Shown here piece after piece: positions 1 to 64,000 of a stretch of DNA of 64,000 nt. Below the pieces are notes generated by a model. The model searched no databases, was not told where the DNA came from, and saw nothing but the letters and a program-made list of their open reading frames with translations. The first letter of the stretch is position 1. Every line of letters begins with the position of its first letter. Origin of the DNA: Pelagomonas calceolata (Eukaryota > Sar > Pelagophyceae > Pelagomonadales > Pelagomonadaceae); the NCBI GenBank assembly GCA_918797485.1, contig CAKKNE010000005.1:3596001-3660000 (forward strand). Reading direction: 5' to 3'. A program made the translations under genes and the position numbers.

Positions 1-1008
1 GTGACGCGGCATACCTCCATCAAAGCTAATCCACTGGTCGTTTACCGTGTCGTAAGCGTAGTGCTCGCGACCGTCAGAAGGTTCGCCGTCTTTCCTATGA
101 TCCGTCAGGTGGATGAGCGTTCTATCCACGCAAATGCCGGGCCATGGCACCGTATAGTTATATGGCGCATACCCGTGTCTCAAATCTACGATTTCGACTT
201 CTTCGGGAATGTCTAGGGTTCTCCACGTTTCTGTCTCGGTGTCGAAGACGCGAAAAAAGTCCGGCTCCATGCGGTCGAGGACATAGATTTCGGAGCCCAC
301 GGCGACTGCGACTAATTGATGACCCAGTCCGCTTTCTGCTACCGGCAGCGGCGGCGGCATCGGTGGCATGTCCACCCATCTCTGGGCGTCAGGGTCAAAG
401 CTTTGAAGTAAGATGCGCCATTCATGGTCATCGCGACACAATCCGCCCACATATAGACGACCAGCGCAGCCGACAGCAAACAGTTCGCGACGCGCGCCTT
501 GAGGATATGCAGACGATAGTGGAATCGTGAACCACTCGTCGTCGACTGCGTCGTACACGGACACACCAGCGTACGTGCTGTTTTGTTTCATGCCGCCGGC
601 GAGGAAGAGCTCGGAACCGATAACTGCGGTTCCCGCGCGAGCCACCCCACCAAAATGCAACCCACCAAGTATGCGCATCTCGGCCGACATCGGCACAAGG
701 CGTCGCCACACGCGCCCGGACACGAGGGCCATGAAGCAGTCGCCCACGACAACGAGCGCTTCCTCCGTAATCTCCTCCGCGCGCCGCGCCTTGAGGAAGC
801 GTTCACTCCGCATAATTGCGCGAAAGCCGACCGACGCGTCCGCGACGGCGTCGTGGTCCTCGCGAGGCAATCGTGCGAGGCAGGAGAGCATGACGTGTTC
901 CGGCAGGACCTGAAACGCTCCCAAATGAGACGTCTTCGCCCTGCGCTGCATAGCTTTCACGAGTGCGCGCCGCGGCTCCTTAAAAGTGTATGGATACTTG
1001 CTCTCCAT
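1..1008 (-). CDS. F-box/kelch-repeat protein, 3' end cut by window edge
   Basis: Open reading frame from ATG at 1008 leftwards to base 1 with no stop, so 336 residues are visible and the C-terminus lies outside. Residues about 37-65 read as an F-box (LPEHVMLSCLARLPREDHDA), which in this family docks Skp1 in an SCF ubiquitin ligase. After it come kelch-type blades: ELFLAGG near residue 140, LYVGGL near 190, IYVLDR near 250, each followed by aromatic strands such as DEWFTIPL, QRWVDMPP and ETWRTLDI. A kelch beta-propeller normally binds the substrate. An in-frame TGA lies four codons upstream, which supports this start. It diverges from the XPG gene, with the shared palindromic motif between them. 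The substrate cannot be inferred. Confidence 0.8.
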   Translation of the reverse strand, partial: MESKYPYTFKEPRRALVKAMQRRAKTSHLGAFQVLPEHVMLSCLARLPREDHDAVADASVGFRAIMRSERFLKARRAEEITEEALVVVGDCFMALVSGRVWRRLVPMSAEMRILGGLHFGGVARAGTAVIGSELFLAGGMKQNSTYAGVSVYDAVDDEWFTIPLSSAYPQGARRELFAVGCAGRLYVGGLCRDDHEWRILLQSFDPDAQRWVDMPPMPPPLPVAESGLGHQLVAVAVGSEIYVLDRMEPDFFRVFDTETETWRTLDIPEEVEIVDLRHGYAPYNYTVPWPGICVDRTLIHLTDHRKDGEPSDGREHYAYDTVNDQWISFDGGMPRH

Positions 1009-1119
1009 GAGGTATCGTCAAGACCGCTGGGGTCACGCAGCGCAGGGGTGACAACGAGTCGTCCTGACGGTCAGATTTTGCCACAGCGCCCGCGTTGTGT
1101 GCCCAACTTGATCGAGCTT

Positions 1120-1142
1120 GCTAGTGTCTTACTTGCGCTAGC
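1120..1142 (+). promoter_or_regulatory. palindromic promoter motif, copy 1
   Basis: GCTAGTGTCTTAC, then TTG, then CGCTAGC. It lies 112 bp upstream of the F-box/kelch start and 150 bp upstream of the XPG start, between divergent genes. Function is inferred from recurrence across the window. Confidence 0.6.
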
Positions 1143-1291
1143 TCTGCGAGAGGGGGCGCCGCGTCTCGGGGCCACGCGTCTTTACGGCCGCCAGCGCTGT
1201 GGCCAGCACGCTCATAGGTGCGCCCCAACGCGGCAGAGTCAAGCCTTTTGACGCCTGCGCGCCAGCGGCACCGATTGAGATCTGAGGAGGC

Positions 1292-4200
1292 ATGGGCGTC
1301 AAGGGCCTCTGGAAGTTATTAGAACCGTGCGGCCGTCGTATTCATGTCGAGACGCTCGAGAACACGACGCTCGCTGTTGATGTCAGTATCTGGATGACAC
1401 AATTTGTGAAAGCGATGCGTGACGAGGAAGGTAGACCGATCAAAAACGCCCACGTCATCGGCACGCTGCGGCGCGTCGCGAAGCTCCTCTATCATGGCGT
1501 GCGACCGGTCATTGTGTTTGACGGCGGCGTCCCTGCTCTCAAGGAGCGGCTCATCCGCCAGCGGCGCATGCGGCGCGAGCGCCGCGAGGACGACGCGCGG
1601 TCCACCGCGAAGCGGCTCCTCGCCGCGCGGCTCCGCGCCGAGGCGTTGCGGAGGAAAGCCCCGGCCCAAAATACTGAGGCGGCCTACGCGGGCGGCTTCG
1701 ACCCGGGGAGCCAGGGCGAGGCCGCACCTACGAGGGCGCCGGCGCCGCGCCCCGCGCCCACGCAACCGTCACCAGAATCGTCGTCGGACGACGACGACGA
1801 CGACGGCTGCGAGTGGGAGCGCGGCGAGACCGCGGACGGTTTAGGGGTGGCGGCCGACGGCGACGCTTCCGCCGTCGACGTCGAGGCGCTCATCGCCCTG
1901 CCGCCGGCCGTAAGGAAAGCAAGGGTCGAGGCCGTCAACCGCAAGCAGCGCGTCGCCGCGCGGCGGCGCTTGATGCCTGTGGCCGGGGACGCCGACGAGT
2001 TCTCGGCGACGCAGCTCTCGTCGTTCCTGCAGGGCGCGACGTTCCGGCAGCGCGTCGAGCGGGCCCAGGCTGAAAGGGGAGACGACGACGCGCGCGGCGA
2101 GCGCATCCACTCGGACCCCAAGCGGCGCTTCGTGCTGTTGCGCGACGATGAAAACGGTCAGCAGGTCCGGGGCGGCGTCAAGGCGCGCATGGAGCGGTTC
2201 CTGCAGGCGAACGACGAGGAGGTCGTTGATGATGACGATGATGAGGATGACGCGCCGCCGACGTGCGCCGCGTGCGGCCGGCGGAAGAGTAGATGCGCGT
2301 GCGCCCTGCGCCACGGCGCCTGCGCGCGGCGACCGGCGCCGCGGCCGCGGCCGACGCCGCAGACCGTCGTGCCGCTGCCGGGCCAGTCCATCGACGAGGC
2401 CCTCGAGGAGGCCGAGCTCCGCTACGTCGAGGACTTCCCCGAGGAGTTCGCCGGGTCCGACGACGACGCGGCGCCGGCGCCGGCTCCCCTTGATGATGAT
2501 GGCGGCGGCGGCTTCTTCGTCGACGGCGAGGAGGAAGGCGGCGGCTTCGTCGCTGAGGACGACGACGGCGCGGCCGGCGGCGGCTTTTTCGCGGAGGAGG
2601 AGGAGGCCGCCGCGGCGCCCGCGCCCGCGGACGAGGGCGGCGGCGGCTTCATCGTCGAAGAAGAGGAGGAGGACGCCGGCGCCGCGCCGGCGCCCGCGGC
2701 CGACGACGCGTCCGAGTCGAGCGACGACTGCGCCTGGGAGGCGGGCAACGCCGACGACGCCGCCGACGACGCCGCGGCGGCGGGCGTCGCCGTCGCCGTC
2801 CCGTGCGCCGACCCGGAGGCCTTCCGCGCGCGCCTCGCGGCGCTCGGCGACGCCGGGGCCGCGCCGCCGCCGCCGGTCGCCGCCGAGGCCGAGGACGAAG
2901 CCGACGAGGTCGACGAGGCCGCGAACCGCCAGGCGCTCGCAGCGGCGGCGCGCACGGCGTCGCAGATGGCCGACTGGGCGGGCCGCGCGTTCCGGCGCGC
3001 GCTTGCTGACTCGGGGAGCGCGGAGCTGCTGGCACCGGCCGCCGCGCCCCCGGCGCCGGCCGCTGCGGTCCCGGCGCCGCGCGCCATGGAGGTCGAGGCG
3101 CCCGCGCCCGCCGCGGAGCCGCCGGCGGACGCGGACGCGGACGGCGACGCCGACCTCGCCCGCGCGCTCGCCCTGTCGCGCGAGGCAGCGCCCGAGCCCG
3201 AGCCCGCCGCCCAGGCGCCGCCGGTCGTCGAGGCGCCGCCGCCCGCCCCGCGGCCCACCGAGCGGGAGCCTGAGCCCCCCGCGCCGCGGCCCGCCCCCGA
3301 GCCGGCGTCAGCGCCGCGCCCGCCGCCTATGTCTCCCGCGGGGGCGCCGCCGCCCGCCGCCGCGCGGCCCACCGAACCGCCGCCTGCGGAGGTGCCACCG
3401 CCCGCGCCGCCGCCCACCGGCGCACAACTGCCCGCCGCCGCGCCTGAGCCGCCCGCGCCGCCCGCGGAGGAGCCACCGCCCGCCGAAGCGCCGCCGGCCG
3501 ACGATCACGACGACGACGCCTGGGCCCCGCACCGGAAGGCCGCGACGGAGGGCGGCTTCTACGAGGTCTGCCCCGACTTCGACGCGCAGCTCCAGTTCGC
3601 CCTCGACAACGCCCAGGAGGGCGACCTCGACGGCATGGCGGCCGCCGCCGCCGCGGCCACGGACCCGCGCGAGCGGGCCGTCTACGCTTACGTCGTGGCC
3701 GCCGTGCGCGCCAAGTGCCCACAACAGCCACCTTCGTTCGCCGACGCCGCGCGCGCCGACGCGCTGGACCGAGAAGCGGCGCAATTGCGGCGAGAGCTCG
3801 CGAGGTCAGCAAGGGACGCCGACAGCGTGACCGACGAGATGCGCGAGGACGTCATGGGTTTACTGGATGATCTCGGGGTGCCGTACATCGTCGCTCCCAT
3901 GGAGGCCGAGGCGCAATGTGCGGCTTTGGAACTTGCTGGATTGGTAGAAGGCACGATCACGGACGACAGCGACGCGTTCTGCTTCGGTGCCAAAAAGGTC
4001 TACAAGAACATTTTCGACGACAAAAAGTTCGTCGAGGCGTATTTTGCCGAGGACTGTCGAAGGGAGCTGAAGCTAGGTAGATCTGAGTTCGTGTCATTGG
4101 CTTTACTATTAGGTGGCGACTATGCGCACGGCGTGAAGGGCGTCGGCATCGTGAATGCGATGGAGGTGCTGCAGGCGTTCCATTTTCCCCATGCTCATTC

Positions 4201-4873
4201 GGAAAATCAAGTCGACGCGTCGATTTCATCCCTTCGCAAGTTTGGGCGGTGGTTGGACGACGTGGGCAACACGCAACTCCAAGATGCGCACGTGAAACGC
4301 TTCGCGAAGCGACATCGGGCCGCTCGGTCGCGTTGGGAGGCGCCGCCCGCGTTTCCGAACCGCGAGGCCGCGAAGGCTTATGTCGAGCCTCGAGTTGCTG
4401 ATGAGGACGAGTTAGCAAGGCAGCTGGGTAGAGATATAGAGGCGTGGGACCCGCAGTCGACGCAGCGCTTGTTCGACTGGCGCGAGCCCGACGAGAAGCG
4501 GTTACGAAAACGGTGCGCCTTGGAGCTGAACTGGGCGCCGTCGACGGCCGCCGCGGTGCTGGACCCGGTCTTCAAGCGGTGGGCGGAACGGAAGGCCGGT
4601 CGGCAGCGCCGCGTCGACGCGTTTTTTGATTCGTACCACTCGAACAAGAAGAACGACACGCACGCATCTAAAAGACTGCGGCGGGCCTTGGACGAGAGCG
4701 AGCCCGAGGCGCCTAAGCAGAAGAAGAAGCGGAAGCGGCGGGTCGTCGTGGAGTCGGAGGAGGAGGACGAGGAAGACGACTCACCGGCCCCGCCTAGGCC
4801 TAGGTCCTCGCGCGCGGCGGCGGCGAAGGCTGCTCGGCAGCTCGCCGAGGAGGAGGAGTCTGGCGACGATTGA
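1292..4873 (+). CDS. ERCC5: XPG/Rad2-type structure-specific DNA repair endonuclease
   Basis: 1,193 residues, single exon, close to human XPG in length. The N-terminal nuclease region begins MGVKGLWKLLEPCGRR, the FEN1/XPG start, with metal-site patches VDVSIWM and IVFDGGVPALK by residue 85. The I-region (residues about 850-960) carries APMEAEAQCA, TDDSDAFCFGA and LLGGDYAHGVKGVG, the catalytic acidic clusters and helix-two-turn-helix. The spacer between them is long, acidic and Pro/Ala-rich and holds a UIM-like segment (ADLARALALSREA, about 615-630). Near residue 1105, QRRVDAFF matches a PCNA-interacting PIP box, and basic KKKRKRR suggests a nuclear signal. The expected role is the 3' incision in nucleotide excision repair. 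Rad2-family paralogues (EXO1, FEN1) are excluded by the long spacer. Confidence 0.93.
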   Translation: MGVKGLWKLLEPCGRRIHVETLENTTLAVDVSIWMTQFVKAMRDEEGRPIKNAHVIGTLRRVAKLLYHGVRPVIVFDGGVPALKERLIRQRRMRRERREDDARSTAKRLLAARLRAEALRRKAPAQNTEAAYAGGFDPGSQGEAAPTRAPAPRPAPTQPSPESSSDDDDDDGCEWERGETADGLGVAADGDASAVDVEALIALPPAVRKARVEAVNRKQRVAARRRLMPVAGDADEFSATQLSSFLQGATFRQRVERAQAERGDDDARGERIHSDPKRRFVLLRDDENGQQVRGGVKARMERFLQANDEEVVDDDDDEDDAPPTCAACGRRKSRCACALRHGACARRPAPRPRPTPQTVVPLPGQSIDEALEEAELRYVEDFPEEFAGSDDDAAPAPAPLDDDGGGGFFVDGEEEGGGFVAEDDDGAAGGGFFAEEEEAAAAPAPADEGGGGFIVEEEEEDAGAAPAPAADDASESSDDCAWEAGNADDAADDAAAAGVAVAVPCADPEAFRARLAALGDAGAAPPPPVAAEAEDEADEVDEAANRQALAAAARTASQMADWAGRAFRRALADSGSAELLAPAAAPPAPAAAVPAPRAMEVEAPAPAAEPPADADADGDADLARALALSREAAPEPEPAAQAPPVVEAPPPAPRPTEREPEPPAPRPAPEPASAPRPPPMSPAGAPPPAAARPTEPPPAEVPPPAPPPTGAQLPAAAPEPPAPPAEEPPPAEAPPADDHDDDAWAPHRKAATEGGFYEVCPDFDAQLQFALDNAQEGDLDGMAAAAAAATDPRERAVYAYVVAAVRAKCPQQPPSFADAARADALDREAAQLRRELARSARDADSVTDEMREDVMGLLDDLGVPYIVAPMEAEAQCAALELAGLVEGTITDDSDAFCFGAKKVYKNIFDDKKFVEAYFAEDCRRELKLGRSEFVSLALLLGGDYAHGVKGVGIVNAMEVLQAFHFPHAHSENQVDASISSLRKFGRWLDDVGNTQLQDAHVKRFAKRHRAARSRWEAPPAFPNREAAKAYVEPRVADEDELARQLGRDIEAWDPQSTQRLFDWREPDEKRLRKRCALELNWAPSTAAAVLDPVFKRWAERKAGRQRRVDAFFDSYHSNKKNDTHASKRLRRALDESEPEAPKQKKKRKRRVVVESEEEDEEDDSPAPPRPRSSRAAAAKAARQLAEEEESGDD

Positions 4874-4916
4874 TGTGTTCTTAGTGAATGTAAGACTGTG
4901 TTTCTTAGTCATGAAT

Positions 4917-5594
4917 TCAGGGGGCCGCGGCGAAGGATGCGAGCTTCGATCGCGCGCTCTCGAGGTTTCCGTTGATGGTCATCATAGTAGGATGGGCCGT
5001 CCCAAAGACCCGCCGCGCAGTCGAGGATAGCTCCTCGAGAAGCGCCACGGCTTCGACCAGGTCGTCTCTGCTTCGACCTTCTGAGATGAGGGCACTTGCG
5101 TAATTGATGCGAAGGGTTAGTACCGTCGCGTCTTCTGTGCCAAGCTCGCGCGCGGCCTCGGGGATTGTCGCCCGTAAAAATGGCTTCACCTCCTCGTAGC
5201 GTTCGCATCTATCGGCCTCGTCCATCAAGATCTTCGCCTGCTCCGCCAGACACGCCACGTGCGCGAAGCCGGCCGTCCCGCGGCACGCGCACCGGCGCAC
5301 GAGGCCCTCCTTCGTCTTCCAATGGAGGGCCTGCGTGCAGATGTAGCACGTCTGGCCCTTCGTGTCGTCCGCGCATTTCGCGACGGCCTCCGCGACGGCC
5401 TCCTTGTATTTGTTGTCGGCGTGGTATTGCTCAGCGTTGCCGCCGCGGTGTATCTTCTTACACATCTGCTTGTGGCCGCGGCGCCAGTGGTCATGCTGGC
5501 AAGTTTTGTTGCAGTACCTCGTCTGACATCTAACGCATCGCGGCGCGTTGTGGGCCAGTGGGGCGGCGCAGGCGGCGCAAGTTGTGAGGATCAT
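4917..5594 (-). CDS. MYND zinc-finger protein with second Cys/His cluster
   Basis: 225 residues from ATG at 5594. The N-terminus is a MYND finger: CAAC, CVRCQTRYCNKTCQ, HWRRGHKQMC (residues 7-45). A second cluster at about 80-115 (CYIC, CACRGTAGFAHVACL) has the C-x-C and H-x2-C spacing of a RING-CH or PHD-like finger. The C-terminal third is helical, with ALISEGRSRDDLVEAVALLEEL resembling tetratricopeptide repeats. MYND domains bind proline-rich peptides; the combination suggests an adaptor or ubiquitin-linked protein, but no substrate is indicated. It lies tail-to-tail with XPG (44 bp apart) and downstream of the RING gene at 7091. Confidence 0.75.
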   Translation of the reverse strand: MILTTCAACAAPLAHNAPRCVRCQTRYCNKTCQHDHWRRGHKQMCKKIHRGGNAEQYHADNKYKEAVAEAVAKCADDTKGQTCYICTQALHWKTKEGLVRRCACRGTAGFAHVACLAEQAKILMDEADRCERYEEVKPFLRATIPEAARELGTEDATVLTLRINYASALISEGRSRDDLVEAVALLEELSSTARRVFGTAHPTMMTINGNLESARSKLASFAAAP

Positions 5595-5759
5595 CTTGCG
5601 TTTTTCGGTGAGTTTTTGGGCTTGCGGCGGCTTGACTCGGCTTGAAAAACCCGATTTTTTTCAACTCACAAAAAAAACGCCGCGCGACGAACGCTCTGCC
5701 GCGCCAACGCTACGGTGCTACAGTGTACAAAAGAGACATATATACAGGGCACTTCCTCA

Positions 5760-7091
5760 TCATCGCGCCACGCCCGCCCACGTGCCCTTCGCCGCGCGCT
5801 CCTCCTTGATGATGTCGGCGACGCTCGCGGGCGACGGCCTCTCGCGCGGCGCGGCGGACTTTCGAAGCCACGGCGCCTCGGCGGCGGGCGCAGGAGCCGG
5901 CGTTTTGGGAGGCCCGCGCAAGAAGGCCGCGAGCGACACCGGCGGCGACGCCGCCGCGGCGCGCGGCCCCCGCTTCGGCGCGCGCGGCGGCGGCGTTTCG
6001 GCGGCCGCCAGCAGCGAGCGGAGATCGGTCGCGGGCGCCGCCGCGGGCGCGGCGCCCCACGCCGGCCGCGGCGCCTCGGGGGTACTCGGGATGGCGTCCA
6101 CCTCCGGCTCCGGAGTCGCTTCCAGCCGCCGCCAGCGCTGCCGCCGCCGCCGCGGCTCGGGCGTCGACTCCGGGACCGGCTCGGGCGGCGGCGGCGGTCG
6201 CTCGGGCGCGACGTGGCGGAAGCGCCGCAGCAGCGCGTCCTCGAGGGGCGAGGACGCGGCCGGCGACGACGAGAGCGGCGTCTTCTCGGAGTAAAAGACC
6301 GGCGCCGGGCAGAGCTCATGGCCCAATTTTGAACGCGGCGCGAAGTAGACGGCCGCCGCGCCGCAGGACCGGAGGTGGTCGCGGAGGCCCGCCAGCGGCA
6401 GCGTCGCGCCGCAGTGGCACCGTCCTGTAGCGCGTTTCAGCTTCCGGCGCGTCTTCTCGGCGACGGCGACGCGGCACTTCGCGCCGTCGTAGAAAGGAGC
6501 TCGGCAAAGCGGGCAGACGACGTCGGACGGCCGCGTCGCGCGCGAGGCCACGAGCGCCACGCACTCTCGACAATATTCGTGGCCGCACGGCAGCTTGACC
6601 GGCAGCTCCAGGACCTCGCGGCAGCAGGCGCATTCATACGAGTCGTCGAACTGCACGTCATCCAATTGACCCATGACGGCGTCGGCGGCTCGGCGCTTCG
6701 CCGCGAAGCCGGCGAGGACCGCGCTAAGGGCCGCTCGCGCGGCTTCCAAGTCGTCGCGCCGTGCTAATTTCTTGCGTTCCGCGTCGTCGAGCGTCTCTTT
6801 GGCGGCCAGGCCGCGGATGCTCTTCAGGCGCTTCTCGACGCCGCGGAGCTGCGCCTTCGCCGCGGCCTCGACGTCCGCCGGCGGCGTTTCGGTGGTGGCT
6901 TGCGGCGTTTCGGCCGCGGCGGCCGCGGCCGCCGCGCGGCGCCGCCGCCGTCGCTCGTTGCGCAGCGCCGCCTTCGTCCGCGCGCCGTCGTCGGACGCCG
7001 CGGACGCGTTCGAGGCGTTCGAGTTCGCGCGCGGGCGGCGCTCGACGACGAGGGACCAGTCCTCGTCGGTTTCTGCAGTTTGGTCTGCCAT
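5760..7091 (-). CDS. RING-finger protein, probable E3 ubiquitin ligase
   Basis: 443 residues. A predicted helical segment rich in Arg/Lys/Ala (about 50-130) precedes a C3HC4 RING at about 150-200: CACCREVL, PCGHEYCRECV, CPLCRAPF. A second short Cys/His unit follows (RCHCGATLPLAGLRDHLRSC), resembling the TRAF-type fingers after some RINGs. The C-terminal half is low-complexity Pro/Ala/Arg, so probably disordered. RINGs of this pattern recruit E2 enzymes. A TATA-like run sits about 140 bp upstream of the start. The substrate is unknown. Confidence 0.78.
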   Translation of the reverse strand: MADQTAETDEDWSLVVERRPRANSNASNASAASDDGARTKAALRNERRRRRRAAAAAAAAETPQATTETPPADVEAAAKAQLRGVEKRLKSIRGLAAKETLDDAERKKLARRDDLEAARAALSAVLAGFAAKRRAADAVMGQLDDVQFDDSYECACCREVLELPVKLPCGHEYCRECVALVASRATRPSDVVCPLCRAPFYDGAKCRVAVAEKTRRKLKRATGRCHCGATLPLAGLRDHLRSCGAAAVYFAPRSKLGHELCPAPVFYSEKTPLSSSPAASSPLEDALLRRFRHVAPERPPPPPEPVPESTPEPRRRRQRWRRLEATPEPEVDAIPSTPEAPRPAWGAAPAAAPATDLRSLLAAAETPPPRAPKRGPRAAAASPPVSLAAFLRGPPKTPAPAPAAEAPWLRKSAAPRERPSPASVADIIKEERAAKGTWAGVAR

Positions 7092-7416
7092 CGGTGCGAG
7101 TGTCGGCAGGTTGGGTATGCCGCGCTACGTCGAATCAGTGGTCAAAAGCAGCCACACATGAATCTCGGTTTGCAACGCGTTGTGGACCTCTATCGATGGT
7201 GTTTTCAAGGATGCTCAACGATCACCATATATATAGTCCTCTCCAGTGCTTGTAACCAGTGGTACGTTCGCTGGGGTGCCGTATTGGGCCGCGTGTGGTG
7301 CCACTGGCAAATTGCCAAAATGCAATTCGAACAATTCAGGCGCAGGCGGACGCGTCTTCCCCCCCCGTACGCCGTCGATGCACAGCGGTCGAGGAAAAAA
7401 ACGAAAAAGAAACTAC
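7092..7416. other. intergenic: upstream region of the RING gene
   Basis: 325 bp between the RING start and the pICln stop. On the minus strand it holds TATATATA at about 7227-7237, a plausible TATA box for the RING gene. I see no gene and no copy of the palindromic motif. Confidence 0.4.
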
Positions 7417-8022
7417 TCACAGGTCGTCGAACCCCCCGCCATCGTCGTCGGCCGCGTCGTCGAACTGCCCCTCGACCCGTGCGAAGCCGGGAAGTGCAGG
7501 CGCCGGAGCGTCCGCGAGCATGGCGTCGAAGCGCCGCAGCATCGCCTCCGCGTCCGGCTCGTCGTCCTCACCAGCAATACCGAGCATGCCGCCGTCCGAC
7601 TCATCGGACTCGTCGTCAGAGTCGGGGTTCAGCTCCGCCGTCCGCGAGAGCGCGTCGAAGAGCGGTTCGAGGGCCGCGGCGTCGGGCGGCACCAGGAACA
7701 GCTCCGAGACGGCGTCGTCGGCCGCGGCGTCGCTCAGCAGGAGCTGCACGTAGAGGCAAGGTTCGGGGAAGGTCTGTGCGTCGCGCGTCACGGCGTGCAG
7801 GCCCACGCGCTTCGCCAAGAGCTCAAACCCGTGGGCGGGCTGCTCCCAGAGCACGCGCCGGCTCGTCACGCGCAGCCGGCCCGCGCCCCAGGGCGTGCTG
7901 TCGCCCTCCTGCGGCGCCGCTGTGATGCGCACGTCTTCTAGCGTGTACAAGAGCTCCTCGTCGGCAGCGATGCTTGTGGCGCCGTTGCTTAAAGGCTGCA
8001 GTGGGGAGGCGAAGCTAGCCAT
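7417..8022 (-). CDS. CLNS1A: pICln (methylosome chloride-conductance regulatory protein)
   Basis: 201 residues from ATG at 8022 (MASFASPLQ). An upstream in-frame GTG extension adds sequence that looks non-coding and was not used. The PH-like core shows GAGRLRVTSRRVLWEQ, then GFELLAKRVGLHAVTRDAQ and LYVQLL, matching the pICln pattern 'G-L-I-T-R-L-W ... F-Y-I-LHA-SRD ... LY'. The C-terminus is acidic (DSDDESDESDGG and GGGFDDL), as in the family. pICln chaperones Sm proteins onto the PRMT5 methylosome for snRNP assembly. It diverges from the kinesin gene. Confidence 0.83.
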   Translation of the reverse strand: MASFASPLQPLSNGATSIAADEELLYTLEDVRITAAPQEGDSTPWGAGRLRVTSRRVLWEQPAHGFELLAKRVGLHAVTRDAQTFPEPCLYVQLLLSDAAADDAVSELFLVPPDAAALEPLFDALSRTAELNPDSDDESDESDGGMLGIAGEDDEPDAEAMLRRFDAMLADAPAPALPGFARVEGQFDDAADDDGGGFDDL

Positions 8023-8527
8023 CTCTTGTTTTTTCCAGCGGTTGCTTGCAGCGATGCGTGGCACAGCGATGTGTTTGCACAAATGTGATTGATTCTGGGC
8101 GTATCGATGTGCAATGGGCCAGCAAGCGCCACAAAAAGTCGATGCGCATCTCGTAAAACCAGCGCGAAACATACTAGAGAAACAAGGCAGGACGCCTCCA
8201 GGGCTCTCTCCCCCAAAACGACGAAGTCCCGGAGCGGTATACAGGTCCGAAAGGCATTGATTTGGCCCTCGCAAAAAACCCGCGGCCCCGCCAGTTGCTC
8301 ACGAACGCGGACGCCCTGCTTGGTGCGTAGTGTGTACCTGAGCGCCGCGGAGGACTCTCTGCGGGCCCAGCAGTAACGACAGGCCGCGGCGCTTCGAAAA
8401 AGCGACGCGCGCAGACGTGCCTTTGGCTAAAAACGCCCCAGCGCAAAAAGCCGCCGTTCACCCCGCGGACAGCGCCGGGACGCCATCAACGCCGCAAGCG
8501 CCGCGCCAGAGCAGCGCCAGAGCAGTT
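8023..8527. other. intergenic: divergent pICln/kinesin promoter region
   Basis: 505 bp between two divergent start codons. No gene, no repeat, and no copy of the palindromic motif found in most other divergent intervals. An in-frame GTG at 8417 extends the kinesin frame but is an unlikely start. Confidence 0.4.
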
Positions 8528-11500
8528 ATGGAAACCAAAATGGCCGAAACGAAGCTACGCGTCGCCATAAGGGTAAGGCCGCTCCGGAGCGAGGAGGGCG
8601 CGTGCGCGTGGCGCATCGAGGGCGAGAACGTCTACCAGGCGGACTGCGAGGAGGTTGTGGGGCGGACGGCCTTTAGATATGATGCGGTCTACGGCGAGAA
8701 CAGCGCCACGAAGGACGTCTACGAGGGCGTTTGTAGAGAGTTGGTGGATGGCGCGCTCCGCGGCGTGAACGGCACGATTTTTGCGTACGGCCAGACGTCG
8801 TCGGGCAAGACCTTCACGATGCAGGGCGGCGACAAGTACGGCGCCGGCGCGCCGGGCCTCATGCATTTGGCGGCGGACCACATTTTCTCCGTCATCGAGG
8901 CGCGGAGCGACACGGACTTTTTGCTGCGCGTGTCCTACCTCGAAGTGTACAACGAGCAGCTGCGCGACTTATTAGCGGAGGACGGCACGGGGGAAGTCCA
9001 CATCCGGGAGCACCCCGAGACCGGTGTTTATGTCGAAGGCGCGCAGGAGACGGTCGTGACGCAGCCCCACGACATGGCCGAGGCCCTAGTCCAGGGCGAG
9101 AAGCGGCGGGCCGTCGGTGCGACGGCCATGAACGAGAGATCGTCGAGGTCGCACACGGTCTTTAGGATCGTCGTCGAGTCGCGGCCGCGCGAGTGCGCCG
9201 AGGACCACGGCGTCCTCGTGGGGGCGATTTCGTTGGTGGATCTCGCCGGCTCGGAATCCGTACGATTGACGGGCGCGACGGGCGTGCGCCAGAAGGAGGG
9301 CGGCAAGATCAACCAGTCTCTCTTAACTTTATCTCGAGTGGTCCAGCAATTGGGCGAGAAGGGCAAGGAGAACTTTGTCAATTTTCGGGACTCGCGCCTG
9401 ACGCGGTTATTGCAGCCTACTTTATCGGGAAAAGCGCAGTTGGCCATGGTCTGCTGCGTCGCGCCGTCGTGCAACTACGTTGAGGAAACGAGATCTACCT
9501 TGCAGTTCGGGTCGCGGGCGGCGCGCGTCACGCTGAAGCCCGTGGTCCACGAGATTCTGGACGACGCGTCCCAATTACGCCGTGTGAAGCGCCAGCTGGC
9601 CGAGTTACTAGCGAAGCAAGAACAGCACGAGCGCGACCAGGCGTCGGGCAAGACGGAGGAGCTGGCTGATCTCCTCGAGAAGAACGAGAAGCTCGAGGCG
9701 GACCTAGCTCAGAGAGCGGCCAAGATGACGGAGCTTACCAAAATGATCTGCGTCGGCGGCACGAGCCAGCAACCGACCAAGCCGAGGAGGCGGCGCCGCG
9801 CGACGTGCGCCGTCGGTGCCCGCGGTTTTAGACCGGAGGACGATTCGAGGTTGCCCCAGATCCCGTCCTTCGCGCAGCTGCGGGCCCAGAAGAAGGCCGC
9901 GGAGCCCGTCGTCGAGGAGGAGGACGAGCCGCCGCCGCCGCCTCCATCTGAGGATGGGGTCCTGGGGGCCTGCCGCGACGATGATAGGGAGGCCGAAGCT
10001 CGAGGGCTGCCGGCGCTGGACCCGCCTACTTCAGATAATTTGGAAGCGGCCGTAAGGGCGCGACTCCAGAGAGCCGCCGACGAGACGCTCGCCGTGTCCC
10101 AGGACGCCGACGAGACCGTGTCTGAATTGAGAAGGCAATTGGAGGTCGAGAAGGAGGTGGCGGAGGAGGTCGAGGGCGAGCGGACGAAGATCGAAAGTGC
10201 GGCCGAAGCACTCAAAGAAAGGTTGGCCGCGGCCGAGGCCGAGGCCGGCGAACGGGCCGAGGCCCACGCTACGGAGGTGGATTCATTGAAACAGGAAGTC
10301 GCTGAGCTGCGCCGCTTGAACGAGGCGAGCCACGCGGAGAAGGTTTTGGTGGAGGAAAGCCTCGATGCCGTGAAGGCCCAGCTTAGTGAAGCGGAAGCCG
10401 CGCGCGACGCTCTACAAGAAGAGCTCGCTTCCGAACGCGAGAACGCCAAAATGACCAGGGACGCCGAGAGCCAGGCGACGATCGAGGCGTTGCAAGCTAA
10501 GATTGACGCGGCGTCCGAAGCGAGGGCCGAAGCCGACCGCCAGCTCGCGGACGCGGCGGCCGCGGCGGACGAGGCGCGGCAGGCGGCCGAGGCGGAAAAT
10601 GAGGCCGTGTTGCGGCGGTCGCGGGAAGAATTAGACGAGGCCCGGGCCGCGACCGCGCGCGCCGAGGAGGCCGCCGCGGCGGCCGAAGCGTCCCGAGCCT
10701 CCGTCGAGGCTTTGCGAGACGAGGAGCGTACTGAATCAGACGGCGTGCGCGGCGAGCGCGATTCTCTACAAACCGAGTGCGACGAATTAAGGACGCAGAT
10801 CGAGCGCGAGCGCCAGCAGGCGCGCGACGCGGCCGAAGCCCGGGCCTGCGAGGCCGCGGACGAGACCGACGCCACCATCGCGGAACTGCGAAGGCAGCTC
10901 GAGGTCGAGCGCGAGGTCGCGCGCGAGGCCGAATCGGAACGCGACGCGCTGTCGAAGAAGGCCGACGAGGCCGCGGCCCAAACCCAGGCCGCCCACGCAT
11001 CCATCTTAAAGTCGAAGGACGAGCGCATCGCGCGCCTCGAGAAGGTCAAGATGACGACGGCCATCTTCGCGCAGATCCAGAAGCTGAGGACGGACAAGGA
11101 GAGGGCCCTCGCCGAGGCGAAAGAACTAAGAACGCGCGTCGCGGCCCTCGAGGCGGCGTCGGCGTCGCCGAAGGAGGCCCGCGAGGACACGGAACTGGCA
11201 GCACGCTGCGCCGCCGCCGACGCGGCCTGCAAGGCCGCGACGGAGCGCGCCGCGCGCCTCGAGGCGCGCGCGGCGCGCGCGGAGCAGTCCATGTCCAAGA
11301 TCCGCACGCCCGGCGGGCGCCGCGCGCTGCGCGAGACGGATGCGCTCCACGACAAGATCGAGTTCCTCGAGCAGGAGAACCTGGACCTCATGTTGGAAGT
11401 CAAGGCGCTCAAGGCGTCGCAGGCGCGCCTCGCGGCGTCGCCGGTAGCTGTCTCTGGCGACGTCGGCGACGAGAACGCGCCGCCGGGGCCGTCGCCCGTC

Positions 11501-11587
11501 GCGGCCAAGCTCTCGGCGGTCAAGGCGTCGCCCGGCGTCGAGGCGCAGCAACCCGCGGAGGGGACGCAGGAGTGCACGCAGTCCTAG
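8528..11587 (+). CDS. kinesin motor protein, kinesin-7 (CENP-E-like) type
   Basis: 1,019 residues from ATG at 8528. The motor is N-terminal (about 8-340): KLRVAIRVRPL, P-loop GQTSSGKT (about 88-95), switch I NERSSRSH (about 202), switch II DLAGSE (about 238), then SLLTLSRVVQQL and the RDSRLTRLLQP microtubule-binding helix. A neck follows (ILDDASQLRRVKRQLAELLAKQ). Residues from about 540 to the end are almost unbroken coiled coil, indicating a dimer. Motor plus coiled coil resembles kinesin-7, the CENP-E class of plus-end mitotic motors. The subfamily is an inference from motif flavour; a tree of the motor domain would settle it. Confidence 0.9.
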   Translation: METKMAETKLRVAIRVRPLRSEEGACAWRIEGENVYQADCEEVVGRTAFRYDAVYGENSATKDVYEGVCRELVDGALRGVNGTIFAYGQTSSGKTFTMQGGDKYGAGAPGLMHLAADHIFSVIEARSDTDFLLRVSYLEVYNEQLRDLLAEDGTGEVHIREHPETGVYVEGAQETVVTQPHDMAEALVQGEKRRAVGATAMNERSSRSHTVFRIVVESRPRECAEDHGVLVGAISLVDLAGSESVRLTGATGVRQKEGGKINQSLLTLSRVVQQLGEKGKENFVNFRDSRLTRLLQPTLSGKAQLAMVCCVAPSCNYVEETRSTLQFGSRAARVTLKPVVHEILDDASQLRRVKRQLAELLAKQEQHERDQASGKTEELADLLEKNEKLEADLAQRAAKMTELTKMICVGGTSQQPTKPRRRRRATCAVGARGFRPEDDSRLPQIPSFAQLRAQKKAAEPVVEEEDEPPPPPPSEDGVLGACRDDDREAEARGLPALDPPTSDNLEAAVRARLQRAADETLAVSQDADETVSELRRQLEVEKEVAEEVEGERTKIESAAEALKERLAAAEAEAGERAEAHATEVDSLKQEVAELRRLNEASHAEKVLVEESLDAVKAQLSEAEAARDALQEELASERENAKMTRDAESQATIEALQAKIDAASEARAEADRQLADAAAAADEARQAAEAENEAVLRRSREELDEARAATARAEEAAAAAEASRASVEALRDEERTESDGVRGERDSLQTECDELRTQIERERQQARDAAEARACEAADETDATIAELRRQLEVEREVAREAESERDALSKKADEAAAQTQAAHASILKSKDERIARLEKVKMTTAIFAQIQKLRTDKERALAEAKELRTRVAALEAASASPKEAREDTELAARCAAADAACKAATERAARLEARAARAEQSMSKIRTPGGRRALRETDALHDKIEFLEQENLDLMLEVKALKASQARLAASPVAVSGDVGDENAPPGPSPVAAKLSAVKASPGVEAQQPAEGTQECTQS

Positions 11588-11682
11588 GCTCCCCCGCATT
11601 ACACTACTACCAAGAATTAGAGTCGTAGTCGTAGCACCCCCCGGGCCCGTCGTTGACCGGGGGTGCATCCTTTGGCTATTAC

Positions 11683-12501
11683 TCATCCCCCGCCGACCGG
11701 CCCCACCGATGATGGCCCCGCGAGGGGCTTCGAGAACAAAATCCTCGCCGCCGCGTGCGAGCGCCGGAGGGCGCTCAGCTTCTTCCGAAGCACGTCACCT
11801 CGCCGTGACGCATCGGCCACGTCGGTCGCCAGGGTGCTGATGCTGCGTGTTGTTTCTCTATGTGCTCGTTCGAGGCCTTTTATGGCGCGGAGCGGGTCCT
11901 TGCGTGAGGAGGCCGGCGGCAGGACCGGGGGGAGCCGTTGCCGGCGGGGAGCGAACGTGACTGGGGGCTGCCTTTCGACCGCCCAGCCCCGCTCCCTTGC
12001 GAAGGCCCGGCAGTCCGCGCGACACATCGGACACGTCACCGATTTGCAGAAGGCGGCTTCGAGGCACGTTTCGCAGAACTCGTGGCCGCACGGGGTCCTC
12101 GTCGTGTCTCCGCGCAACAACTCGAGGCATATCGCACACTCGGCGTCGTTACTACGCCGCCGTGGTCGGATCCGCGACAACGCGACGCGGTTGACGCCGT
12201 TCCGCATCCAGCGTTTGATGGGCGGCGCGGTGCTTTGCCCGCGCATAGCCTCGACCTCCTCGCGGCGGATGCGGTTCAGGCTTAGGACGTGCTTGCGAAG
12301 CACGCCCTGTGCCTCATTGTCGATGCGCTCCGTGATGCCTTCGCTCGTCCCGTCGGCCGCGCGCCATCGATCTTTGGCTTCTTCGAACGTCCGTATTCGT
12401 ATGATGTTTGACGGCCTCTCCCTGATTTGCTGGAGGATGCGCCTCTCGTACTCCTCCTCTTGGTATCTACGGTACGCCGCTGCGGCGGCATCGTCGACCA
12501 T
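11683..12501 (-). CDS. RING-finger protein
   Basis: 272 residues. A C3HC4-type RING lies at about 125-165: CAICLELL, TPCGHEFCETCLEAAF, CPMCRAD. The N-terminal 100 residues are charged and helical, and a short helical tail follows the RING. It is a likely E3 ubiquitin ligase; the RING alone does not define the partner. It converges with the kinesin gene. The hAT miniature element at 12566 begins 65 bp upstream of the start codon, so it may have replaced or now supply this promoter. Confidence 0.75.
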   Translation of the reverse strand: MVDDAAAAAYRRYQEEEYERRILQQIRERPSNIIRIRTFEEAKDRWRAADGTSEGITERIDNEAQGVLRKHVLSLNRIRREEVEAMRGQSTAPPIKRWMRNGVNRVALSRIRPRRRSNDAECAICLELLRGDTTRTPCGHEFCETCLEAAFCKSVTCPMCRADCRAFARERGWAVERQPPVTFAPRRQRLPPVLPPASSRKDPLRAIKGLERAHRETTRSISTLATDVADASRRGDVLRKKLSALRRSHAAARILFSKPLAGPSSVGPVGGG

Positions 12502-12565
12502 GGTCCCTTGTCCTTCAAAATGTGGGCAGCCTGGTACTGCCTTTGCGCATGGGCAGCTCTGGCAG

Positions 12566-13238
12566 TAGGGAGTTTACGCTAGCGCTTTTACTGGAATTGG
12601 CACTACATCTGCCGCGCGGGGGGGCAGCGGAAGGTCGGGCCGCTCGTCGTTGGCGAGCTCCATTTCGCTCGACTAGCCTGTGCGCCGAAGAGCCGGCCGC
12701 AAATGATGCGGCGGGCCCCAAGAACGGCCAGGCTGGGAAAGTTGTGCCTGGCGGGCATTGGGCCGCTTCGGGCGCCGATTTTCCGCGACCAACCCCCGCG
12801 CGCACGCGCCGTGGTGACTGGGAGGGTCCCTGCCAAATCTCGCGACCGACGGCGCGATTTTTGCCCGAAACCGCGTCCCGGCGAGAAACGCGGACCACAC
12901 ATAGACCGACATCTTACGAGCCGCTGCTGCCGAACTTCGTCTCAGATCGTCGTCGGCCACGTGGTGAACGATGTCCGACGCTGCGGTGGCCCGATCGGCT
13001 CGAAACGGCGCCAAAAGAGACGATCGTAGGTCATTTTGCATGGTTTTTGGCCGTTTTCTCGGCGAGAAAGGCCGCGTTTGCTGCCGCGTTTTTTGCAATG
13101 CGTCGTCCGACTGCCGGGGCCCAGCCGGGGCTGCCCCTCGGCGCTTGGCACTCGAGTGCCAATCTGAGTGAAAGCTTGGCACTCGAGTGCAGCCTGTAAG
13201 TCCTAGTGCCAGTAAAACGGCTAGCGTAAACTCCCTAG
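12566..13238. mobile_element. hAT-type miniature transposon (MITE), 673 bp
   Basis: The left end reads TAGGGAGTTTACGCTAGC and the right end is its inverted copy (GCTAGCGTAAACTCCCTAG). The inverted repeats continue through TTTTACTGG, about 28 bp with two mismatches. The flanks are TCTGGCAG (12558-12565) and TCTGCCAG (13239-13246), an 8 bp target duplication with one mismatch, as expected for hAT. There is no transposase, so it is non-autonomous. Inside the right part is a TTGGCACTCGAGTGCCAA palindrome. It sits directly upstream of the RING gene. Confidence 0.75.
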
Positions 13239-13315
13239 TCTGCCAGCACTCTGCTCTGTGTGGGGAGGCGAGCCGATAGCCCGACGAGGAGTATGCGTTA
13301 GTTTAAAAGTTAACA

Positions 13316-14020
13316 TTATGAATCGTCATCACGTATCGATGCCCCCGCGGCTTCCGCCTCGCGCAGAAAGGGCGCGCGGACGTCGGCGTCGTCGAGCGTC
13401 AGCTCGATCAGCGCTGCTCCGTCGTCGCGGTAGTCCTCGCTCGCGACGGTGACGCCGCGGTGTGACCACGCCGATAGCAGCCCCCGCACGCCGCCGTACG
13501 CCTCCGGCGCCACGACGAGGTCGATGGCTATTCGTGGCGGCGCGGCGGGCGCGGCGACGGCAGTTTTTAAGCAATCCCTCGCGGCTTGGCCGTAGGCACG
13601 GATCAAGCCTCCGGCGCCGAGCTTCGGCGCTGTCGAGGCCTTGTAGCGCGTGACGATCACCGCGCAGTCGACGAATTCAGCGCCCTCGATGGCAGCACGG
13701 ATCGGAGCTGCAGCCGTCCCGGTCGGCTCGCCGTCGTCGCTCATGCGCGCCGACGTGGCGCCGACCCAGGCCCAGCAGTTGTGCCGCGCTTTGTCGTCGC
13801 GATGCCTCGCGAGGAAGCCTTCGGCCTCGTCGAACGAAGTACAAGGAGCCGCGTGCGCGACGAAGCGCGATCGTTTCACGACGTATTCGACGGCATCCGT
13901 TTCAGAGGCGATCGTTGAGGCGCGTTGCGCAAGCTGGCGTCTGCCAGTGCATCTTGTAAACTGGTGCAGCGCTCCACACGCGCGTGCGTAGATCAGCAGC
14001 ATGCTGGCACGGCTCGGCAT
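13316..14020 (-). CDS. IMPACT/YigZ family protein
   Basis: 234 residues from ATG at 14020 (MPSRASMLLIY). The first 35 residues are Arg/Ala-rich without acids and resemble an organelle-targeting peptide. The UPF0029 core shows KARHNCWAWVG, SDDGEPTGTAAAPI and VIVTRYKASTAPKLGAGGLIRAYGQA, the hallmark strings of the family, then a C-terminal DUF1949-like strand-rich region. IMPACT in animals and Yih1 in yeast restrain Gcn2 kinase through an extra RWD domain. That domain is absent here, so this is the shorter YigZ-like form, whose biochemical role is unclear. Confidence 0.85.
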   Translation of the reverse strand: MPSRASMLLIYARACGALHQFTRCTGRRQLAQRASTIASETDAVEYVVKRSRFVAHAAPCTSFDEAEGFLARHRDDKARHNCWAWVGATSARMSDDGEPTGTAAAPIRAAIEGAEFVDCAVIVTRYKASTAPKLGAGGLIRAYGQAARDCLKTAVAAPAAPPRIAIDLVVAPEAYGGVRGLLSAWSHRGVTVASEDYRDDGAALIELTLDDADVRAPFLREAEAAGASIRDDDS

Positions 14021-14103
14021 TGATGCAACCAGCACTTGCGCGTGGGCAAATGCATCCGTATCGCCCCGCCCGCGCTCGAGCTGAGATTGCTGGGCCAGGG
14101 GTG

Positions 14104-14127
14104 CCTAGTGTCTTACAAGCCGCTAGC
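14104..14127 (+). promoter_or_regulatory. palindromic promoter motif, copy 2
   Basis: CCTAGTGTCTTAC, AAGC, CGCTAGC. It lies 84 bp upstream of the IMPACT-like start and 176 bp upstream of the small plus-strand gene at 14303. Confidence 0.6.
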
Positions 14128-14302
14128 TAACCACGCTTCTCCTCGATAGCTTATACACGTGAGAGCGGGGAAGACCCGCCCCGGGAGCGCTCCCGAGATA
14201 GTGCGAAGGCTCGGGAAGGAACCCGGTCGGGTCAATTCTGTCAAAAGCACACAGGTGCGCAGGTCACATTAGAAAACAAGCCGAGCGCGGGCAGCCGCAG
14301 CG

Positions 14303-14695
14303 ATGGCCATGGTCTGGCGCGTGCCGCGCGCGATCACGCCGGGGTTGGTCTTGGTCCAGCCCACGTATCTCGACAGTGCGCAACAATTGGTGCCCTGCGC
14401 ATGGGAGCCGCCCGTCGGCGTCGCGCCGCCGCAGACGCCGAAGCTGAAGCCGACATCGCCATCGATCATGGCGCCGCTCCTCCTCACGACGCCGGACGCG
14501 CCGCGCCTCACACCGGTTGCGCCGTTCGCACCGCGCCGCGGCCAGCGCGAGCGCCGGCCGCCGCGCCACCTGCCTAGAGGATCGAAATTCCCCGGCGGCG
14601 GCCAAGCGACGCCGGCGCGCAAGCTCGTGTTCGTCGAGGAGGACGACGTCGACACCGCCGGCCTCGCGCTCCTGGCCCTCGCGCGCTGCGCGTGA
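14303..14695 (+). CDS. small unknown protein
   Basis: 130 residues, not recognised. Third codon positions are mostly G or C, like the neighbours, and the start sits opposite the IMPACT-like gene across a palindromic motif. Both points favour this strand over the overlapping minus-strand frame at 14269-14655. The protein is Pro/Arg-rich in the middle (RRGQRERRPPRHLPRG), and the C-terminus (KLVFVEEDDVDTAGLALLAL) is the only part with a folded look. It may be the last exon of a larger gene. Confidence 0.45.
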   Translation: MAMVWRVPRAITPGLVLVQPTYLDSAQQLVPCAWEPPVGVAPPQTPKLKPTSPSIMAPLLLTTPDAPRLTPVAPFAPRRGQRERRPPRHLPRGSKFPGGGQATPARKLVFVEEDDVDTAGLALLALARCA

Positions 14696-14830
14696 TCCCC
14701 CTGTCCCCTAAGTTTGTGAAAACATAATTACCACTCGGATACTCTCTCGTCCTGGATGAACTCCCCGTTGAACTAGCCCACGATGAAATACAACTAAACA
14801 GTTTAAACAACAGTATGTGCGACGGGGTCA

Positions 14831-15361
14831 TCACGTCGCGCCCGGCTCGTTCTCCTCGCCCTCGTGGTTGCACCACGCTTGGAGCGTCAGGAGCACGAGA
14901 TGATCGACGGGCACGGCCGACGCCTCCTCGTCGACGGGCGCGGCTGCTATTCGTCGGTCGAGCTGCAGCCCGTTCTCGGACGCCGCCGCGACGACGGTCG
15001 CGACGCGTTCGGCGAGCGCGTCGGTCGGTGTGGCCGCGGCGTCGTCGCCAAGGGCGTCAACTGTCGTTAGCGTCGTGCGCACCGTCCTCAGCCAGTCGCG
15101 TCGCGCGGTGCGGTCCTCCGAAGACGCCTCCTCGGCGAGGTCGAGCTCCATGAGCACCACGTCCAGCGAGAATTCATGACGAAATGCGGCCACGGCACTC
15201 GCGACGAACTCTTCCAAGGGCTCGACCCTGCCGTCGGAGCGATACGTTCGGTAGCTGTCGACAAGGGAGCGAGCGGTCACGCCCAAATTCAAGGATGCGG
15301 GCCTCAGGGCTGCACAGTGCAGCAAGAGCAGGAGCAGTGGGCAGACCCTTGGTGGCAGCAT
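14831..15361 (-). CDS. unknown protein with signal peptide, probably secreted or plastid-targeted
   Basis: 176 residues. The N-terminus (MLPPRVCPLLLLLLHCAALRP) is a clear signal peptide. Right after it, SLNLGVTARSLVDSYRTYRSD could be a transit segment, as in plastid proteins of algae with red-lineage plastids. The rest is predicted helical and acidic with no motif that I recognise. It diverges from the membrane-protein gene at 15516, with a palindromic motif about 65 bp from each start codon. Confidence 0.6.
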   Translation of the reverse strand: MLPPRVCPLLLLLLHCAALRPASLNLGVTARSLVDSYRTYRSDGRVEPLEEFVASAVAAFRHEFSLDVVLMELDLAEEASSEDRTARRDWLRTVRTTLTTVDALGDDAAATPTDALAERVATVVAAASENGLQLDRRIAAAPVDEEASAVPVDHLVLLTLQAWCNHEGEENEPGAT

Positions 15362-15426
15362 TGCTCTCAGAACATTCTGTGGGGGCGTCGTTCTGCGTAG
15401 AGATGCCGAGACGCGAACCGGAGTTA

Positions 15427-15449
15427 GCTAGCGACAGTAAGACACTAGC
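15427..15449 (-). promoter_or_regulatory. palindromic promoter motif, copy 3
   Basis: On the minus strand: GCTAGTGTCTTAC, TGT, CGCTAGC. It lies 66 bp from the start at 15361 and 66 bp from the start at 15516, so it is nearly centred between them. Confidence 0.6.
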
Positions 15450-15515
15450 AAGCCCCCCTGTCTCCGCGTGTCGCAAAAGGCTGCCCATCGACGCTCAAAC
15501 GCAGCCAAACTGCTG

Positions 15516-17102
15516 ATGGAAGAGGCGAAGAAGTGCGCCTCGCCGCGCAGCGCGGCCGCCGCCGCCGCCCGCGCCGCGCCGCCGCCGCCGCCGTCGCTCG
15601 GCCACCCGGAGCTCGACGAATGCGACGACGCCGCGGCGGCGAAGGACGACTACCCGGCGCTCGAAAAACCCGTGGAAGAGACGCCGCCGGCGCTCACGGC
15701 GGGCGAGCGGAAGGTCCACGCCTTCCTGCGCAAGCTCGAGGCGACCAAAGCACTGAACGCGACGCAGGAGGCGCAGCTCGCCGCACTCGAGGCGAAGCTC
15801 GCGCCGCCGCCGCCGCCGCCGCACCCGCCCTCGAGCTGGACTGCGAACGCCAGGGTCCGGGCGCCGCCCGCCGCCGAGCCGGAGCTGCGGGACCCGCCGC
15901 CCGCGCGGAGCGTGCGCGACGCGCACGCGCCGCCGCCGCGGCCGCCGTCGGCGCCGCTGCCGCGCCGCGCGGCCTGGCAGAACGCGGCGCCGCCGTCGCC
16001 GTCGCCGGAACGGACGCCGCCCGCGACGCCCGAGCGCGCCGGCGGCGAGTCGTGGCCCGGCGTGCGCGACGTCACGCCGCCCAAGGCCTCGCCGCCGAAG
16101 CCGTCGCCGAAGAAGCGCGTGAGCTTCTCGCCCCACGTGCCGCTCTGCGTCCGTACACGTCCCTTCGACCGGTCGCGAAGCCGCGTTCCCGTCGCGCAGG
16201 TCGAGGAGTGGCCCGGCGTCACCGAGGCCGCGCCGCGCGCCATGCCCGCGCGCGACGACGGCATGAAGGTCGTGAAGAGTAGACGGGGCCACGGCGCCGT
16301 GTCGCCCGAGACGGCGCGCGCGAACGCGCGGAAGCGTCGCGAGGCGCAGCGCCGGAACGAGGCCGGCCGCAACGTCTTCACGGGCCTCGACGACGCCAAG
16401 GAGGAGGCGCCGCCGCCGCCGGAAGTGCGGCGGCGCAAGCCCGAGGCGCCGCCGCCGCCGCCGCCGAAGGACAATTCGCCGAAGCAAAAGCCGTCGAAGG
16501 CCCGGCGGAAGAAGGCCGCGGCCGACGACGGCTTCGTCGACTACGCGGGCGACCTCCGCGAGCGCGTCGCGGGCGTCGCGTCGATCGTCCTCATGACGTG
16601 CGTCTGGTTCCTGCCGGCCCTGCTCTACGTCCTGCGGACGCCGCACGACTTCTCGCGGGAGCGCTTCCACGCCGTGCCGCCGCCGCCGCTGCGCTTCGAG
16701 ATCCTGCAGCCCGAGCGCGAGAAGCTCGCGACGTCCGAGGTCCTCGAGTGGCGCCTCTCCGAGGACCTGACGCGGCGGGCGTCGGCGACGACGGTCGGCG
16801 TCGAGATCTGGCTCGACGGCACGCGCCTCCTCGAGCAGAACCTGACCATGCCGCGCGCCGGCAAGACCGAGGCCGGCGACCTCGAGCTCTCGCGGCTCAC
16901 CTACGGCCTGGGCCACCTCCAGATGGGCATCCACAACGTCACCGTGGTCCTGGGCTCCGCCGAGCGGCCGCCGCGGTTCGACGCGTGCCAGAACACGTCG
17001 CTCTTCCTGAGCACGACGGTCGGCGAGCCGAGCCGCGCGGCCGTGCCCGAGGCCGTGCCCGAGGAGCCCGCGCTCGCCGCCGCCGCCGCGGAGGAGGGGT
17101 AA
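15516..17102 (+). CDS. proline-rich single-pass membrane protein, unknown function
   Basis: 528 residues from ATG at 15516; the frame opens with a GTG 48 bp earlier, but this ATG is preferred. Residues 1-340 are Pro/Ala/Arg-rich, highly charged and probably disordered, with a KKRVSFSPHVPL segment resembling an RVxF phosphatase-docking site. One transmembrane helix (SIVLMTCVWFLPALLYVL, about 352-369) is followed by a domain of about 150 residues with strand-like pattern and NLT, NVT and NTS sequons. That suggests a type II protein with a luminal domain. The C-terminal domain was not recognised. Confidence 0.6.
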   Translation: MEEAKKCASPRSAAAAAARAAPPPPPSLGHPELDECDDAAAAKDDYPALEKPVEETPPALTAGERKVHAFLRKLEATKALNATQEAQLAALEAKLAPPPPPPHPPSSWTANARVRAPPAAEPELRDPPPARSVRDAHAPPPRPPSAPLPRRAAWQNAAPPSPSPERTPPATPERAGGESWPGVRDVTPPKASPPKPSPKKRVSFSPHVPLCVRTRPFDRSRSRVPVAQVEEWPGVTEAAPRAMPARDDGMKVVKSRRGHGAVSPETARANARKRREAQRRNEAGRNVFTGLDDAKEEAPPPPEVRRRKPEAPPPPPPKDNSPKQKPSKARRKKAAADDGFVDYAGDLRERVAGVASIVLMTCVWFLPALLYVLRTPHDFSRERFHAVPPPPLRFEILQPEREKLATSEVLEWRLSEDLTRRASATTVGVEIWLDGTRLLEQNLTMPRAGKTEAGDLELSRLTYGLGHLQMGIHNVTVVLGSAERPPRFDACQNTSLFLSTTVGEPSRAAVPEAVPEEPALAAAAAEEG

Positions 17103-17161
17103 GTACTTGTGTAGTTTACTAGTAATCGTTGTTACGAATCCCCAGGCGGAAGCGAGCGAGT

Positions 17162-17971
17162 TTACGAGATGGCGCAGCACGTCTCCCGGGACGTCTTCTT
17201 CACTGGGCGGCTGTTCTGGAAGGTCGTGCCGCCAAACATGTTGCGCGTCTTCTTCACTGGGCGGCTGTTCTGGAAGGTCGTGCATATATTGTAGTCTGGG
17301 TGGCCAAACATGTTGCAAGTATCGCAGTCTGGCCTAAGTTGCCAGTCGCCGAGCGGCTGGTTGAACGCCGAGGCGCTGTAGAACATCGAGCCCATACTCG
17401 TGACGTTGTCGACCCGCCAGTCGTTCAGCGGCTGGTTGAACGACCTGGCGCAGAGGAACATGCAGTGCATAGTCGTGACGTTGTCGACCCGCCAGTCGTT
17501 CAGCGGCTGGTTGAACGACTTGGCGCCGTGGAACATCGAGCTCATATTCGTGACCTTGTCGACCCGCCAGTTGCCGATCGGTTGATTGAACGACGAGGCG
17601 CCCATGAACATCCACTTCATCGACGTGACGCCGGAGGTGTCCCACGTACCGATGTCGTCGTTGAAGGCCCGCTGATTCTCGAAGAGCTTGCTCATGTCAG
17701 AGACCCGGCTCGTATTCCAGGTCGAAATGTGTGGCAGGCCCTCGCGGTCGCCGCCGCACCAGCGCGCCACCCGTTTTCGCAGCGTCTTGTTCGTGAGCGC
17801 CGGGCCCTCTCCGAGCACGACGCCGCCGGTCTCTGCTTCCGCCGTCCCCTCCGGCATGACTTCTTCTTCCCGCGGCGCCGCCTCGCCCTCCGCCGCCACC
17901 GCTGGCTCCTGCTCCATAGATATCGCCGCCGGCGCTTGCTCTGCTTGCTCTGGCTCTATAAAGCCCATCAT
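17162..17971 (-). CDS. DUF285 (BspA-type) surface-repeat protein
   Basis: 269 residues. After an acidic N-terminal 75 residues there are at least five tandem units of about 26 residues, each with a core like FNQPLNDWRVDNVTTM followed by a Met-Phe pair (MF). This is the DUF285/PF03382 signature, known from bacterial surface lipoproteins and abundant in some algae. No signal peptide is visible. The C-terminal units are degenerate: a 54 bp tandem duplication repeats TTFQNSRPVKKT. Function is unknown; transfer from bacteria is possible for the family but not shown here. Confidence 0.8.
   Translation of the reverse strand: MMGFIEPEQAEQAPAAISMEQEPAVAAEGEAAPREEEVMPEGTAEAETGGVVLGEGPALTNKTLRKRVARWCGGDREGLPHISTWNTSRVSDMSKLFENQRAFNDDIGTWDTSGVTSMKWMFMGASSFNQPIGNWRVDKVTNMSSMFHGAKSFNQPLNDWRVDNVTTMHCMFLCARSFNQPLNDWRVDNVTSMGSMFYSASAFNQPLGDWQLRPDCDTCNMFGHPDYNICTTFQNSRPVKKTRNMFGGTTFQNSRPVKKTSRETCCAIS
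17193..17282. repeat. 54 bp-period tandem duplication in DUF285 gene
   Basis: The same 36 bp occurs at 17193-17228 and 17247-17282. The period is a multiple of three, so the frame is kept and a short peptide is repeated at the C-terminus. Confidence 0.8.
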
Positions 17972-18117
17972 GATTGCTGCTCATGGACCGCGGACCGCTG
18001 CCCTGGCGGGCGGCCTCGCTCTGGCTGGCAGCGTTTTCCCTCACTCTGAGGTCAGGCTGCCCCTGTTCCTCTGGCAATGTCTCTGCAGCGGATCCGCTTC
18101 CGATTTTTTTAGTTCTT

Positions 18118-18151
18118 GCTAGTGTCTTACCTGTAAGTACAGGCCGCTAGC
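18118..18151 (+). promoter_or_regulatory. palindromic promoter motif, copy 4, with 10 bp insert
   Basis: GCTAGTGTCTTAC and GCCGCTAGC are separated by extra bases, giving an inner palindrome CCTGTAAGTACAGG. It lies between the DUF285 start (147 bp) and the sulfotransferase-like start (128 bp). Confidence 0.55.
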
Positions 18152-18278
18152 TCGATTTTTTAATTCCCATTTTTTTCATGCCTTAATCCAGTTGCCTTAA
18201 TCACGCAAGGGCAGCCCGGGGTGGTGTGCTGCTTCACCACAATGCATCGATGCGCCATGACGCCGTGAGCTGGGCAGC

Positions 18279-19701
18279 ATGCGCCTCGGCGGCGTCCTAC
18301 TCCTACTCAAGGTGGTAGGCGGTGTCCCCGACCTCGCCGCGTTCGGTCCCACCGCACCGGACAACGTGTTGGAACTCACGAGCGGCGACAGGAAGGCGGC
18401 CCGCGAGGCGATGCGGCGGCACCCGACGCGCTTTGCCGTTTTGATGATGGCGCCGCGCGTCGGCTCGAAGATGCTCTGGAGCCAGCTCAGGAGCTACCGC
18501 CCCGGCATCGTGCACATGCTCATGGAGGGGAACGACGCGCGGCTCAAGGACGAGCTGCCGAACGCGACGGTCGCCGAGCGCGTCGAGGCGCTACTCAGCA
18601 AAGCCGAGGCGATCGCAATTCGGCGCACGCCCCACCACCGGGGCCGGCCCAAAGCTGTCGGCTTCAAGACCGCGAAGAGCTGCGTGTGGGACCCCGCGGC
18701 GCGGCGCTACCGGCCGACGCCCGTCTACGACGACGCTTCGACGGCGGCCCTCGCGGACGTGTGGCGGGGCGCGGGCGTGCGCGTCATCTGCCTCGCGCGC
18801 CTGAACGGGCTCGCCTGGGAGATCTCGCGGGCGCGCAAGCTGGTGATCAACGCGTTCTACGACGAGGTGCGCGCGAAGGCGCTCGAGGTCTTCGCGCTGC
18901 TGGGCGACGGCGCACTCGCCCGAGACGACGTGATCCGCGGCGTTGCGAAGAATGAATCTATTGCGCAATTCCGGGCCGAGCTGAGCGGAGGGCAGGCGTC
19001 GACGATATTGGCAGGGCTGCTCGACGCGCCCGACCAGCTGAAGCACGCGCTACCGAAGGCCGTGGATAACACCACCTGGGCGGCCGCCGTCTCCGCCGCC
19101 GCGACGCGCGCGGCCACCTTCACGGTGCCCCTCGACTGCTCGCGGCGCGGCCTTTCGAAAATCGCCAACGAAACGCTCGAGCACGTGCGCCAGTTCCACG
19201 GCGAGTGCGCCTCGCTCTGTGTGGAAATCAACCGGTGCGTCGGGTGCACCCGACAATTCTTCACTTAGTCATTTCTCGGCGATGACGCCGCCGTCCTGGC
19301 TCGGTCGAGCGGTGAGGAACCGACATCGCCACGCCATCGAGCAGGTTTCGTGTCGATGGCGTGGAGGTCGACGCGGCGATTCAGGACGAACGCGCCGTAA
19401 ATTGATTTCCACACAGGCCACGCTCGGGACGCGGACGCGCGCGCTCTGGGTGCCCTACGAGGCCATCAAGGACGGCTCGCCGCGGCAGCGGAAGGAGCTC
19501 GCGGCGGTGCTGGACTTTCTCAACTTGGATCGGCGTGCGACCATCACCGCCGATACGACCCACGACTCGCCCGGCGCGACGGCGAACTACGTCGCGGACG
19601 CGGAGCGGTGCCGCGCGACGCTCAAGCCGAACGCGTATCTGGGCGCCATGCTGGACGATCCGTATTTCCCCTACGTACGGAAAGGCCCCGCACTAGTGTG
19701 A
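18279..19701 (+). CDS. sulfotransferase-like protein, two exons split by an introner
   Basis: Exons 18279-19220 and 19417-19701 join in phase 0 to give 408 residues. The N-terminus (MRLGGVLLLLKVVGG) looks like a signal peptide or anchor. The early strand-loop FAVLMMAPRVGSKMLWSQL fits a P-loop-like PAPS-binding site of the Stf0/NodH sulfotransferase type. VRVICLARLNGLAWEISRA resembles the 3'-phosphate-binding segment (R-N-x-L-x-x-x-x-S). LWVPYEAIKDG in exon 2 matches the usual 'V-x-YEdL' strand, followed by LAAVLDFLNLD. Without splicing the frame ends in the intron at 19268. The expected role is Golgi-type sulfation; the acceptor is unknown. Confidence 0.62.
19218..19416 (+). mobile_element. 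introner element (transposon-derived intron), copy 1
   Basis: The ends TGTGTGGAAATCAA and TTGATTTCCACACA form a perfect 14 bp inverted repeat. The flanks GCCTCGCTC (19209-19217) and GCCACGCTC (19417-19425) match 8 of 9 bp, a likely target duplication. The predicted intron is 19221-19416 (196 nt), with donor GTGGAAATC and acceptor CACACAG. An internal palindrome (CCACGCCATCGA ... TCGATGGCGTGG) is shared with the copy at 48528. Confidence 0.8.
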
Positions 19702-19727
19702 TATGTATCGTGTACAATGAACAACAC

Positions 19728-20297
19728 TTACTTCTCCCTCGTCCTCCTCGCCCTCTTCGCGCGCGGCGCCTCGTCGGCGTCGCCGCGCACGGCCCAGTGC
19801 ACGTCGATCTCGTCGCGGCTGAACGTGTACGAATGGCCGCGGACGACGAGGTTGTAGTGCTGGCGCCGCGTCCGTTGTAGAATAATCATGATATTCTGCG
19901 GATCGATCACCACAAAGCGCCCTGCCCCGCGCGCGGCCTCGTCGAGGATCGCAAACCCGACCTTTTGATGAGCTGCGATGGTCCGCAGGGCGAAGTCATC
20001 GGCCCAAACGCACCCGGCTGCTCCGCCCGGTATTCGCAGGCGCGCGCGCAGCGCGTCCAAATCGTCGCAGTCGTCGACGAAATCGTAGTCCTCGAGCCCC
20101 GCCGCGCGCGCGGCGCGAAACGACTCCAACGTCTCGTCGTCGCACGCGTCGGCGACGACGTCGCGGAGGTCCTGCGTCGTCGGGTCGCCGTCGAAGGCCT
20201 TGGACACACAAGCAAAAAAGCAGTCCCCGTCGGCGTCGACGAACTCGAGCGACCAGTCGTCGCCGAGCAGTTTCTTCAGCGTCGCGGTGCGACTCAT
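19728..20297 (-). CDS. OTU-family cysteine protease, probable deubiquitinase
   Basis: 189 residues from ATG at 20297 (MSRTATLKKLLGDDW). FVDADGDCFFACV contains the OTU catalytic Asp23 and nucleophile Cys26. HYNLVV near residue 148 supplies the catalytic His at the usual distance, and VVIDP precedes it as in the family. The length equals a bare OTU domain, with a basic RAKRARRTREK tail that may act as a nuclear signal. OTU enzymes cleave ubiquitin chains; linkage choice cannot be read here. The palindromic motif lies about 260 bp upstream. Confidence 0.83.
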   Translation of the reverse strand: MSRTATLKKLLGDDWSLEFVDADGDCFFACVSKAFDGDPTTQDLRDVVADACDDETLESFRAARAAGLEDYDFVDDCDDLDALRARLRIPGGAAGCVWADDFALRTIAAHQKVGFAILDEAARGAGRFVVIDPQNIMIILQRTRRQHYNLVVRGHSYTFSRDEIDVHWAVRGDADEAPRAKRARRTREK

Positions 20298-20557
20298 TTT
20301 GGTTTTTTTAGGGCATAGCAAGCTGGCTGAGCTCCAGTGCAGCAAACGCGTCGGTGCTTGCTTGCTCCCGTACGGCGTAGCAGCACGCAATCACACTGCC
20401 TCCTTAATCAAGCTAGAAAGCCGGAAACGGCCGTAGAGATGCGTTTCTCTCCTTTCGCAGCTCCGCGTGGCTAGCACGCGACCACTGCGATGCGCCTGCG
20501 GCGACAGAGCATCGATGCTGTGCGTATGGCAGCCAAAACGTGTGAAAACCAAAACGC

Positions 20558-20581
20558 GCTAGCGGCATGTGAGACACTAGC
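20558..20581 (-). promoter_or_regulatory. palindromic promoter motif, copy 5
   Basis: On the minus strand: GCTAGTGTCTCAC, ATGC, CGCTAGC, one change from consensus in the core. It is 261 bp upstream of the OTU start; no gene is seen on the other side. Confidence 0.55.
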
Positions 20582-20802
20582 AAGCCAAACCCGGAACGCG
20601 AATGCGGCCGTTTGAGTACCGTTCGGTTCGCTAATGGTCCAAGGAGATCAATGGGACACGTCCCAGGGGCCGAAAAAGGAATTTTTTTAATTCGCGGCCG
20701 AGGGCGCCCTACGGTCTATGGCGGCCGCGCCAGTGGAATCCTGTCAATCCCTGTCAAACAGGTCTCCCTGAGGTGGCCTAGGGTCGGTACTATACACGTG
20801 CA

Positions 20803-20955
20803 AGCGCCTACACCGCATACGCCGCCGCTTCAATCATTTTTGGTCGATTTCTCTCAGCAGACCACTCGGTTTAGCCATCTTTTGGCATGGTTTGCTTCCA
20901 GGGCTCTCGGAGAGCACTAGACTGCCGCATCGATGGCGTATGCGGTGCAGGCGCT
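20803..20955. repeat. 21 bp inverted repeat with 111 bp loop
   Basis: AGCGCCTACACCGCATACGC at 20803 and its inverted copy ending at 20955 differ at one position over 21 bp. This could be a tiny terminal-inverted-repeat element or a structured transcript; no clear target duplication flanks it. Confidence 0.5.
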
Positions 20956-21215
20956 TACCCACTACCAGACCTACCCCACGAGACCTCCAGGAGCCGACCT
21001 GCCCCCGAAAAAAGTGTGCAATTTGGACCCGATGGCGCCCCGTTCCCGTCAAAAACGTCAATTACCCGAGGGCCCCCAGTAGTCGCCGTAGCGGTCTCGT
21101 TGGGCCCCATACTACCCCACCGATAGTCAATTACAAGTATATGACATCTACACGCCGAGAAGGGTGCTTTGGGCTGCCCACGCTCGGGACGTGAACATCT
21201 GCATCTGGACCTCGC

Positions 21216-21580
21216 GCAAGTCGGTCGATCATAAAGCAAATGATCGCGTCATGGTCCATGGTGATGGTACACGGGCTGATGGTCGCAGGTCTGGTTTTTT
21301 TGCTCATATTAGCGAGATGTTGAGGCCGCGATTGGGCCGAGGCGCCCGGAGTATACGGAACCGTTAATCAAATGTAGTACACGCCCAGGCCGGTTATCTG
21401 GCCCGTCCCCAAGCCGAAGCGCCTGAAACGCAAATTTACTTTATAAACCATCGGTCTGGGGCCTTTCCAGTGCCCCGCGTACGCACCGTCGTCCGCGGAG
21501 AACGGGCAAGTCGGTCGATTGTGAATAGAACAACGGCGTTTTGGTCCATCTGGATGGTGGCGTCGCTGATACTCGCAGGT
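21216..21580. repeat. degenerate direct repeat pair, about 75 bp units
   Basis: Units at about 21216-21290 and 21506-21580 share GCAAGTCGGTCGAT, TGGTCCAT, GGATGGT-like and GCTGAT-x-x-TCGCAGGT blocks in the same order. It is an old duplication of unknown origin. Confidence 0.45.
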
Positions 21581-21917
21581 TCATGCTCTTCGCCTGTCTT
21601 TGTACAAACGCGTGGGCTCGAAGTTGACGAATCGCGCGGCTCTAACGGAATATCTCAGATAGCTCAGTGGGTGCTGATGCGGGCTAGATGGACTCTACCA
21701 CTAACAAACGGAAGGAAACGAACATAAACTCGGGAGTTGTCTAGTAGAATTCTTTTCCCGCCCTCCGAGCGCGCGCCGTCGGCTCCGGTTCCGTCGAGTG
21801 TGGATGAAAACTGGGCTGGAGTTGATATGATGTATTATTTGGATAGTAGATGGCGTCGTCAATCGCTGGTGTATTTTGGCGACCCGTAAGTCTCATCCGC
21901 GAATGTCGCGGGCGCTG

Positions 21918-22160
21918 CCTTCCGGGAGGCGCGAGTGTATGTTCCCGGGCCGCTACTCTGAAATATTTGGTCGCGGCGAACGACTAGGGTGTATTCTGAA
22001 TTTTGGCCATTCTTTCGACGCTATCGAGGCGTATCTCTGAATTTGCTAGTATGTCGATACACTAGGTTCTATTTTTCCTGCGGACCGCACAGTGCTGCCC
22101 TCCTGCGATAGTGCCGCGCCGCGAAACTTCCGCGAGGCGCGAGGGTATGCTCCTCGGCCG
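21918..22160. repeat. 34 bp direct repeat pair flanking a motif variant
   Basis: Units at 21918-21951 and 22127-22160 begin CTTCCGSGAGGCGCGAG and match at 29 of 34 positions. The weak palindromic motif at 22045 lies between them. Confidence 0.5.
22045..22066 (+). promoter_or_regulatory. weak motif variant (GTCGA class)
   Basis: GCTAGTATGTCGATACACTAG has the outer CTAG arms of the promoter motif but a different core. It almost matches the variant at 36795. No start codon is close, so it may be a relic. Confidence 0.25.
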
Positions 22161-22232
22161 TTTTGGGTGAACGATTGGTCTCGATGGATGCCTATGATCA
22201 ACGCCGTCGACGCGAGTCACAACAACAGAAAC

Positions 22233-23048
22233 TTACAAAACCCACAGCCCCTTCTCGACGAACGCCCTGTGCTTCGCGTCATGCCCATCTATCCAGTTCG
22301 CGTGGGCCACCACCACCGTTCCTGGGTCCCGCGCCGACCAGCGCCGCCGGAAGAAGCTGCGCTTCGCCGAGACGAAGACCTCGGAATCGAGGGCGCAGGT
22401 CACCGGCTTGAAGAGCGGCGGCCGTTGCAGCGCCTGGTGGGCGCGGTTGAAGAGCGGCAGGTTGCGCCCGGGCTCCTTCGCGAGGAGCGCGGCCCACGTT
22501 TTCAACAGCTTCGCCGCGGCGTCCGTCGGCGTCAGGACCAGGAAGCCGGGGTTCAGCAAGCCCTTCTCGCGGTGCTGCGTCTGCGCCCACGCGGCGCAGT
22601 CTCCCGTAAAGTAGGGCCGCGGGTCCTTGAGCCAGAACACGTCCAAGTCCGTGAAGATCAGCCGCGCGCGCGGGTCGTCGCCCCACTGGCGCCGCAGCGC
22701 CGCGTGGGCGCCGATGAGGTGCCGCGCGCGCCGGCTCATCAGCTGCGCGAAGCCGTCCGTGTAGAAGCCGAGCTCGCCGCGCGCGAGCGGCCGCGTGTCG
22801 CGCGACTGCGCCACGCGCCGATACGTGCCCGGTGGTGCGCTTTTACGCCACTGTTGCAAGTGATCTACAATGTCCGCGTCCTCGGCGATGGCGACGACGC
22901 CGATCTCTTGCTCGAGGCCGAGGTTCCCGAGCTGCGCCGCCCAATTATCAAAGAAGTCGCGGTAGTGCATGGAGCACGCGACGACGGCTACGGTCAAGGG
23001 CGGCCGCGCCACCGCTGCGCCCAGGCTAAGGAGCAGCAGCCGCTTCAT
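22233..23048 (-). CDS. nucleotide-diphospho-sugar transferase (DXD glycosyltransferase)
   Basis: 271 residues from ATG at 23048 (MKRLLLLSLGAAVARPP, a signal peptide). IFTDLDVFWLKDP (about 130-142) carries the DXD metal/nucleotide-sugar site. KGLLNPGFLVL and VVVAHANWIDGHDAK match the nucleotide-diphospho-sugar transferase family (PF03407), which includes plant arabinosyl- and galactosyl-transferases. It most likely works in the Golgi on wall or secreted glycans. The sugar and acceptor cannot be told. It diverges from thymidylate kinase across motif copy 6. Confidence 0.78.
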   Translation of the reverse strand: MKRLLLLSLGAAVARPPLTVAVVACSMHYRDFFDNWAAQLGNLGLEQEIGVVAIAEDADIVDHLQQWRKSAPPGTYRRVAQSRDTRPLARGELGFYTDGFAQLMSRRARHLIGAHAALRRQWGDDPRARLIFTDLDVFWLKDPRPYFTGDCAAWAQTQHREKGLLNPGFLVLTPTDAAAKLLKTWAALLAKEPGRNLPLFNRAHQALQRPPLFKPVTCALDSEVFVSAKRSFFRRRWSARDPGTVVVAHANWIDGHDAKHRAFVEKGLWVL

Positions 23049-23208
23049 ATTGGCGGCAGCCTCACTGGTGCTTACCAAAACTCATACTTGCGCGGATCAG
23101 GGCTGTTTTTTTGCACCGCTGCGGCAACTGGCGATGGACTGCAATCGTCTCCGTGGTTCTACGATGGCAAGTGCCGTTTTAGCTGCTTTTTTTGCTAATC
23201 CCGAGCTT

Positions 23209-23232
23209 GCTAGCGGAATGAAGGACACTAGC
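23209..23232 (-). promoter_or_regulatory. palindromic promoter motif, copy 6
   Basis: On the minus strand: GCTAGTGTCCTTC, ATTC, CGCTAGC. It lies 161 bp from the glycosyltransferase start and 150 bp from the thymidylate kinase start. Confidence 0.55.
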
Positions 23233-23381
23233 AATCGGCAGGCACAGGCCAGTTTGAATATTGCGGTCGCTTAGGCATCGGCAGCGGTACAGCTCCGCTG
23301 GTTTTTACGTAGTCTTTGACCCCGCGCAGCCGTAAGCGAGGAAAACGCGCAGCCAAGACGATTTTCAAGCGCTTCCTGACC

Positions 23382-24038
23382 ATGTCGGCCGTCGCTGCCT
23401 CAAAGCCGCCGGCGCGCGGCACCTTTGTGGTGTTCGAGGGCGTTGATAGGGCCGGCAAGAGCACGCAGTGCAAGCTCCTCGCCGAGGGGTTGCGGAAGCG
23501 GGGCCGCGAGGCGACGCTCATCAACTTCCCGGACCGGACGACGGGCGTCGGCCAGCTCATCGACAAGTACCTGCGGAAGGAGGTCGAGCTCGACGATAGA
23601 GCTGTGCACCTCATGTTCTCGGCGAACCGCTGGGAGGCGGCGCAATCGATCAAGGACCTGCTGGAGAGCGGCGTCGACGTGGTCTGCGACCGCTACGCGT
23701 TCTCGGGCGTCGCCTTCTCCGCGGCGAAAGAGTCGATCGACGATTTGGACTGGTGCAAGGCGCCGGACGCGGGCCTCCCGGCGCCGGACGTCGTCGTGTT
23801 CCTCGAGATCCCGCCGGAGAAGGCCGAGGCGAGGTCGGGCTTCGGCAACGAGCGCTACGAGGTCTCGGACATGCAGGTCCGCGTCGCGGCGAACTTTGGC
23901 AAACTCGTGACGCCGTGCTGGCGCAAGATCGACGCCGCGCGGCCCATCGACGAGGTCCGCGCCGACGTCGAGCGCTGCGTCCTCGCCGCCGCGGAGGTCG
24001 CCTGTTCTTCGCCGGTCAAGACGCTCTGGGAGGACTAG
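23382..24038 (+). CDS. DTYMK: thymidylate kinase (dTMP kinase)
   Basis: 218 residues from ATG at 23382; a TTG 66 bp upstream is in frame but unlikely. FVVFEGVDRAGKST (about 15-28) is the P-loop with the TMK-specific DR. FPDRTTGVGQLIDKYL and CDRYAFSGVAFSAAK (about 102-116) are the substrate and DRY motifs. The lid region (EARSGFGNERYE) follows. Length fits the eukaryotic enzyme, which makes dTDP for DNA synthesis. No targeting peptide is evident, so cytosol or nucleus is likely. Confidence 0.93.
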   Translation: MSAVAASKPPARGTFVVFEGVDRAGKSTQCKLLAEGLRKRGREATLINFPDRTTGVGQLIDKYLRKEVELDDRAVHLMFSANRWEAAQSIKDLLESGVDVVCDRYAFSGVAFSAAKESIDDLDWCKAPDAGLPAPDVVVFLEIPPEKAEARSGFGNERYEVSDMQVRVAANFGKLVTPCWRKIDAARPIDEVRADVERCVLAAAEVACSSPVKTLWED

Positions 24039-24099
24039 TGCCGTCGCCCCGCCTTAAGAATATAACGAATGACTTACGAACGAACGAGAACAACAAAAA

Positions 24100-26013
24100 C
24101 TAGCCGCGCCCCGACGGCGACTTACGAGTCCGCCGCGCGGCCTCGACGGCCCGCAGCGCCCGTGTGCGGTCCAGGACGGACCCGCGCCGACACAGCCGCA
24201 TGCGGTCGACGCGCGTCCGGAACTTGCGCCACTCGCACAAATGGACCTGCAGGTCGAAGGGCGTCACAGAATCCGAAACCTGCTCCACACAAAGCCCGAA
24301 GCGCGCCCGCGCCGCGCCACCGACGAAGCGCAGCATGGGCCTCAATCTAGGCTCGAGCCGATCCAACGCCTCCTCGTCCAACTGCGCCGTCAGCGCATCC
24401 AACAACACCGCGCGGTGCGCCGACCGCGCGCGCGCCTGGACATGAGGATACAAATAATCAAAGGCCTGCTCCGCGCCGTCGCCCACGGCGCAGGACGCAT
24501 CTAATAAATGCGCTTGCGGGAAGGCGAGGTGCGTGCTTACCAAAAACATCTTTGCCATGGTCGGCCCGACCTCCCGCTCCGCGAGCAGCTCGCCCTCGAG
24601 CTTGACTCGTAAAGCGTCGCCTATTACCGCATCCTTCGCGAGCTGCCCCGACTCGAAGAAGTTCCTCCCGAGGCCTTTCTCGAGGAACGCGTGGACCCTT
24701 CTCCCGAGTTCCGCGAAGCGCGCCGTGCGGTCCACAATATAAAAGACAAATTCCGAACCCGCCGCGCCCGCCGGCGGGTGGCACTGGTAGCACGTCGTGT
24801 GGAGCTTCTTGCCCCGCAGTCGATACGCCTCGTAGCGCCGGCAGAGGGCGCCGCCTCTCCGTAAAGCTTCGAACGGCTTTTGTATTAACAGCTGGCCTAA
24901 CGCCGCGTCCTCCTCGGACGCGTGCTGCTCGAAAAGAGGTCTGAGTAAAGTCTCGAACAACTCGATGTCCCGCGAGCCGCTAAAGGCGAACGTGACTACG
25001 GATCGAGATAGCTCGTCCGACAGCCGCGGCAGCCGCCGGACCACTTCCAACAGATATCTTTCATGCGCACCGAGCGCGCAGTGCCAGGGCATCCACTTGT
25101 CGCCGCGCGCGCAGGGGCCCGTCAGGAACGCCTCGACGAGCGGCTCGCTCGATTTCAGATCTTCCGATTGAGTAATAGAGGCGCATTCCCGGTCAAACAC
25201 ATCATAAGCCGTTCGTTTCAATGCAGAGCACCTACCACCACCACTCTCGATAACGATCTCCGCGTACTCGGACCGCAGCTGCAACAGAGCGAAATAAATC
25301 AGGTGGGCGGCCTCGTTCATGTCACACAGCACATCTTCGGGCGGCGGCGGCGGCGGCGGCCGTCGGCCTCGACGCTTGTCTTTGCGCGACCACTTCGCGA
25401 GCTCGTCGGGGTCCCAGTCGGCACTTTCCACGACTTCTATATCGTCGCCGTCTTCCGGCCAGTCCAGAAAATCCACGCTTCCATCTTCATCATATATAAT
25501 CTCCACACTTCCACCGGTCCGTTTCTTCTTGGGCGGCGGGTGGCAGCGGCAGACGACGGCAGGAAACCATTCTGCCGGTTTTGACTCGTCGTTCTCCGGG
25601 AAGGTGTGCACCCTGATTTTCGAGCCGACGGCGGGGGGCGGCTTCATATCTGTTATGCGGCGTCTCTTTATGGCTTTCTGGGGCGGTTTCGGGGTACGTA
25701 TTTGCCACAATTCACTCATCCGTTGTTCCGGTAGCGCTTGGGCCGGTTGGCGCTGTTCCGTGAGTAGAGGCAGAGGAGGTAATGCAGGTCGCGCGTAGTC
25801 CGGCGGGAGGCACCACGGCTCGGCCGGGAACTTCGTGACGCGTTCGGCGTCGGCGGCGGCGTAGGCCGGCGTGACGCGCGCGGGGCCCGATGGGGGCGCC
25901 ATGATGAGTGGGACGTCGGGCGGGGTCGCTGGCGCTTTTGCGGCGGGTGCGGGGACCGCGTTTGCGTTCGGTGGTGCTTGCAGAGCCATGCTGCTCTGCG
26001 GCTCGATTTCCAT
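24100..26013 (-). CDS. unknown protein with Tudor-like segment
   Basis: 637 residues from the first ATG (26013); the open frame extends 36 codons further to a GTG, so an upstream exon is possible. Residues about 1-110 are Pro/Ala-rich. A segment near 140-200 (VGSKIRVHTFPENDE ... WFPAVVCRC ... VEIIYDEDGSVDFLDW) resembles a Tudor/Agenet-type beta barrel. The remaining 400 residues are helical with several Cys and no known signature; HCALGAHERYLLEVVRRLPRL is typical. A chromatin or RNA role is possible from the Tudor-like part only. Confidence 0.5.
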   Translation of the reverse strand: MEIEPQSSMALQAPPNANAVPAPAAKAPATPPDVPLIMAPPSGPARVTPAYAAADAERVTKFPAEPWCLPPDYARPALPPLPLLTEQRQPAQALPEQRMSELWQIRTPKPPQKAIKRRRITDMKPPPAVGSKIRVHTFPENDESKPAEWFPAVVCRCHPPPKKKRTGGSVEIIYDEDGSVDFLDWPEDGDDIEVVESADWDPDELAKWSRKDKRRGRRPPPPPPPEDVLCDMNEAAHLIYFALLQLRSEYAEIVIESGGGRCSALKRTAYDVFDRECASITQSEDLKSSEPLVEAFLTGPCARGDKWMPWHCALGAHERYLLEVVRRLPRLSDELSRSVVTFAFSGSRDIELFETLLRPLFEQHASEEDAALGQLLIQKPFEALRRGGALCRRYEAYRLRGKKLHTTCYQCHPPAGAAGSEFVFYIVDRTARFAELGRRVHAFLEKGLGRNFFESGQLAKDAVIGDALRVKLEGELLAEREVGPTMAKMFLVSTHLAFPQAHLLDASCAVGDGAEQAFDYLYPHVQARARSAHRAVLLDALTAQLDEEALDRLEPRLRPMLRFVGGAARARFGLCVEQVSDSVTPFDLQVHLCEWRKFRTRVDRMRLCRRGSVLDRTRALRAVEAARRTRKSPSGRG

Positions 26014-26274
26014 GTCCGGCGGCTCGTTTTTCGCTGTCTTTGCTGCTGGGGTGTGACGCTGTATTGTGGGCGTCCTTCGGCTAGCCCCCTCGCGTCGATT
26101 TTTGGCCTTTGCGAAGAGCACACTGCGCGAGAGCCGCCGGCGCCGCAGAGCCTGGCTCTAACAGACGTCCCGGCCGGGTGTCCCCGACGCATTGTTCGCC
26201 TGCGCCGCGCCGTCGACGCGACCCGCAAACGCAGCCCGCGACGCCGTCGACGCAATTGACACACAAAACACAAG

Positions 26275-27579
26275 TTACTCAGCAGCGAGCGCGTCCGCGA
26301 CCGCCAACAGTTGTAAGTGAGACGCGTACAGATCCAGGTACATGGCCAGCGAACATTCGTGCACGACCATGCGCGGTCCTAATAACCCTCTACAAAGCTT
26401 CTCCTTCTTCGTCCTCTGGATCGCGTCCCGCACGCTATCCTCGAAGTGCCACCTGTCCCGCTCGAGCACGGACAGCCAACAAGCCACGTCATACGGTTTA
26501 AAACCGTGCCAGTGCCACAAATAAGGCTGTTCCGGTGGGACCCTCATAAACCCTCGCGCGTTGTACTTCAAATCATCAAAGCTCTCCCACGCGTGCCAGT
26601 TCCCCTCGGAGACGTCCCTAAAAGGCGCCTTGTCGCGCCTCAACTCTTCCGCGCGCACCTTCTGCCGATAGAAGGTCTCGAGCATGCCCTGGTCGTACAT
26701 CATGAACTGCCACGCCTTCTCGTTGCCCCAATCTAGTAAGTTACCTCTATCGGCTAACATCCTAGGCACGTTCATGTACATGACGCCACTATTTAAACCC
26801 CATATACTGAAAACTTCGGTCCCGGCCAGGAACACGGCCGGCTCGTCGTCCTTCAAGGGGTGCTTGCAGCACTTTGGGTTCGGCCAGCCCCGCGGACACC
26901 CGCGGCACACCGTGAGTTGATTATGCGCGGGCCAATCTCGAGCAAATATAACGTCCGTGTCCGTGTATAGCACGTAGGTCTTGTCGATGTTATGCTGCTC
27001 GAAGATTGGTTTGAGCACCGTAGCCGCAACCAAAGGTACATCTAACCTACCAAAGGCACCCACGGAAACGTGGCCCTGCTTCGACTTTCGGATCTTCAGA
27101 GGTATGTCCGCATAGAAACTGAGACGCCACTTCAGCACATGCGTCCCCGCCCTTTTCAAAAAGCGCACTAACCTATCATCTGGCTCCTCGACGTCTTGAT
27201 GCGGCAAAAACGTATACAAAAAGAAAGGGTAGAGCGTCGGCGCATTGAGCCGCGCCGACGCCGTCGCCGCCCGCGCGAAGTCGACGTACGTCGCGCTGAC
27301 TTCGTCGTCGGGCTTGGACATCGACATGAACCACGCGACGCGGCGGCCTTCGACGGGCGGCGGCAGGGCCGTCGTCGTCGTAGGAGGCACGAAGGGCTTG
27401 ATCCTAGCGCATTCGTGCTGCTGCTGGTTCTTGAGCGTTCTTATATTTACACGCTTGTCATTAGCCCAGCGCGTCGCGTTTGTATGTATGCTGTGCCAGT
27501 TCAGTATCGATGAATTGGAGGCGGCGGCACTCGTTATCAGTAGGAGGAGCCATCGCATGGCTGCCCGCCGCCGTCGCAT
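26275..27579 (-). CDS. type II membrane glycosyltransferase with DXD motif
   Basis: 434 residues from ATG at 27579; ATG 27558 (MRWLLLLITSAAAS) is equally possible. The N-terminus is a signal peptide or anchor. TYVLYTDTDVIFARDW (about 200-215) carries the DXD motif, and LNSGVMYMNVPRM and YLWHWHGFKP match GT8-like folds, whose last His-rich strand coordinates the metal. CRGCPRGWPNPKCCKH adds a Cys cluster probably held by disulfides. The donor sugar is unknown. It diverges from the Nudix gene across motif copy 7. Confidence 0.72.
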   Translation of the reverse strand: MRRRRAAMRWLLLLITSAAASNSSILNWHSIHTNATRWANDKRVNIRTLKNQQQHECARIKPFVPPTTTTALPPPVEGRRVAWFMSMSKPDDEVSATYVDFARAATASARLNAPTLYPFFLYTFLPHQDVEEPDDRLVRFLKRAGTHVLKWRLSFYADIPLKIRKSKQGHVSVGAFGRLDVPLVAATVLKPIFEQHNIDKTYVLYTDTDVIFARDWPAHNQLTVCRGCPRGWPNPKCCKHPLKDDEPAVFLAGTEVFSIWGLNSGVMYMNVPRMLADRGNLLDWGNEKAWQFMMYDQGMLETFYRQKVRAEELRRDKAPFRDVSEGNWHAWESFDDLKYNARGFMRVPPEQPYLWHWHGFKPYDVACWLSVLERDRWHFEDSVRDAIQRTKKEKLCRGLLGPRMVVHECSLAMYLDLYASHLQLLAVADALAAE

Positions 27580-27756
27580 GGTGCGCAATGGCAGCCCTAC
27601 GGGCCGTTTGCGGAGCCGCGCGGCCCGCGCCGTCCAAACTTTGCTTAGGTCTCGGGTTTTGCGCGATTAAATGGATCGGCGGCCAGAGCGCGTAGTGAAG
27701 TTGTTTCTTGATTCTCGCGAAGGTTGAGGCAGCATGGTCTGCGGCCGTCACCGCGC

Positions 27757-27780
27757 GCTAGCGGCCTGTAAGGCACTAGC
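27757..27780 (-). promoter_or_regulatory. palindromic promoter motif, copy 7
   Basis: On the minus strand: GCTAGTGCCTTAC, AGGC, CGCTAGC. It lies 178 bp from the glycosyltransferase start and 153 bp from the Nudix start. Confidence 0.6.
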
Positions 27781-27932
27781 AGCAGCAACAAAGCAGCACA
27801 AGCTGGTTTAACCGACCCCACAGGCGTCCTGCGAACAGTAAGGTTTACGCGGGGTTCAGCTGGTAGTGGCCGCACAGCGCTCGAGAAGTTCAGCGCTCTG
27901 AGATTGCGAAAAGGCAGCTCCAGAACAAAAAG

Positions 27933-28493
27933 ATGGCTGAAAGGCGCCCGGCTGCCGCCGCGCCACCCGCGAAGAAAGCCAAGCGAGAAAAAGTAGGCGT
28001 CGGCGTCGGCGTCGTCGTCACGAAGGGCCGGCCGCGCGTCGCGAACGGCACGGTCTCCGACTTCCGCATCCTCGTCGGCCTGCGCAAGGGCAGCCACGGC
28101 GCGGGCCAGTGGGCGCTGCCCGGCGGCTGGCTCGAGAAGGGCGAGGAGTTCCTGGATTGTGCGTTAAGGGAGCTGCGCGAGGAGACGGGCATCGCGCCGA
28201 GCGACTCGGACCTGCCCACTCGCGGCGAGTCGAAGGCTCGCGCCGCGGGCACGCTGCCCTTCGTGGCGAATAATACCCAGATGGACGGCGTCCACTCGGT
28301 GACGGTCTTCTGCTACGTGAAGCTCAAGGACGCGAGGACGGAGGCGCGCGTCGAGGAGCCGGACAAGTGCGAGGAGTGGCGCTGGTGCTCGCGCGAGGAG
28401 CTCGCCGAGCTGCCGCTCTTCCCTCCATTAAAGGCGTTGCTCGAGACGGACGAGGGGCGCCACGCGCTCAACGTCGTCGACTTCCTCGGGTGA
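27933..28493 (+). CDS. Nudix hydrolase, NUDT15/MTH2-like
   Basis: 186 residues. The Nudix box GGWLEKGEEFLDCALRELRE followed by ETGI (about 64-87) has all catalytic Glu residues. The preceding VGLRKGSHGAGQWALPGG and following HSVTVFCYVKL resemble the NUDT15 group, which hydrolyses oxidised or thio-purine nucleotides. A basic N-terminus (PAKKAKREK) may be a nuclear signal. Substrate is inferred from similarity only; ADP-ribose or diphosphoinositol substrates are not excluded. Confidence 0.85.
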   Translation: MAERRPAAAAPPAKKAKREKVGVGVGVVVTKGRPRVANGTVSDFRILVGLRKGSHGAGQWALPGGWLEKGEEFLDCALRELREETGIAPSDSDLPTRGESKARAAGTLPFVANNTQMDGVHSVTVFCYVKLKDARTEARVEEPDKCEEWRWCSREELAELPLFPPLKALLETDEGRHALNVVDFLG

Positions 28494-28519
28494 CCCCCCC
28501 TCTAACTGTATCGTGTCCG

Positions 28520-29563
28520 CTAGACTAGTCTTAGGAAGGCGGCCCACGACGGCCACTGCGCGAGGACGCGACCGTTGTCGCCGTTCGACCACGACGACCA
28601 GCCGAGCTTGACGACCGCGCCGCTGCGGGTGTCAAGGCAGAGCCGCGCGTGGTCGAGCTCGCCCGTCAATGGAATCGACCGCTCGTAGTTGTAGTTTTGT
28701 AAAGCCGTGGCGATGTCGTTGAGGGGCAGCAGGCAGCCGTATCCCGCGAAGGTGTCGAAGTCCTGGCCGTCGTGGTGTCTCAGTACGCTAAGGCGGAACT
28801 CCAGCGGCAAACGTCGTCCACAGAGCACCTCCACCCTGCTAAGGTCCTCCGCGCGGCAGGGGCCCCGCAGCCGGCCCCGGTTGCGCCCGCCGCCCGAGAA
28901 GCCGCCGATCGCGCGCCACCGCCGCCGCAGCAGCCGCCGCGCGCCGACGGCGCGGCAGACGTCCCGCCGCTTCCGGCGCCAGCGCGGCGCCGCGAGCCGC
29001 CGCATCGCGCGGCACGTCGAGTCCAGCGCCAGCAGGTCCACGACCTCGGCGTCGCCGGCCTCGATCGCCTCGTCGCGCGGCGCGACGTAGGGCAGGATCT
29101 TCGTGGCCACGACGTCCTCCGGCAGGCCCGGCAGCGCGACCGCGGCCGCGCCGAAGGCGATGCGGTGGTCGACGCGGCGGAGCACGTCCAAATTACCGCT
29201 CCAGACGAGGTGCGCGCCGTCCTCCGCGAACCCGAGCGCCGCGAGCAGCGCGCGGCCCTCCTCCAGTCCCGTCTCGCGGAAGGTCCGCGACTCGGAGTTG
29301 ATGCGCTGGAAGCGCTCGTCGTCGGGCGCGTCGACGATGCGGCCGACGACGGCTTGCACGGCGGCGCGCGCGCGCTGGGGCGTCTCGCGCAAGACTGCGC
29401 GCAGCTCGGCGTCGGCGCCGGTCAGGACCGTCTCTGGCGTCGGCGCACGTGGGTGCGATGCGCGCAGCTCCGCGTCAGCGTCGAGCAGCAGAGTCTCGGG
29501 GGTGTCTGGCGTGTCCGGCGTTGTCGGGGCCGCTTGTCTCCGCTGCTCGGGAGTGTTGGGCAT
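28520..29563 (-). CDS. PUB-domain protein with F-box-like and SMI1/KNR4-like regions
   Basis: 347 residues. After a Thr/Pro-rich start, residues about 75-135 (DERFQRINSESRTFRE ... ALGF ... HLVWSG) fit a PUB domain, which binds the p97/Cdc48 tail. LPGLPEDVVATKILPYV ... LALDSTCRAMRRLA resembles an F-box. The C-terminal third (EFRLSVLRHHDGQDF ... GCLLPLNDIATAL ... WPSWAAFL) matches the SMI1/KNR4 pattern 'HdGq ... LL-l-ei'. Together this points to a ubiquitin/Cdc48-linked adaptor. The individual domain calls are by eye; a profile search would decide them. Confidence 0.6.
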   Translation of the reverse strand: MPNTPEQRRQAAPTTPDTPDTPETLLLDADAELRASHPRAPTPETVLTGADAELRAVLRETPQRARAAVQAVVGRIVDAPDDERFQRINSESRTFRETGLEEGRALLAALGFAEDGAHLVWSGNLDVLRRVDHRIAFGAAAVALPGLPEDVVATKILPYVAPRDEAIEAGDAEVVDLLALDSTCRAMRRLAAPRWRRKRRDVCRAVGARRLLRRRWRAIGGFSGGGRNRGRLRGPCRAEDLSRVEVLCGRRLPLEFRLSVLRHHDGQDFDTFAGYGCLLPLNDIATALQNYNYERSIPLTGELDHARLCLDTRSGAVVKLGWSSWSNGDNGRVLAQWPSWAAFLRLV

Positions 29564-29770
29564 GCTTGTCCGGCGTCTCAGTCAGTGCAAACAAGCGGCA
29601 CTTGTTGCAGCTTTTTTGCGCCCACTGACGGCCCCGGGCGCAGAGCGAGTGTCTTGAAGCGGGTGCTACGTCTGACAGCCGTCGTCTGAGGCCGTCAGAC
29701 TCACTCTAAGGCCGTAGGCGATTCGATCGTGGTCGATTTGCCGACAACGCAATCCGCATAATCACTCGAC

Positions 29771-29791
29771 GCTAGCGTTAACACACTTAGG
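29771..29791 (-). promoter_or_regulatory. weak motif variant upstream of PUB gene
   Basis: On the minus strand: CCTAAGTGTGTTAACGCTAG and then C. It keeps the right arm CGCTAGC and a TAGTGTGT-like left side. It sits 208 bp upstream of the PUB-protein start and beside the hAT element. Confidence 0.3.
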
Positions 29792-29804
29792 CTAGCCCAA
29801 AAAG

Positions 29805-30251
29805 TAGGGGGATGCACCCCGCCAGCTGGCGGGCTCCCCGCCGGCCGGCCAGCCGGATTTTTCGCCGGCGGGCCCGCCGGGTCACAGGTCTCCGGCGGGA
29901 CCCGCCGGCTCTTGGGCCGGCGGGCCCCTCCGGGCGTCCGGCGGGCCCGCCGGGTCGGTGTGGAAATACCTCCCTAGACGCCGCTTTGGAGGTTTATTTT
30001 GGTTGTATTCGCGGCCCGAGGGTGCCAGGGGGTCTCGCTTCCCGCAGTGGAGGCGCGTAATAAGGGTTTTAGGCCGTTCGAAGTGAGCCGGCGGGTCCGG
30101 CGGGCCCGCCAGCCGGATATTTTTCTGGCGGGCCGCCGGCCGGATAGCTCTACAGAGACGTATTTGGGCCGGCCGGAGGGTTCCCCCTCCGGCCGGAGCT
30201 GTGGGCTGGCTGGCGGGCCGCCGGCCCCAGCTGGCGGGGTGCATCCCCCTA
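29805..30251. mobile_element. hAT-type MITE, 447 bp, intact ends
   Basis: The ends TAGGGGGATGCACCCC and GGGGTGCATCCCCCTA are perfect inverted copies and continue through GCCAGCTGG (25 bp). A perfect 8 bp target duplication CCAAAAAG flanks it (29797-29804 and 30252-30259). The interior is packed with GGCGGGCCCGCCGG-type palindromes and has no coding capacity. Perfect ends and duplication suggest a recent insertion. It lies between the PUB gene and KIN17. Confidence 0.88.
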
Positions 30252-30486
30252 CCAAAAAGGAGCAAAAGCAGCGTGCGACGCTATAAATCATCGGCAAGAG
30301 ACGGTCAAACGCACGCTGTGACCTCTGCGCTGCGCCCAACACCGGCACGCACGACGCCAGCCGCGCCGAGCCGCCAAAAAGCCCCTGGCACTGAGGGGAG
30401 CCACCAGAGACGCCAGCCGCGCCAGCGCTGCAGCACCAGAGACGCCAGTCGCAGCCAGCGCTGAAACGATAAAGACACAGACAAAG

Positions 30487-31554
30487 ATGCCCAAGCCCGA
30501 GAAGGGCACCCCAAAATGGATCGCGAACCAGTGGAAAAAAAAGGGCCTCTCGAAGCTGCGATGGCACTGCGGCCTGTGTGGCGTCTGGTGCAAGGACGCG
30601 AACGGCTTCAAGATGCACTTGGAGCATCCCAATCATTTGGCGAGAGCGATAGAACAGGAAAAGACGGAGGACGAGCGCAGCGACCACGTCGAGGCGAGGT
30701 ACTGCCCGGACGAGTACTCGGAGGCGTTCGAGCGCTCTTTCTTGAGGTACCTCGCGACGCATCGCTTGGGAGAACGAGTGAAGGCCCACGAGGCTTATCG
30801 GGTGCTCAACCCGGACGACCGGCCTCACGCGAACATGAAGCGGACGTGCTGGGGGACGCTCGGGAGGTTCGTCGCCGATTTGAGGGAGAGAGGAGAAGTG
30901 TGGGCGGATAGAGAAGGCAACGGCTGGGTCCTGAGCGTTACCGAGGACGACCCTGCTGCGGAATGGGCCGCATTACCTGATTCTGAAGCGCGAGAGTTGC
31001 GAGGTAAAATTCCGGGGCAAAAACGGGCCTGGAACCAAGTGGAAGATGAGCTGAAGAGGAAACGACGGCGCGACGACGGTCTATCGGACGTCATGCGGCG
31101 CGCCGAGGCCGTCGGTCGCGTTGATGCGCCGGAGGCTACTACACTACAAAGCGATGTCAAGGTCGCGTTCTCCTTCGGCGGACCACCACCAGTCTCTTCT
31201 GATGACGACACGTGGGCGCGGCCCGGGCTCATCGTGAAAGCGCGCGCGGGCAAGACGCTGCAGGGCGGGGCCTTCGACAAGGTCAAGTGCGTCGTGCGAA
31301 GCGTTTCTAATGATGGAGTGGCCGTGGAGACGCTCGACGGGCGTTCTAGGGCGACGCTTCCTCTGACCAAGCTCGAGACCGTCATCCCGGCCGTCGGCAA
31401 GCGCGTCCGCGTCGTCGGCGGCGCGCACAAAGGCGAAGTGGCGACGCTCGAGGCGCTCGATCTAGGCGCCTTCGCCGCGCGCATCCGGCTCGAGGCGTCG
31501 GGGGAGGTGGTGGAGGGCGTGCCCTACGAGGACGTGTGCAAGGAGCGGGCGTAA
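30487..31554 (+). CDS. KIN: KIN17 DNA/RNA-binding protein
   Basis: 355 residues. It starts MPKPEKGTPKWIANQWKKKG, the KIN17 signature. The C2H2 finger CGLCGVWCKDANGFKMHLEH follows (about 28-50), then the winged-helix region (FERSFLRYLATHRLGERVKA ... YLxL-type YRVLN). C-terminal SH3-like and KOW modules end in VVGGAHKGEVATLE and VPYEDVCKERA, matching the usual family end. KIN17 associates with replication and repair complexes and with spliceosomes. Compact length and full collinearity suggest an intact orthologue. Confidence 0.93.
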   Translation: MPKPEKGTPKWIANQWKKKGLSKLRWHCGLCGVWCKDANGFKMHLEHPNHLARAIEQEKTEDERSDHVEARYCPDEYSEAFERSFLRYLATHRLGERVKAHEAYRVLNPDDRPHANMKRTCWGTLGRFVADLRERGEVWADREGNGWVLSVTEDDPAAEWAALPDSEARELRGKIPGQKRAWNQVEDELKRKRRRDDGLSDVMRRAEAVGRVDAPEATTLQSDVKVAFSFGGPPPVSSDDDTWARPGLIVKARAGKTLQGGAFDKVKCVVRSVSNDGVAVETLDGRSRATLPLTKLETVIPAVGKRVRVVGGAHKGEVATLEALDLGAFAARIRLEASGEVVEGVPYEDVCKERA

Positions 31555-31782
31555 GTTTCTGTTTTGTTGACTTCATGCGGCACGGTAGTACCTCTCACTG
31601 GTGTTCCGGTCAGGACTTGCGATCGGCTCGCGGGCCGCGAGGGGGGCTCTTCCAGCAGCAGCGGCTCTGCGGCTACAAGCTCGTACAAAGTGGGAGCACG
31701 CTGCTGGGAGCACAAGGTGCAGACTTCGGTGCGCACGGTAGTTTGAGCCAGGGGGCAGCAACTCATAGCAAGGAAAGGAAGG

Positions 31783-34700
31783 ATGCGGCGGCTACTGCTC
31801 CTCTTGGCTTGGGAGGGCAGCATGGCAGCAGGACGCGACGCCGGTGGCGTCGTGCCCGCGCTTACGAAGCGGGAGGACAGCGCGGTGCCGCCGTGGCTTG
31901 TACGCGGCGCGGACCTCGCGGCGGTGCCTCTGGACCTCGGCGCCGGCAGCGCGCGCCGGGACCTGCAATCCTCCTCCGACGCCTGCGACTACGTCTCCGT
32001 GTCGGGCTCCACCGCTCAAAGCAGCAGGCACGGCTTTTACGAAGCGACCGGAACGTGCGAGTCTCAGCCTTACTTTTCGTGTATCGACTGCGGTAGCACG
32101 CAGTACATCTGGTATACTTCAAATAAATACTGGTACATTGGTGATTCTGGTTGCGGGAGTACGTACGTGTCGATATATAACCGCGACACGGACGGAGACC
32201 TCGCGGCCGTATCCGATTCGTGGACTGAGTATGACGGGGGTTGGGTAGAAAATTCCGCCATCACGGTCAAGTGCTACGCGGCCGCGAGTTGTCAGCTAGT
32301 TCCCGGCACGACGGCCAAGTATAGGTGCTTCGACTGCGCCGACGCGAGCGACCTGGCGAGCGTCGGCGACGGCCAGTGCGACGCCGCGAACAACGTCAGC
32401 CCGTGCTGGGACGGCGGCGATTGTTGTGAAACGACGTGCATCGACGGCGACACGCACACGTGTGGCTCCTACGACTGCAAAGACCCCGATGCGCCCCCGG
32501 TGCCGGACCCGTACTACCCCGACGCTGCGTGGTACCTCGAGGCGATCCGCGCGCCCGAGGCGTGGGCGGCGGGCTATGACGGAAGCGGCGTGCAGATCCT
32601 CATCAACGACGACGGCGTCGACAACACGCATCCGGACCTGGCGAAGCTCGACGTGGCCAACTCGTGCGGCGTGTATGCCCCGTGCGCAAAGGCCAGAGGC
32701 CCCGACGCCGGCGTTATTGACTCGCACGGGACAAATTGTGCGGCAATCGCGGCCGCCGACTCGAACTCGGCCTGCGGCGTCGGCGTCGCGCCGGGCGCCG
32801 GCATCGCGTCGTGCGTCCAAAGCTTCAGCAATTGCAACCCCGCCGCAAGCGAGGACTCTCTCACGCACAATTACAATGTGAACGACATTAGTTCAAATAG
32901 CTGGGGCATCGACCAGTGCGAGTACATCGAAGACGGACGACGATTGTCGACGGACTGCCCGTTCGAGTGTCCCTCGGTGAGCTCGGACGACTGCCCGTGC
33001 GACGCGTGCGACGGCGACGACTGGGCGTCGGGGGACCTCGACTCGGATTGCGAGGATGCTGTCGTGGATTACTGCACCAGTTACTTCAATGACGACGTGA
33101 CGCCCTGTTTGGAGCTCGACCACTACTTCGTCCGGTGCGGCTACGGCCAGCTCTCGAGCTACGGGCACGATCAGCTCGTCGACGGCACGACAAACGGTCG
33201 AGGCGGCCTGGGCACGGTGTACGTCTTCTCGGCTGGCAACGAATACGAGCTCGGCGATGACGTTAATTATGAGGGCTATCTCAACTCGCGGTTTACCATT
33301 TCCGTCGGTGCCGTCTACGCAGATCTCACGCACTCGCTCTACTCGTCGAGTGGCGCCCCCGTGTTCATCAGCGCGCCTGGCGGGGACGGCGGGAACATGG
33401 CCGTCGCGAAGCCAGTCGGGAACGGCAACACCGACAATTGCGGCGACGCGGGTCAGGGCACATCCTTCGCGTGTCCGCTGATCTCCGGAGTCGTTGCTCT
33501 AGTTTTGGAGGCGAACCCCAATTTGACATGGCGCGATGTCCAGGGGGTGCTCGCCGCGACCGCGCGGACCGACCATAACGACGAGAACGACGAGACCGGC
33601 CAGTGGACCACGAACCAGGCCGGCGTCAAACATAGCTACAAGTACGGTTTTGGGCTCGTCGACGCGCACGCTGCTGTTATTGCGGCGCAATCATGGGCGA
33701 CCCTGGGCGCCGAGATCACGCTCGTGACGGCGACGACGAGCGGCGCGGCGCTGCTCGACTTCGACGGCACCGAGCACTGGGTCGAATCGACGGCGACAGA
33801 GTTCGCCGGCACGGGCGCCTCGGACTTTATCATCGAGAGCGTCTCGGTCTACGTAACTCTAGAACACCCGCGCCGCGGCGATCTCAGGATCGAGCTCGAG
33901 CGGAACGGCGTGACCTCGCTCCTGACCGACGACAAACTCGCGCTCGGTACGCGCTACACGCACCACAAGTTCACGACGCTTCGGCACTGGGGAGAAACCG
34001 CCGACGACGGGGCGTTCACACTCCGCGTCGCCGACCGACGCGCGGGCTCGGGCGACGACGACGACCACGAGCCGTTCGACGATGAACACTGGAAGTTCGA
34101 CGATTCGAACTACGCTGACGACGACGGCGACGACGACGGCGTACTTGTATCGTGGACGCTCCAGCTCTACGGCCACGACAGCGACACGTCGACGCCGTGG
34201 ACGCCCCAGCCGACACCTCGGGGAGGTTGTGATTCCGTCACCGTGTCGGGCTCCAACGATCAAACCGGCAGGCACGGAACGTACTTACCTGAAGGCAGAT
34301 GCACGGAACGTATTTACTACAAATGCTCCGACTGCGCATGGACAACATACCTCTGGTATCACGATAGTGGCTACTGGGTCATCGGCTCAGACCCGGACGG
34401 CTGCGACTCGCTCTCTGCGAACATATATATCGTCTCAAACGAAGACCTCGCGGACGTGTCCGGAGATTGGAAAGAGTCTACCAGCTCCGGGTGGTCGACA
34501 AACTCTAACATCGCGGTCGTCTGCCAGCTCCCGACGGCGCCGCAACCCACCTACGGTCCCACGACAGCCCTACCCGTGCCGGCGCCGACGCCCCGTCCGA
34601 CGCCGTCTCCCAGCGCCGCGCCGGGCGACCCTACGGCCCGGCCCGCGCCGGAGCCGACGCCAGCGCCTGTGCCGGCGCCAACGCCGCGCCCGACCTTGTC

Positions 34701-36738
34701 GCCCGTGCCTGCGCCGACACCTGCGCCTGTGCCGGCGCCGACGCCGCGCCCGACCTTGTCGCCCGTGCCTGCGCCGACACCTGCGCCTGTGCCGGCGCCA
34801 ACGCCGCGCCCGACCTTCCCGTTGACGCCCGGACCCTCTCCAAGGCCATCGCCCTCGCCCAGCGCGCGGCCGACGCCGAAACCTACGCCTAAGCCGACGC
34901 CTCTACCGTCGAAAGCGCCCAGCCCGAGACCGACCCCAATGCCATCGCCGCGGCCCACGCCTGTGCCGACGACGGCCAGGCCATCGCCTCGACCGACGCC
35001 GCGCCCGACGCCTGTGCCGACGACGGCCAGGCCATCGCCCTCGCCGTCGCCGAGGCCGACGCCACAGCCGACGCCTGCACCGACGCCGTTGCCTGGCGAC
35101 CCCACGGCCGCGCCAGTCTTCGCGCCGACGCCCAGGCCTACCCCCCGGCCGACGCCGTCGCCGACGCTAAGACCGACCATCTCGCCGCGGCCGACGCCTG
35201 GGCCGACGCCGACGCCCACGACCGAGCCCACGCCTCGACCGACGCCGGCGCCGTCCCCGAAGCCCACGGCGAGGCCGACGCCTCGACCGACGCCGATCCC
35301 GACGCCGTTACCCACGGAAGAACCATCATTCAAGCCCACGCCGAGGCCCACGCCACGGCCGAGCCCTTCGCCGACTGCGACAGCCGGCAGCCCCACGGCC
35401 AGCCCGGTCTTCGCGCCGACGCCGCACCCGACGCCGTCGCCGTCTTCGCAACCGACAACGCCGTCGCCTACCGCCTCGCGCGGCGCTCCGACAACGAGTC
35501 CCGTGCCCCGCCCAGTCGTTGCTCCGACGCCAACGCCGACGCTGCGACCCTCCCCGCGGCCGACGCCCAGACCTAGTGCGAGACCCACCCCAACGCCAAC
35601 GGCGGCGCCGACGCCCCTGCCCTACGTCGTGACGGGCGCCATCTCGTTTTCTGGCGTGAGCTTGGAGGAGGCCCGAGCCGAACGACGAGTGTTCCTCAGG
35701 ACGCTCGCCATCCTCTTGGGCGTCGACGAGAGCTGGGTGCGGGTTGCCATTCGGAGAGCGCGGCGGTCGCGCCGGCGCTTGGATGCGAGCTATGCGCCCA
35801 CGACGGCGCCGACGCGGGAGATGCCGACGCCGGCGCCATCCCTAACGCCGACGGCGACGGCAGCTTCGGAACCGACGGCTGCCGACGGCTTTTCCCTGGC
35901 ACCGACGGCCGCCGGCGTGTCCCTCGATTATAACGTCTCGGTGCCGTCGATCTCTGAGGCAGAGGCGGTGGAGGCCGTCGTGGAGACCACGACGCCGGCG
36001 GACGTTGACGAGGCCGTCGAGACCGCGGCGACGGAGGTCGAGGCGGAAACGGGCACGACGATAACGCTCGTCGACTCCATTGCAACCGAGGACATCAGCG
36101 CGGTCGAGATCGTCGCGGATCCTCCCGGCACCCCCGGCGACGACGATCCGCCCACGCTCGGTCTCAGCGAAGCAGACGACGGTGCGAGCGGTGACGGAGG
36201 AGATGGTGGTAGCGGCGGCGGGGGCGGCGGCGGCGCGGACGCGGCGGCGGCCGGTGGGGCCGCCGCTGGCGCCGTCATCTTGCTGCTCGCTTTGGGCGGC
36301 GGTATGTACGTCTACCGTCGTCGCAGCAGCAAGGCCCCCGCGGCGGCCGAGGACGACGTCGAGCGCGCGATCAGCAAACAGCTGGCCGTGCCAGACCTTT
36401 TGCCTCTGCACGAGCTTGCCCCAGAGGACGCCGCGGGGTGGCTCAGGCGGCAGGACCTGCCAGGCGGTGTCGACGGGCTCTGCGCCGCCGTGATCAAGAG
36501 GAAAATTGACGGGGCGACCCTCCGCGACGCCGACGACGCCTCCCTTAAGGAGCTGGGCGCCACGCTGGGCCTGCGGAAGGCCGTCCTCAAGCTCCTGCGC
36601 GCGGAGCCGCCCGCACCGCGACGCGCCGACGAGCCGCCGCCGCCGCCGCCGCCGCCGCCGCCCCTGCCTCCGCCTCCGCCGGCGCGGCCCGGGCTCCTGG
36701 GGCGGATTGCGTCGTGGCGGTCCGGGGGCGAGTCCTAA
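31783..36738 (+). CDS. kexin-like subtilisin protease, type I membrane protein with SAM domain
   Basis: 1,651 residues, single exon. Order: signal peptide; a Cys-rich domain of about 95 residues (from about 66); a Notch-type LNR ([21 protein letters not shown]-like, about 195-215); the S8 domain with catalytic Asp in [12 protein letters not shown] (about 278), His in DSHGTNCAA (about 315) and Ser in [10 protein letters not shown] (about 561); a kexin-type P domain ending [11 protein letters not shown]; a second copy of the Cys-rich domain; about 360 residues of PTP repeats, probably stalk-like; one transmembrane helix (about 1487-1510); and a cytosolic SAM domain (about 1540-1605) with polyproline tail. 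It is a likely proprotein convertase or surface protease. The SAM domain could anchor it to cytosolic partners. Confidence 0.85.
34681..34816 (+). repeat. 60 bp tandem repeat in the PTP stalk
   Basis: Two near-identical 60 bp units (34681-34740 and 34741-34800) and part of a third. Each encodes a Pro/Thr-rich 20-residue unit in frame, so the stalk length may vary between strains. Confidence 0.85.
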
Positions 36739-37256
36739 AGATCACCCTTAGTTATATCTGTTACGGTGCTAGGACTAGTGGGGCGGAAATAAGAGCTAGC
36801 GTGTCGACATACTAGGCTGCCAGGAGCTGAGCACAGCTGGCATTGGCAAGCCGGCGCGCTGCTCGCAGCGTCAGCAACGTGCTGCGTTGCCCTCGTAATT
36901 CACAAGCACTGGTTCACTGCGAAACTGATCCGCGCTTCTGCAGCTTCGGGTGCTTGCACTGCTTGTGTGCTTGCCAACCTCGCTGCTGCCTTCACACCAA
37001 CCCCCTTGTTGCATCGCTGCATCGCTGCTGGCGGTGGGCACCCAGCGTCTCTAATAGTGCAACTTCGAGTATTGCCAACAAAAAAGAGCTGTACAGCAAC
37101 AAACGTCTGCAGCGCAGCAATGCGCATCAATGCAGGCGCCGGGGCGGCTGCTTTAACACAGCCGTCACGTCCCAGAGACAGCGAGAGCATCGCGCCACCT
37201 AACCATCGCTCGCGGATTAAGCCGTCGCGCGTCAAACAAGTGGCGTACACACAGGC
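36739..37256. other. intergenic, no gene seen
   Basis: 518 bp between two plus-strand genes. Contains a weak motif variant at 36795 and otherwise nothing recognisable. Confidence 0.4.
36795..36817 (-). promoter_or_regulatory. weak motif variant (GTCGA class)
   Basis: On the minus strand: CCTAGTATGTCGACACGCTAG, then C. Same core as the variant at 22045. It is 440 bp upstream of the membrane-protein start at 37257. Confidence 0.3.
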
Positions 37257-37862
37257 ATGAAGCCGCCGGCATTAGGTAAGCTCGCGGCGACAGGTGCCGT
37301 GCTGGGCCCGGCCTGCGACGCGATTCATAACCAGTCGCTGCTGCAATACGACGTGCTGCCGATCGGCGATGGCATTGCGAAGACGTCGTTGCTTATTCCC
37401 CCCCTGCTCGCGCTGACCTATGCGTTGCTGGGCGGCGTCTTTCCCGCGATCGCTCGTCGCGTCGCTCCGGGGGCCGCGGCGGCGCCGCTCATTGATGACC
37501 AAAAGCTCAGAACGATCGCCGCGGTCGTTGCGACCTGCTCTGTCATCAAGTTGAGCGCAATTCTGATAGCAGCGGAGACGCCCAACGCTCTCGCAACGCT
37601 CGCCGCGGCGGCGCTGCTCCAATGGATTGTGCTCGACGGGACCTACGCCTCGCTCCTCATAGGGGTTGTTGTGGCCGTCGCCGGCCCGCTCGCAGAGATC
37701 CCGTTCATGCAACTCGGCTGCTGGCACTACTACTCGCCGGACTACTTTCCGTTCGGCCAGGATCTGCCGGGACTATCGAGTCTGACGGGCCCTTGCTATT
37801 TTGCGGTAACTCAGGACGCCCAGGCGCTCGGGCGGCTCTTCGACGACGACCGCGATTTGTAA
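37257..37862 (+). CDS. polytopic membrane protein, unknown
   Basis: 201 residues with about five hydrophobic stretches (for example SLLIPPLLALTYALLGGVF, LATLAAAALLQWIVL, SLLIGVVVAVAGPLAEI). Conserved-looking polar clusters are DAIHNQSLLQYD near the N-terminus and GCWHYYSPDYFPFG in the last loop. I recall similar patterns in uncharacterised cyanobacterial and algal membrane proteins, and there is a loose resemblance to INSIG proteins, but I cannot name the family. A plastid or ER membrane is plausible. Confidence 0.6.
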   Translation: MKPPALGKLAATGAVLGPACDAIHNQSLLQYDVLPIGDGIAKTSLLIPPLLALTYALLGGVFPAIARRVAPGAAAAPLIDDQKLRTIAAVVATCSVIKLSAILIAAETPNALATLAAAALLQWIVLDGTYASLLIGVVVAVAGPLAEIPFMQLGCWHYYSPDYFPFGQDLPGLSSLTGPCYFAVTQDAQALGRLFDDDRDL

Positions 37863-37895
37863 TGTTGTTGGTACTTATAATACAGTTAGTGTCAC

Positions 37896-39494
37896 TTACA
37901 TAAATGTTGCTTCGAGCGGCACCTCGTGCACGAAGACGGGCTCGCCGCACGCCGCGAGGTCGGCGCGATCGTGTTTCGAGAACGGCGGGCAGGGCATCAG
38001 CAGGTCGTTGGACGCCTCGCCGCCGAGCAACTTTGGCAACCTTGACACCGCGTCGGCGTCGAGGCGCGCGTGGTCGCGCAATGCCTTGGCGAAATGGCGG
38101 CCGCGGAAGGACACCTTGTCCCGCATCGCCTGGTCGAGCCAGAGGGACACGATGCCCCAGAGCGTCTCGACGCCGCGCGGCGAGTTGATCACTGTGGTGG
38201 ACGAGTTGACCTCGGGGAAGTACCGCTGCGCGACGGCCGCCGCCGGCGGGCCGAACTTGCGCACGTGCCGTAGCGTGGCGATGACCGAGAGCCCGTCCAA
38301 GTCGAAGATCGTGTGGGCCCGCACGAGTCGTTTCTCGCGCTGCGACGCGGCCCGCACCGTCTGCAGGACGTCCTCGAGCATCGACGCCTGGAACATGAGG
38401 ACCGGGTCCAGCGCGTGCTCCCTTGCGAGGCCGGCCATGTCCAACCTACCCGTCCGCGACACCGTTGTGACGCCGCCGTCGTCCGCGAGGACGTCCCGAT
38501 GGATCGACGACGTGCCCGCGTTCTGCGCGATCCGTCCACGCACCGTCGTCACGTCGGCCACGGCCGACCGCCGCCAGGTCCACTCGCCGCGGCACGGCGC
38601 GCCGTCCAGTGGGCGGTGGTCCGGATTCGAGAAGGAGCCGAGTTCTTGGAGGGCGCGCGGCACGTGGAGCCGCCGCCAGGCGTGCGTCGCGCGCCACATC
38701 GCCGCGGCCTTCTGCGGGTCGCATTCCCGCGCAAGGAGGAACCGCAGCAGCATGAGCGGCTCGGATAAGGCCGCCTCGCCCTCTTCCTTGATGAAGGGCG
38801 CGAGGCGCTTTTGTAACTCGCGGACGCCCGCGACATGCTCCGCGGGAATCCCGGCCAGAGAAGGCGTATGTTCCTCTGGTATAGTGGGCTCCGGCTCAAT
38901 AACAGGCACTTCCGGCGTCGTGTCGCACAGCGCCGGCACGAACCGGCAGAGGAGCAGGAGGACCCAGTCGATCAGCCGCTGCCAGAGGCTCCTCGGTGGC
39001 GGCGGCGGCGACGGCGGTTCGAACTCGACGCTCGTGGACAGGCACTGCTTGAGCGCCTCGTCGCCCTCGCTCTCGCGCTCGAAGTCCGCGCTGAGGTCGC
39101 GCCTGTGCGCAAATCAATCAGCGAGTCGGGTGCACGAGCGGTATAGACCACAACGCCACGCCATCGAGCTGGCGTCGCGTTGATGGTGTTTTAGCAGTGG
39201 CGGAGACGCGCCGCGACAATTTGATTTATGCACTGGCGCGTGCGTTGGCGTGGGTGCACGCTTTCGCGCCGACCTATGCGACCGGCCGGAGAACGTCTTC
39301 TTCAGCAGCAGGAAGGGAGATGTCAGGGCCTTGCGCATGCGGGCGCCGCCGTCGCTGGCCGACTTCTTCATGCGCTGGCCGAAGCTCCGCTTCCGGTCGC
39401 TCGGGTAGCCGCCGTGGGCCGTCGGCCACGACTCGGCCTTGGCGGCGCTCCCCAACGAATTGGCCGAGCCGCGGGCGCTGCTGGCGCGGCGCAT
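37896..39494 (-). CDS. CRAL-TRIO (Sec14-like) lipid-binding protein, two exons
   Basis: Exon 1 39494-39232 and exon 2 39102-37896 join in phase 2 to give 489 residues. The N-terminus is basic and serine-rich. Next comes a hydrophobic segment (LIDWVLLLLCRFVPAL), then a CRAL-TRIO N-like helix bundle (LLRFLLARECDPQKAAAMWRATHAWRR) and the lipid-binding fold (HTIFDLDGLSVIATLRHVRKF ... RYFPEVNSSTTVINSPRGVETLWGIVSLWLD). Sec14-like proteins exchange phosphoinositides or other lipids between membranes. The donor choice (GC at 39231) follows the aligned introners at 19218 and 48528 and is the one that keeps the frame; an alternative GT in exon 1 is possible. Confidence 0.65.
39103..39234 (-). mobile_element. 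introner element, copy 3 (diverged)
   Basis: On the minus strand the ends AGTGCATAAATCAA and TTGATTTGCGCACA still pair at 11 of 14 positions and align with the ends of copies 1 and 2. The internal palindrome (CTCGATGGCGTGGCG) is present. Predicted intron 39231-39103, 129 nt, acceptor GCGCACAG. Being shorter and diverged, it is probably older. Confidence 0.6.
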
Positions 39495-39982
39495 GGTTGT
39501 AGTGTTGCTCGCGCGATGGCGTGTAAGAGATGCAGTGTTGCTCGCACGACGGCGCGGCGACTCGGGAGCAACCCGCGGCAGCGATATAGGCCGCGGCAAC
39601 CCGCACAGGTCACGTGCAGGAATGCTCTAGAACAGTGAGGGTTACACGCGCTCGCAGGCTGAAAGCGACTTGCCAGAGCGATGCGGCAGCGAGATAGAAG
39701 TCCGCGCGTGGTGTGACAAGCGTGTAAATGCACGAATGGCCACGACTGGCGACATAAAATGGCTGCCGACAAGATGAGCAGACTAGCGAAGCAACACACT
39801 AGCAAACAATACAGTCGGACGGGTGGGCCCGGGGGGAGCGGGAGGGGTACGGGGAACCCTGCGACGTAACTAGCCTCAGCCTCACAATACGCCGTCGCCG
39901 CCGCGACAAGCAGGAGACTCAGCACCCTAGCAGAACAAAAAGACTCCTTTGAACCGAAGATTAAGGGGGGAGGTCCGGGCGG
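39495..39982. other. intergenic upstream of the CRAL-TRIO gene
   Basis: 488 bp. Contains a weak motif variant at 39782-39803 (minus strand: GCTAGTGTGTTGCTTCGCTA, then GT), 288 bp upstream of the CRAL-TRIO start. Nothing else recognised. Confidence 0.35.
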
Positions 39983-42070
39983 CTAGTACATCGGCGCGAC
40001 GTTGAAGTCCATGCCCGCGGCGATCATCTCGATGGACTCGACGAGGTCGCCGGGGTCGCGCGTCCGCTCGTAGGCCTTGACGCAGGCCGACAGCCGCGGG
40101 TCGCCGACGAGCGCCAGCTTCTTGATGGCCTTCTTGTGCTTGGCGAGCTGCGGCGCCACTCTGGCAATTTTGGGGTCGTTGGAGTTGCTCTCGAGGCCCT
40201 TGACGAAGACCAGTAAACTAGCTCTGTCCTCGGGCGACATGGGCGTGCCAAATCCAATACCCGCGAAGCCCAACGAGGCGGAGTCTATCGAGGACGCGAT
40301 CGAGGCCGTGTCCGGACCGCCGCCTCTTTGCCCAAAACCAGTAGAGCCTCTTGTGGAGGTTCTGCCAGGGCCATATTGAATAGTAGTGGTCATGGGGCCG
40401 TCGTTGCCGCCCATCGCAGGACCACCGGCCATCTGCTGCCGTTGCTCCGGAGGGATCAATTTCATCAAGTTGGCCGGGTTCTCCGCCGCGGCCCTATCAA
40501 TATAAGCTATATTCGCGAACTCCTCGACCAAGTCCGGCAGGCCGTGGGCCACGCGATCCGCGGCGATCGCTTGGAGCTGGACGCTTTCGCGCATCTGCTC
40601 GACCTTGGTCATCAACGCCACTATTCTTGTAGCCACGTTCTCGCACCGCTCCTTGAGACCCGACGTCTCCCGCTGGAACTGCTCCATCTTGAGCTGCCCC
40701 GCACTGTTTTTATCTTTCACGGCCACCATCAACCACCTCCGGAAGCCGTAGTTGAGCTGCGAATTCGCCAAACGTCTGATAACAGTAGACATGCGCTGCT
40801 TGGCCGTTTTTTGCCCGTGCACCTTGGCCTTCCAGGCCTTCATGCCCTGCCTTATATGGAGCTGGCAGAACTTCGTCAGGACTCTCTTGAGCAAAGCGAC
40901 CTGCGACGCACTCGCGCCGGCGATCATGGCTTGCGCCATGCGGTCCGCGATCGCTTCCACCTCCTTCTCGACCTTCTCCTTCCAGGCCCGAGCCTTCGCG
41001 AGTTCCTCCTGCAAGGCCTTGATCTGATCATCCAACGACATCTTGCCGACCGTGAAGGTGCAGAAGTACCACTTGCCCCACGCGGAATTGGTCTTGGCCG
41101 ACATCAGTCGCCCCAGCACGCGCTTCATCAACACAAACTTCGACCGAAAGTCGATCATCATGCCCTTCCACTTGCTGTAGTACTCCCTCGTCTTGTCTCC
41201 GGTCATTTTGCTGAAGATGTTCAGGATGAGCTGGTACTGCGCCTCGGACGTGTTCTTGAGCCGCCCTTCGAGCATGGCCTTCTGTCTTTCTTCATTCGCG
41301 ATCTCATCAGCTTTAATCTGGGCGTAGAAGGCCTCGATCTCGGCCTTTCTACGCGCAATTTCAGCTTGTTTGGCCAAGCGATCCTTCTTGACGGTGTTGA
41401 GCTCCCAGGTCTGGAAGCCCGTAAACAACTTAATTCTCCCGAGTCGCAGAATAACGCGCAGCAATTTCTTGCGGTCCATGTTGTGCTCCAAGAATATAAT
41501 TTCAGCAGCTAATCTTTGTTTTTCTACATTGGTAGCGTCACAAACAGCAGCTAACTGCTCGACCCAGGCCTCGTGGTCTTTCCTTTGCTTCATTACTTTC
41601 TCCCGAGCTTTCGCTCTTTTGGTCGCCGCCGGGTTCTTGCTCGTAGTAATATGAGCGGCTTTCTGCGCAGCTTTGGCAGCTTTAGCAACGTCGTGCATGG
41701 AGCCCATCTTGCCGCCCTTGCGCATCATGTCCTTCAAGCGGCTCTTCTGGTCGGCCATCGACCATTTCCCCTCGAAGCCTTCCGGGTTATCTACGTCGCG
41801 CCTCCGCGCGTCGCGCGCACTTCCATCGGTCTTCGAGAACTCGTCCTCGCCCCCGATAGAACCGAGGCCGGCCTTCTTCTGCCAGTCCTCGAAGGTCAGC
41901 GAGGCGCTTCCGCTTTCGCCGCTCCCGGCGGTGCCCGGTCTTGAATACCCACTCTCGCTATCGGAGTCCGGCGGGCCGTAGGCGCCGCCAAAACTATCGG
42001 AAGGCGTGCCCGGCTTCTGGCGGATGTCGGGGAAGCCCTCGTCGTCGTCGTCGTAGCGCCGGCGCGGCAT
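39983..42070 (-). CDS. coiled-coil protein with Sfi1-like Trp repeats
   Basis: 695 residues. After an acidic, Ser/Gly-rich N-terminus, residues about 130-500 are helical and carry Trp units with Sfi1-like spacing: FTGFQTWELNT, YYSKWKGMM, SAWGKWYFCTF, GMKAWKAKV, YGFRRWLMV. Such units bind centrin in Sfi1-type proteins at centrosomes, basal bodies or cilia. A short coiled coil follows (SLDDQIKALQEELAKARAWKEKVEKEVE lies among them). The C-terminal 120 residues are Gly/Ser-rich, then a helical domain. A basal-body or flagellar role is an inference; no catalytic domain is seen. Confidence 0.65.
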   Translation of the reverse strand: MPRRRYDDDDEGFPDIRQKPGTPSDSFGGAYGPPDSDSESGYSRPGTAGSGESGSASLTFEDWQKKAGLGSIGGEDEFSKTDGSARDARRRDVDNPEGFEGKWSMADQKSRLKDMMRKGGKMGSMHDVAKAAKAAQKAAHITTSKNPAATKRAKAREKVMKQRKDHEAWVEQLAAVCDATNVEKQRLAAEIIFLEHNMDRKKLLRVILRLGRIKLFTGFQTWELNTVKKDRLAKQAEIARRKAEIEAFYAQIKADEIANEERQKAMLEGRLKNTSEAQYQLILNIFSKMTGDKTREYYSKWKGMMIDFRSKFVLMKRVLGRLMSAKTNSAWGKWYFCTFTVGKMSLDDQIKALQEELAKARAWKEKVEKEVEAIADRMAQAMIAGASASQVALLKRVLTKFCQLHIRQGMKAWKAKVHGQKTAKQRMSTVIRRLANSQLNYGFRRWLMVAVKDKNSAGQLKMEQFQRETSGLKERCENVATRIVALMTKVEQMRESVQLQAIAADRVAHGLPDLVEEFANIAYIDRAAAENPANLMKLIPPEQRQQMAGGPAMGGNDGPMTTTIQYGPGRTSTRGSTGFGQRGGGPDTASIASSIDSASLGFAGIGFGTPMSPEDRASLLVFVKGLESNSNDPKIARVAPQLAKHKKAIKKLALVGDPRLSACVKAYERTRDPGDLVESIEMIAAGMDFNVAPMY

Positions 42071-42438
42071 GGCGTCTCTCCCTTGCCGCTCTCAGTGGCG
42101 GTAACGCTTTGGTTGCGTACAAGGGCAGCCTCCGGCGGGGGGTGCGACCTCGGTAGGCTGCCTCGTGCCTGTCCTTGCGCCGCTGCAGCTTGCCTGGGCT
42201 CCCGCAGGGCAAATTAAGCGCCGCTCTCAGGGCCGCCGCTAATTCTACAAGCTACATATCCTACATGCCCTTTTCCGGAATCGCGGCGTTTGGGGCCCTC
42301 TCGCGGTCCCTAGGCTCGCGCGGAGCGCTCCCGGGCACGCCTGGCGAGCCGATACAAAAAAATCAAAAAAGTACCTGTCCCCGACAGGACACCTTCGGCG
42401 CGGGACGGCGGGAGTCATATATCCACGAATACTTAAAC
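42071..42438. other. intergenic, no gene seen
   Basis: 368 bp between the coiled-coil gene start and the DCN1-like stop. A short perfect hairpin CCTGTCCCCGACAGG lies at 42374-42388, close to the 3' end of the DCN1-like gene. Nothing else recognised. Confidence 0.4.
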
Positions 42439-43116
42439 CTAAGGTACGGCGTCCGCCTTGAGCTGCTCGACGTACTCGTCGAGCAGCAAGGGCCACGCGC
42501 CGTCCTCCTCGTAGCCCTCGAAGCCTGGAGCGGCCCCTACTTTCACACTGAACTCGAGGAACGAGCACCACTGGTCCAACGTGACGCGTGTTGTGGAGGA
42601 CGCCTCGAGGAACTTGAGGAATGTCTCTTCGTGGCACGATCGGCCGCAAATCGCGATCGGTAACAGATCAGCCACGAGATCTTTTTCGATCGTTCTATGA
42701 GTACCCTCTCGGGAAAACAAAAAGGTGAACTTGAAGAAGTCCCGGAATTGTTTTTGCTCGAGGTTCGTCGGGTCGCACGAGTCCCCGAGCACGAATTTTT
42801 TGAGCTTGTCCAATGAATCCAATCGCAGGCGGCACATGCCCTCGTTCCACTCCTCCCGTAAGATCATGGACGGTTTTTTGGCCCCAACCCGCCAGCAGAA
42901 GCAGAGCAACCGGACGTCGGTCTCGGGATCAATCCCGACCGCCTCACACAAACCACAGAGCCCCTCCATGCCCAAACAGTCCTCCTCTTCCGCATACGTC
43001 TCGAACATCTTGATAATTTTCTCGGGCTCGACGGCCGGCGGCTCCGGCGGCCGCCGCTCGCTCCGACTTCCGCTCCGCAGCCGCCGCGCCGCCGCCGCGC
43101 GCAGCTGCGCCGCCAT
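42439..43116 (-). CDS. DCUN1D: DCN1-like protein (neddylation co-E3)
   Basis: 225 residues. The PONY/DCUN1 domain fills residues about 35-220: LCFCWRVGAKKPSMILREEW (usual 'W-x-A.....f...eF..g...L'), DSLDKLKKFV, FKFTFLF, RTIEKDLVADLLPI, and the diagnostic end YEEDGAWPLLLDEYVEQL. DCN1 proteins promote NEDD8 transfer from Ubc12 to cullins, so they switch on SCF ligases such as the F-box proteins in this window might join. No UBA domain is visible; the basic N-terminus is short. Motif copy 8 lies 245 bp upstream. Confidence 0.92.
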   Translation of the reverse strand: MAAQLRAAAARRLRSGSRSERRPPEPPAVEPEKIIKMFETYAEEEDCLGMEGLCGLCEAVGIDPETDVRLLCFCWRVGAKKPSMILREEWNEGMCRLRLDSLDKLKKFVLGDSCDPTNLEQKQFRDFFKFTFLFSREGTHRTIEKDLVADLLPIAICGRSCHEETFLKFLEASSTTRVTLDQWCSFLEFSVKVGAAPGFEGYEEDGAWPLLLDEYVEQLKADAVP

Positions 43117-43360
43117 CTTGATGGGGCTGGAGATGGTGGCTGCGCGGCGCCGCGCCGGCGCCGCGAGGGGTTCTGTGCTTATTACTGCGGTCGCGCCGCG
43201 AATTCAGTGAGCACCACCCTGGCTCTGGTGCAGGGCGCCGCGCCGTATAAATGCGCAGCGCTGATCGATTATCGATTGATCGATCGAAAACGTATCCGCG
43301 TTGCTCGACGGGCAAGAGCGGCCGCGTCTAGGCACGCGTTTTTTGGCAGACTGCCGGCTG

Positions 43361-43383
43361 GCTAGTGTCTTACGGCCGCTAGC
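43361..43383 (+). promoter_or_regulatory. palindromic promoter motif, copy 8
   Basis: GCTAGTGTCTTAC, GGC, CGCTAGC. It is 245 bp upstream of the DCN1-like start. The gene on the other side ends here rather than starting. Confidence 0.6.
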
Positions 43384-43547
43384 TTGCGGTTCCCGCGATA
43401 CCTCTCTCGCACCGTACCGAAACGACCACACAGAGTCGGGAGATGCTGTTCTGGAAAGACGCGGCCCGCTCCCGCCTCCGATGAATCCGCGACGCGCAAG
43501 CGCGGGGCACCGTTAAAAAGGCAACGACGAGTACAATGCAAAGGAAA

Positions 43548-46500
43548 TTAAAAAGCCACCGTGTGCACCTCGACGCGCCGGTTCAGGTGCTTCAGGGGCC
43601 CCTCCGTGTCGTCGACGAGGCGCCTCGAGCCAGCAAGGCCCGCGGCGTGGACCCTTTCACTCGAAACACCAGCTTCTTCCAAGTAGCGCGCGACGGCCTC
43701 GGCCCGTCGCCGAGAGAACGCCGACGCGCCACCACTCCCCCCAAAGTCCTTGGCACACCGGTTGTTCGCGCACACATAACTACCATCGCACTGTAGGCCA
43801 CATTTGGAATTGGTGTGGCCCTCGAGGCGAATGGCTATGGAAGGATGCTTTTTCAGAACGGAAGCGAGCTGATCTAACAACGTGAAGGAGGCGTCGACGA
43901 TCACGTCGCGGTTCCCCTCGAAGTGCACCGGACCTGAAAGCCAGAGCCGATGCGCCGCCGCGTCCACCGCCACACAACACGCCGCTTTGGTGGGGTCGGC
44001 CTCGCCTTCATACAATCCTGCTTGAACGCCACCGAAGCGCGCCGCTAAAGGTGCGAGTGCACATTTCTTGCACACCACCACGTTATCGTCGGTGTAATCA
44101 TCAGAATCATTCGCGTCTAGGCCACACACGATGCACCTCTTACCAGACGTAGCATGGCCCCTCAAACACAATTCGAAAGCGTGCGCTTCGTGTAGAATGT
44201 AGCGCGGCGGCTCGCGCGAGAAGGCCATCGAGGCCACATCGGAAGGCGCGTTGCCCGTCTTTGTGGCATAGGCGAGCACGACCCGTTCTTCGTCGTCGTC
44301 GACGTCTAGCGAGAGAGTGGCCGTGTTTGAATCGACGGCGTGTTTCGTGTGCCAGTGTTTGCCACCATCTAGCGACACATGGAGTGTGGCACCGGGAGTG
44401 GGGCAAGTCGCATCGACCCGCAAAGCCCACGGATTGGAAGCCGTATTCAGGATCATCGGCTGCTCGCAGGCGTTTCTTAACAACTCGGCCTTCTTGCGGA
44501 TCCGTTCCGCTTCTCTCGCTTGCACCCTTCTTCGTCTAGCCGCGTCATCATCGTTGTTCGCGAGCCGGTCCCTTGCTTCCCGCGCTTCCCTTAATGTTCT
44601 TGCAATAAGATCGTTGTAGTTCTGGGATAGAGAAGAAACAGTACCCTCGGAGATCTCGACGTAGGACGGACTTTCCTGCTTCGGCGGTGAAACCGGGCCA
44701 GGAGACGTAAATACGGAAGCCCCATCCAACCTAGCTGCCCTACGACGAGTAGGCCGCCTCCTCTCATCGTAGGCCGCGCGAATGGACTGCACCTCTAATT
44801 GTTGCGACCGCTGCCTGAGTAACTGACTAGGGCCGTCCGTCGCGACGTTTCGTAATTCACTTTTGGCGTCGATCAGAGGCGCGGCCGTCTTCTCCATCGA
44901 CGCTACCAGAGACTCGCGGCGCCACTTTACGCCCAGTCCCGTGTCCTCTATTGTACTTTTCTGGACCTGGGACGCCTCCCGGAGCATCGCCATGCGGGAT
45001 TTGATGTTTGGCGTCGCCTTGACTTCACTGATCGATTCCTTCTCCACGTGATTCGGGGTCGCGTCCTGCTGTAGAGAAGCGATTTTGGCCGAGATGGCGT
45101 CGCTCGGCTTTATCGAGGAGGACCGCCGCTTGGGCGTAATTAACTCGGAAGATTTTTGGGGCGGCGTCGACCAGCGGCGCCGTCGTTGGGGCGTGTCGCC
45201 GGCCTCGGAGAAGGACGGTGTAGTAGAGGGGTTCCAGCGATTCTGGGCCCACTTGCGCGCGCCGGAGGGCGGCGACGTCGTTTCCTCCGCAGGTGTGTCC
45301 GCGGGTGTGTCGGCCGTGGTAGGATTCCACCGGCGCTGGGCCCACTGCCGCGCGCCGGACGGCGGCGTCACCGGCGCGTTCTGCTTTGTGGGAGACGCGG
45401 GGTTCCAGCGCTTCTTAGCCCAGTCGCGGCGGGGCGATACCGAAGGCGCCGCGACGATGCGCGCCGCTTCGCTCGCGTCGGGCGCCTCGGCCTCGACGTC
45501 CCTAGATGGAGAGTCCGTGACGGGCGTCGGCGGCAGCTCGGGCGCGCCCACGGGCTCCGTCGGCGAGGCGGGCGTTTTCTGTTGAGACGCCTCGTACTTC
45601 GAGATCTGGGCTCTCAAAAAGGTCTTCGCCGCGGCGTGCTGGTCCTCCACTACGCCGGTGCCCGGCGGCAGCGCGTCGCCTACCAGAGCGGTGGTGCCGC
45701 GGCCGACGACCCACGCCGTCGGCTTCGGCGACAGCGGTGCTCGCTTCCGCGCCTTCGGCGCCGCCGGCGACTGGAATAACCCGCGGCCAGGCGGCAGCGC
45801 GTCGCCGACGCGCGCGGCGCTGCCCGCGCCGACGACCCATGCTGTTGGTTTTGGTGATGGCGGCGCCGGCGGCGCCGCGACCCGCACGCCGGTCCCGGGG
45901 GGCACCGCTTTACAAACGTAGGCCGGGGCGCCGTCGCCGACGGTCCAGGCGGTGGGCCGCGGCTGCGGTTTCGGCGGTCGAACGGCGTCGGCGACGGCGA
46001 GCGAGCGGCTCTCGAGCGGCTCCGCCGGCGGTCGCCGCACTGCCGCGGGGATATGCAGCAGCATGGACGTCGCCGACTGCTCCAGCGTCGGCCCCATGTC
46101 CGAGACTCGCACGACGGCTGGCGGCGCCTCCGGGCCCGCGGGCAGGTGGAAGAGCGTCGCCGTCGCGGTCTGGGCCAGCCGCGCCCGTGGCACGGCGGCC
46201 GCGGGCGAGTAGAGCGTCGCCGCGTCCTCGCCCGCCGCGCCGACCGCCGGAAGCTCCGCGGGCTGCAGCGGCTCGGAGCGGCGCCGGGGGCTCTGGTACG
46301 TCAGGGCGCCGCCGCCCGTGACCCAGGCCGTCGGCCGCGGCAGGGGCGCCGTGGGCGAGTAGAGGGCGTCCGCGTCCTCGCCGGCGTCGCCGACGGCCGG
46401 GAGCGCCGCGGCGTTCAGCTCGAAGCGGCGCGGCACCGGCCGCGCGTAGGTCATGTGGCCATCACCCGTGACCCAGGCCGTCGGCCGCGGCTGCGGTATC

Positions 46501-47126
46501 ACCACGGGCGTGCGGCGCGCCACCGGCCGACGCGGCGGCGTCGGCGGGTTCGGCAGCGCCCGTTCTAGAATTGCCGCGGGCGACGCTATCGGCGCCACGG
46601 CGGCGAAGGGCGAGGCCGGCCTTTTCAAAGGCATGGTCTCTAGCCGTTTCACAGGCGACATGGCGGCGAGGACGGCCTCTTCGCCGGAGTCCACGGGCTC
46701 GGCCGTCGCCGACGAGGCCTCGGACGCCGTCGACTCGTCGTCCTCGTCATTGTCGAGGGCTTTCGCCAGCGCCGAGCTGCGCATCGAGAGCTGGACGTCC
46801 AGCGCGGCCTTGGGCGCGTGCCGCATTAATAATGGAGGCGTGTCGTGGCGGCTGGGCGGCGAGTCGTCCTCGTAGCCGTCGACCGGCGGCGGCGGTGGCC
46901 TCGGCGCTTCGGTTTGGGGCGGCGCGCGCGTCGGCTTGAAGTACGCGCCGAGCCCACCGAGCCACGAGCGCGCCGGGGGCTCTTCCTTCGTTTCTTCGCG
47001 GAAGAACTCGACTACCGGCGAGTCGTCGGCGAGGCTGTCGCCCAGCGACCCCGTCTCCGAGAAAGGCAGGCTGTCGCGGCGTGGACCACCCGTTGATGGC
47101 GTCACGCAGGGGGGCGGACCGCCCAT
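43548..47126 (-). CDS. large repeat protein with C-terminal OmpA-like domain
   Basis: 1,192 residues from ATG at 47126. The N-terminal half is Pro/Ala-rich with about five diverged units around PKPTAWVVGAGS and then DALPPG. The middle has repeats like GARQWAQRRWNP and a coiled coil. Near residue 1000 are Cys pairs (CIVCGLDAND, CKKCAL) forming a probable zinc ribbon. The last 130 residues read as an OmpA/MotB-type domain: HFEGNRDVIVDAS, IRLEGHTNSKCG, SRRRAEAVARYLEEAGV, NRRVEV. In bacteria this domain binds peptidoglycan; in a eukaryote the ligand is unknown. No signal peptide is visible. Confidence 0.7.
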   Translation of the reverse strand: MGGPPPCVTPSTGGPRRDSLPFSETGSLGDSLADDSPVVEFFREETKEEPPARSWLGGLGAYFKPTRAPPQTEAPRPPPPPVDGYEDDSPPSRHDTPPLLMRHAPKAALDVQLSMRSSALAKALDNDEDDESTASEASSATAEPVDSGEEAVLAAMSPVKRLETMPLKRPASPFAAVAPIASPAAILERALPNPPTPPRRPVARRTPVVIPQPRPTAWVTGDGHMTYARPVPRRFELNAAALPAVGDAGEDADALYSPTAPLPRPTAWVTGGGALTYQSPRRRSEPLQPAELPAVGAAGEDAATLYSPAAAVPRARLAQTATATLFHLPAGPEAPPAVVRVSDMGPTLEQSATSMLLHIPAAVRRPPAEPLESRSLAVADAVRPPKPQPRPTAWTVGDGAPAYVCKAVPPGTGVRVAAPPAPPSPKPTAWVVGAGSAARVGDALPPGRGLFQSPAAPKARKRAPLSPKPTAWVVGRGTTALVGDALPPGTGVVEDQHAAAKTFLRAQISKYEASQQKTPASPTEPVGAPELPPTPVTDSPSRDVEAEAPDASEAARIVAAPSVSPRRDWAKKRWNPASPTKQNAPVTPPSGARQWAQRRWNPTTADTPADTPAEETTSPPSGARKWAQNRWNPSTTPSFSEAGDTPQRRRRWSTPPQKSSELITPKRRSSSIKPSDAISAKIASLQQDATPNHVEKESISEVKATPNIKSRMAMLREASQVQKSTIEDTGLGVKWRRESLVASMEKTAAPLIDAKSELRNVATDGPSQLLRQRSQQLEVQSIRAAYDERRRPTRRRAARLDGASVFTSPGPVSPPKQESPSYVEISEGTVSSLSQNYNDLIARTLREAREARDRLANNDDDAARRRRVQAREAERIRKKAELLRNACEQPMILNTASNPWALRVDATCPTPGATLHVSLDGGKHWHTKHAVDSNTATLSLDVDDDEERVVLAYATKTGNAPSDVASMAFSREPPRYILHEAHAFELCLRGHATSGKRCIVCGLDANDSDDYTDDNVVVCKKCALAPLAARFGGVQAGLYEGEADPTKAACCVAVDAAAHRLWLSGPVHFEGNRDVIVDASFTLLDQLASVLKKHPSIAIRLEGHTNSKCGLQCDGSYVCANNRCAKDFGGSGGASAFSRRRAEAVARYLEEAGVSSERVHAAGLAGSRRLVDDTEGPLKHLNRRVEVHTVAF

Positions 47127-47424
47127 TGTGTGCCTGGTGTGGTGTGCTTTTGTCGTGGGCTGTGTCTCGTCCAAGGGCAGCCCGAGGCGGAACCTATTGA
47201 TGATTCTGCGTCGGTGGCTCTACTGATGTTTCTGCCTCATCGTAAAGAAGCGGCGGGCAGCCGAGACATCACACGTTTTTGCGGGCAGCGCCAAGACACC
47301 GAGACACCCGATTATTTTGCTGTGCCGCTAGAAATTCAGAAATTTACCAGTCCGCAAGGCGTTTGAACAGGGTTATAGATGTAAAGCATTGATGAGTGGC
47401 CGCTGGTCAGTTTCCTGCTTGATT

Positions 47425-47448
47425 GCTAGTGTCTTACAGGCCGCTAGC
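47425..47448 (+). promoter_or_regulatory. palindromic promoter motif, copy 9 (consensus)
   Basis: GCTAGTGTCTTAC, AGGC, CGCTAGC. It lies 299 bp from the OmpA-domain gene start and 180 bp from the hydrolase start. Confidence 0.62.
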
Positions 47449-47627
47449 CCCAGTTTTTCTCGGCAGCACTGCAAGCCGCAACCGCATCAAACAGCTGTGC
47501 AAAGCACATCTAAGGAACGCCAGACAGTGGTACTTGCTGTGCCGGTCCAACTCCTGCAACCGTACATCGGTGCGCGCACGTAGTCGACCAGTGCAGCCTG
47601 CTGCACACATTGTGAGGCGCAAAAACA

Positions 47628-48906
47628 ATGCGACGAGCCCTCACGACCATAGCCCTCGGCGCACGCTACGCGTCGTCGCTGTCGACGAGCAAGCGTAAAA
47701 TCCTCGTGTTGCACGGCAAGGGCGGATCGGGCGCGTCGATGAAGCTGCGCTTCCAAGCCATCGAGAACGCGCTGCCCGAATTTGATTTTACGTACGCCAC
47801 CGCACCGCATGAGTTGGACGGAGGAGGCTACCAGTGGTGGACGCTGCCGCCGGGCGTGCGCTCCTACCAGGCCACGGAGTACGGCGGCGTCGACGCGGCG
47901 CTCGACGTCGTGCGCTCCTCGCAAGCCGACGTCGTGTGGGGTCACTCGCAGGGCGCGATCCTCCTGGGCTTCGCTGCGGCCACTGAAGCCATCGACTGGC
48001 TCGGCGGCGCCAAGCTCATCCTGAACGGCGCGTCCTGGCCGAAACCATATGAGGCCGAGCTCGAGCGCGGCTGCCGCGGGGACACGCTGCACGTCCTCGG
48101 CGCGACGGACGACATCAACCCGCCCGAGCAGGCGCGGCGCCTGGCGGCTTGTTTTGACAATGCGCGCGTCCACGTCCACCCGGGCGGCCACTACGTCCCT
48201 ACGGACGAGGCCGCCATCGAGTGCTATCGGGACTTCCTCCTGTCTGGCGCCGCGTCCGACTGTCCATTGCCCATGTCGACCGATGCACCTCAGGTCATGA
48301 TCGAGCGGACCCTGAACTCGTTGGCCGGTGACGACGTCGACGCGGCGCTCCGACGGATATGGGACCTAGCGGGGGACACGTTCAAGTACTACTACCGTTT
48401 TGACACCCTGGACGAGTTCATCAAGGACGCGAAACAGACGAGTGACGAATTCGCAACCAGTTTCTACGGCATGGCGATCACGGGCAAGCGCTGGACGGTC
48501 CTGCGACCTTTTACAGTGGCCGGCGGCTGTGTGGAAATCAACCAGTGCGTCGGGTGCACCGGACAATTCTTCACTAAGTCATTTCTCGGTGATGACGCGG
48601 CCGTGCTGGCTCCGTCGAGCGGCGAGGAACCGGCATCGCCACGCCATCGAGCTGGCGTCGCGTCGATGGCGTGGAGGACGACGCGACGATTCAGCACGAA
48701 CGCACCGTAAAATTTTGATTTCCACACAGGCGGGCGGGCCCGACGGCTGGATCGGGACCTGTGTCGTCGAGACCGTGGCGCGCGACGACCGGAAACGCAA
48801 ATGGATATGGGAGCTGCGCAAGAGGAGGCGTCCACCACGCATGGGCGAGTGGTACATCGAGTCCATCGGCAGTAGTGACGCCGACGGCACGTTCGACGTA
48901 GCTTAA
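47628..48906 (+). CDS. FSH1-type serine hydrolase fused to a SnoaL-like C-terminal domain, two exons
   Basis: Exons 47628-48530 and 48730-48906 join in phase 0 to give 359 residues. The first 20 residues (MRRALTTIALGARYASSLS) look like a mitochondrial or plastid peptide. The alpha/beta hydrolase starts KILVLHGKGGSGASMKLRFQ; the nucleophile elbow is GHSQGA and the His is in HPGGHYVP, as in FSH1/OVCA2. From about residue 225 a second domain follows (TLNSLAGDDVDAALRRIWDL ... WIWELRKRRR ... GEWYIESIG) with the small cone-shaped SnoaL/DUF4864-like look. Substrate unknown. Without splicing, the frame would run through the introner to 48710 and lose the last strand. Confidence 0.72.
48528..48729 (+). 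mobile_element. introner element, copy 2
   Basis: The ends TGTGTGGAAATCAA and TTGATTTCCACACA are identical to copy 1. Flanks GCCGGCGGC (48519-48527) and GCGGGCGGG (48730-48738) match at 7 of 9 bp. Predicted intron 48531-48729 (199 nt), donor GTGGAAATC, acceptor CACACAG. The body is clearly alignable with copy 1 throughout. Confidence 0.8.
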
Positions 48907-48917
48907 ACAATGTATTG

Positions 48918-51564
48918 TTACACAGCAGCTAGGAACGCCTCGACCTCCGGGCACTCCGTGAGCAACGATCCGCCCCCGTACAGCGCCGTCGCGCTCCCGC
49001 GGAAGAGCCGCTTGTCACTGAGGTCGCGGCACGAGAAGCGCGCGTAGAGCTCGTCGGCCACGCCGCACTTGCGCAGGACGTAGCAGCAGTCCGTCACGTC
49101 GCCACCCGAGAGCCACGTCAGGGGCTCGGGCGGGTCACTCTGTATGATGTAGAACGCGTACCTCAAAACCAACAGCACGGGGAGCGCGATCAATAAGAAA
49201 CGGGCCGCGCCCCGCAATATTGATCGTGGCCGCTCGACGAGGTCGCGCAGCACGGCCGCGCTCAAAACGACGCCGACCACGAACCCCGCGAGGTGGATCG
49301 TCGCCGACACCTGCTCCGCGTACGAGTAGACGACGTCGACGCCGAAGAAAACAGCGAAGATCAGCAACCGCGCCCACCGATTCAAAGCCCCTCGTCGCAT
49401 GTCCGCCCAGTGGAGCAACAAGTGGCCGAAGTGCACGCCCAGCACGCAGTAGACGCCCGCCGAGAAGCCCACGACTCTCTGATAGGGCGCGAAAATCAGA
49501 GATGCGACGGCACCTAGCACGACGCCGGCCTCGAACGCGAGGCCCACGACCGGCCCGTGCGCCATCTCTAACGGCGAGCCCAGCACAAGCAAAATCACCG
49601 AGTTCGCGACGAGGTGGCCCGCGTCGACGTGGACGAACTGGTACGTGAACAGCCGCCTCCAATCAGTCGTCTGCAACCGGCAGTCGTCGGCAAAGGGCGC
49701 CACGGCCTCCAGCGCATCGTCGAGTGAACCCATTACTTCATCACCTCCAGACAAATCCACAAAAAACTTGACCCAGTAGACCAGGAGAGCCGTGAGCGTG
49801 AAGTAGGGCGCGAAGTCCTTCTTTTGATAGGCCACGTCGACCTCCAGGAACTCGCGCTTGACTCCTTTGAGAAGCGTCCCCTCGGGCATGCTCGGCGGTC
49901 TTTCAATCAATGATTCTTCTTCCTTGCGCTCCTCGCCGCCGAATAATTCTTCCACCAACGAATCTTTTGTGTGGAGGTGCGGCCCGCTCACGTAGCGCAC
50001 GACGTAGCTCCCCTCGGTATGGCCTATTACTTCCCCAGTGACGTACGAGCCCGCGGCAAACAAAGGACAGGGCTGCCGCAACTTGACGTAGCGTCTTGAC
50101 TCACCTTTTTCGCGCGGCACGGGGAACTCGACGGTGTAGGGCGCCTCGCCGCTTTCCGGACAGAGGTCGTGCGCTACATGTACCAAAGTACCTTTGGCGA
50201 TGGACCCGTCCAGCTCGGGGTGCTGGTCGTCCCTATATAAGGCGTGGAGCCTTCGCAGACCGCATCTTTCGAGTAGATCCCTTCTCCTATTCTTCGCGGC
50301 GTCCTCGATGCCGTCTCTGATCAGTAAAGCGCCGTCGCACTTTCTTAATACATCATCGAACAAGACATCGAGCGGGCGGACACCGTCGCGATTCCGCATC
50401 GCGGCCGCCACGCTGCCAAACCCGCTCACCAGCGATCTTCGCGAGTGCGCGTCGCCCACGGCCAGGTCGAGGCGCTCGTTGTCCGCGAGCAGCAGGGAGA
50501 AGGTCCGCAGATTGCGATCCGGCAAAGGCCCCTTCGGCTGGATCTCGTGGAGGACGCCCTCGAGCGTGGACCAGCGGACGTGCGCCGTGTCTCCCCGAAT
50601 GGTGATGGTGCCGTCGTCGTCGGACGAGTCACTATCATCGGGTGCACTGGGGGCGCCGCCCCGGCGCGCCTCGAGCCAGCGTTCGTGGTCGGCTTTTGCT
50701 TGAGAATCGACGCCGCGGCGCCGCTGGACCGCCTTGAGGAACGCTTGTCCGGCCCTGGTTTCGGCGTCTTCCGGCGGCGGCGGCTGTATTCCGGCGTCGA
50801 CGTCGCGAGGCCTGCGTGTTTTATTCTTCGACCTCCAGTCGCGCCATCGACGCGACGTCGTCTCCGCGACTGCGTCTGCTCCGGACGCGGCTCTTGCAAA
50901 GGCGCCTCGGACGCCGGGACGCGTACCGGGGCGTCGACGACGCGAAGAAGGCGACCGCGCGCGCCGCGGGCGAGGGCGTCGCGAGGCCGCTCCGGCGCCG
51001 CCGCCGGTTCCTCCGGCGCAGGCGCCGCGCCGTCGCGTCCCAGCGCCACCAGAAGCCGCCCGGCTCGCGGAAGAGCACCAGCGTCGCGGCGGCGTACCTT
51101 CCGTGCAGGCGATCCCACACGAGCGTCCGCAGCGGCAGGCCCGCGTCGAGGCGTCTTCTTAAAGTCGTCGTCGCGGCTCGCAGCCGTTGGCGCACGTCCT
51201 CGGGCGAACCTTTGGATAAAGCGGCGTAGGGCGCGAGGGCCTCCGCGAGGTGCGGCGGTGTGGATGGAGGCGGCCGCGCCTCGGATCGTGGCGGCGCCGG
51301 CGGCGGCCGCACCGCCTCGTAGACCGGCGGCGCCTCCTCGTCGTCGGACGCGACGCTCGAGCCGTTTTCTTTTGCAATCTCGACGAAGAGCTCCTCGTCG
51401 CTCTTGGCCGGCGACGTCCAGTGCGGGCCGTGGTCCGCGTCCATGAGCTCGTTGAATATCGTTTCTTCGAGGTCGGCCCGCAGCGGCGTCTTCACCGGCG
51501 TGCGCAGCGGCGTCTTCACGGCCTCGAGCTTGGCCATGAAGTCCTGCGACGACGGAGCCGCCAT
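48918..51564 (-). CDS. rhomboid-family intramembrane protein with long N-terminal region, two exons inferred
   Basis: Proposed exons 51564-50927 and 50811-48918, phase 2, 843 residues. The rhomboid frame stays open to about 50860 without an ATG, so an upstream exon is needed; the donor CG then GTACGC and acceptor CACGCAG fit. The region before the membrane part contains NLRTFSLLLADNERLDLAVG, resembling a PH-like or START-type lipid-binding fold. The rhomboid core has WRRLFTYQFVHVDAGHLVAN, the catalytic Ser in GFSAGVY (about 661) and His in TIHLAGFVVG (about 718). Usual rhomboids have G-x-S-G-G/A, so the site is slightly changed but Ser and His are present. Six hydrophobic helices fit. The exon join is less certain than the rhomboid call. 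Confidence 0.65.
50812..50926 (-). other. inferred intron in the rhomboid gene, introner-like
   Basis: 115 nt, donor GTACGC, acceptor AAAACACGCAG. It contains GTCGCGTCGATGGCG then CGACTGGAGG; copy 2 of the introner has the same string with TGGAGG directly after. This suggests descent from the same family with lost end repeats. Confidence 0.45.
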
Positions 51565-51801
51565 CGTGAATGCGCTTGCAAGCAGTACCTTATCAACCGA
51601 ATACCGCGGCGTAAAGAGAGGGTGGCCAGCCGCTCTGACAGCGCCCTCTCCCAACACAAACACACCGGCCTGCAACCAAGCGCTTGGCTGCGAGCGGGTC
51701 TACGCGTGCGTTTGAATTGATATCACAACGTGGTGCAACCAATGGCTTCGTGGGCTGCGCGCACCACATAAATTCCGCCGTGGTCAAATCAAACAATTCT
51801 T

Positions 51802-51825
51802 GCTAGTGTCTTACATTACGCTAGC
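51802..51825 (+). promoter_or_regulatory. palindromic promoter motif, copy 10
   Basis: GCTAGTGTCTTAC, ATTA, CGCTAGC. It lies 238 bp from the rhomboid gene start and 235 bp from the acyltransferase start. Confidence 0.6.
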
Positions 51826-52059
51826 AGCTCACAGCATCGAGCCGGCCAGGCCAATCCTCAGCCCGCGTGCACCCACAAAGCACCGCAAAAGCACGAGCGA
51901 TTGTCAGCCTACCATCATGTGGAGTCATAACACGTGAGCCCGCACAGCCATAGCACAGCTGCACAGCCCCGGTACAGCTGGAGAAACGCCGTCGACGCGC
52001 GTGCAAAGCAAGCATTCATTCTGAAACGTATCGCATCGCTGCCAGCGAGCATCGATCAC

Positions 52060-53064
52060 ATGTCTCTCACCGCACGCCTGCGCGGCGCGGCCTTCGTGCT
52101 CCTCCTCGTCACCACCGCTTTAGTTGGCAGCACGCTCCTGCTGCCGCCGGCCATCCTCCTACCGCTCGGCTTTAAGAAGTTATACGCAAAATATGCATCA
52201 TTCATAGCCTGGTGGTGGTTTTCGTGCGCTGCCGCGGCGATCGAAGTCATGGGAAACGTGAAATACGAGATCGCCGGCGACGTACCTGATGACGAGAAGG
52301 TCCTGGTCATCTGCAACCACCACTGTCGCTTGGACTGGCTGTATCTCTGGCCGTTGGTCATGAGGCATGGCAGGTGCGCCTCGCTACACGTGACGCTCAA
52401 GGATTCATTGAGGAGCGCGCCGTTTTTTGGCTGGGCGATGCAGGCCTTCGGCTTCGCGTTCGTGTCCCGAAAAGACAGAGAAGGGGACCTCGACGTCATT
52501 CAGTCGTCGTTGGCAGGGCGTACACCGCTCTGGGCGCTGCTCTTCCCCGAGGGGACAGATCTGTCCGAGTCGAACGTCGCGAAGTCCCAGAAGCATGGGG
52601 CGACATTAAAGCCGCCCATCAAGTGGTCCCAGGTCCTGGTGCCGCGCGCGGCCGGGTTCGCCGGCGCCGTCGAGGCGATGGGATCTCCGGTGATCTACGA
52701 CTTGACCATCGCGTACGACAACGATGGGCGCCCGGACGAGCCGTCGATGCTCTCTGGTAAATTCCCGCGGCGTGTTATTGTTCGTGTTGACCGCATCACA
52801 AAACCGCCGCGCGACGTGAAGAAGTGGCTTTTTGAAAGATGGGCCCTTAAGGAGGAGCGCCTCGCGGCGGGTTTAACGGGCGAGCCCTCGGCTTCATCAA
52901 ATGCTCTTGTTCACGTTCTGTGCGGCGCTTTTATCGCGGCGCTGGCGTGCTACGCGCTCTGCGTCGACTGGCGCGTCCGCCGCGCCTTCTACGCGACGAG
53001 CGCTCTCTGGGTTGGCGTCGGGAAGGTTGGGGGCCTCGACGTGTTTTTGTTGAGTGGGAGCTAA
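52060..53064 (+). CDS. lysophospholipid/acylglycerophosphate acyltransferase (LPLAT, LCLAT1-like)
   Basis: 334 residues from ATG at 52060. The open frame begins 126 bp earlier, but that stretch is less convincing. An N-terminal membrane helix is followed by block I NHHCRLDW (about 87), the catalytic NHx4D form seen in LCLAT1/AGPAT8 proteins, and block III FPEGTDLSESN (about 162). IYDLTIAYDN is the usual later strand, and a C-terminal hydrophobic pair anchors the end. It should transfer an acyl chain to a lysophospholipid in the ER; the head group is not determined. Confidence 0.87.
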   Translation: MSLTARLRGAAFVLLLVTTALVGSTLLLPPAILLPLGFKKLYAKYASFIAWWWFSCAAAAIEVMGNVKYEIAGDVPDDEKVLVICNHHCRLDWLYLWPLVMRHGRCASLHVTLKDSLRSAPFFGWAMQAFGFAFVSRKDREGDLDVIQSSLAGRTPLWALLFPEGTDLSESNVAKSQKHGATLKPPIKWSQVLVPRAAGFAGAVEAMGSPVIYDLTIAYDNDGRPDEPSMLSGKFPRRVIVRVDRITKPPRDVKKWLFERWALKEERLAAGLTGEPSASSNALVHVLCGAFIAALACYALCVDWRVRRAFYATSALWVGVGKVGGLDVFLLSGS

Positions 53065-53080
53065 GTACTAAATAGCCTTC

Positions 53081-53995
53081 TTAGGAGCGAATAAACTCGG
53101 TATTGACTCGCAACCGCCCGATTTCGGTTCTGGGAAAATACCAGTTGAATTCGTCGATGATCAGGCCAGTCGCGTTTTGCCCCGCGTCGCGGGTGATTCG
53201 GACGAGGCACGATGGTTGTCTGCTGAGGGGACTGTAAAAGCCGGGGTTGTAATAACCAGCCGGATAGAAGGCGAGATCTTCGTGGTGATGATCCAGTCCC
53301 CACGGCGACGAATCCTCGGGGCCCCGAAGTAAGTCATTTGGAACGCCTTCTGGTTGGACTGGATCCCCACCTTGACAGAGTTGGAGCCAGAGACTGTGAA
53401 TTTCAGTGCTGCCTTCAGCGTCGAACACGACCGTCGGTTTCCAATGGGCAGGGCTCCTGTATGGAACCGCGACGATGCGGAAGCGAAGCGGCGCACAGTC
53501 CAGGCCGAGCCCCACGCCGAGGGAGTCCGGAATCGCTTCACCGGCCCGCAGTTGTGTGCAATGCTCGCACACGTCCCCGTCGGCCACGTGTAGATGTGAG
53601 GTGCCAGCAGAAATTCGGAACCAGTCCCCATCATCCTGATGTTCGCTAAACTCTTCGGGGAAGGTAGGTGAGAACTTCTCGAAAGACATCCTCCTCGTTG
53701 TCAGCAACTTCCCGCCGCTCCAGACCTGGAGCACAAACCTCGTGTCATTATCATAATCGTGCATTTGCAGGCTCTGGTCAGGATCCCCCGGCCGAAGCTC
53801 CCAGAGCGACCTAGCAAATGAGGGCCAGACCCACGTAACCATTACGTGCTCCGTCAGCGGGTTGCACTTCGCGTGCCGCTCCCACGTCTTCTCGTTGGGT
53901 CTAAATCGGCGGCTGGTCCGGCCTAACATAACAATCTCCTTGGCTCCACAGAAGTCCTCTAGGACGCGCGCGACGTCGTCTGGGAGAGCATTCAT
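53081..53995 (-). CDS. F-box-like protein
   Basis: 304 residues. The N-terminus LPDDVARVLEDFCGAKEIVMLGRTSRRF then W is a plausible F-box. The rest is strand-rich with several Trp and has no repeat I recognise. VCEHCTQL may be a small metal site. It may recruit a substrate to an SCF ligase, but only the first 40 residues support this. Third codon positions are less GC-biased than in neighbouring genes. It is convergent with the acyltransferase gene (16 bp between stops). Confidence 0.6.
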   Translation of the reverse strand: MNALPDDVARVLEDFCGAKEIVMLGRTSRRFRPNEKTWERHAKCNPLTEHVMVTWVWPSFARSLWELRPGDPDQSLQMHDYDNDTRFVLQVWSGGKLLTTRRMSFEKFSPTFPEEFSEHQDDGDWFRISAGTSHLHVADGDVCEHCTQLRAGEAIPDSLGVGLGLDCAPLRFRIVAVPYRSPAHWKPTVVFDAEGSTEIHSLWLQLCQGGDPVQPEGVPNDLLRGPEDSSPWGLDHHHEDLAFYPAGYYNPGFYSPLSRQPSCLVRITRDAGQNATGLIIDEFNWYFPRTEIGRLRVNTEFIRS

Positions 53996-54343
53996 GGTCT
54001 GCTTGTCTCAGGAAGGCAGAGATGAGCTTAGATACGAGGCGACAGCGTATGAGGACCGGAGGCGGGCCGGGCGTGGTCACGCGGATCCGCGTCGTCGCCG
54101 CGCTCCGGTTCGCAAAAGCTTAAAAACCCGAGATTTGCTAATTAGGGCGCGGTTTTTTTTCTCTGACTTGTCCGGCCCCCTCCGGCCCCCGGCCGGTGTT
54201 ACGGCGTGGGTCGCGGCAGGCGTCTAGTGCACGGGGTTTTCGATAATTTACGCAGATAGATGTATACTCAGAACCGGTCTTTGCAGAGCAGCCCGAGCCG
54301 GACGCGCCACCGCTCGCCCCGGATCGGTTTCGGCCAGACCTAA
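53996..54343. other. intergenic or missing 5' exon of the zipper gene
   Basis: 348 bp, AT-richer in places (CTTTGCAG acceptor-like at about 54288). It should contain either promoter sequence or an exon with the start codon for the reading frame that opens at 54344. I could not identify the exon. Confidence 0.3.
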
Positions 54344-54796
54344 GACGAGGCGCCGACGCCGGCGCAGAGCCCCGAGCAGACCTACGACGCGCTCGAGACG
54401 AACGAGGCCGCGCAGGACGCGGCGCAGTGGCGCCGCCGCGCCGCGGACTTGGAACGACAGGTCCTGGCGCTACAGCGCGAAAACGCCGCCCTGCGCGTCG
54501 GCGCGCGGCCGCCCTGGGCCTCACCTGATCAGGCTCCGGCGCCCGGCCCCTCCTTTGGGTCCTCTGCCGCCTTGGATGCCAACGAGCAGACGGCCTCAGA
54601 CCTCCTGTTCGCCGACGACGCGATCTTCGACATCGGCGATGAGGACCAGAACGAGAACGCCTGGGCCTGGCCCGACGCGTTCGGCCTCGGGTGCTGTTTG
54701 GCCCCGGAGCCTACGACGCCCGCTACGCCCGGCGTGCGCTTCGTGAGCAAGGGCAAGCGTCAGCGCGTGCCCGAAGAGTCCGACTCCGGACGCTGA
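54344..54796 (+). CDS. leucine-zipper-like protein, 3' exon only
   Basis: Open frame from after a TAA (54341-54343) to TGA at 54796, 150 codons without an ATG near its start, so the 5' part must lie upstream. WRRRAADLERQVLALQREN is a heptad-repeat coiled coil with the Leu/Asn pattern of bZIP zippers, but no DNA-binding basic region is visible. The rest is acidic (ADDAIFDIGDEDQNENAWAW) and could be an activation segment, ending in a basic GKRQRV patch. A transcription factor is a guess. Confidence 0.45.
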   Translation, partial: DEAPTPAQSPEQTYDALETNEAAQDAAQWRRRAADLERQVLALQRENAALRVGARPPWASPDQAPAPGPSFGSSAALDANEQTASDLLFADDAIFDIGDEDQNENAWAWPDAFGLGCCLAPEPTTPATPGVRFVSKGKRQRVPEESDSGR

Positions 54797-54944
54797 TCAT
54801 CACCACGCCATTTCCCCGTGGCCCACACGTGCCGCGGTCGGCGCGAACGTATGCGTCCATCTCCATGAAATCCCCAACTCCTACTCCATGTTCCCCATTA
54901 ACAACCATATCAAGGATGTCTCGTGGTGGCGAATTGCTCCATTT

Positions 54945-54968
54945 GCTAGTATCTTACAACACGCTAGT
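54945..54968 (+). promoter_or_regulatory. palindromic promoter motif, copy 11
   Basis: GCTAGTATCTTAC, AACA, CGCTAGT. It is 170 bp upstream of the epimerase start; only one gene starts here. Confidence 0.55.
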
Positions 54969-55137
54969 CGCCGCAGCTCGGCAGCTCCCCAGCGACGCCG
55001 CATCCCTGCCGCTGTGCACGCGTTTTAGGTGTTTAATCTATCAACCAGTTGATAATCTCGAGTCCTGTGCAGCGCTGCCGTTGCAGCTTACGCAGCCGTG
55101 ACAAACACACAAAGCTCTCACAGCTCTCACAAATACT

Positions 55138-56085
55138 ATGCGACCGCAAACATCCGCACTGCTCGCCGCGGCAGCCGCCACAGCCGCATGGCTCCTCTAC
55201 AAGAAAAAGAAGAAACGACGCGTCGTCATCACGGGCTGCTGTGGTAACCTCGGTCGCAAGCTCGGCGCCTACCTCCAGGAACGAGGCGTCGAGGTCGTCG
55301 GAATCGAGCACCCCGACTACTGCGCGAAGGGCTCCGAGCCGCCCTGCGACCGAGTGGTCCAAGGAGACGCCCAGCAGCCCGGCGGCGTGCCGTGGCGCCG
55401 CGTCCTCGCGGGCGCCGACGCCGTCGTCCACTTCAGCGCCGTGAATCCTTACCCTAACGCAGACTGGTCCGAGAGCAGCGGGTCCATGGACCACGCCTTC
55501 AACGTCGCGCTCGCGGCCGCCGACGCGGGCGTGCCCCGTTTCATCTTAGCTTCCTCGAACCATGTCATGGGCGGCTACAAGGACGACCATAAACATGGCG
55601 TGGTAAAGCCGTCGGACGCGCCGCGCGTCGGGACGGCGCTCAACGACCCCGCTGCTGCCCAGCGCGCGGGCGACGCCGTCGCCTACGCCGCGGCGAAGCT
55701 GGCCGCGGAACGGCTGCTGGCGGCGCTCGCGCACGTGCGGCCGCGCACGGTATTCCTCGCCCTCCGGGTCGGCTGGTGCCAGCCGGGTATCAACTCGCCG
55801 CGGACCATCGGGGCCTCGGGCGTGCCGCCCGCCTTCGAAACCGCCGGGGCGGCGGCATCCGTCAAGGACGACTCGCACGACGACGCCTGGTTCCGGGGCA
55901 TGTGGCTCTCGAACGGCGACTTCCTGCGCCTCTTCGGCGCCGCGGCGCTGTCGGACCGTATTCCGGGGTCGGGCTACCACTGCGTCAACGCCATGTCCGC
56001 GAACACTAATGCAAGGTGGTCGCTCGACGAGACGGAGGCGCTCCTCGGCGTGCGGCCCCGCGACGACGCGGCGAGCTATGGCTAG
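55138..56085 (+). CDS. NAD-dependent epimerase/uronate dehydrogenase-like (extended SDR)
   Basis: 315 residues. A short N-terminal anchor (LLAAAAATAAWLLYKKKKKR) precedes the Rossmann fold: VVITGCCGNLGRKLG (GxxGxxG-type), HFSAVNPYP, ILASSNHVMGGY, and the YxxxK pair in VAYAAAKLAAERLL. The strings ASSNHVMG and DDAWFRGMWLSNGDFLRLF closely resemble bacterial-type uronate dehydrogenase, which oxidises galacturonate or glucuronate to aldarolactone. It could act on pectin or alginate-type sugars; general epimerase activity is the alternative. The anchor suggests attachment to ER or another membrane. Confidence 0.8.
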   Translation: MRPQTSALLAAAAATAAWLLYKKKKKRRVVITGCCGNLGRKLGAYLQERGVEVVGIEHPDYCAKGSEPPCDRVVQGDAQQPGGVPWRRVLAGADAVVHFSAVNPYPNADWSESSGSMDHAFNVALAAADAGVPRFILASSNHVMGGYKDDHKHGVVKPSDAPRVGTALNDPAAAQRAGDAVAYAAAKLAAERLLAALAHVRPRTVFLALRVGWCQPGINSPRTIGASGVPPAFETAGAAASVKDDSHDDAWFRGMWLSNGDFLRLFGAAALSDRIPGSGYHCVNAMSANTNARWSLDETEALLGVRPRDDAASYG

Positions 56086-56187
56086 CTCACGTTATACGCC
56101 ATCGCCGCGCGTAAGTTAATGTGGTGTTACACGGGGAGCATGTCGCGATGCGTTTCGGGTCGGGGGCGCGGGCGGACGATTTCAACT

Positions 56188-56844
56188 CTAGACGAGGCAG
56201 AACTCGCCGTACTCGTCGCCGTGCTGGCCGCAGAGCGAGCGCTTGGCGGCCTCGACCGTCTTCTTGGCGCGCGCGTTGAAGTGCTTCGTGTGGCCCTTGG
56301 CCTTCTGGAAGAAGACCTTGCCGAGCTCGCAGCTCAGCACACGGAACGTTCGGTAGATGTCCACCGGGCCGCTGCCCGCGTCGAGGAGCGAGGCGATCTG
56401 CTGGAGCCCCAGCTCTTTTTCTTCTTCTGCGGCGACCTCGTAGCAGATTTCTAGGACTTCCGGGTCGACTAGGGCCGGCGCCTCGGTATCTAAGACCTGG
56501 AGCATCTCGTCGAGGTTGTTCTTCGCGCCGGGAGCGGAGAAGTGGATGTCGCGCGGCGCGACGCCCGCGTGCAGCTTGCCGTCGGCCGTCTTGATCTCGT
56601 AGCGGAGGCCTCCTTTCGCCTTGACCTTGTGGCCATCAATCACACCGAGCGTCGTGTGCTTGTTGAGGTCGAACTCGACGACCGTGCCCTTGCTCATGGC
56701 ATTAATCTGGACCGGTTCCGCGTCGGCGTCGCCCGCGTCCTTGTCCTTCTTCTTGAATACAATAGTCCTCGCCGCGGCGGGCGCGGGCGGGGCCAGGAAG
56801 GCGCTGGCGCCGTGGATGGCTAGGAGGGCTAGGAGGCGGTGCAT
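56188..56844 (-). CDS. RNase II/R-like N-terminal-domain protein, plastid-targeted, no RNB domain
   Basis: 218 residues from ATG at 56844. MHRLLALLAIHGASAFLAPPAP has the ASAF-type cleavage motif of plastid preproteins in red-lineage algae. The body reads KGTVVEFDLNKHTTLGVIDG ... LHAGVAPRDIHFSAPG ... PEVLEICYEVAAEEEKELGL ... LLDAGSGPVDIYRTFRVL ... FNARAKKTVEAAK. This follows the N-terminal part of plastid RNase II (RNR1-type) in order and spacing. The catalytic RNB domain is missing and the protein stops where it should begin. It may be a stand-alone RNA-binding protein or regulator. Confidence 0.65.
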   Translation of the reverse strand: MHRLLALLAIHGASAFLAPPAPAAARTIVFKKKDKDAGDADAEPVQINAMSKGTVVEFDLNKHTTLGVIDGHKVKAKGGLRYEIKTADGKLHAGVAPRDIHFSAPGAKNNLDEMLQVLDTEAPALVDPEVLEICYEVAAEEEKELGLQQIASLLDAGSGPVDIYRTFRVLSCELGKVFFQKAKGHTKHFNARAKKTVEAAKRSLCGQHGDEYGEFCLV

Positions 56845-57086
56845 GTTGCGCTGCCTTGGTCGCTGCGTAGCGAGATAGAGAGTGCGGCGGATAATTTCAG
56901 CCGTCAACGGGTCAATTTAATATGTACAGCAGCAGTGCAGGGCGCTAAAAGTCACGGCTTCCGACCACTGAAGCGCGAGGCGCAGCGAGCCACTTCAATG
57001 ACCGCGTAGCTCCTTTTCTGCGCGCAGACGAGCGCTCCTCGTCGGCCGCAGGCGTGGCTCCTCCCTGCGGAGCGGTCAGCGCGCAC

Positions 57087-57110
57087 GCTAGTGTCTTACA
57101 AGCCGCTAGC
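57087..57110 (+). promoter_or_regulatory. palindromic promoter motif, copy 12
   Basis: GCTAGTGTCTTAC, AAGC, CGCTAGC. It lies 243 bp from the RNase II-like start and 200 bp from the SLC4 start. Confidence 0.62.
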
Positions 57111-57309
57111 GCGCTCGTGTTTGCACGCGGCAAAAAACGACCGCTGCAGGCTCTCGTACAAGTGCATGCTGGCGCGAGCTGTGCGCAAGTCGACCAGTGC
57201 ACGCAGTAGCAGTGCTGCGCACGAGAAACGCCGATAGCAGCTAGCAACTCACATCTCCTGGAGAGCACCAAGCACTGCAGCTACCGCAGCGGAGCAGCGG
57301 AGAGCCCCC

Positions 57310-59851
57310 ATGCGGCCACACGCATGCATCGCAGCGCTGGCCGTAGCGGTACATGGCTACCTCCCGCCGCTCCCGACGCGCGACCTACGAACAAGACGCC
57401 TCGCCACGGTCCAAGACGAGCCCCAACAAACGAGGAAGGAGTTCACGGTGCCCAAGGCCGCGTCGACGCGGGAGACGGAAGTCCGGGCCGTGACCGCGTT
57501 GAGTCGAGACGGTAATGTGTCCTTGCCGGAAGTGTTTGTGGGGAATGATGGCTCTTCGCGGCAGTTGTATGATAATGGGGTGGTCATGCCCGTGGGCTGG
57601 ACGGGCGCATCTACTAGAAGACGCACGGGCAGTAAGTTCACGGGAACTTTACTAGCATCGACGGAGTTCCCCGTCGGCGACGCCGGAGCCAACCCCCAAA
57701 GGATAGCGCCGTTCTCGCGGAAGACGTGGCTCCAAGGTGTGCGAGATGATATCAGAAAACGATCACCGCTATACGCCCAGGACTGGTTCGACGGGTTGCG
57801 GAACCCGGCGAAGAGCGCCGGAGCCTGTTTATTTCTGTATTTTGCCGTGCTCGCGCCGGCGGTCGCGTTCGGTGGCGTCATGCAGACGGCGACGTGCGGG
57901 GCGCTGGGCCCGCGCGACGTGCTGCTGAGCTGCGGGCTGAGCGGCATGGCATACGCGTATTGGGCGGCGTCCTTTTTTCCTCGACGGCGTCGAGAGGAGT
58001 GACTCGCGATGCACGTCGAGAGAAACACAGAGAGGAGCCGCGCGTCGATGGCGTCGAGGTGGACGTATAAAGCTAGACGAGACGAATCGCCTCGAGATGG
58101 CGCGTGCAGAGAGTGGTTGGACAGACACACACAGACAAAGACACGGAAAAAAAAAACACAGGTGCCTCGCCGGCCAGCCCATGACCTTCGTCGCGCCGAC
58201 AGGACTCACTCTATCTTTCATCGGAGCATTGTCCGCCTGGACTATTAAATCTGGGGTCCCATTCCTACCGATGTACGCGTGGTGCGGCTGCTGGACGGCT
58301 TTATACCTCGCGGTCTTAGCGTCGTTCAACGCTTCTGGATTGATAAGGTACTGCACGCGCTTCACGGAGGACGTCTTCAACGCATTATTAGCCTTCAATT
58401 TTGTCTCAGAAGGGTTTTCTCCGGTGAGGAAAGTCATCGGGAACAGTCTCGCGTCGTCCAAAGGGGCTGCTGATGCTCTACTCGCTGCGAATGCGGCCGG
58501 TGGCACGTGTCTCGCTTGTCGGGCCTTCGCGGGAGCGCCCAAAACACGATTCTTTACCGCAAGAGCTCGCTCTCTACTCGCGGACTTTGGGCCAGCTGCT
58601 ACTATAGTCTTCGCCTCGTCCCTATTCTCGCTACCATCGGTGCGCAAGCTCGGCTCGCTGAAACGATTAACTTTAGGAGCGCCGCGCGAGAAGCTCTTTT
58701 CGTTAGTGGACATGGGCGCCCTATCGTTAAAGTACCGGTTGTTAGCAGCCATACCCGCTGTTTTTTTGGCGACATTGTTCTTCCTCGACCAGAACATTAC
58801 GGTCCGAACGGTCAATTCGCCCCAAAACAAGCTCAAGAAGGGCGCGGCGTATCATTTAGATTTGTTTGCTCTAGCTTCTATTACATTAGCGTCGTCACTG
58901 CTGGGCCTGCCGTGGATGTGCTCGGCGACGGTGCAGTCCCTGAATCACGTGCGGGCCTTGTCGACCTACGCCGACCAGGAGACACAAACGGTGGAGAAGG
59001 TCGATACGCCTCCAAAAGAGCCCTCGAAGCCGGCGCCGCTCGCCGCGCCGGCGGCCCAGAAAAGGCCTTTACCTTCTCCTGACGAGATCATCCGCGCCGC
59101 AAAAACCGAGCCGCCCGCCAAAAAGCCCCTCCCGAAGGCCGGCGACATCATCCTCGCGCGGTCTCTGGTGTCGGTCCAGAAACGCACGACCACCCAACCG
59201 CAGAAAGGGATTAGTTTTGGCGGCTATGCGAACGACTACTTGGAAGTTGTCAATAAAACGTTGTCGGTGAACAGGACGCAGGAAGATAGAGCCGAGGCCG
59301 TCGCGGCGGCCAGTCGTGCTACGGCCGGCGGCGGGGCCGCTCGCGTCGCGCAGGCGAAAGAGTTGGCATCAAAACCGGTCAACGTCGTGACGAAACCTAC
59401 CGTTTCCGGCGACGTCAAGGATGTCGTGGAGACGCGTTTGACTGGTTTCACGGTCCATGCTTTAGTGTTGGCTTCGCTGGGTTTTGCGCCGGTACTAGCA
59501 GAAGTGCCTCTGGCCGTCGTCTGGGGCGTGTTCCTCTTCCTCGGCTTCAAGGTCATGGCGGGCAACCAGTTTTTAGGGAGAGTCGTGTCGCTGTTTATTG
59601 ATCCAAGAATGCTCAACCCGACGAGTGAGGCGGAACGGGCCGTCGTCGAGTTAGGACGGAAGCGGGTCCTGCGGTACACGGCGGTCCAGGCGTCCTGCTT
59701 AGCCGCTCTATGGTTGTTGAAACTCAATAAAGCGACGGCCATGGTCTTCCCGTCCGTGATTGGGGTCTTGCTCGTGCTGCGCGCGTCTCTATTGCCCCGG
59801 GTGTTTTCACCTAGAGAGCTGCTGACGCTGGACACGGAGATAGATCGGTAA
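57310..59851 (+). CDS. SLC4-family bicarbonate/borate-type anion transporter, two exons
   Basis: Exons 57310-57956 and 58162-59851 join in phase 2, giving 778 residues. The first 20 residues look like a signal peptide. Exon 1 ends in the first SLC4 membrane segments (DIRKRSPLYAQDWFDGLRN, FLYFAVLAPAVAFGGVMQ, LLSCGLSGMAYA) and exon 2 resumes with GQPMTFVAPTGLTLSFIGAL; in SLC4 and BOR proteins these two stretches are contiguous, so the intron is well supported. IPAVFLATLFFLDQNIT and LDLFALASITLASSLLGLP are later transport-core helices. A Pro/Lys-rich loop of about 120 residues lies between late helices. Substrate (bicarbonate or borate) is open; diatom SLC4 proteins import bicarbonate for carbon concentration. 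Confidence 0.85.
57957..58161 (+). other. intron of the SLC4 gene
   Basis: 205 nt, donor GTATTG, acceptor AAACACAG. It contains GCGTCGATGGCGTCGAGG, close to the internal palindrome of the introners, so it may be an old member. End inverted repeats are not recognisable. Confidence 0.65.
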
Positions 59852-60036
59852 TTCATCCATAGTTCTTAGTAGTATCGCGTCGTCGCGGCGAATGCGGATG
59901 CGGATGCTCTGGATCTTGCTCTGCCTTTCCAGTGTTTCATGGGATTTCCCCACGGCCTAACTAACGCCCGACGTCTTGCACAATCGACGCGAAAGCAACG
60001 CCTATTACGATACCAACGCGCGTAGTGAGTTTCATC

Positions 60037-60976
60037 ATGATCCGTAAGCTTGCTCTTGTTTTAGCCCTCTCTGCCTCGAGCCAAGCACTGCTGCAGCCGC
60101 GCAATCGCCGCGCCCTGTCAGTCCGCGGCGGTGGCGACACCCTTACTAATGTACGCTTCCCGCGCCGTGAACAGATTGACTTTTGCGACCGCGCGTGGGG
60201 CCGCGGCGCCGGCGGGCCCGCGTCAAAGTTGGTTTAAATCTATAGCGTGCGTGCCCGCTTACCTTCTCTCTCCCGCGGCGCGCGGGCGCGCGGCGACGCC
60301 GCGACGGTGGCACGCGCAGGTCGCCGCCGGCCTCATCGGCGCGCAAGGCGTCATGTCGTACCTCGGTCCCGCCCAGACGATGGAGAGCTACGGCATGAAG
60401 AGTGATGCATTCACGGACGCCATCGTTCGCGGCTCCGGCGCGTGGCAGATGTGCGCGGCGGCCACTATGGTACTCGACGAGGAGACGATCCTGGACAAGG
60501 CTTTCATCCCCGTGATCGCGGCCATGCTCCTATACATCCCCGCCATTACTGAAGTCAAGGGCGGCATACCCAAGGAGCCTCTCGTCGCGTGGCTCGGCGT
60601 CCACGTGGTCCTCGCGACGCTGGCGGAGTCCGGCAAAGTGAACAAATGGGTGGCGCCGGCGCTCTACATCTTCAACGGCGCCCAAGCCTACTTCGCGCCC
60701 GAACAAACGTTCAAGCTCTACGGCGGCCCCGCGCTCTCGGCGGAGGGCGTCCACGTGACCCGCGTCTGGGGCACGGCTATGCTCTGCACCGCCGCTTACC
60801 TGTCCGCGCTCGCGAACGGCGACGGCGCGCGCAAGGGCGTCGGCTACGCCTACCTCGTGGCCGCCGGCACCGTTATCCGCTCATTCGTGTTCGACACCGA
60901 CCTCGGCGTTTCGCGTCCCATCCTGGCCGCATGGATCGTCGCCTGCCTCGGCATCGCGTACCTCGGGCTCAACTAG
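60037..60976 (+). CDS. plastid- or ER-targeted polytopic membrane protein, unknown, two exons proposed
   Basis: Exons 60037-60130 and 60246-60976, phase 1, give 274 residues. MIRKLALVLALSASSQALLQPRNRRALSVRG is a strong signal peptide with an S-x-A-L cleavage region and transit-like continuation, but it lies in a different frame from the body, so a 115 nt intron is proposed (donor GTGGCG, acceptor ATCTATAG). The body has about six hydrophobic helices (for example KAFIPVIAAMLLYIPAI, ILAAWIVACLGIAYLGL) and conserved-looking PEQTFKLYGGP and GPAQTMESYGM repeats, suggesting internal duplication. Not recognised. Alternatively the body starts alone at an ATG near 60149. Confidence 0.55.
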
Positions 60977-61081
60977 AAGAGGCGCGCTGGGCTGATCCCC
61001 GACCAAGCGGGGACTACTACTACTAAGCCTCCTTACATCGACAACATTCTTACAGTTCGTCTCTCCGCCGCTTCGCGCGTC

Positions 61082-61720
61082 TTACAGTTCGTCCCTCCGC
61101 CGCTTCGCGTACGCCGCGTAGCGCCTCCGCACCTCGGCCGGGTCCACGCGCCTCCCGTTAACCGTAAAGCGCACGTTCCCCTGGCCGACGTGGTCGCCGA
61201 CCTTCTTCATGATGTGTTCTAAATCAAGCTTCGACAGGGTCCATACCAGCCAAGACATGGAGCTCTTGAGGAGCGACCGCTTGATCCGCACCGCGTAGGA
61301 TTCGCCAGGGCTCGTCGGCCAGGCTCGCTCCACGGACTGCTTCAGCGATTGCTCGAGGAGCGTCGCGTTCGACCAGGCCTTGGCGATGTGCTCGCCGTAT
61401 CCTTTGAACGCGTCGCCAAATTCTTCTTCGAAGCGGAATAGCGCTGCGAACAAGGCCTCCTCGGGCGGCGTGCCCGCTGGTGGCTTGCTCGCGCCGCCCG
61501 GCTGCGAAAGGCTCTCGTAGGCGTCGTGGATCTTGATGAATTCATTACTATCACCTCCTTTGTCCGGGTGGTGCTCGCGGGCCAAACGCTTGTACGCCTT
61601 CTTTATCTCTTCGGGTGTGGCGCCCTTACGCAAGCCCAAAGTCCTCAGCGCGTCGCTTTCGAACATGCCAGCTGCGCTGAAGAACGTCAGCACGCATGTG
61701 AGGAGCCACAGCACTCGCAT
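61082..61720 (-). CDS. DnaJ/Hsp40 protein with signal peptide
   Basis: 212 residues from ATG at 61720 (MRVLWLLTCVLTFFSAAG, a signal peptide). The J domain (about 22-75) has LGLRKGATPEEIKKAYKRLA and the HPD signature in REHHPDKGG, then FIKIHDAYESL. The Gly/Phe and zinc-finger regions are missing. A helical tail with a possible amphipathic stretch follows, ending KRRRDEL, close to the ER-retrieval signal (K/H/R)DEL. This supports an ER-luminal co-chaperone for BiP. It diverges from the dynein gene. Confidence 0.85.
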   Translation of the reverse strand: MRVLWLLTCVLTFFSAAGMFESDALRTLGLRKGATPEEIKKAYKRLAREHHPDKGGDSNEFIKIHDAYESLSQPGGASKPPAGTPPEEALFAALFRFEEEFGDAFKGYGEHIAKAWSNATLLEQSLKQSVERAWPTSPGESYAVRIKRSLLKSSMSWLVWTLSKLDLEHIMKKVGDHVGQGNVRFTVNGRRVDPAEVRRRYAAYAKRRRDEL

Positions 61721-61963
61721 GGTGAAAGCCTCCAGCCGGCTGTACCCTGGCAAGGGCTGACGGCTTACTCGCCCGCGCAGCGCTAACTACAGCACTGTCA
61801 GCAGACGAGTGTCGAGCTGTGTAGCGACGAATGAGGACTATTGCCGCGGCAGCGATGGCGTGCCGTTGCACAGCAGCGAGGGCAACACTAAGACGCAATA
61901 TAGAAGGACCTGGTGCCCCTATTTGGCAGCCTCCACGCGTAGCAAAGTGCCGCATGCGAGTTA

Positions 61964-61985
61964 GCTAGCGGCAGTGACACACTAA
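61964..61985 (-). promoter_or_regulatory. palindromic promoter motif, copy 13 (diverged)
   Basis: On the minus strand: TTAGTGTGTCAC, TGC, CGCTAGC. It lies 244 bp from the DnaJ start and 61 bp from the dynein start. Confidence 0.5.
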
Positions 61986-62045
61986 TCAATACAAATATTT
62001 AAGACAGCCAAACCGCGCAATTGCGCAGCGTCGCGCAGCGATGCA

Positions 62046-64000
62046 ATGAGCGCTCCGCTGCAAGACAAGCAGAACATCGATAGTTCAGTTGTGATGTCGG
62101 CTGAAAAAAAGCCACCAGGAACGCCGTCGCGCGCCGCAATGGAGGCCGCAGCGGCAGACACGCCAACGACGCCGCCGCCTGGGATGACCGCGGAAGAGGC
62201 TGACGCGGAGACGCCGGTCATGAGCGCCGAGGCCGCGGACGCCGAGACGCCGGAGCCGGCGACGCCCGAGCCCGCGACAACAACAACGCCGGCCACGCTC
62301 GACGCGCTCCACAATTACCTGGGCCCGCTCTGCCAGGCGCTGCTCGGCGCGACGCCCGAGGCCCTACGCCGCGCGGATGATAGTAATGTGGCCTGGTTCG
62401 CGGGCCAGCCGGCCGGGTCCACGCTCGTGTGCACGACGGACGACGACGGCAATGTAACGTACCACCGCGGCCGGAGTCGTAGCGGCGCGTCGAGGTACGT
62501 GGTCGTCGCGTCGACGGCTCCCTTGGGACCGACCATATCGGAAGGAGGGTTAGCGGCGGACGCGTTGACAGTCGTATTAAGTGGCAGAGACGCGGATCCG
62601 ATAAACGAGGCGAAGGGCGTCGTGCGCGCGGCACTGGCGCCGCTCGTCGCCGAGGTCGAGGACGAGACTTCGAACGTGGCCGCGGTGAAACGACGGCTGG
62701 GCGAATTAGATGCCGCTCTATCTAGGTGCGGTCACAAGGGCGACGCGGCCCTGGTCTCGCTACCACTTACACCTCCACCGAAGATCGCGGACCTCCTCTC
62801 GCACATGAAGAGTGATGAAGTCGCCGATCAGATAGGAGAGGACTCTACCATAGCCGACCGCTGCGCCGAGAGCGTCGCGGCGTGGGCCGCTTCTACTCGT
62901 GCACTGGCCGAGCTCGTCGAGTCCACACAAGATGACAATAATCCTTTGTACTTCGCTTCCACGCCGTCGGGCTGCGACGCCTTGCACGCCGAAGTGGAGC
63001 GCTGGCGCGCCTATTCAGCTGCCGTTAACAATGCTCAGACGACGCGGAAGAGTGCATCTGCAGTCGCTCTAGGTGCCATCCTCAAGAGAAACCGGAGGTT
63101 CGTGGCTGCTGCCCAATTAGATGACGGCGTCACGGGACCTTTACAGAGAGCGGCGGACGCGTGTAGGGACGCCAAGAGTCTCTTGTCATCTTTACCGTTG
63201 GATCGACTGGAGTCCGCCGCCTCGCTACCCGACTTGACGGAGACGTCTGATAACTTCTTCAAAGCACTAGGCAAGCTCAAAGCCACTAGACGATATGATA
63301 TGTCAAGGGCCGCTCGTTTAGTCGAGTGCGCGTCTTCTGCCATAGGAGAACGAGCCTCGTTCCTACTCGAAGACCAAAAGTCTCTCCTAGATGAGTCAAA
63401 TGAAGACGCCTTCGAGCATGCGGAGCAGTTGTTTCGTGTCACGCGGCAAGGGTGCCGCAAGTTCCGGGAAGTAGCTTTGGACTTAGCGAGGCGAGGCGCC
63501 GACGTCTCCCTCAACCTAGTCTTGGATCATGAGCGCGTCGAAAAGCGATTGACACAAGTCAAGGACTTCCTCCGGCGCCACGCGACCTTCCGAAGAGTCC
63601 TCGACGAGGCTTTGAGTGGAGACGAACGGCCTCTCGCCGAACTCGACGGCGCGTTCCGGGAATTCCGCGAAAGTCTGGGTAGCAAAGTCATCGACGCGTC
63701 GTTCGACGGCGACGCGACCTGGAATGCCGCAGCAGCACATTACCAAAAGCGCGTCACGCACTGCGAGACTTTAGCTGCGCAGCGCATGGCCGAGTCGCTC
63801 GACCAGGCGTCGGGCACGGACGCGGTCTTCGAGGTCTTTAAGGCCTTCCAGCCTTTGTTGGATCGCGTGCCTGTTCGCAGGGCGGCGCAGAGAAGGCAGT
63901 CTGAGTTGATAGAAGCGGTAGCATCTGAACTTGATGCGTTGAAGACGGCCTGTACTCGTAGATATGAAAATTCGGGCTGTCGGTCCCTAGATGTGCTGAG
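62046..64000 (+). CDS. DYNC1H1: cytoplasmic dynein heavy chain, N-terminal tail, cut by window edge
   Basis: Open from ATG at 62046 to the last base, 651 codons, with no stop. The first 85 residues are Pro/Ala/Thr-rich. From about 300 the sequence is helical and matches the dynein DHC_N1 tail: NPLYFASTPSGCDALHAEVE then RWRAY (the usual E-W-x-x-R), and FEVFKAFQPLLDRVPVRRAA followed by QSELIEAVASELDAL, which parallels 'F-R-V-F-A-R-F-N-x-L-F-x-R-x-x-I-R-x-A-x-x-x-x-Q-x-x-L-I' of cytoplasmic dynein 1. The ATPase ring should follow outside the window. The tail homodimerises and binds intermediate chains. Dynein-2 is the main alternative. Confidence 0.75.
   Translation, partial: MSAPLQDKQNIDSSVVMSAEKKPPGTPSRAAMEAAAADTPTTPPPGMTAEEADAETPVMSAEAADAETPEPATPEPATTTTPATLDALHNYLGPLCQALLGATPEALRRADDSNVAWFAGQPAGSTLVCTTDDDGNVTYHRGRSRSGASRYVVVASTAPLGPTISEGGLAADALTVVLSGRDADPINEAKGVVRAALAPLVAEVEDETSNVAAVKRRLGELDAALSRCGHKGDAALVSLPLTPPPKIADLLSHMKSDEVADQIGEDSTIADRCAESVAAWAASTRALAELVESTQDDNNPLYFASTPSGCDALHAEVERWRAYSAAVNNAQTTRKSASAVALGAILKRNRRFVAAAQLDDGVTGPLQRAADACRDAKSLLSSLPLDRLESAASLPDLTETSDNFFKALGKLKATRRYDMSRAARLVECASSAIGERASFLLEDQKSLLDESNEDAFEHAEQLFRVTRQGCRKFREVALDLARRGADVSLNLVLDHERVEKRLTQVKDFLRRHATFRRVLDEALSGDERPLAELDGAFREFRESLGSKVIDASFDGDATWNAAAAHYQKRVTHCETLAAQRMAESLDQASGTDAVFEVFKAFQPLLDRVPVRRAAQRRQSELIEAVASELDALKTACTRRYENSGCRSLDVL

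Follow-up and report, generated by a model that had tools for sequence, protein, structure and literature searches.

A bipartite motif at the divergent promoters of Pelagomonas calceolata, a candidate binding site for a general regulatory factor

Results

The window analyzed here, a 64,000-nucleotide stretch of Pelagomonas calceolata DNA, carries repeated copies of one short motif beside genes for an XPG nuclease, a thymidylate kinase, a nucleotide-sugar transferase, a NUDIX protein, a DnaJ protein, an acyltransferase, an epimerase and a bicarbonate transporter. Genes were called with our own codon model, not taken from a curated annotation, and the calls extend over about 0.8% of the genome; Pfam family matches were obtained for 15 of the 27 window proteins scanned. 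An earlier note on this DNA had listed 13 copies, all of which were recovered in place, with matrix scores of 23–41 bits. On our gene calls, ten of them separate divergent starts and the other three precede a single gene, in agreement with the earlier description, and none falls within a predicted coding segment.

The ten divergent copies are found at 1120–1142 (plus strand, spacer 3, 40.8 bits), with an XPG-like gene on the right; 14104–14127 (plus, spacer 4, 38.2 bits); 15427–15449 (minus, spacer 3, 41.0 bits); 18118–18151 (plus, G000:C5:3614119), an insertion variant with a 14-bp spacer that scores 23.2 bits by the short-spacer matrix; 23209–23232 (minus, spacer 4, 31.4 bits), between the sugar transferase and thymidylate kinase genes; 27757–27780 (minus, spacer 4, 31.8 bits), with the NUDIX gene on the right; 47425–47448 (plus, spacer 4, 39.4 bits), between an OmpA-domain gene and an FSH1 hydrolase gene; 51802–51825 (plus, spacer 4, 39.4 bits), with the acyltransferase on the right; 57087–57110 (plus, spacer 4, 34.3 bits), with the bicarbonate transporter on the right; and 61964–61986 (minus, spacer 3, 25.5 bits), with the DnaJ gene on the left. 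The copies upstream of single genes occupy 20558–20581 (minus, spacer 4, 36.6 bits; minus-strand gene), 43361–43383 (plus, spacer 3, 36.7 bits) and 54945–54968 (plus, spacer 4, 33.2 bits; epimerase). Three further copies, absent from the earlier list, were found with the matrix: two at tandem junctions, at 39782–39803 (minus, 26.2 bits) and 36795–36816 (minus, 18.4 bits), the latter 33 bp after a copy of a tandem-junction repeat, and a weak, doubtful one at 22045–22066 (plus, 12.9 bits).

The string printed in the earlier note stands as a consensus of the copies, but only 6 of the 13 fit it exactly when 1–8 spacer bases are allowed. Among the other seven, the copy at 14104 begins with CCTAG, those at 20558, 23209 and 27757 vary in the TSTTAC core, those at 54945 and 61964 have changes in the arms, and the copy at 18118 differs by its long spacer.

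We further analyzed the structure of the motif using a two-block matrix trained on 264 kb, comprising the window and 200 kb of contig C1. The motif is bipartite, TTSCTAGTGTSTTAC-N4-CGCTAGCT, with a core of about 24 bp and a most frequent spacer of 4 bp. The left block, GCTAGTGTSTTAC, contributes about 21 bits when its TT is counted; the contribution of the right block, CGCTAGC, is about 11 bits. Apart from the TT and T adjoining the arms, the flanks of 35 aligned spacer-4 copies showed no strong consensus, giving the motif sharp edges. The pairing of the two blocks is obligate: CTAGTGTSTTAC occurs 32 times in the 264 kb, with an exact CGCTAG no more than 30 bp away in 30 cases and a degenerate CGCTAG in the other two. 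Some copies contain insertions that duplicate TAC, and by our reading an insertion was present in 23 of 47 long-spacer copies.

The motif is not a true palindrome, because every exact arm pair (27/27) combines one GCTAGTG (T-type) arm with one CGCTAGC (C-type) arm; the half-sites are thus not interchangeable as those of a palindromic homodimer site would be, and the core is asymmetric, with the TSTTAC block present on one side only. The earlier statement that either orientation occurs, as for a palindrome, is therefore right about the use of both orientations but not about the symmetry. The total information of about 30 bits compares with about 13.7 bits required for locating 5,000 sites.

In the 264 kb on which the matrix was itself trained, 59 copies scored above 12 bits, with a median spacing of 3.2–3.6 kb. 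First-order Markov resampling gave 0.6 copies per resampling (five resamplings) and the reversed sequence gave two, indicating that chance does not produce similar numbers, a possibility that the earlier note had named as a refutation. Across the genome, the strict core occurred 1,806 times (907 + 899) and a second pattern 2,126 times, each with no occurrence in the backward control, and extrapolation gives a genome-wide total of about 4,600–5,000 copies. The sample may be motif-rich, since its strict-core density is 87 per Mb compared with a genome mean of 56 per Mb. A motif-blind 8-mer test on all 57 divergent gaps ranked words of the motif at the top, with GTAAGACA observed 18 times against 0.27 expected.

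The placement of the copies was strongly biased toward promoters. Among the gaps of the 264 kb measuring at least 20 bp between gene calls, 38 of the 57 divergent ones contained a copy, as did 18 of the 80 tandem gaps and 1 of the 54 convergent gaps (divergent versus convergent, Fisher p = 2.5e-14). At a threshold of >22 bits, the divergent and convergent counts were unchanged, the tandem count was 14 of 80, and no copy was coding. None of the 204,579 predicted coding bases of the 264 kb held a copy (binomial p = 6e-39). Contrary to the refuting case of copies equally common in coding or convergent regions, the motif in this sample shows the promoter specificity expected of general regulatory factor sites. 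Overall, 94 of 196 coding segments had a copy in their 5′ gap. The 19 divergent gaps without a copy above 12 bits scored, as a group, no better than shuffles (p = 0.11; gaps <150 bp excluded).

The Pfam families flanking the window copies differ, in agreement with the earlier view that the genes served are functionally unrelated. Together with the frequency in divergent gaps, this supports the proposal that the motif belongs to divergent promoters in general and is not the site of a regulon, and one type of site upstream of many unrelated genes, in divergent and tandem gaps alike, is what a general regulatory factor would show.

Within divergent gaps, the 39 copies are central (mean absolute deviation of the fractional position from 0.5, 0.126 versus 0.25 for a uniform distribution; KS p = 1e-7). 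This mid-gap position, with the absence from coding and near absence from convergent sequence, would suit a strictly defined bidirectional core-promoter element, read by the basal machinery and fixing both starts at set offsets. However, the distance from motif to ATG spreads over 75–309 bp (5th–95th percentile), the asymmetric element has no side preference (184 bp to the ATG on the left-arm side, 191 bp on the right-arm side; Wilcoxon p = 0.77), and one third of divergent gaps lack the motif. Nor is there the consistent orientation to the served gene that characterizes TATA or initiator elements: tandem copies have the same orientation as the gene in 11 cases and the opposite in 8, and one orthologous copy is inverted between relatives. 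Motif orientation relative to genes thus appears free, and we regard the strict core-promoter reading as unlikely.

The same orientation data bear on a possible RNA hairpin in 5′ untranslated regions, in which the arms GCTAGTG and CGCTAGC would pair via G-U. Such pairing is available in RNA from one strand, whereas RNA from the other strand would have C-A instead of G-U while gene orientation is mixed, and the mid-gap position makes two-sided transcription of the motif unlikely as reasoned from the sequence. This explanation therefore has very little probability. An Rfam search of the window and of loci L031 and L035 gave no matches at the gathering score.

A CTCF-like chromatin boundary or loop anchor would separate divergent units instead of activating them. 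A long asymmetric site between units, used in both orientations and with information far exceeding the addressing need, is compatible with this role, but boundaries should also appear in convergent gaps, of which a single one had a copy, and the observed spacing is very dense for anchors. We consider a boundary function improbable.

To characterize the sequence context, we examined base composition around the copies. GC content is 0.52–0.61 within 100 bp of the motif center and 0.61–0.68 beyond. Mixed A/T runs of at least 5 lie within 40 bp of the right arm for 32 of 56 copies and within 40 bp of the left arm for 17 of 56, a post hoc asymmetry that was noticed first and then tested using those same copies; the controls were 13 of 38 for midpoints of motif-less divergent gaps and 1,349 of 6,598 for all 40-mers. 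The intergenic, AT-richer setting might be read as that of a replication origin or ORC-type site within nucleosome-free promoter gaps. Thousands of copies and a distribution weighted heavily toward 5′ rather than 3′ gaps suit promoters better, which leaves the origin reading very improbable.

CpG periodicity, sought around the motif and the ATG as a trace of phased nucleosomes, showed no oscillation, and the CpG observed/expected ratio stays near 1.3 in genes, so CpG depletion as a trace of linker methylation or phased nucleosomes was rejected. The motif may act as a positioning element, but this sole sequence test for phased nucleosomes was negative. A 7-mer table, used to search for other elements at a fixed offset from the ATG, was dominated by motif words. 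Other, loosely clustered 7-mers were AGACGCC (14 occurrences, interquartile range 56 bp), CATCGCT and poly-A.

The motif is mostly conserved in a relative. When sites of a related pelagophyte were compared with G000, 7 of 8 had a counterpart at the corresponding junction between genes, one of them flipped, and in five collinearly aligned sites motif bases were kept at 108 of 118 positions compared with 522 of 800 flank bases. The motif-bearing loci of relatives are L029, L031, L032, L036, L037 and L038, of which L031, L036 and L038 were compared with G000 letters. Six loci in bacterial and archaeal genomes matched. L030 and L031, which belong to one bin, are pelagophyte DNA, as is part of L029. 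L032 resembles pelagophyte DNA. L033 and L034 have one match each and no further tie to Pelagomonas, which fits the estimated 5–6 chance matches. A search of viral contigs with an 18-base pattern gave no match, and no description of the motif was found in the literature searched by topic and by sequence letters; of the listed titles of papers containing some of the letter strings, none concerned algae.

These comparisons also bear on whether the motif derives from a mobile element (MITE or introner) favoring promoter gaps, as a remnant or an end piece of it. The inverted arms, the TAC-duplicating insertions in some copies, a peak of intron lengths around 210 bp that suggests introners in this genome (PMC9481584) and the introners of Aureococcus (PMC9860276) could be taken in its favor. 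However, nothing is shared outside 24–28 bp, and signs of target-site duplication are few (3-mers 3 of 54 versus 1.1 permuted, 4-mers 1 versus 0.4, 5- and 6-mers 0), so that neither mark of a MITE or introner, target-site duplication or sequence shared beyond the arms, was clearly seen. Moreover, motif bases are retained as flanks diverge, and the motif is inverted at one orthologous place. A mobile origin is already disfavored and, in our judgment, highly unlikely.

Discussion

The motif occupies about two-thirds of the sampled divergent gaps, is absent from the predicted coding sequence that was sampled, and therefore probably marks promoter opening, by way of a putative binding protein. We favor, with some reservation, the explanation that it is bound by a general regulatory factor that is abundant in pelagophytes. 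The left and right blocks would be bound by a single protein that reads DNA with two modules, or by two partner proteins. Binding would exclude nucleosomes, perhaps aided by the A/T runs beside the right arm, and the single opened promoter region would allow both genes, or a single downstream gene, to start. Such a factor would be lineage-specific and would act like yeast Reb1 or Abf1. Because the site holds about 30 bits where about 14 are needed, the question of one reader or two is directly testable.

A bolder version, which we hold to be doubtful, is that most pelagophyte promoters are organized by one lineage-specific two-module factor, whose site has roughly double the information required for locating it. 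Two proteins, or a domesticated transposase and a partner, would then sit jointly on the site, as a single architectural system for the entire compact genome, and a mobile repeat just upstream of the site would equip some tandem promoters.

Pelagomonas calceolata is a very abundant ocean alga. If the favored reading of a general regulatory factor site is true, the motif could serve as a landmark when genes are annotated, as a bidirectional promoter part in pelagophyte genetics and as bait for isolating a general transcription or chromatin factor specific to the lineage. It would also test whether general regulatory factors arose repeatedly in compact genomes.

Among known systems, algal introners are MITE-like elements whose insertions fall in nucleosome linkers (PMC9860276). 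They form introns of about 210 bp, whereas the motif spans 24–28 bp, with no common flank and few signs of target-site duplication.

The sites of yeast general regulatory factors, which include Rap1, serve many unrelated genes. The Pelagomonas motif is like them in lying at promoters of many unrelated genes, and may be like them in the A/T runs beside one arm, but with about 30 bits and 24 bp it is much longer. It is not known to resemble their consensus sequences. In PMC2897762, sites for Abf1, Reb1, Cbf1 and Rsc3 are tied to nucleosome-free promoter regions, of which poly(dA:dT) is a separate determinant in yeast, and the set of factors turns over between yeast species.

The Pelagomonas motif is also like the sites of three vertebrate factors in being long and multi-module, in lying in promoters and in being used in both orientations. 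These are NRF1 and ZNF143, whose long sites are enriched at bidirectional promoters, and CTCF, also a long-site factor; the sites of all three are long, partly palindromic or multi-module, located in housekeeping promoters and usable in both orientations. Unlike them, the Pelagomonas motif has a different sequence, and its share of divergent promoters, 38 of the 57 sampled, seems unusually high.

Abundance and anatomy of the motif

All 13 copies that an earlier note had reported in the window were found in the sequence. We described the motif using a two-block matrix with a free spacer, trained on a 264-kb sample consisting of the window and 200 kb of contig C1 (1.0-1.2 Mb), about 0.8% of the genome. 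The consensus reads TT[G/C]CTAGTGT[C/G]TTAC, followed by a spacer and then CGCTAGCT. The matrix matched 59 places above 12 bits and 54 above 22 bits; against the 59 observed, Markov resampling gave 0.6 copies above 12 bits and reversed sequence 2.

The assembly (G000) comprises 8 contigs and 32,445,274 bases, with C7 and C8 measuring 90,574 and 39,373 bases; the window corresponds to G000:C5:3596001-3660000. The published genome of P. calceolata strain RCC100 is described as 32.4 Mb in six nuclear contigs, plus plastid and mitochondrial contigs of 90 and 39 kb, with 63% GC, 16,667 genes and 0.45 intron per gene (PMC9481584). Across our assembly, the strict pattern GTCTTAC N2-4 CGCTAGC occurred at 907 + 899 places and CTAGTGTCTTAC N0-30 CGCTAG at 1061 + 1065, while the backward control of each gave 0. 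The 264-kb sample contains 23 and 25 of these, respectively, making them 1.4 to 1.6 times as dense there as in the genome on average. When the matrix count of 59 is scaled by the exact-pattern ratios, the extrapolated total for the whole genome is roughly 4,600-5,000 copies. Among the papers listed by literature searches, none describes the motif, judging by titles and abstract openings. The main texts of three P. calceolata papers (PMC9481584, PMC13284251 and PMC12054182) mention neither a motif nor a palindrome, and in two of them promoters go unmentioned.

The motif, described in the earlier note as near-palindromic, is not a true palindrome: the arms are non-equivalent, and all 27 exact arm pairs combine one GCTAGTG with one CGCTAGC. 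No left block was seen standing alone: an exact CGCTAG lay no more than 30 bp from 30 of the 32, and the other two had a degenerate partner. Among the first 100 listed of the 2,126 places matching the CTAGTGTCTTAC pattern, the spacer was 4 bp in 72, 3 in 17, 2 in 5, 0 in 3, 5 in 2 and 13 in 1, and never 1. In 35 spacer-4 copies, the first spacer base was A in 82%, the third G in 60% and the fourth C or A in 97%; beyond the arm-adjacent TT and T, the flanks of these copies showed no strong consensus (every base at most 54%). A mobile-element origin of the motif is weakened by the lack of common flanks and of clear duplications.

Long spacers (6-30) are rare, with 47 places genome-wide, including window:18118-18151. 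By manual reading, 23 of the 47 carry related insertions behind TTAC (e.g., CTG, CTGAAG and CTGTAAG), mostly preceding a second TAC. These insertions look like excision footprints with TAC duplication, or templated inverted duplications.

The left block holds about 21 bits and the right about 11, totaling about 30 once spacer entropy is subtracted, a value somewhat inflated because training and scoring used the same hits. About 13.7 bits would suffice to locate 5,000 sites in the genome, and the surplus stays large despite the inflation. Under Schneider's information theory of binding sites, a surplus of this kind would suggest that more than one reader uses the motif.

Placement relative to genes

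Coding segments were predicted automatically with a self-trained codon model, yielding 197 segments that cover 77% of the sample bases. None of the 59 copies fell in predicted coding sequence, in line with the earlier note, and the preference for divergent promoters was borne out: a copy above 12 bits was present in 38 of 57 divergent gaps vs 18 of 80 tandem and 1 of 54 convergent gaps (39, 19 and 1 copies, respectively). At the 22-bit cut-off, these became 38/57, 14/80 and 1/54. The 5' gap contained a copy for 94 of 196 coding segments; because internal exons are counted as separate segments, the true share of genes is probably higher. As a group, the 19 divergent gaps without the motif had matrix scores not above shuffles, and one of them contains a long-spacer form at 18 bits.

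In divergent gaps, the motif is central, with a median of 185 bp to the ATG and orientations of plus 25 and minus 14; neither side lies closer to its ATG (Wilcoxon p = 0.77). In tandem gaps, 11 copies run along the gene and 8 are opposed. A strict core-promoter element is weakened by the variable distance to the ATG and the indifference to orientation, and the mixed orientation likewise weakens an element acting at the RNA level.

GC content is lower around the motif, at 0.52-0.61 in the 100 bp on either side of its center. Of 56 copies, 32 have an A/T run of at least 5 no more than 40 bp from the right arm and 17 have one that close to the left arm (p = 0.007, post hoc), compared with 13 of 38 midpoints of motif-less divergent gaps and 1349 of 6598 background 40-mers. 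The words GGCTGCCC and GGCAGCCC occur 33 and 21 times in divergent gaps of the sample vs 2.6 expected each, and are absent from every convergent gap of the 264 kb. This family is likely a second promoter element.

Conservation in a pelagophyte relative

Scanning bacterial and archaeal assemblies for the motif yielded marine MAG contigs of pelagophyte DNA. Loci L030/L036, L031, L037, L038 (Spirochaeta sp. MED672 bin) and part of L029 are identified by sequence as pelagophyte nuclear DNA contaminating bacterial MAGs, L037 from one motif copy alone. Identity to G000 was 83-94% over the genes of L031 (C6), 82-88% for L036 (C4) and 80-87% for L038 (C6). These misbinned contigs give access to a relative of P. 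calceolata. In L029 (8,000 bases of a 76,975-base contig), the main G000 match spans bases 2043-3615 at 90-96% identity, and the bin as a whole has a single match to the loose motif pattern; the contig is possibly chimeric.

Eight sites in L031, L036 and L038 could be compared, and for seven of them the corresponding junction in G000 holds a copy scoring over 12 bits, one being weak in G000 (12.9 bits, base inserted) and one weak in the relative (19.2 bits, position about 23 bp off). L031:461 (18.6 bits) had no G000 counterpart above 12 bits. At L031:5352, another of the seven, the motif is on the minus strand vs plus in G000, inverted at the same junction, and the flanks align poorly. At five collinearly aligned sites, motif identity was 22/25, 21/22, 21/24, 21/23 and 23/24; that of their 80-bp flanks was 279/400 and 243/400. 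In this small sample, the site looks to be under purifying selection, with its orientation free.

Dispersed repeats at tandem junctions

A repeat about 160 bp long, with GTTACGGTGCTAGGACTAGTGGGCGG as its head, is dispersed throughout G000, including window:36760-36785; its 19-base core has 149 + 155 copies there (at most 1 mismatch). It also occurs at L031:299-455 and 2038-2198 and in locus L035. Allowing as many as 7 mismatches, the 264-kb sample contains six heads (reversed control 0), all between same-strand genes and in gene sense, and four are 33-61 bp upstream of a motif copy. At one orthologous junction, the relative carries the repeat, whose edge falls at the motif, and G000 lacks it. 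An Rfam search of L031 and L035 gave no match. The repeat is possibly a mobile or terminator-like element of tandem junctions. A second dispersed family, with inverted halves, occurs at L038:1422-1557 and 2251-2433, both in gaps between same-strand coding segments; nearly all of the 103 matches listed between L038 and G000 fall in these intervals.

A putative general regulatory factor site

We favor the reading of the motif as a putative site of a general regulatory factor, and at the sequence level it appears as such a site is expected to. In yeasts, general regulatory factors contribute to the formation of nucleosome-free regions, as do poly(dA:dT) tracts and expression, and the set of these factors changes between species (PMC2897762).
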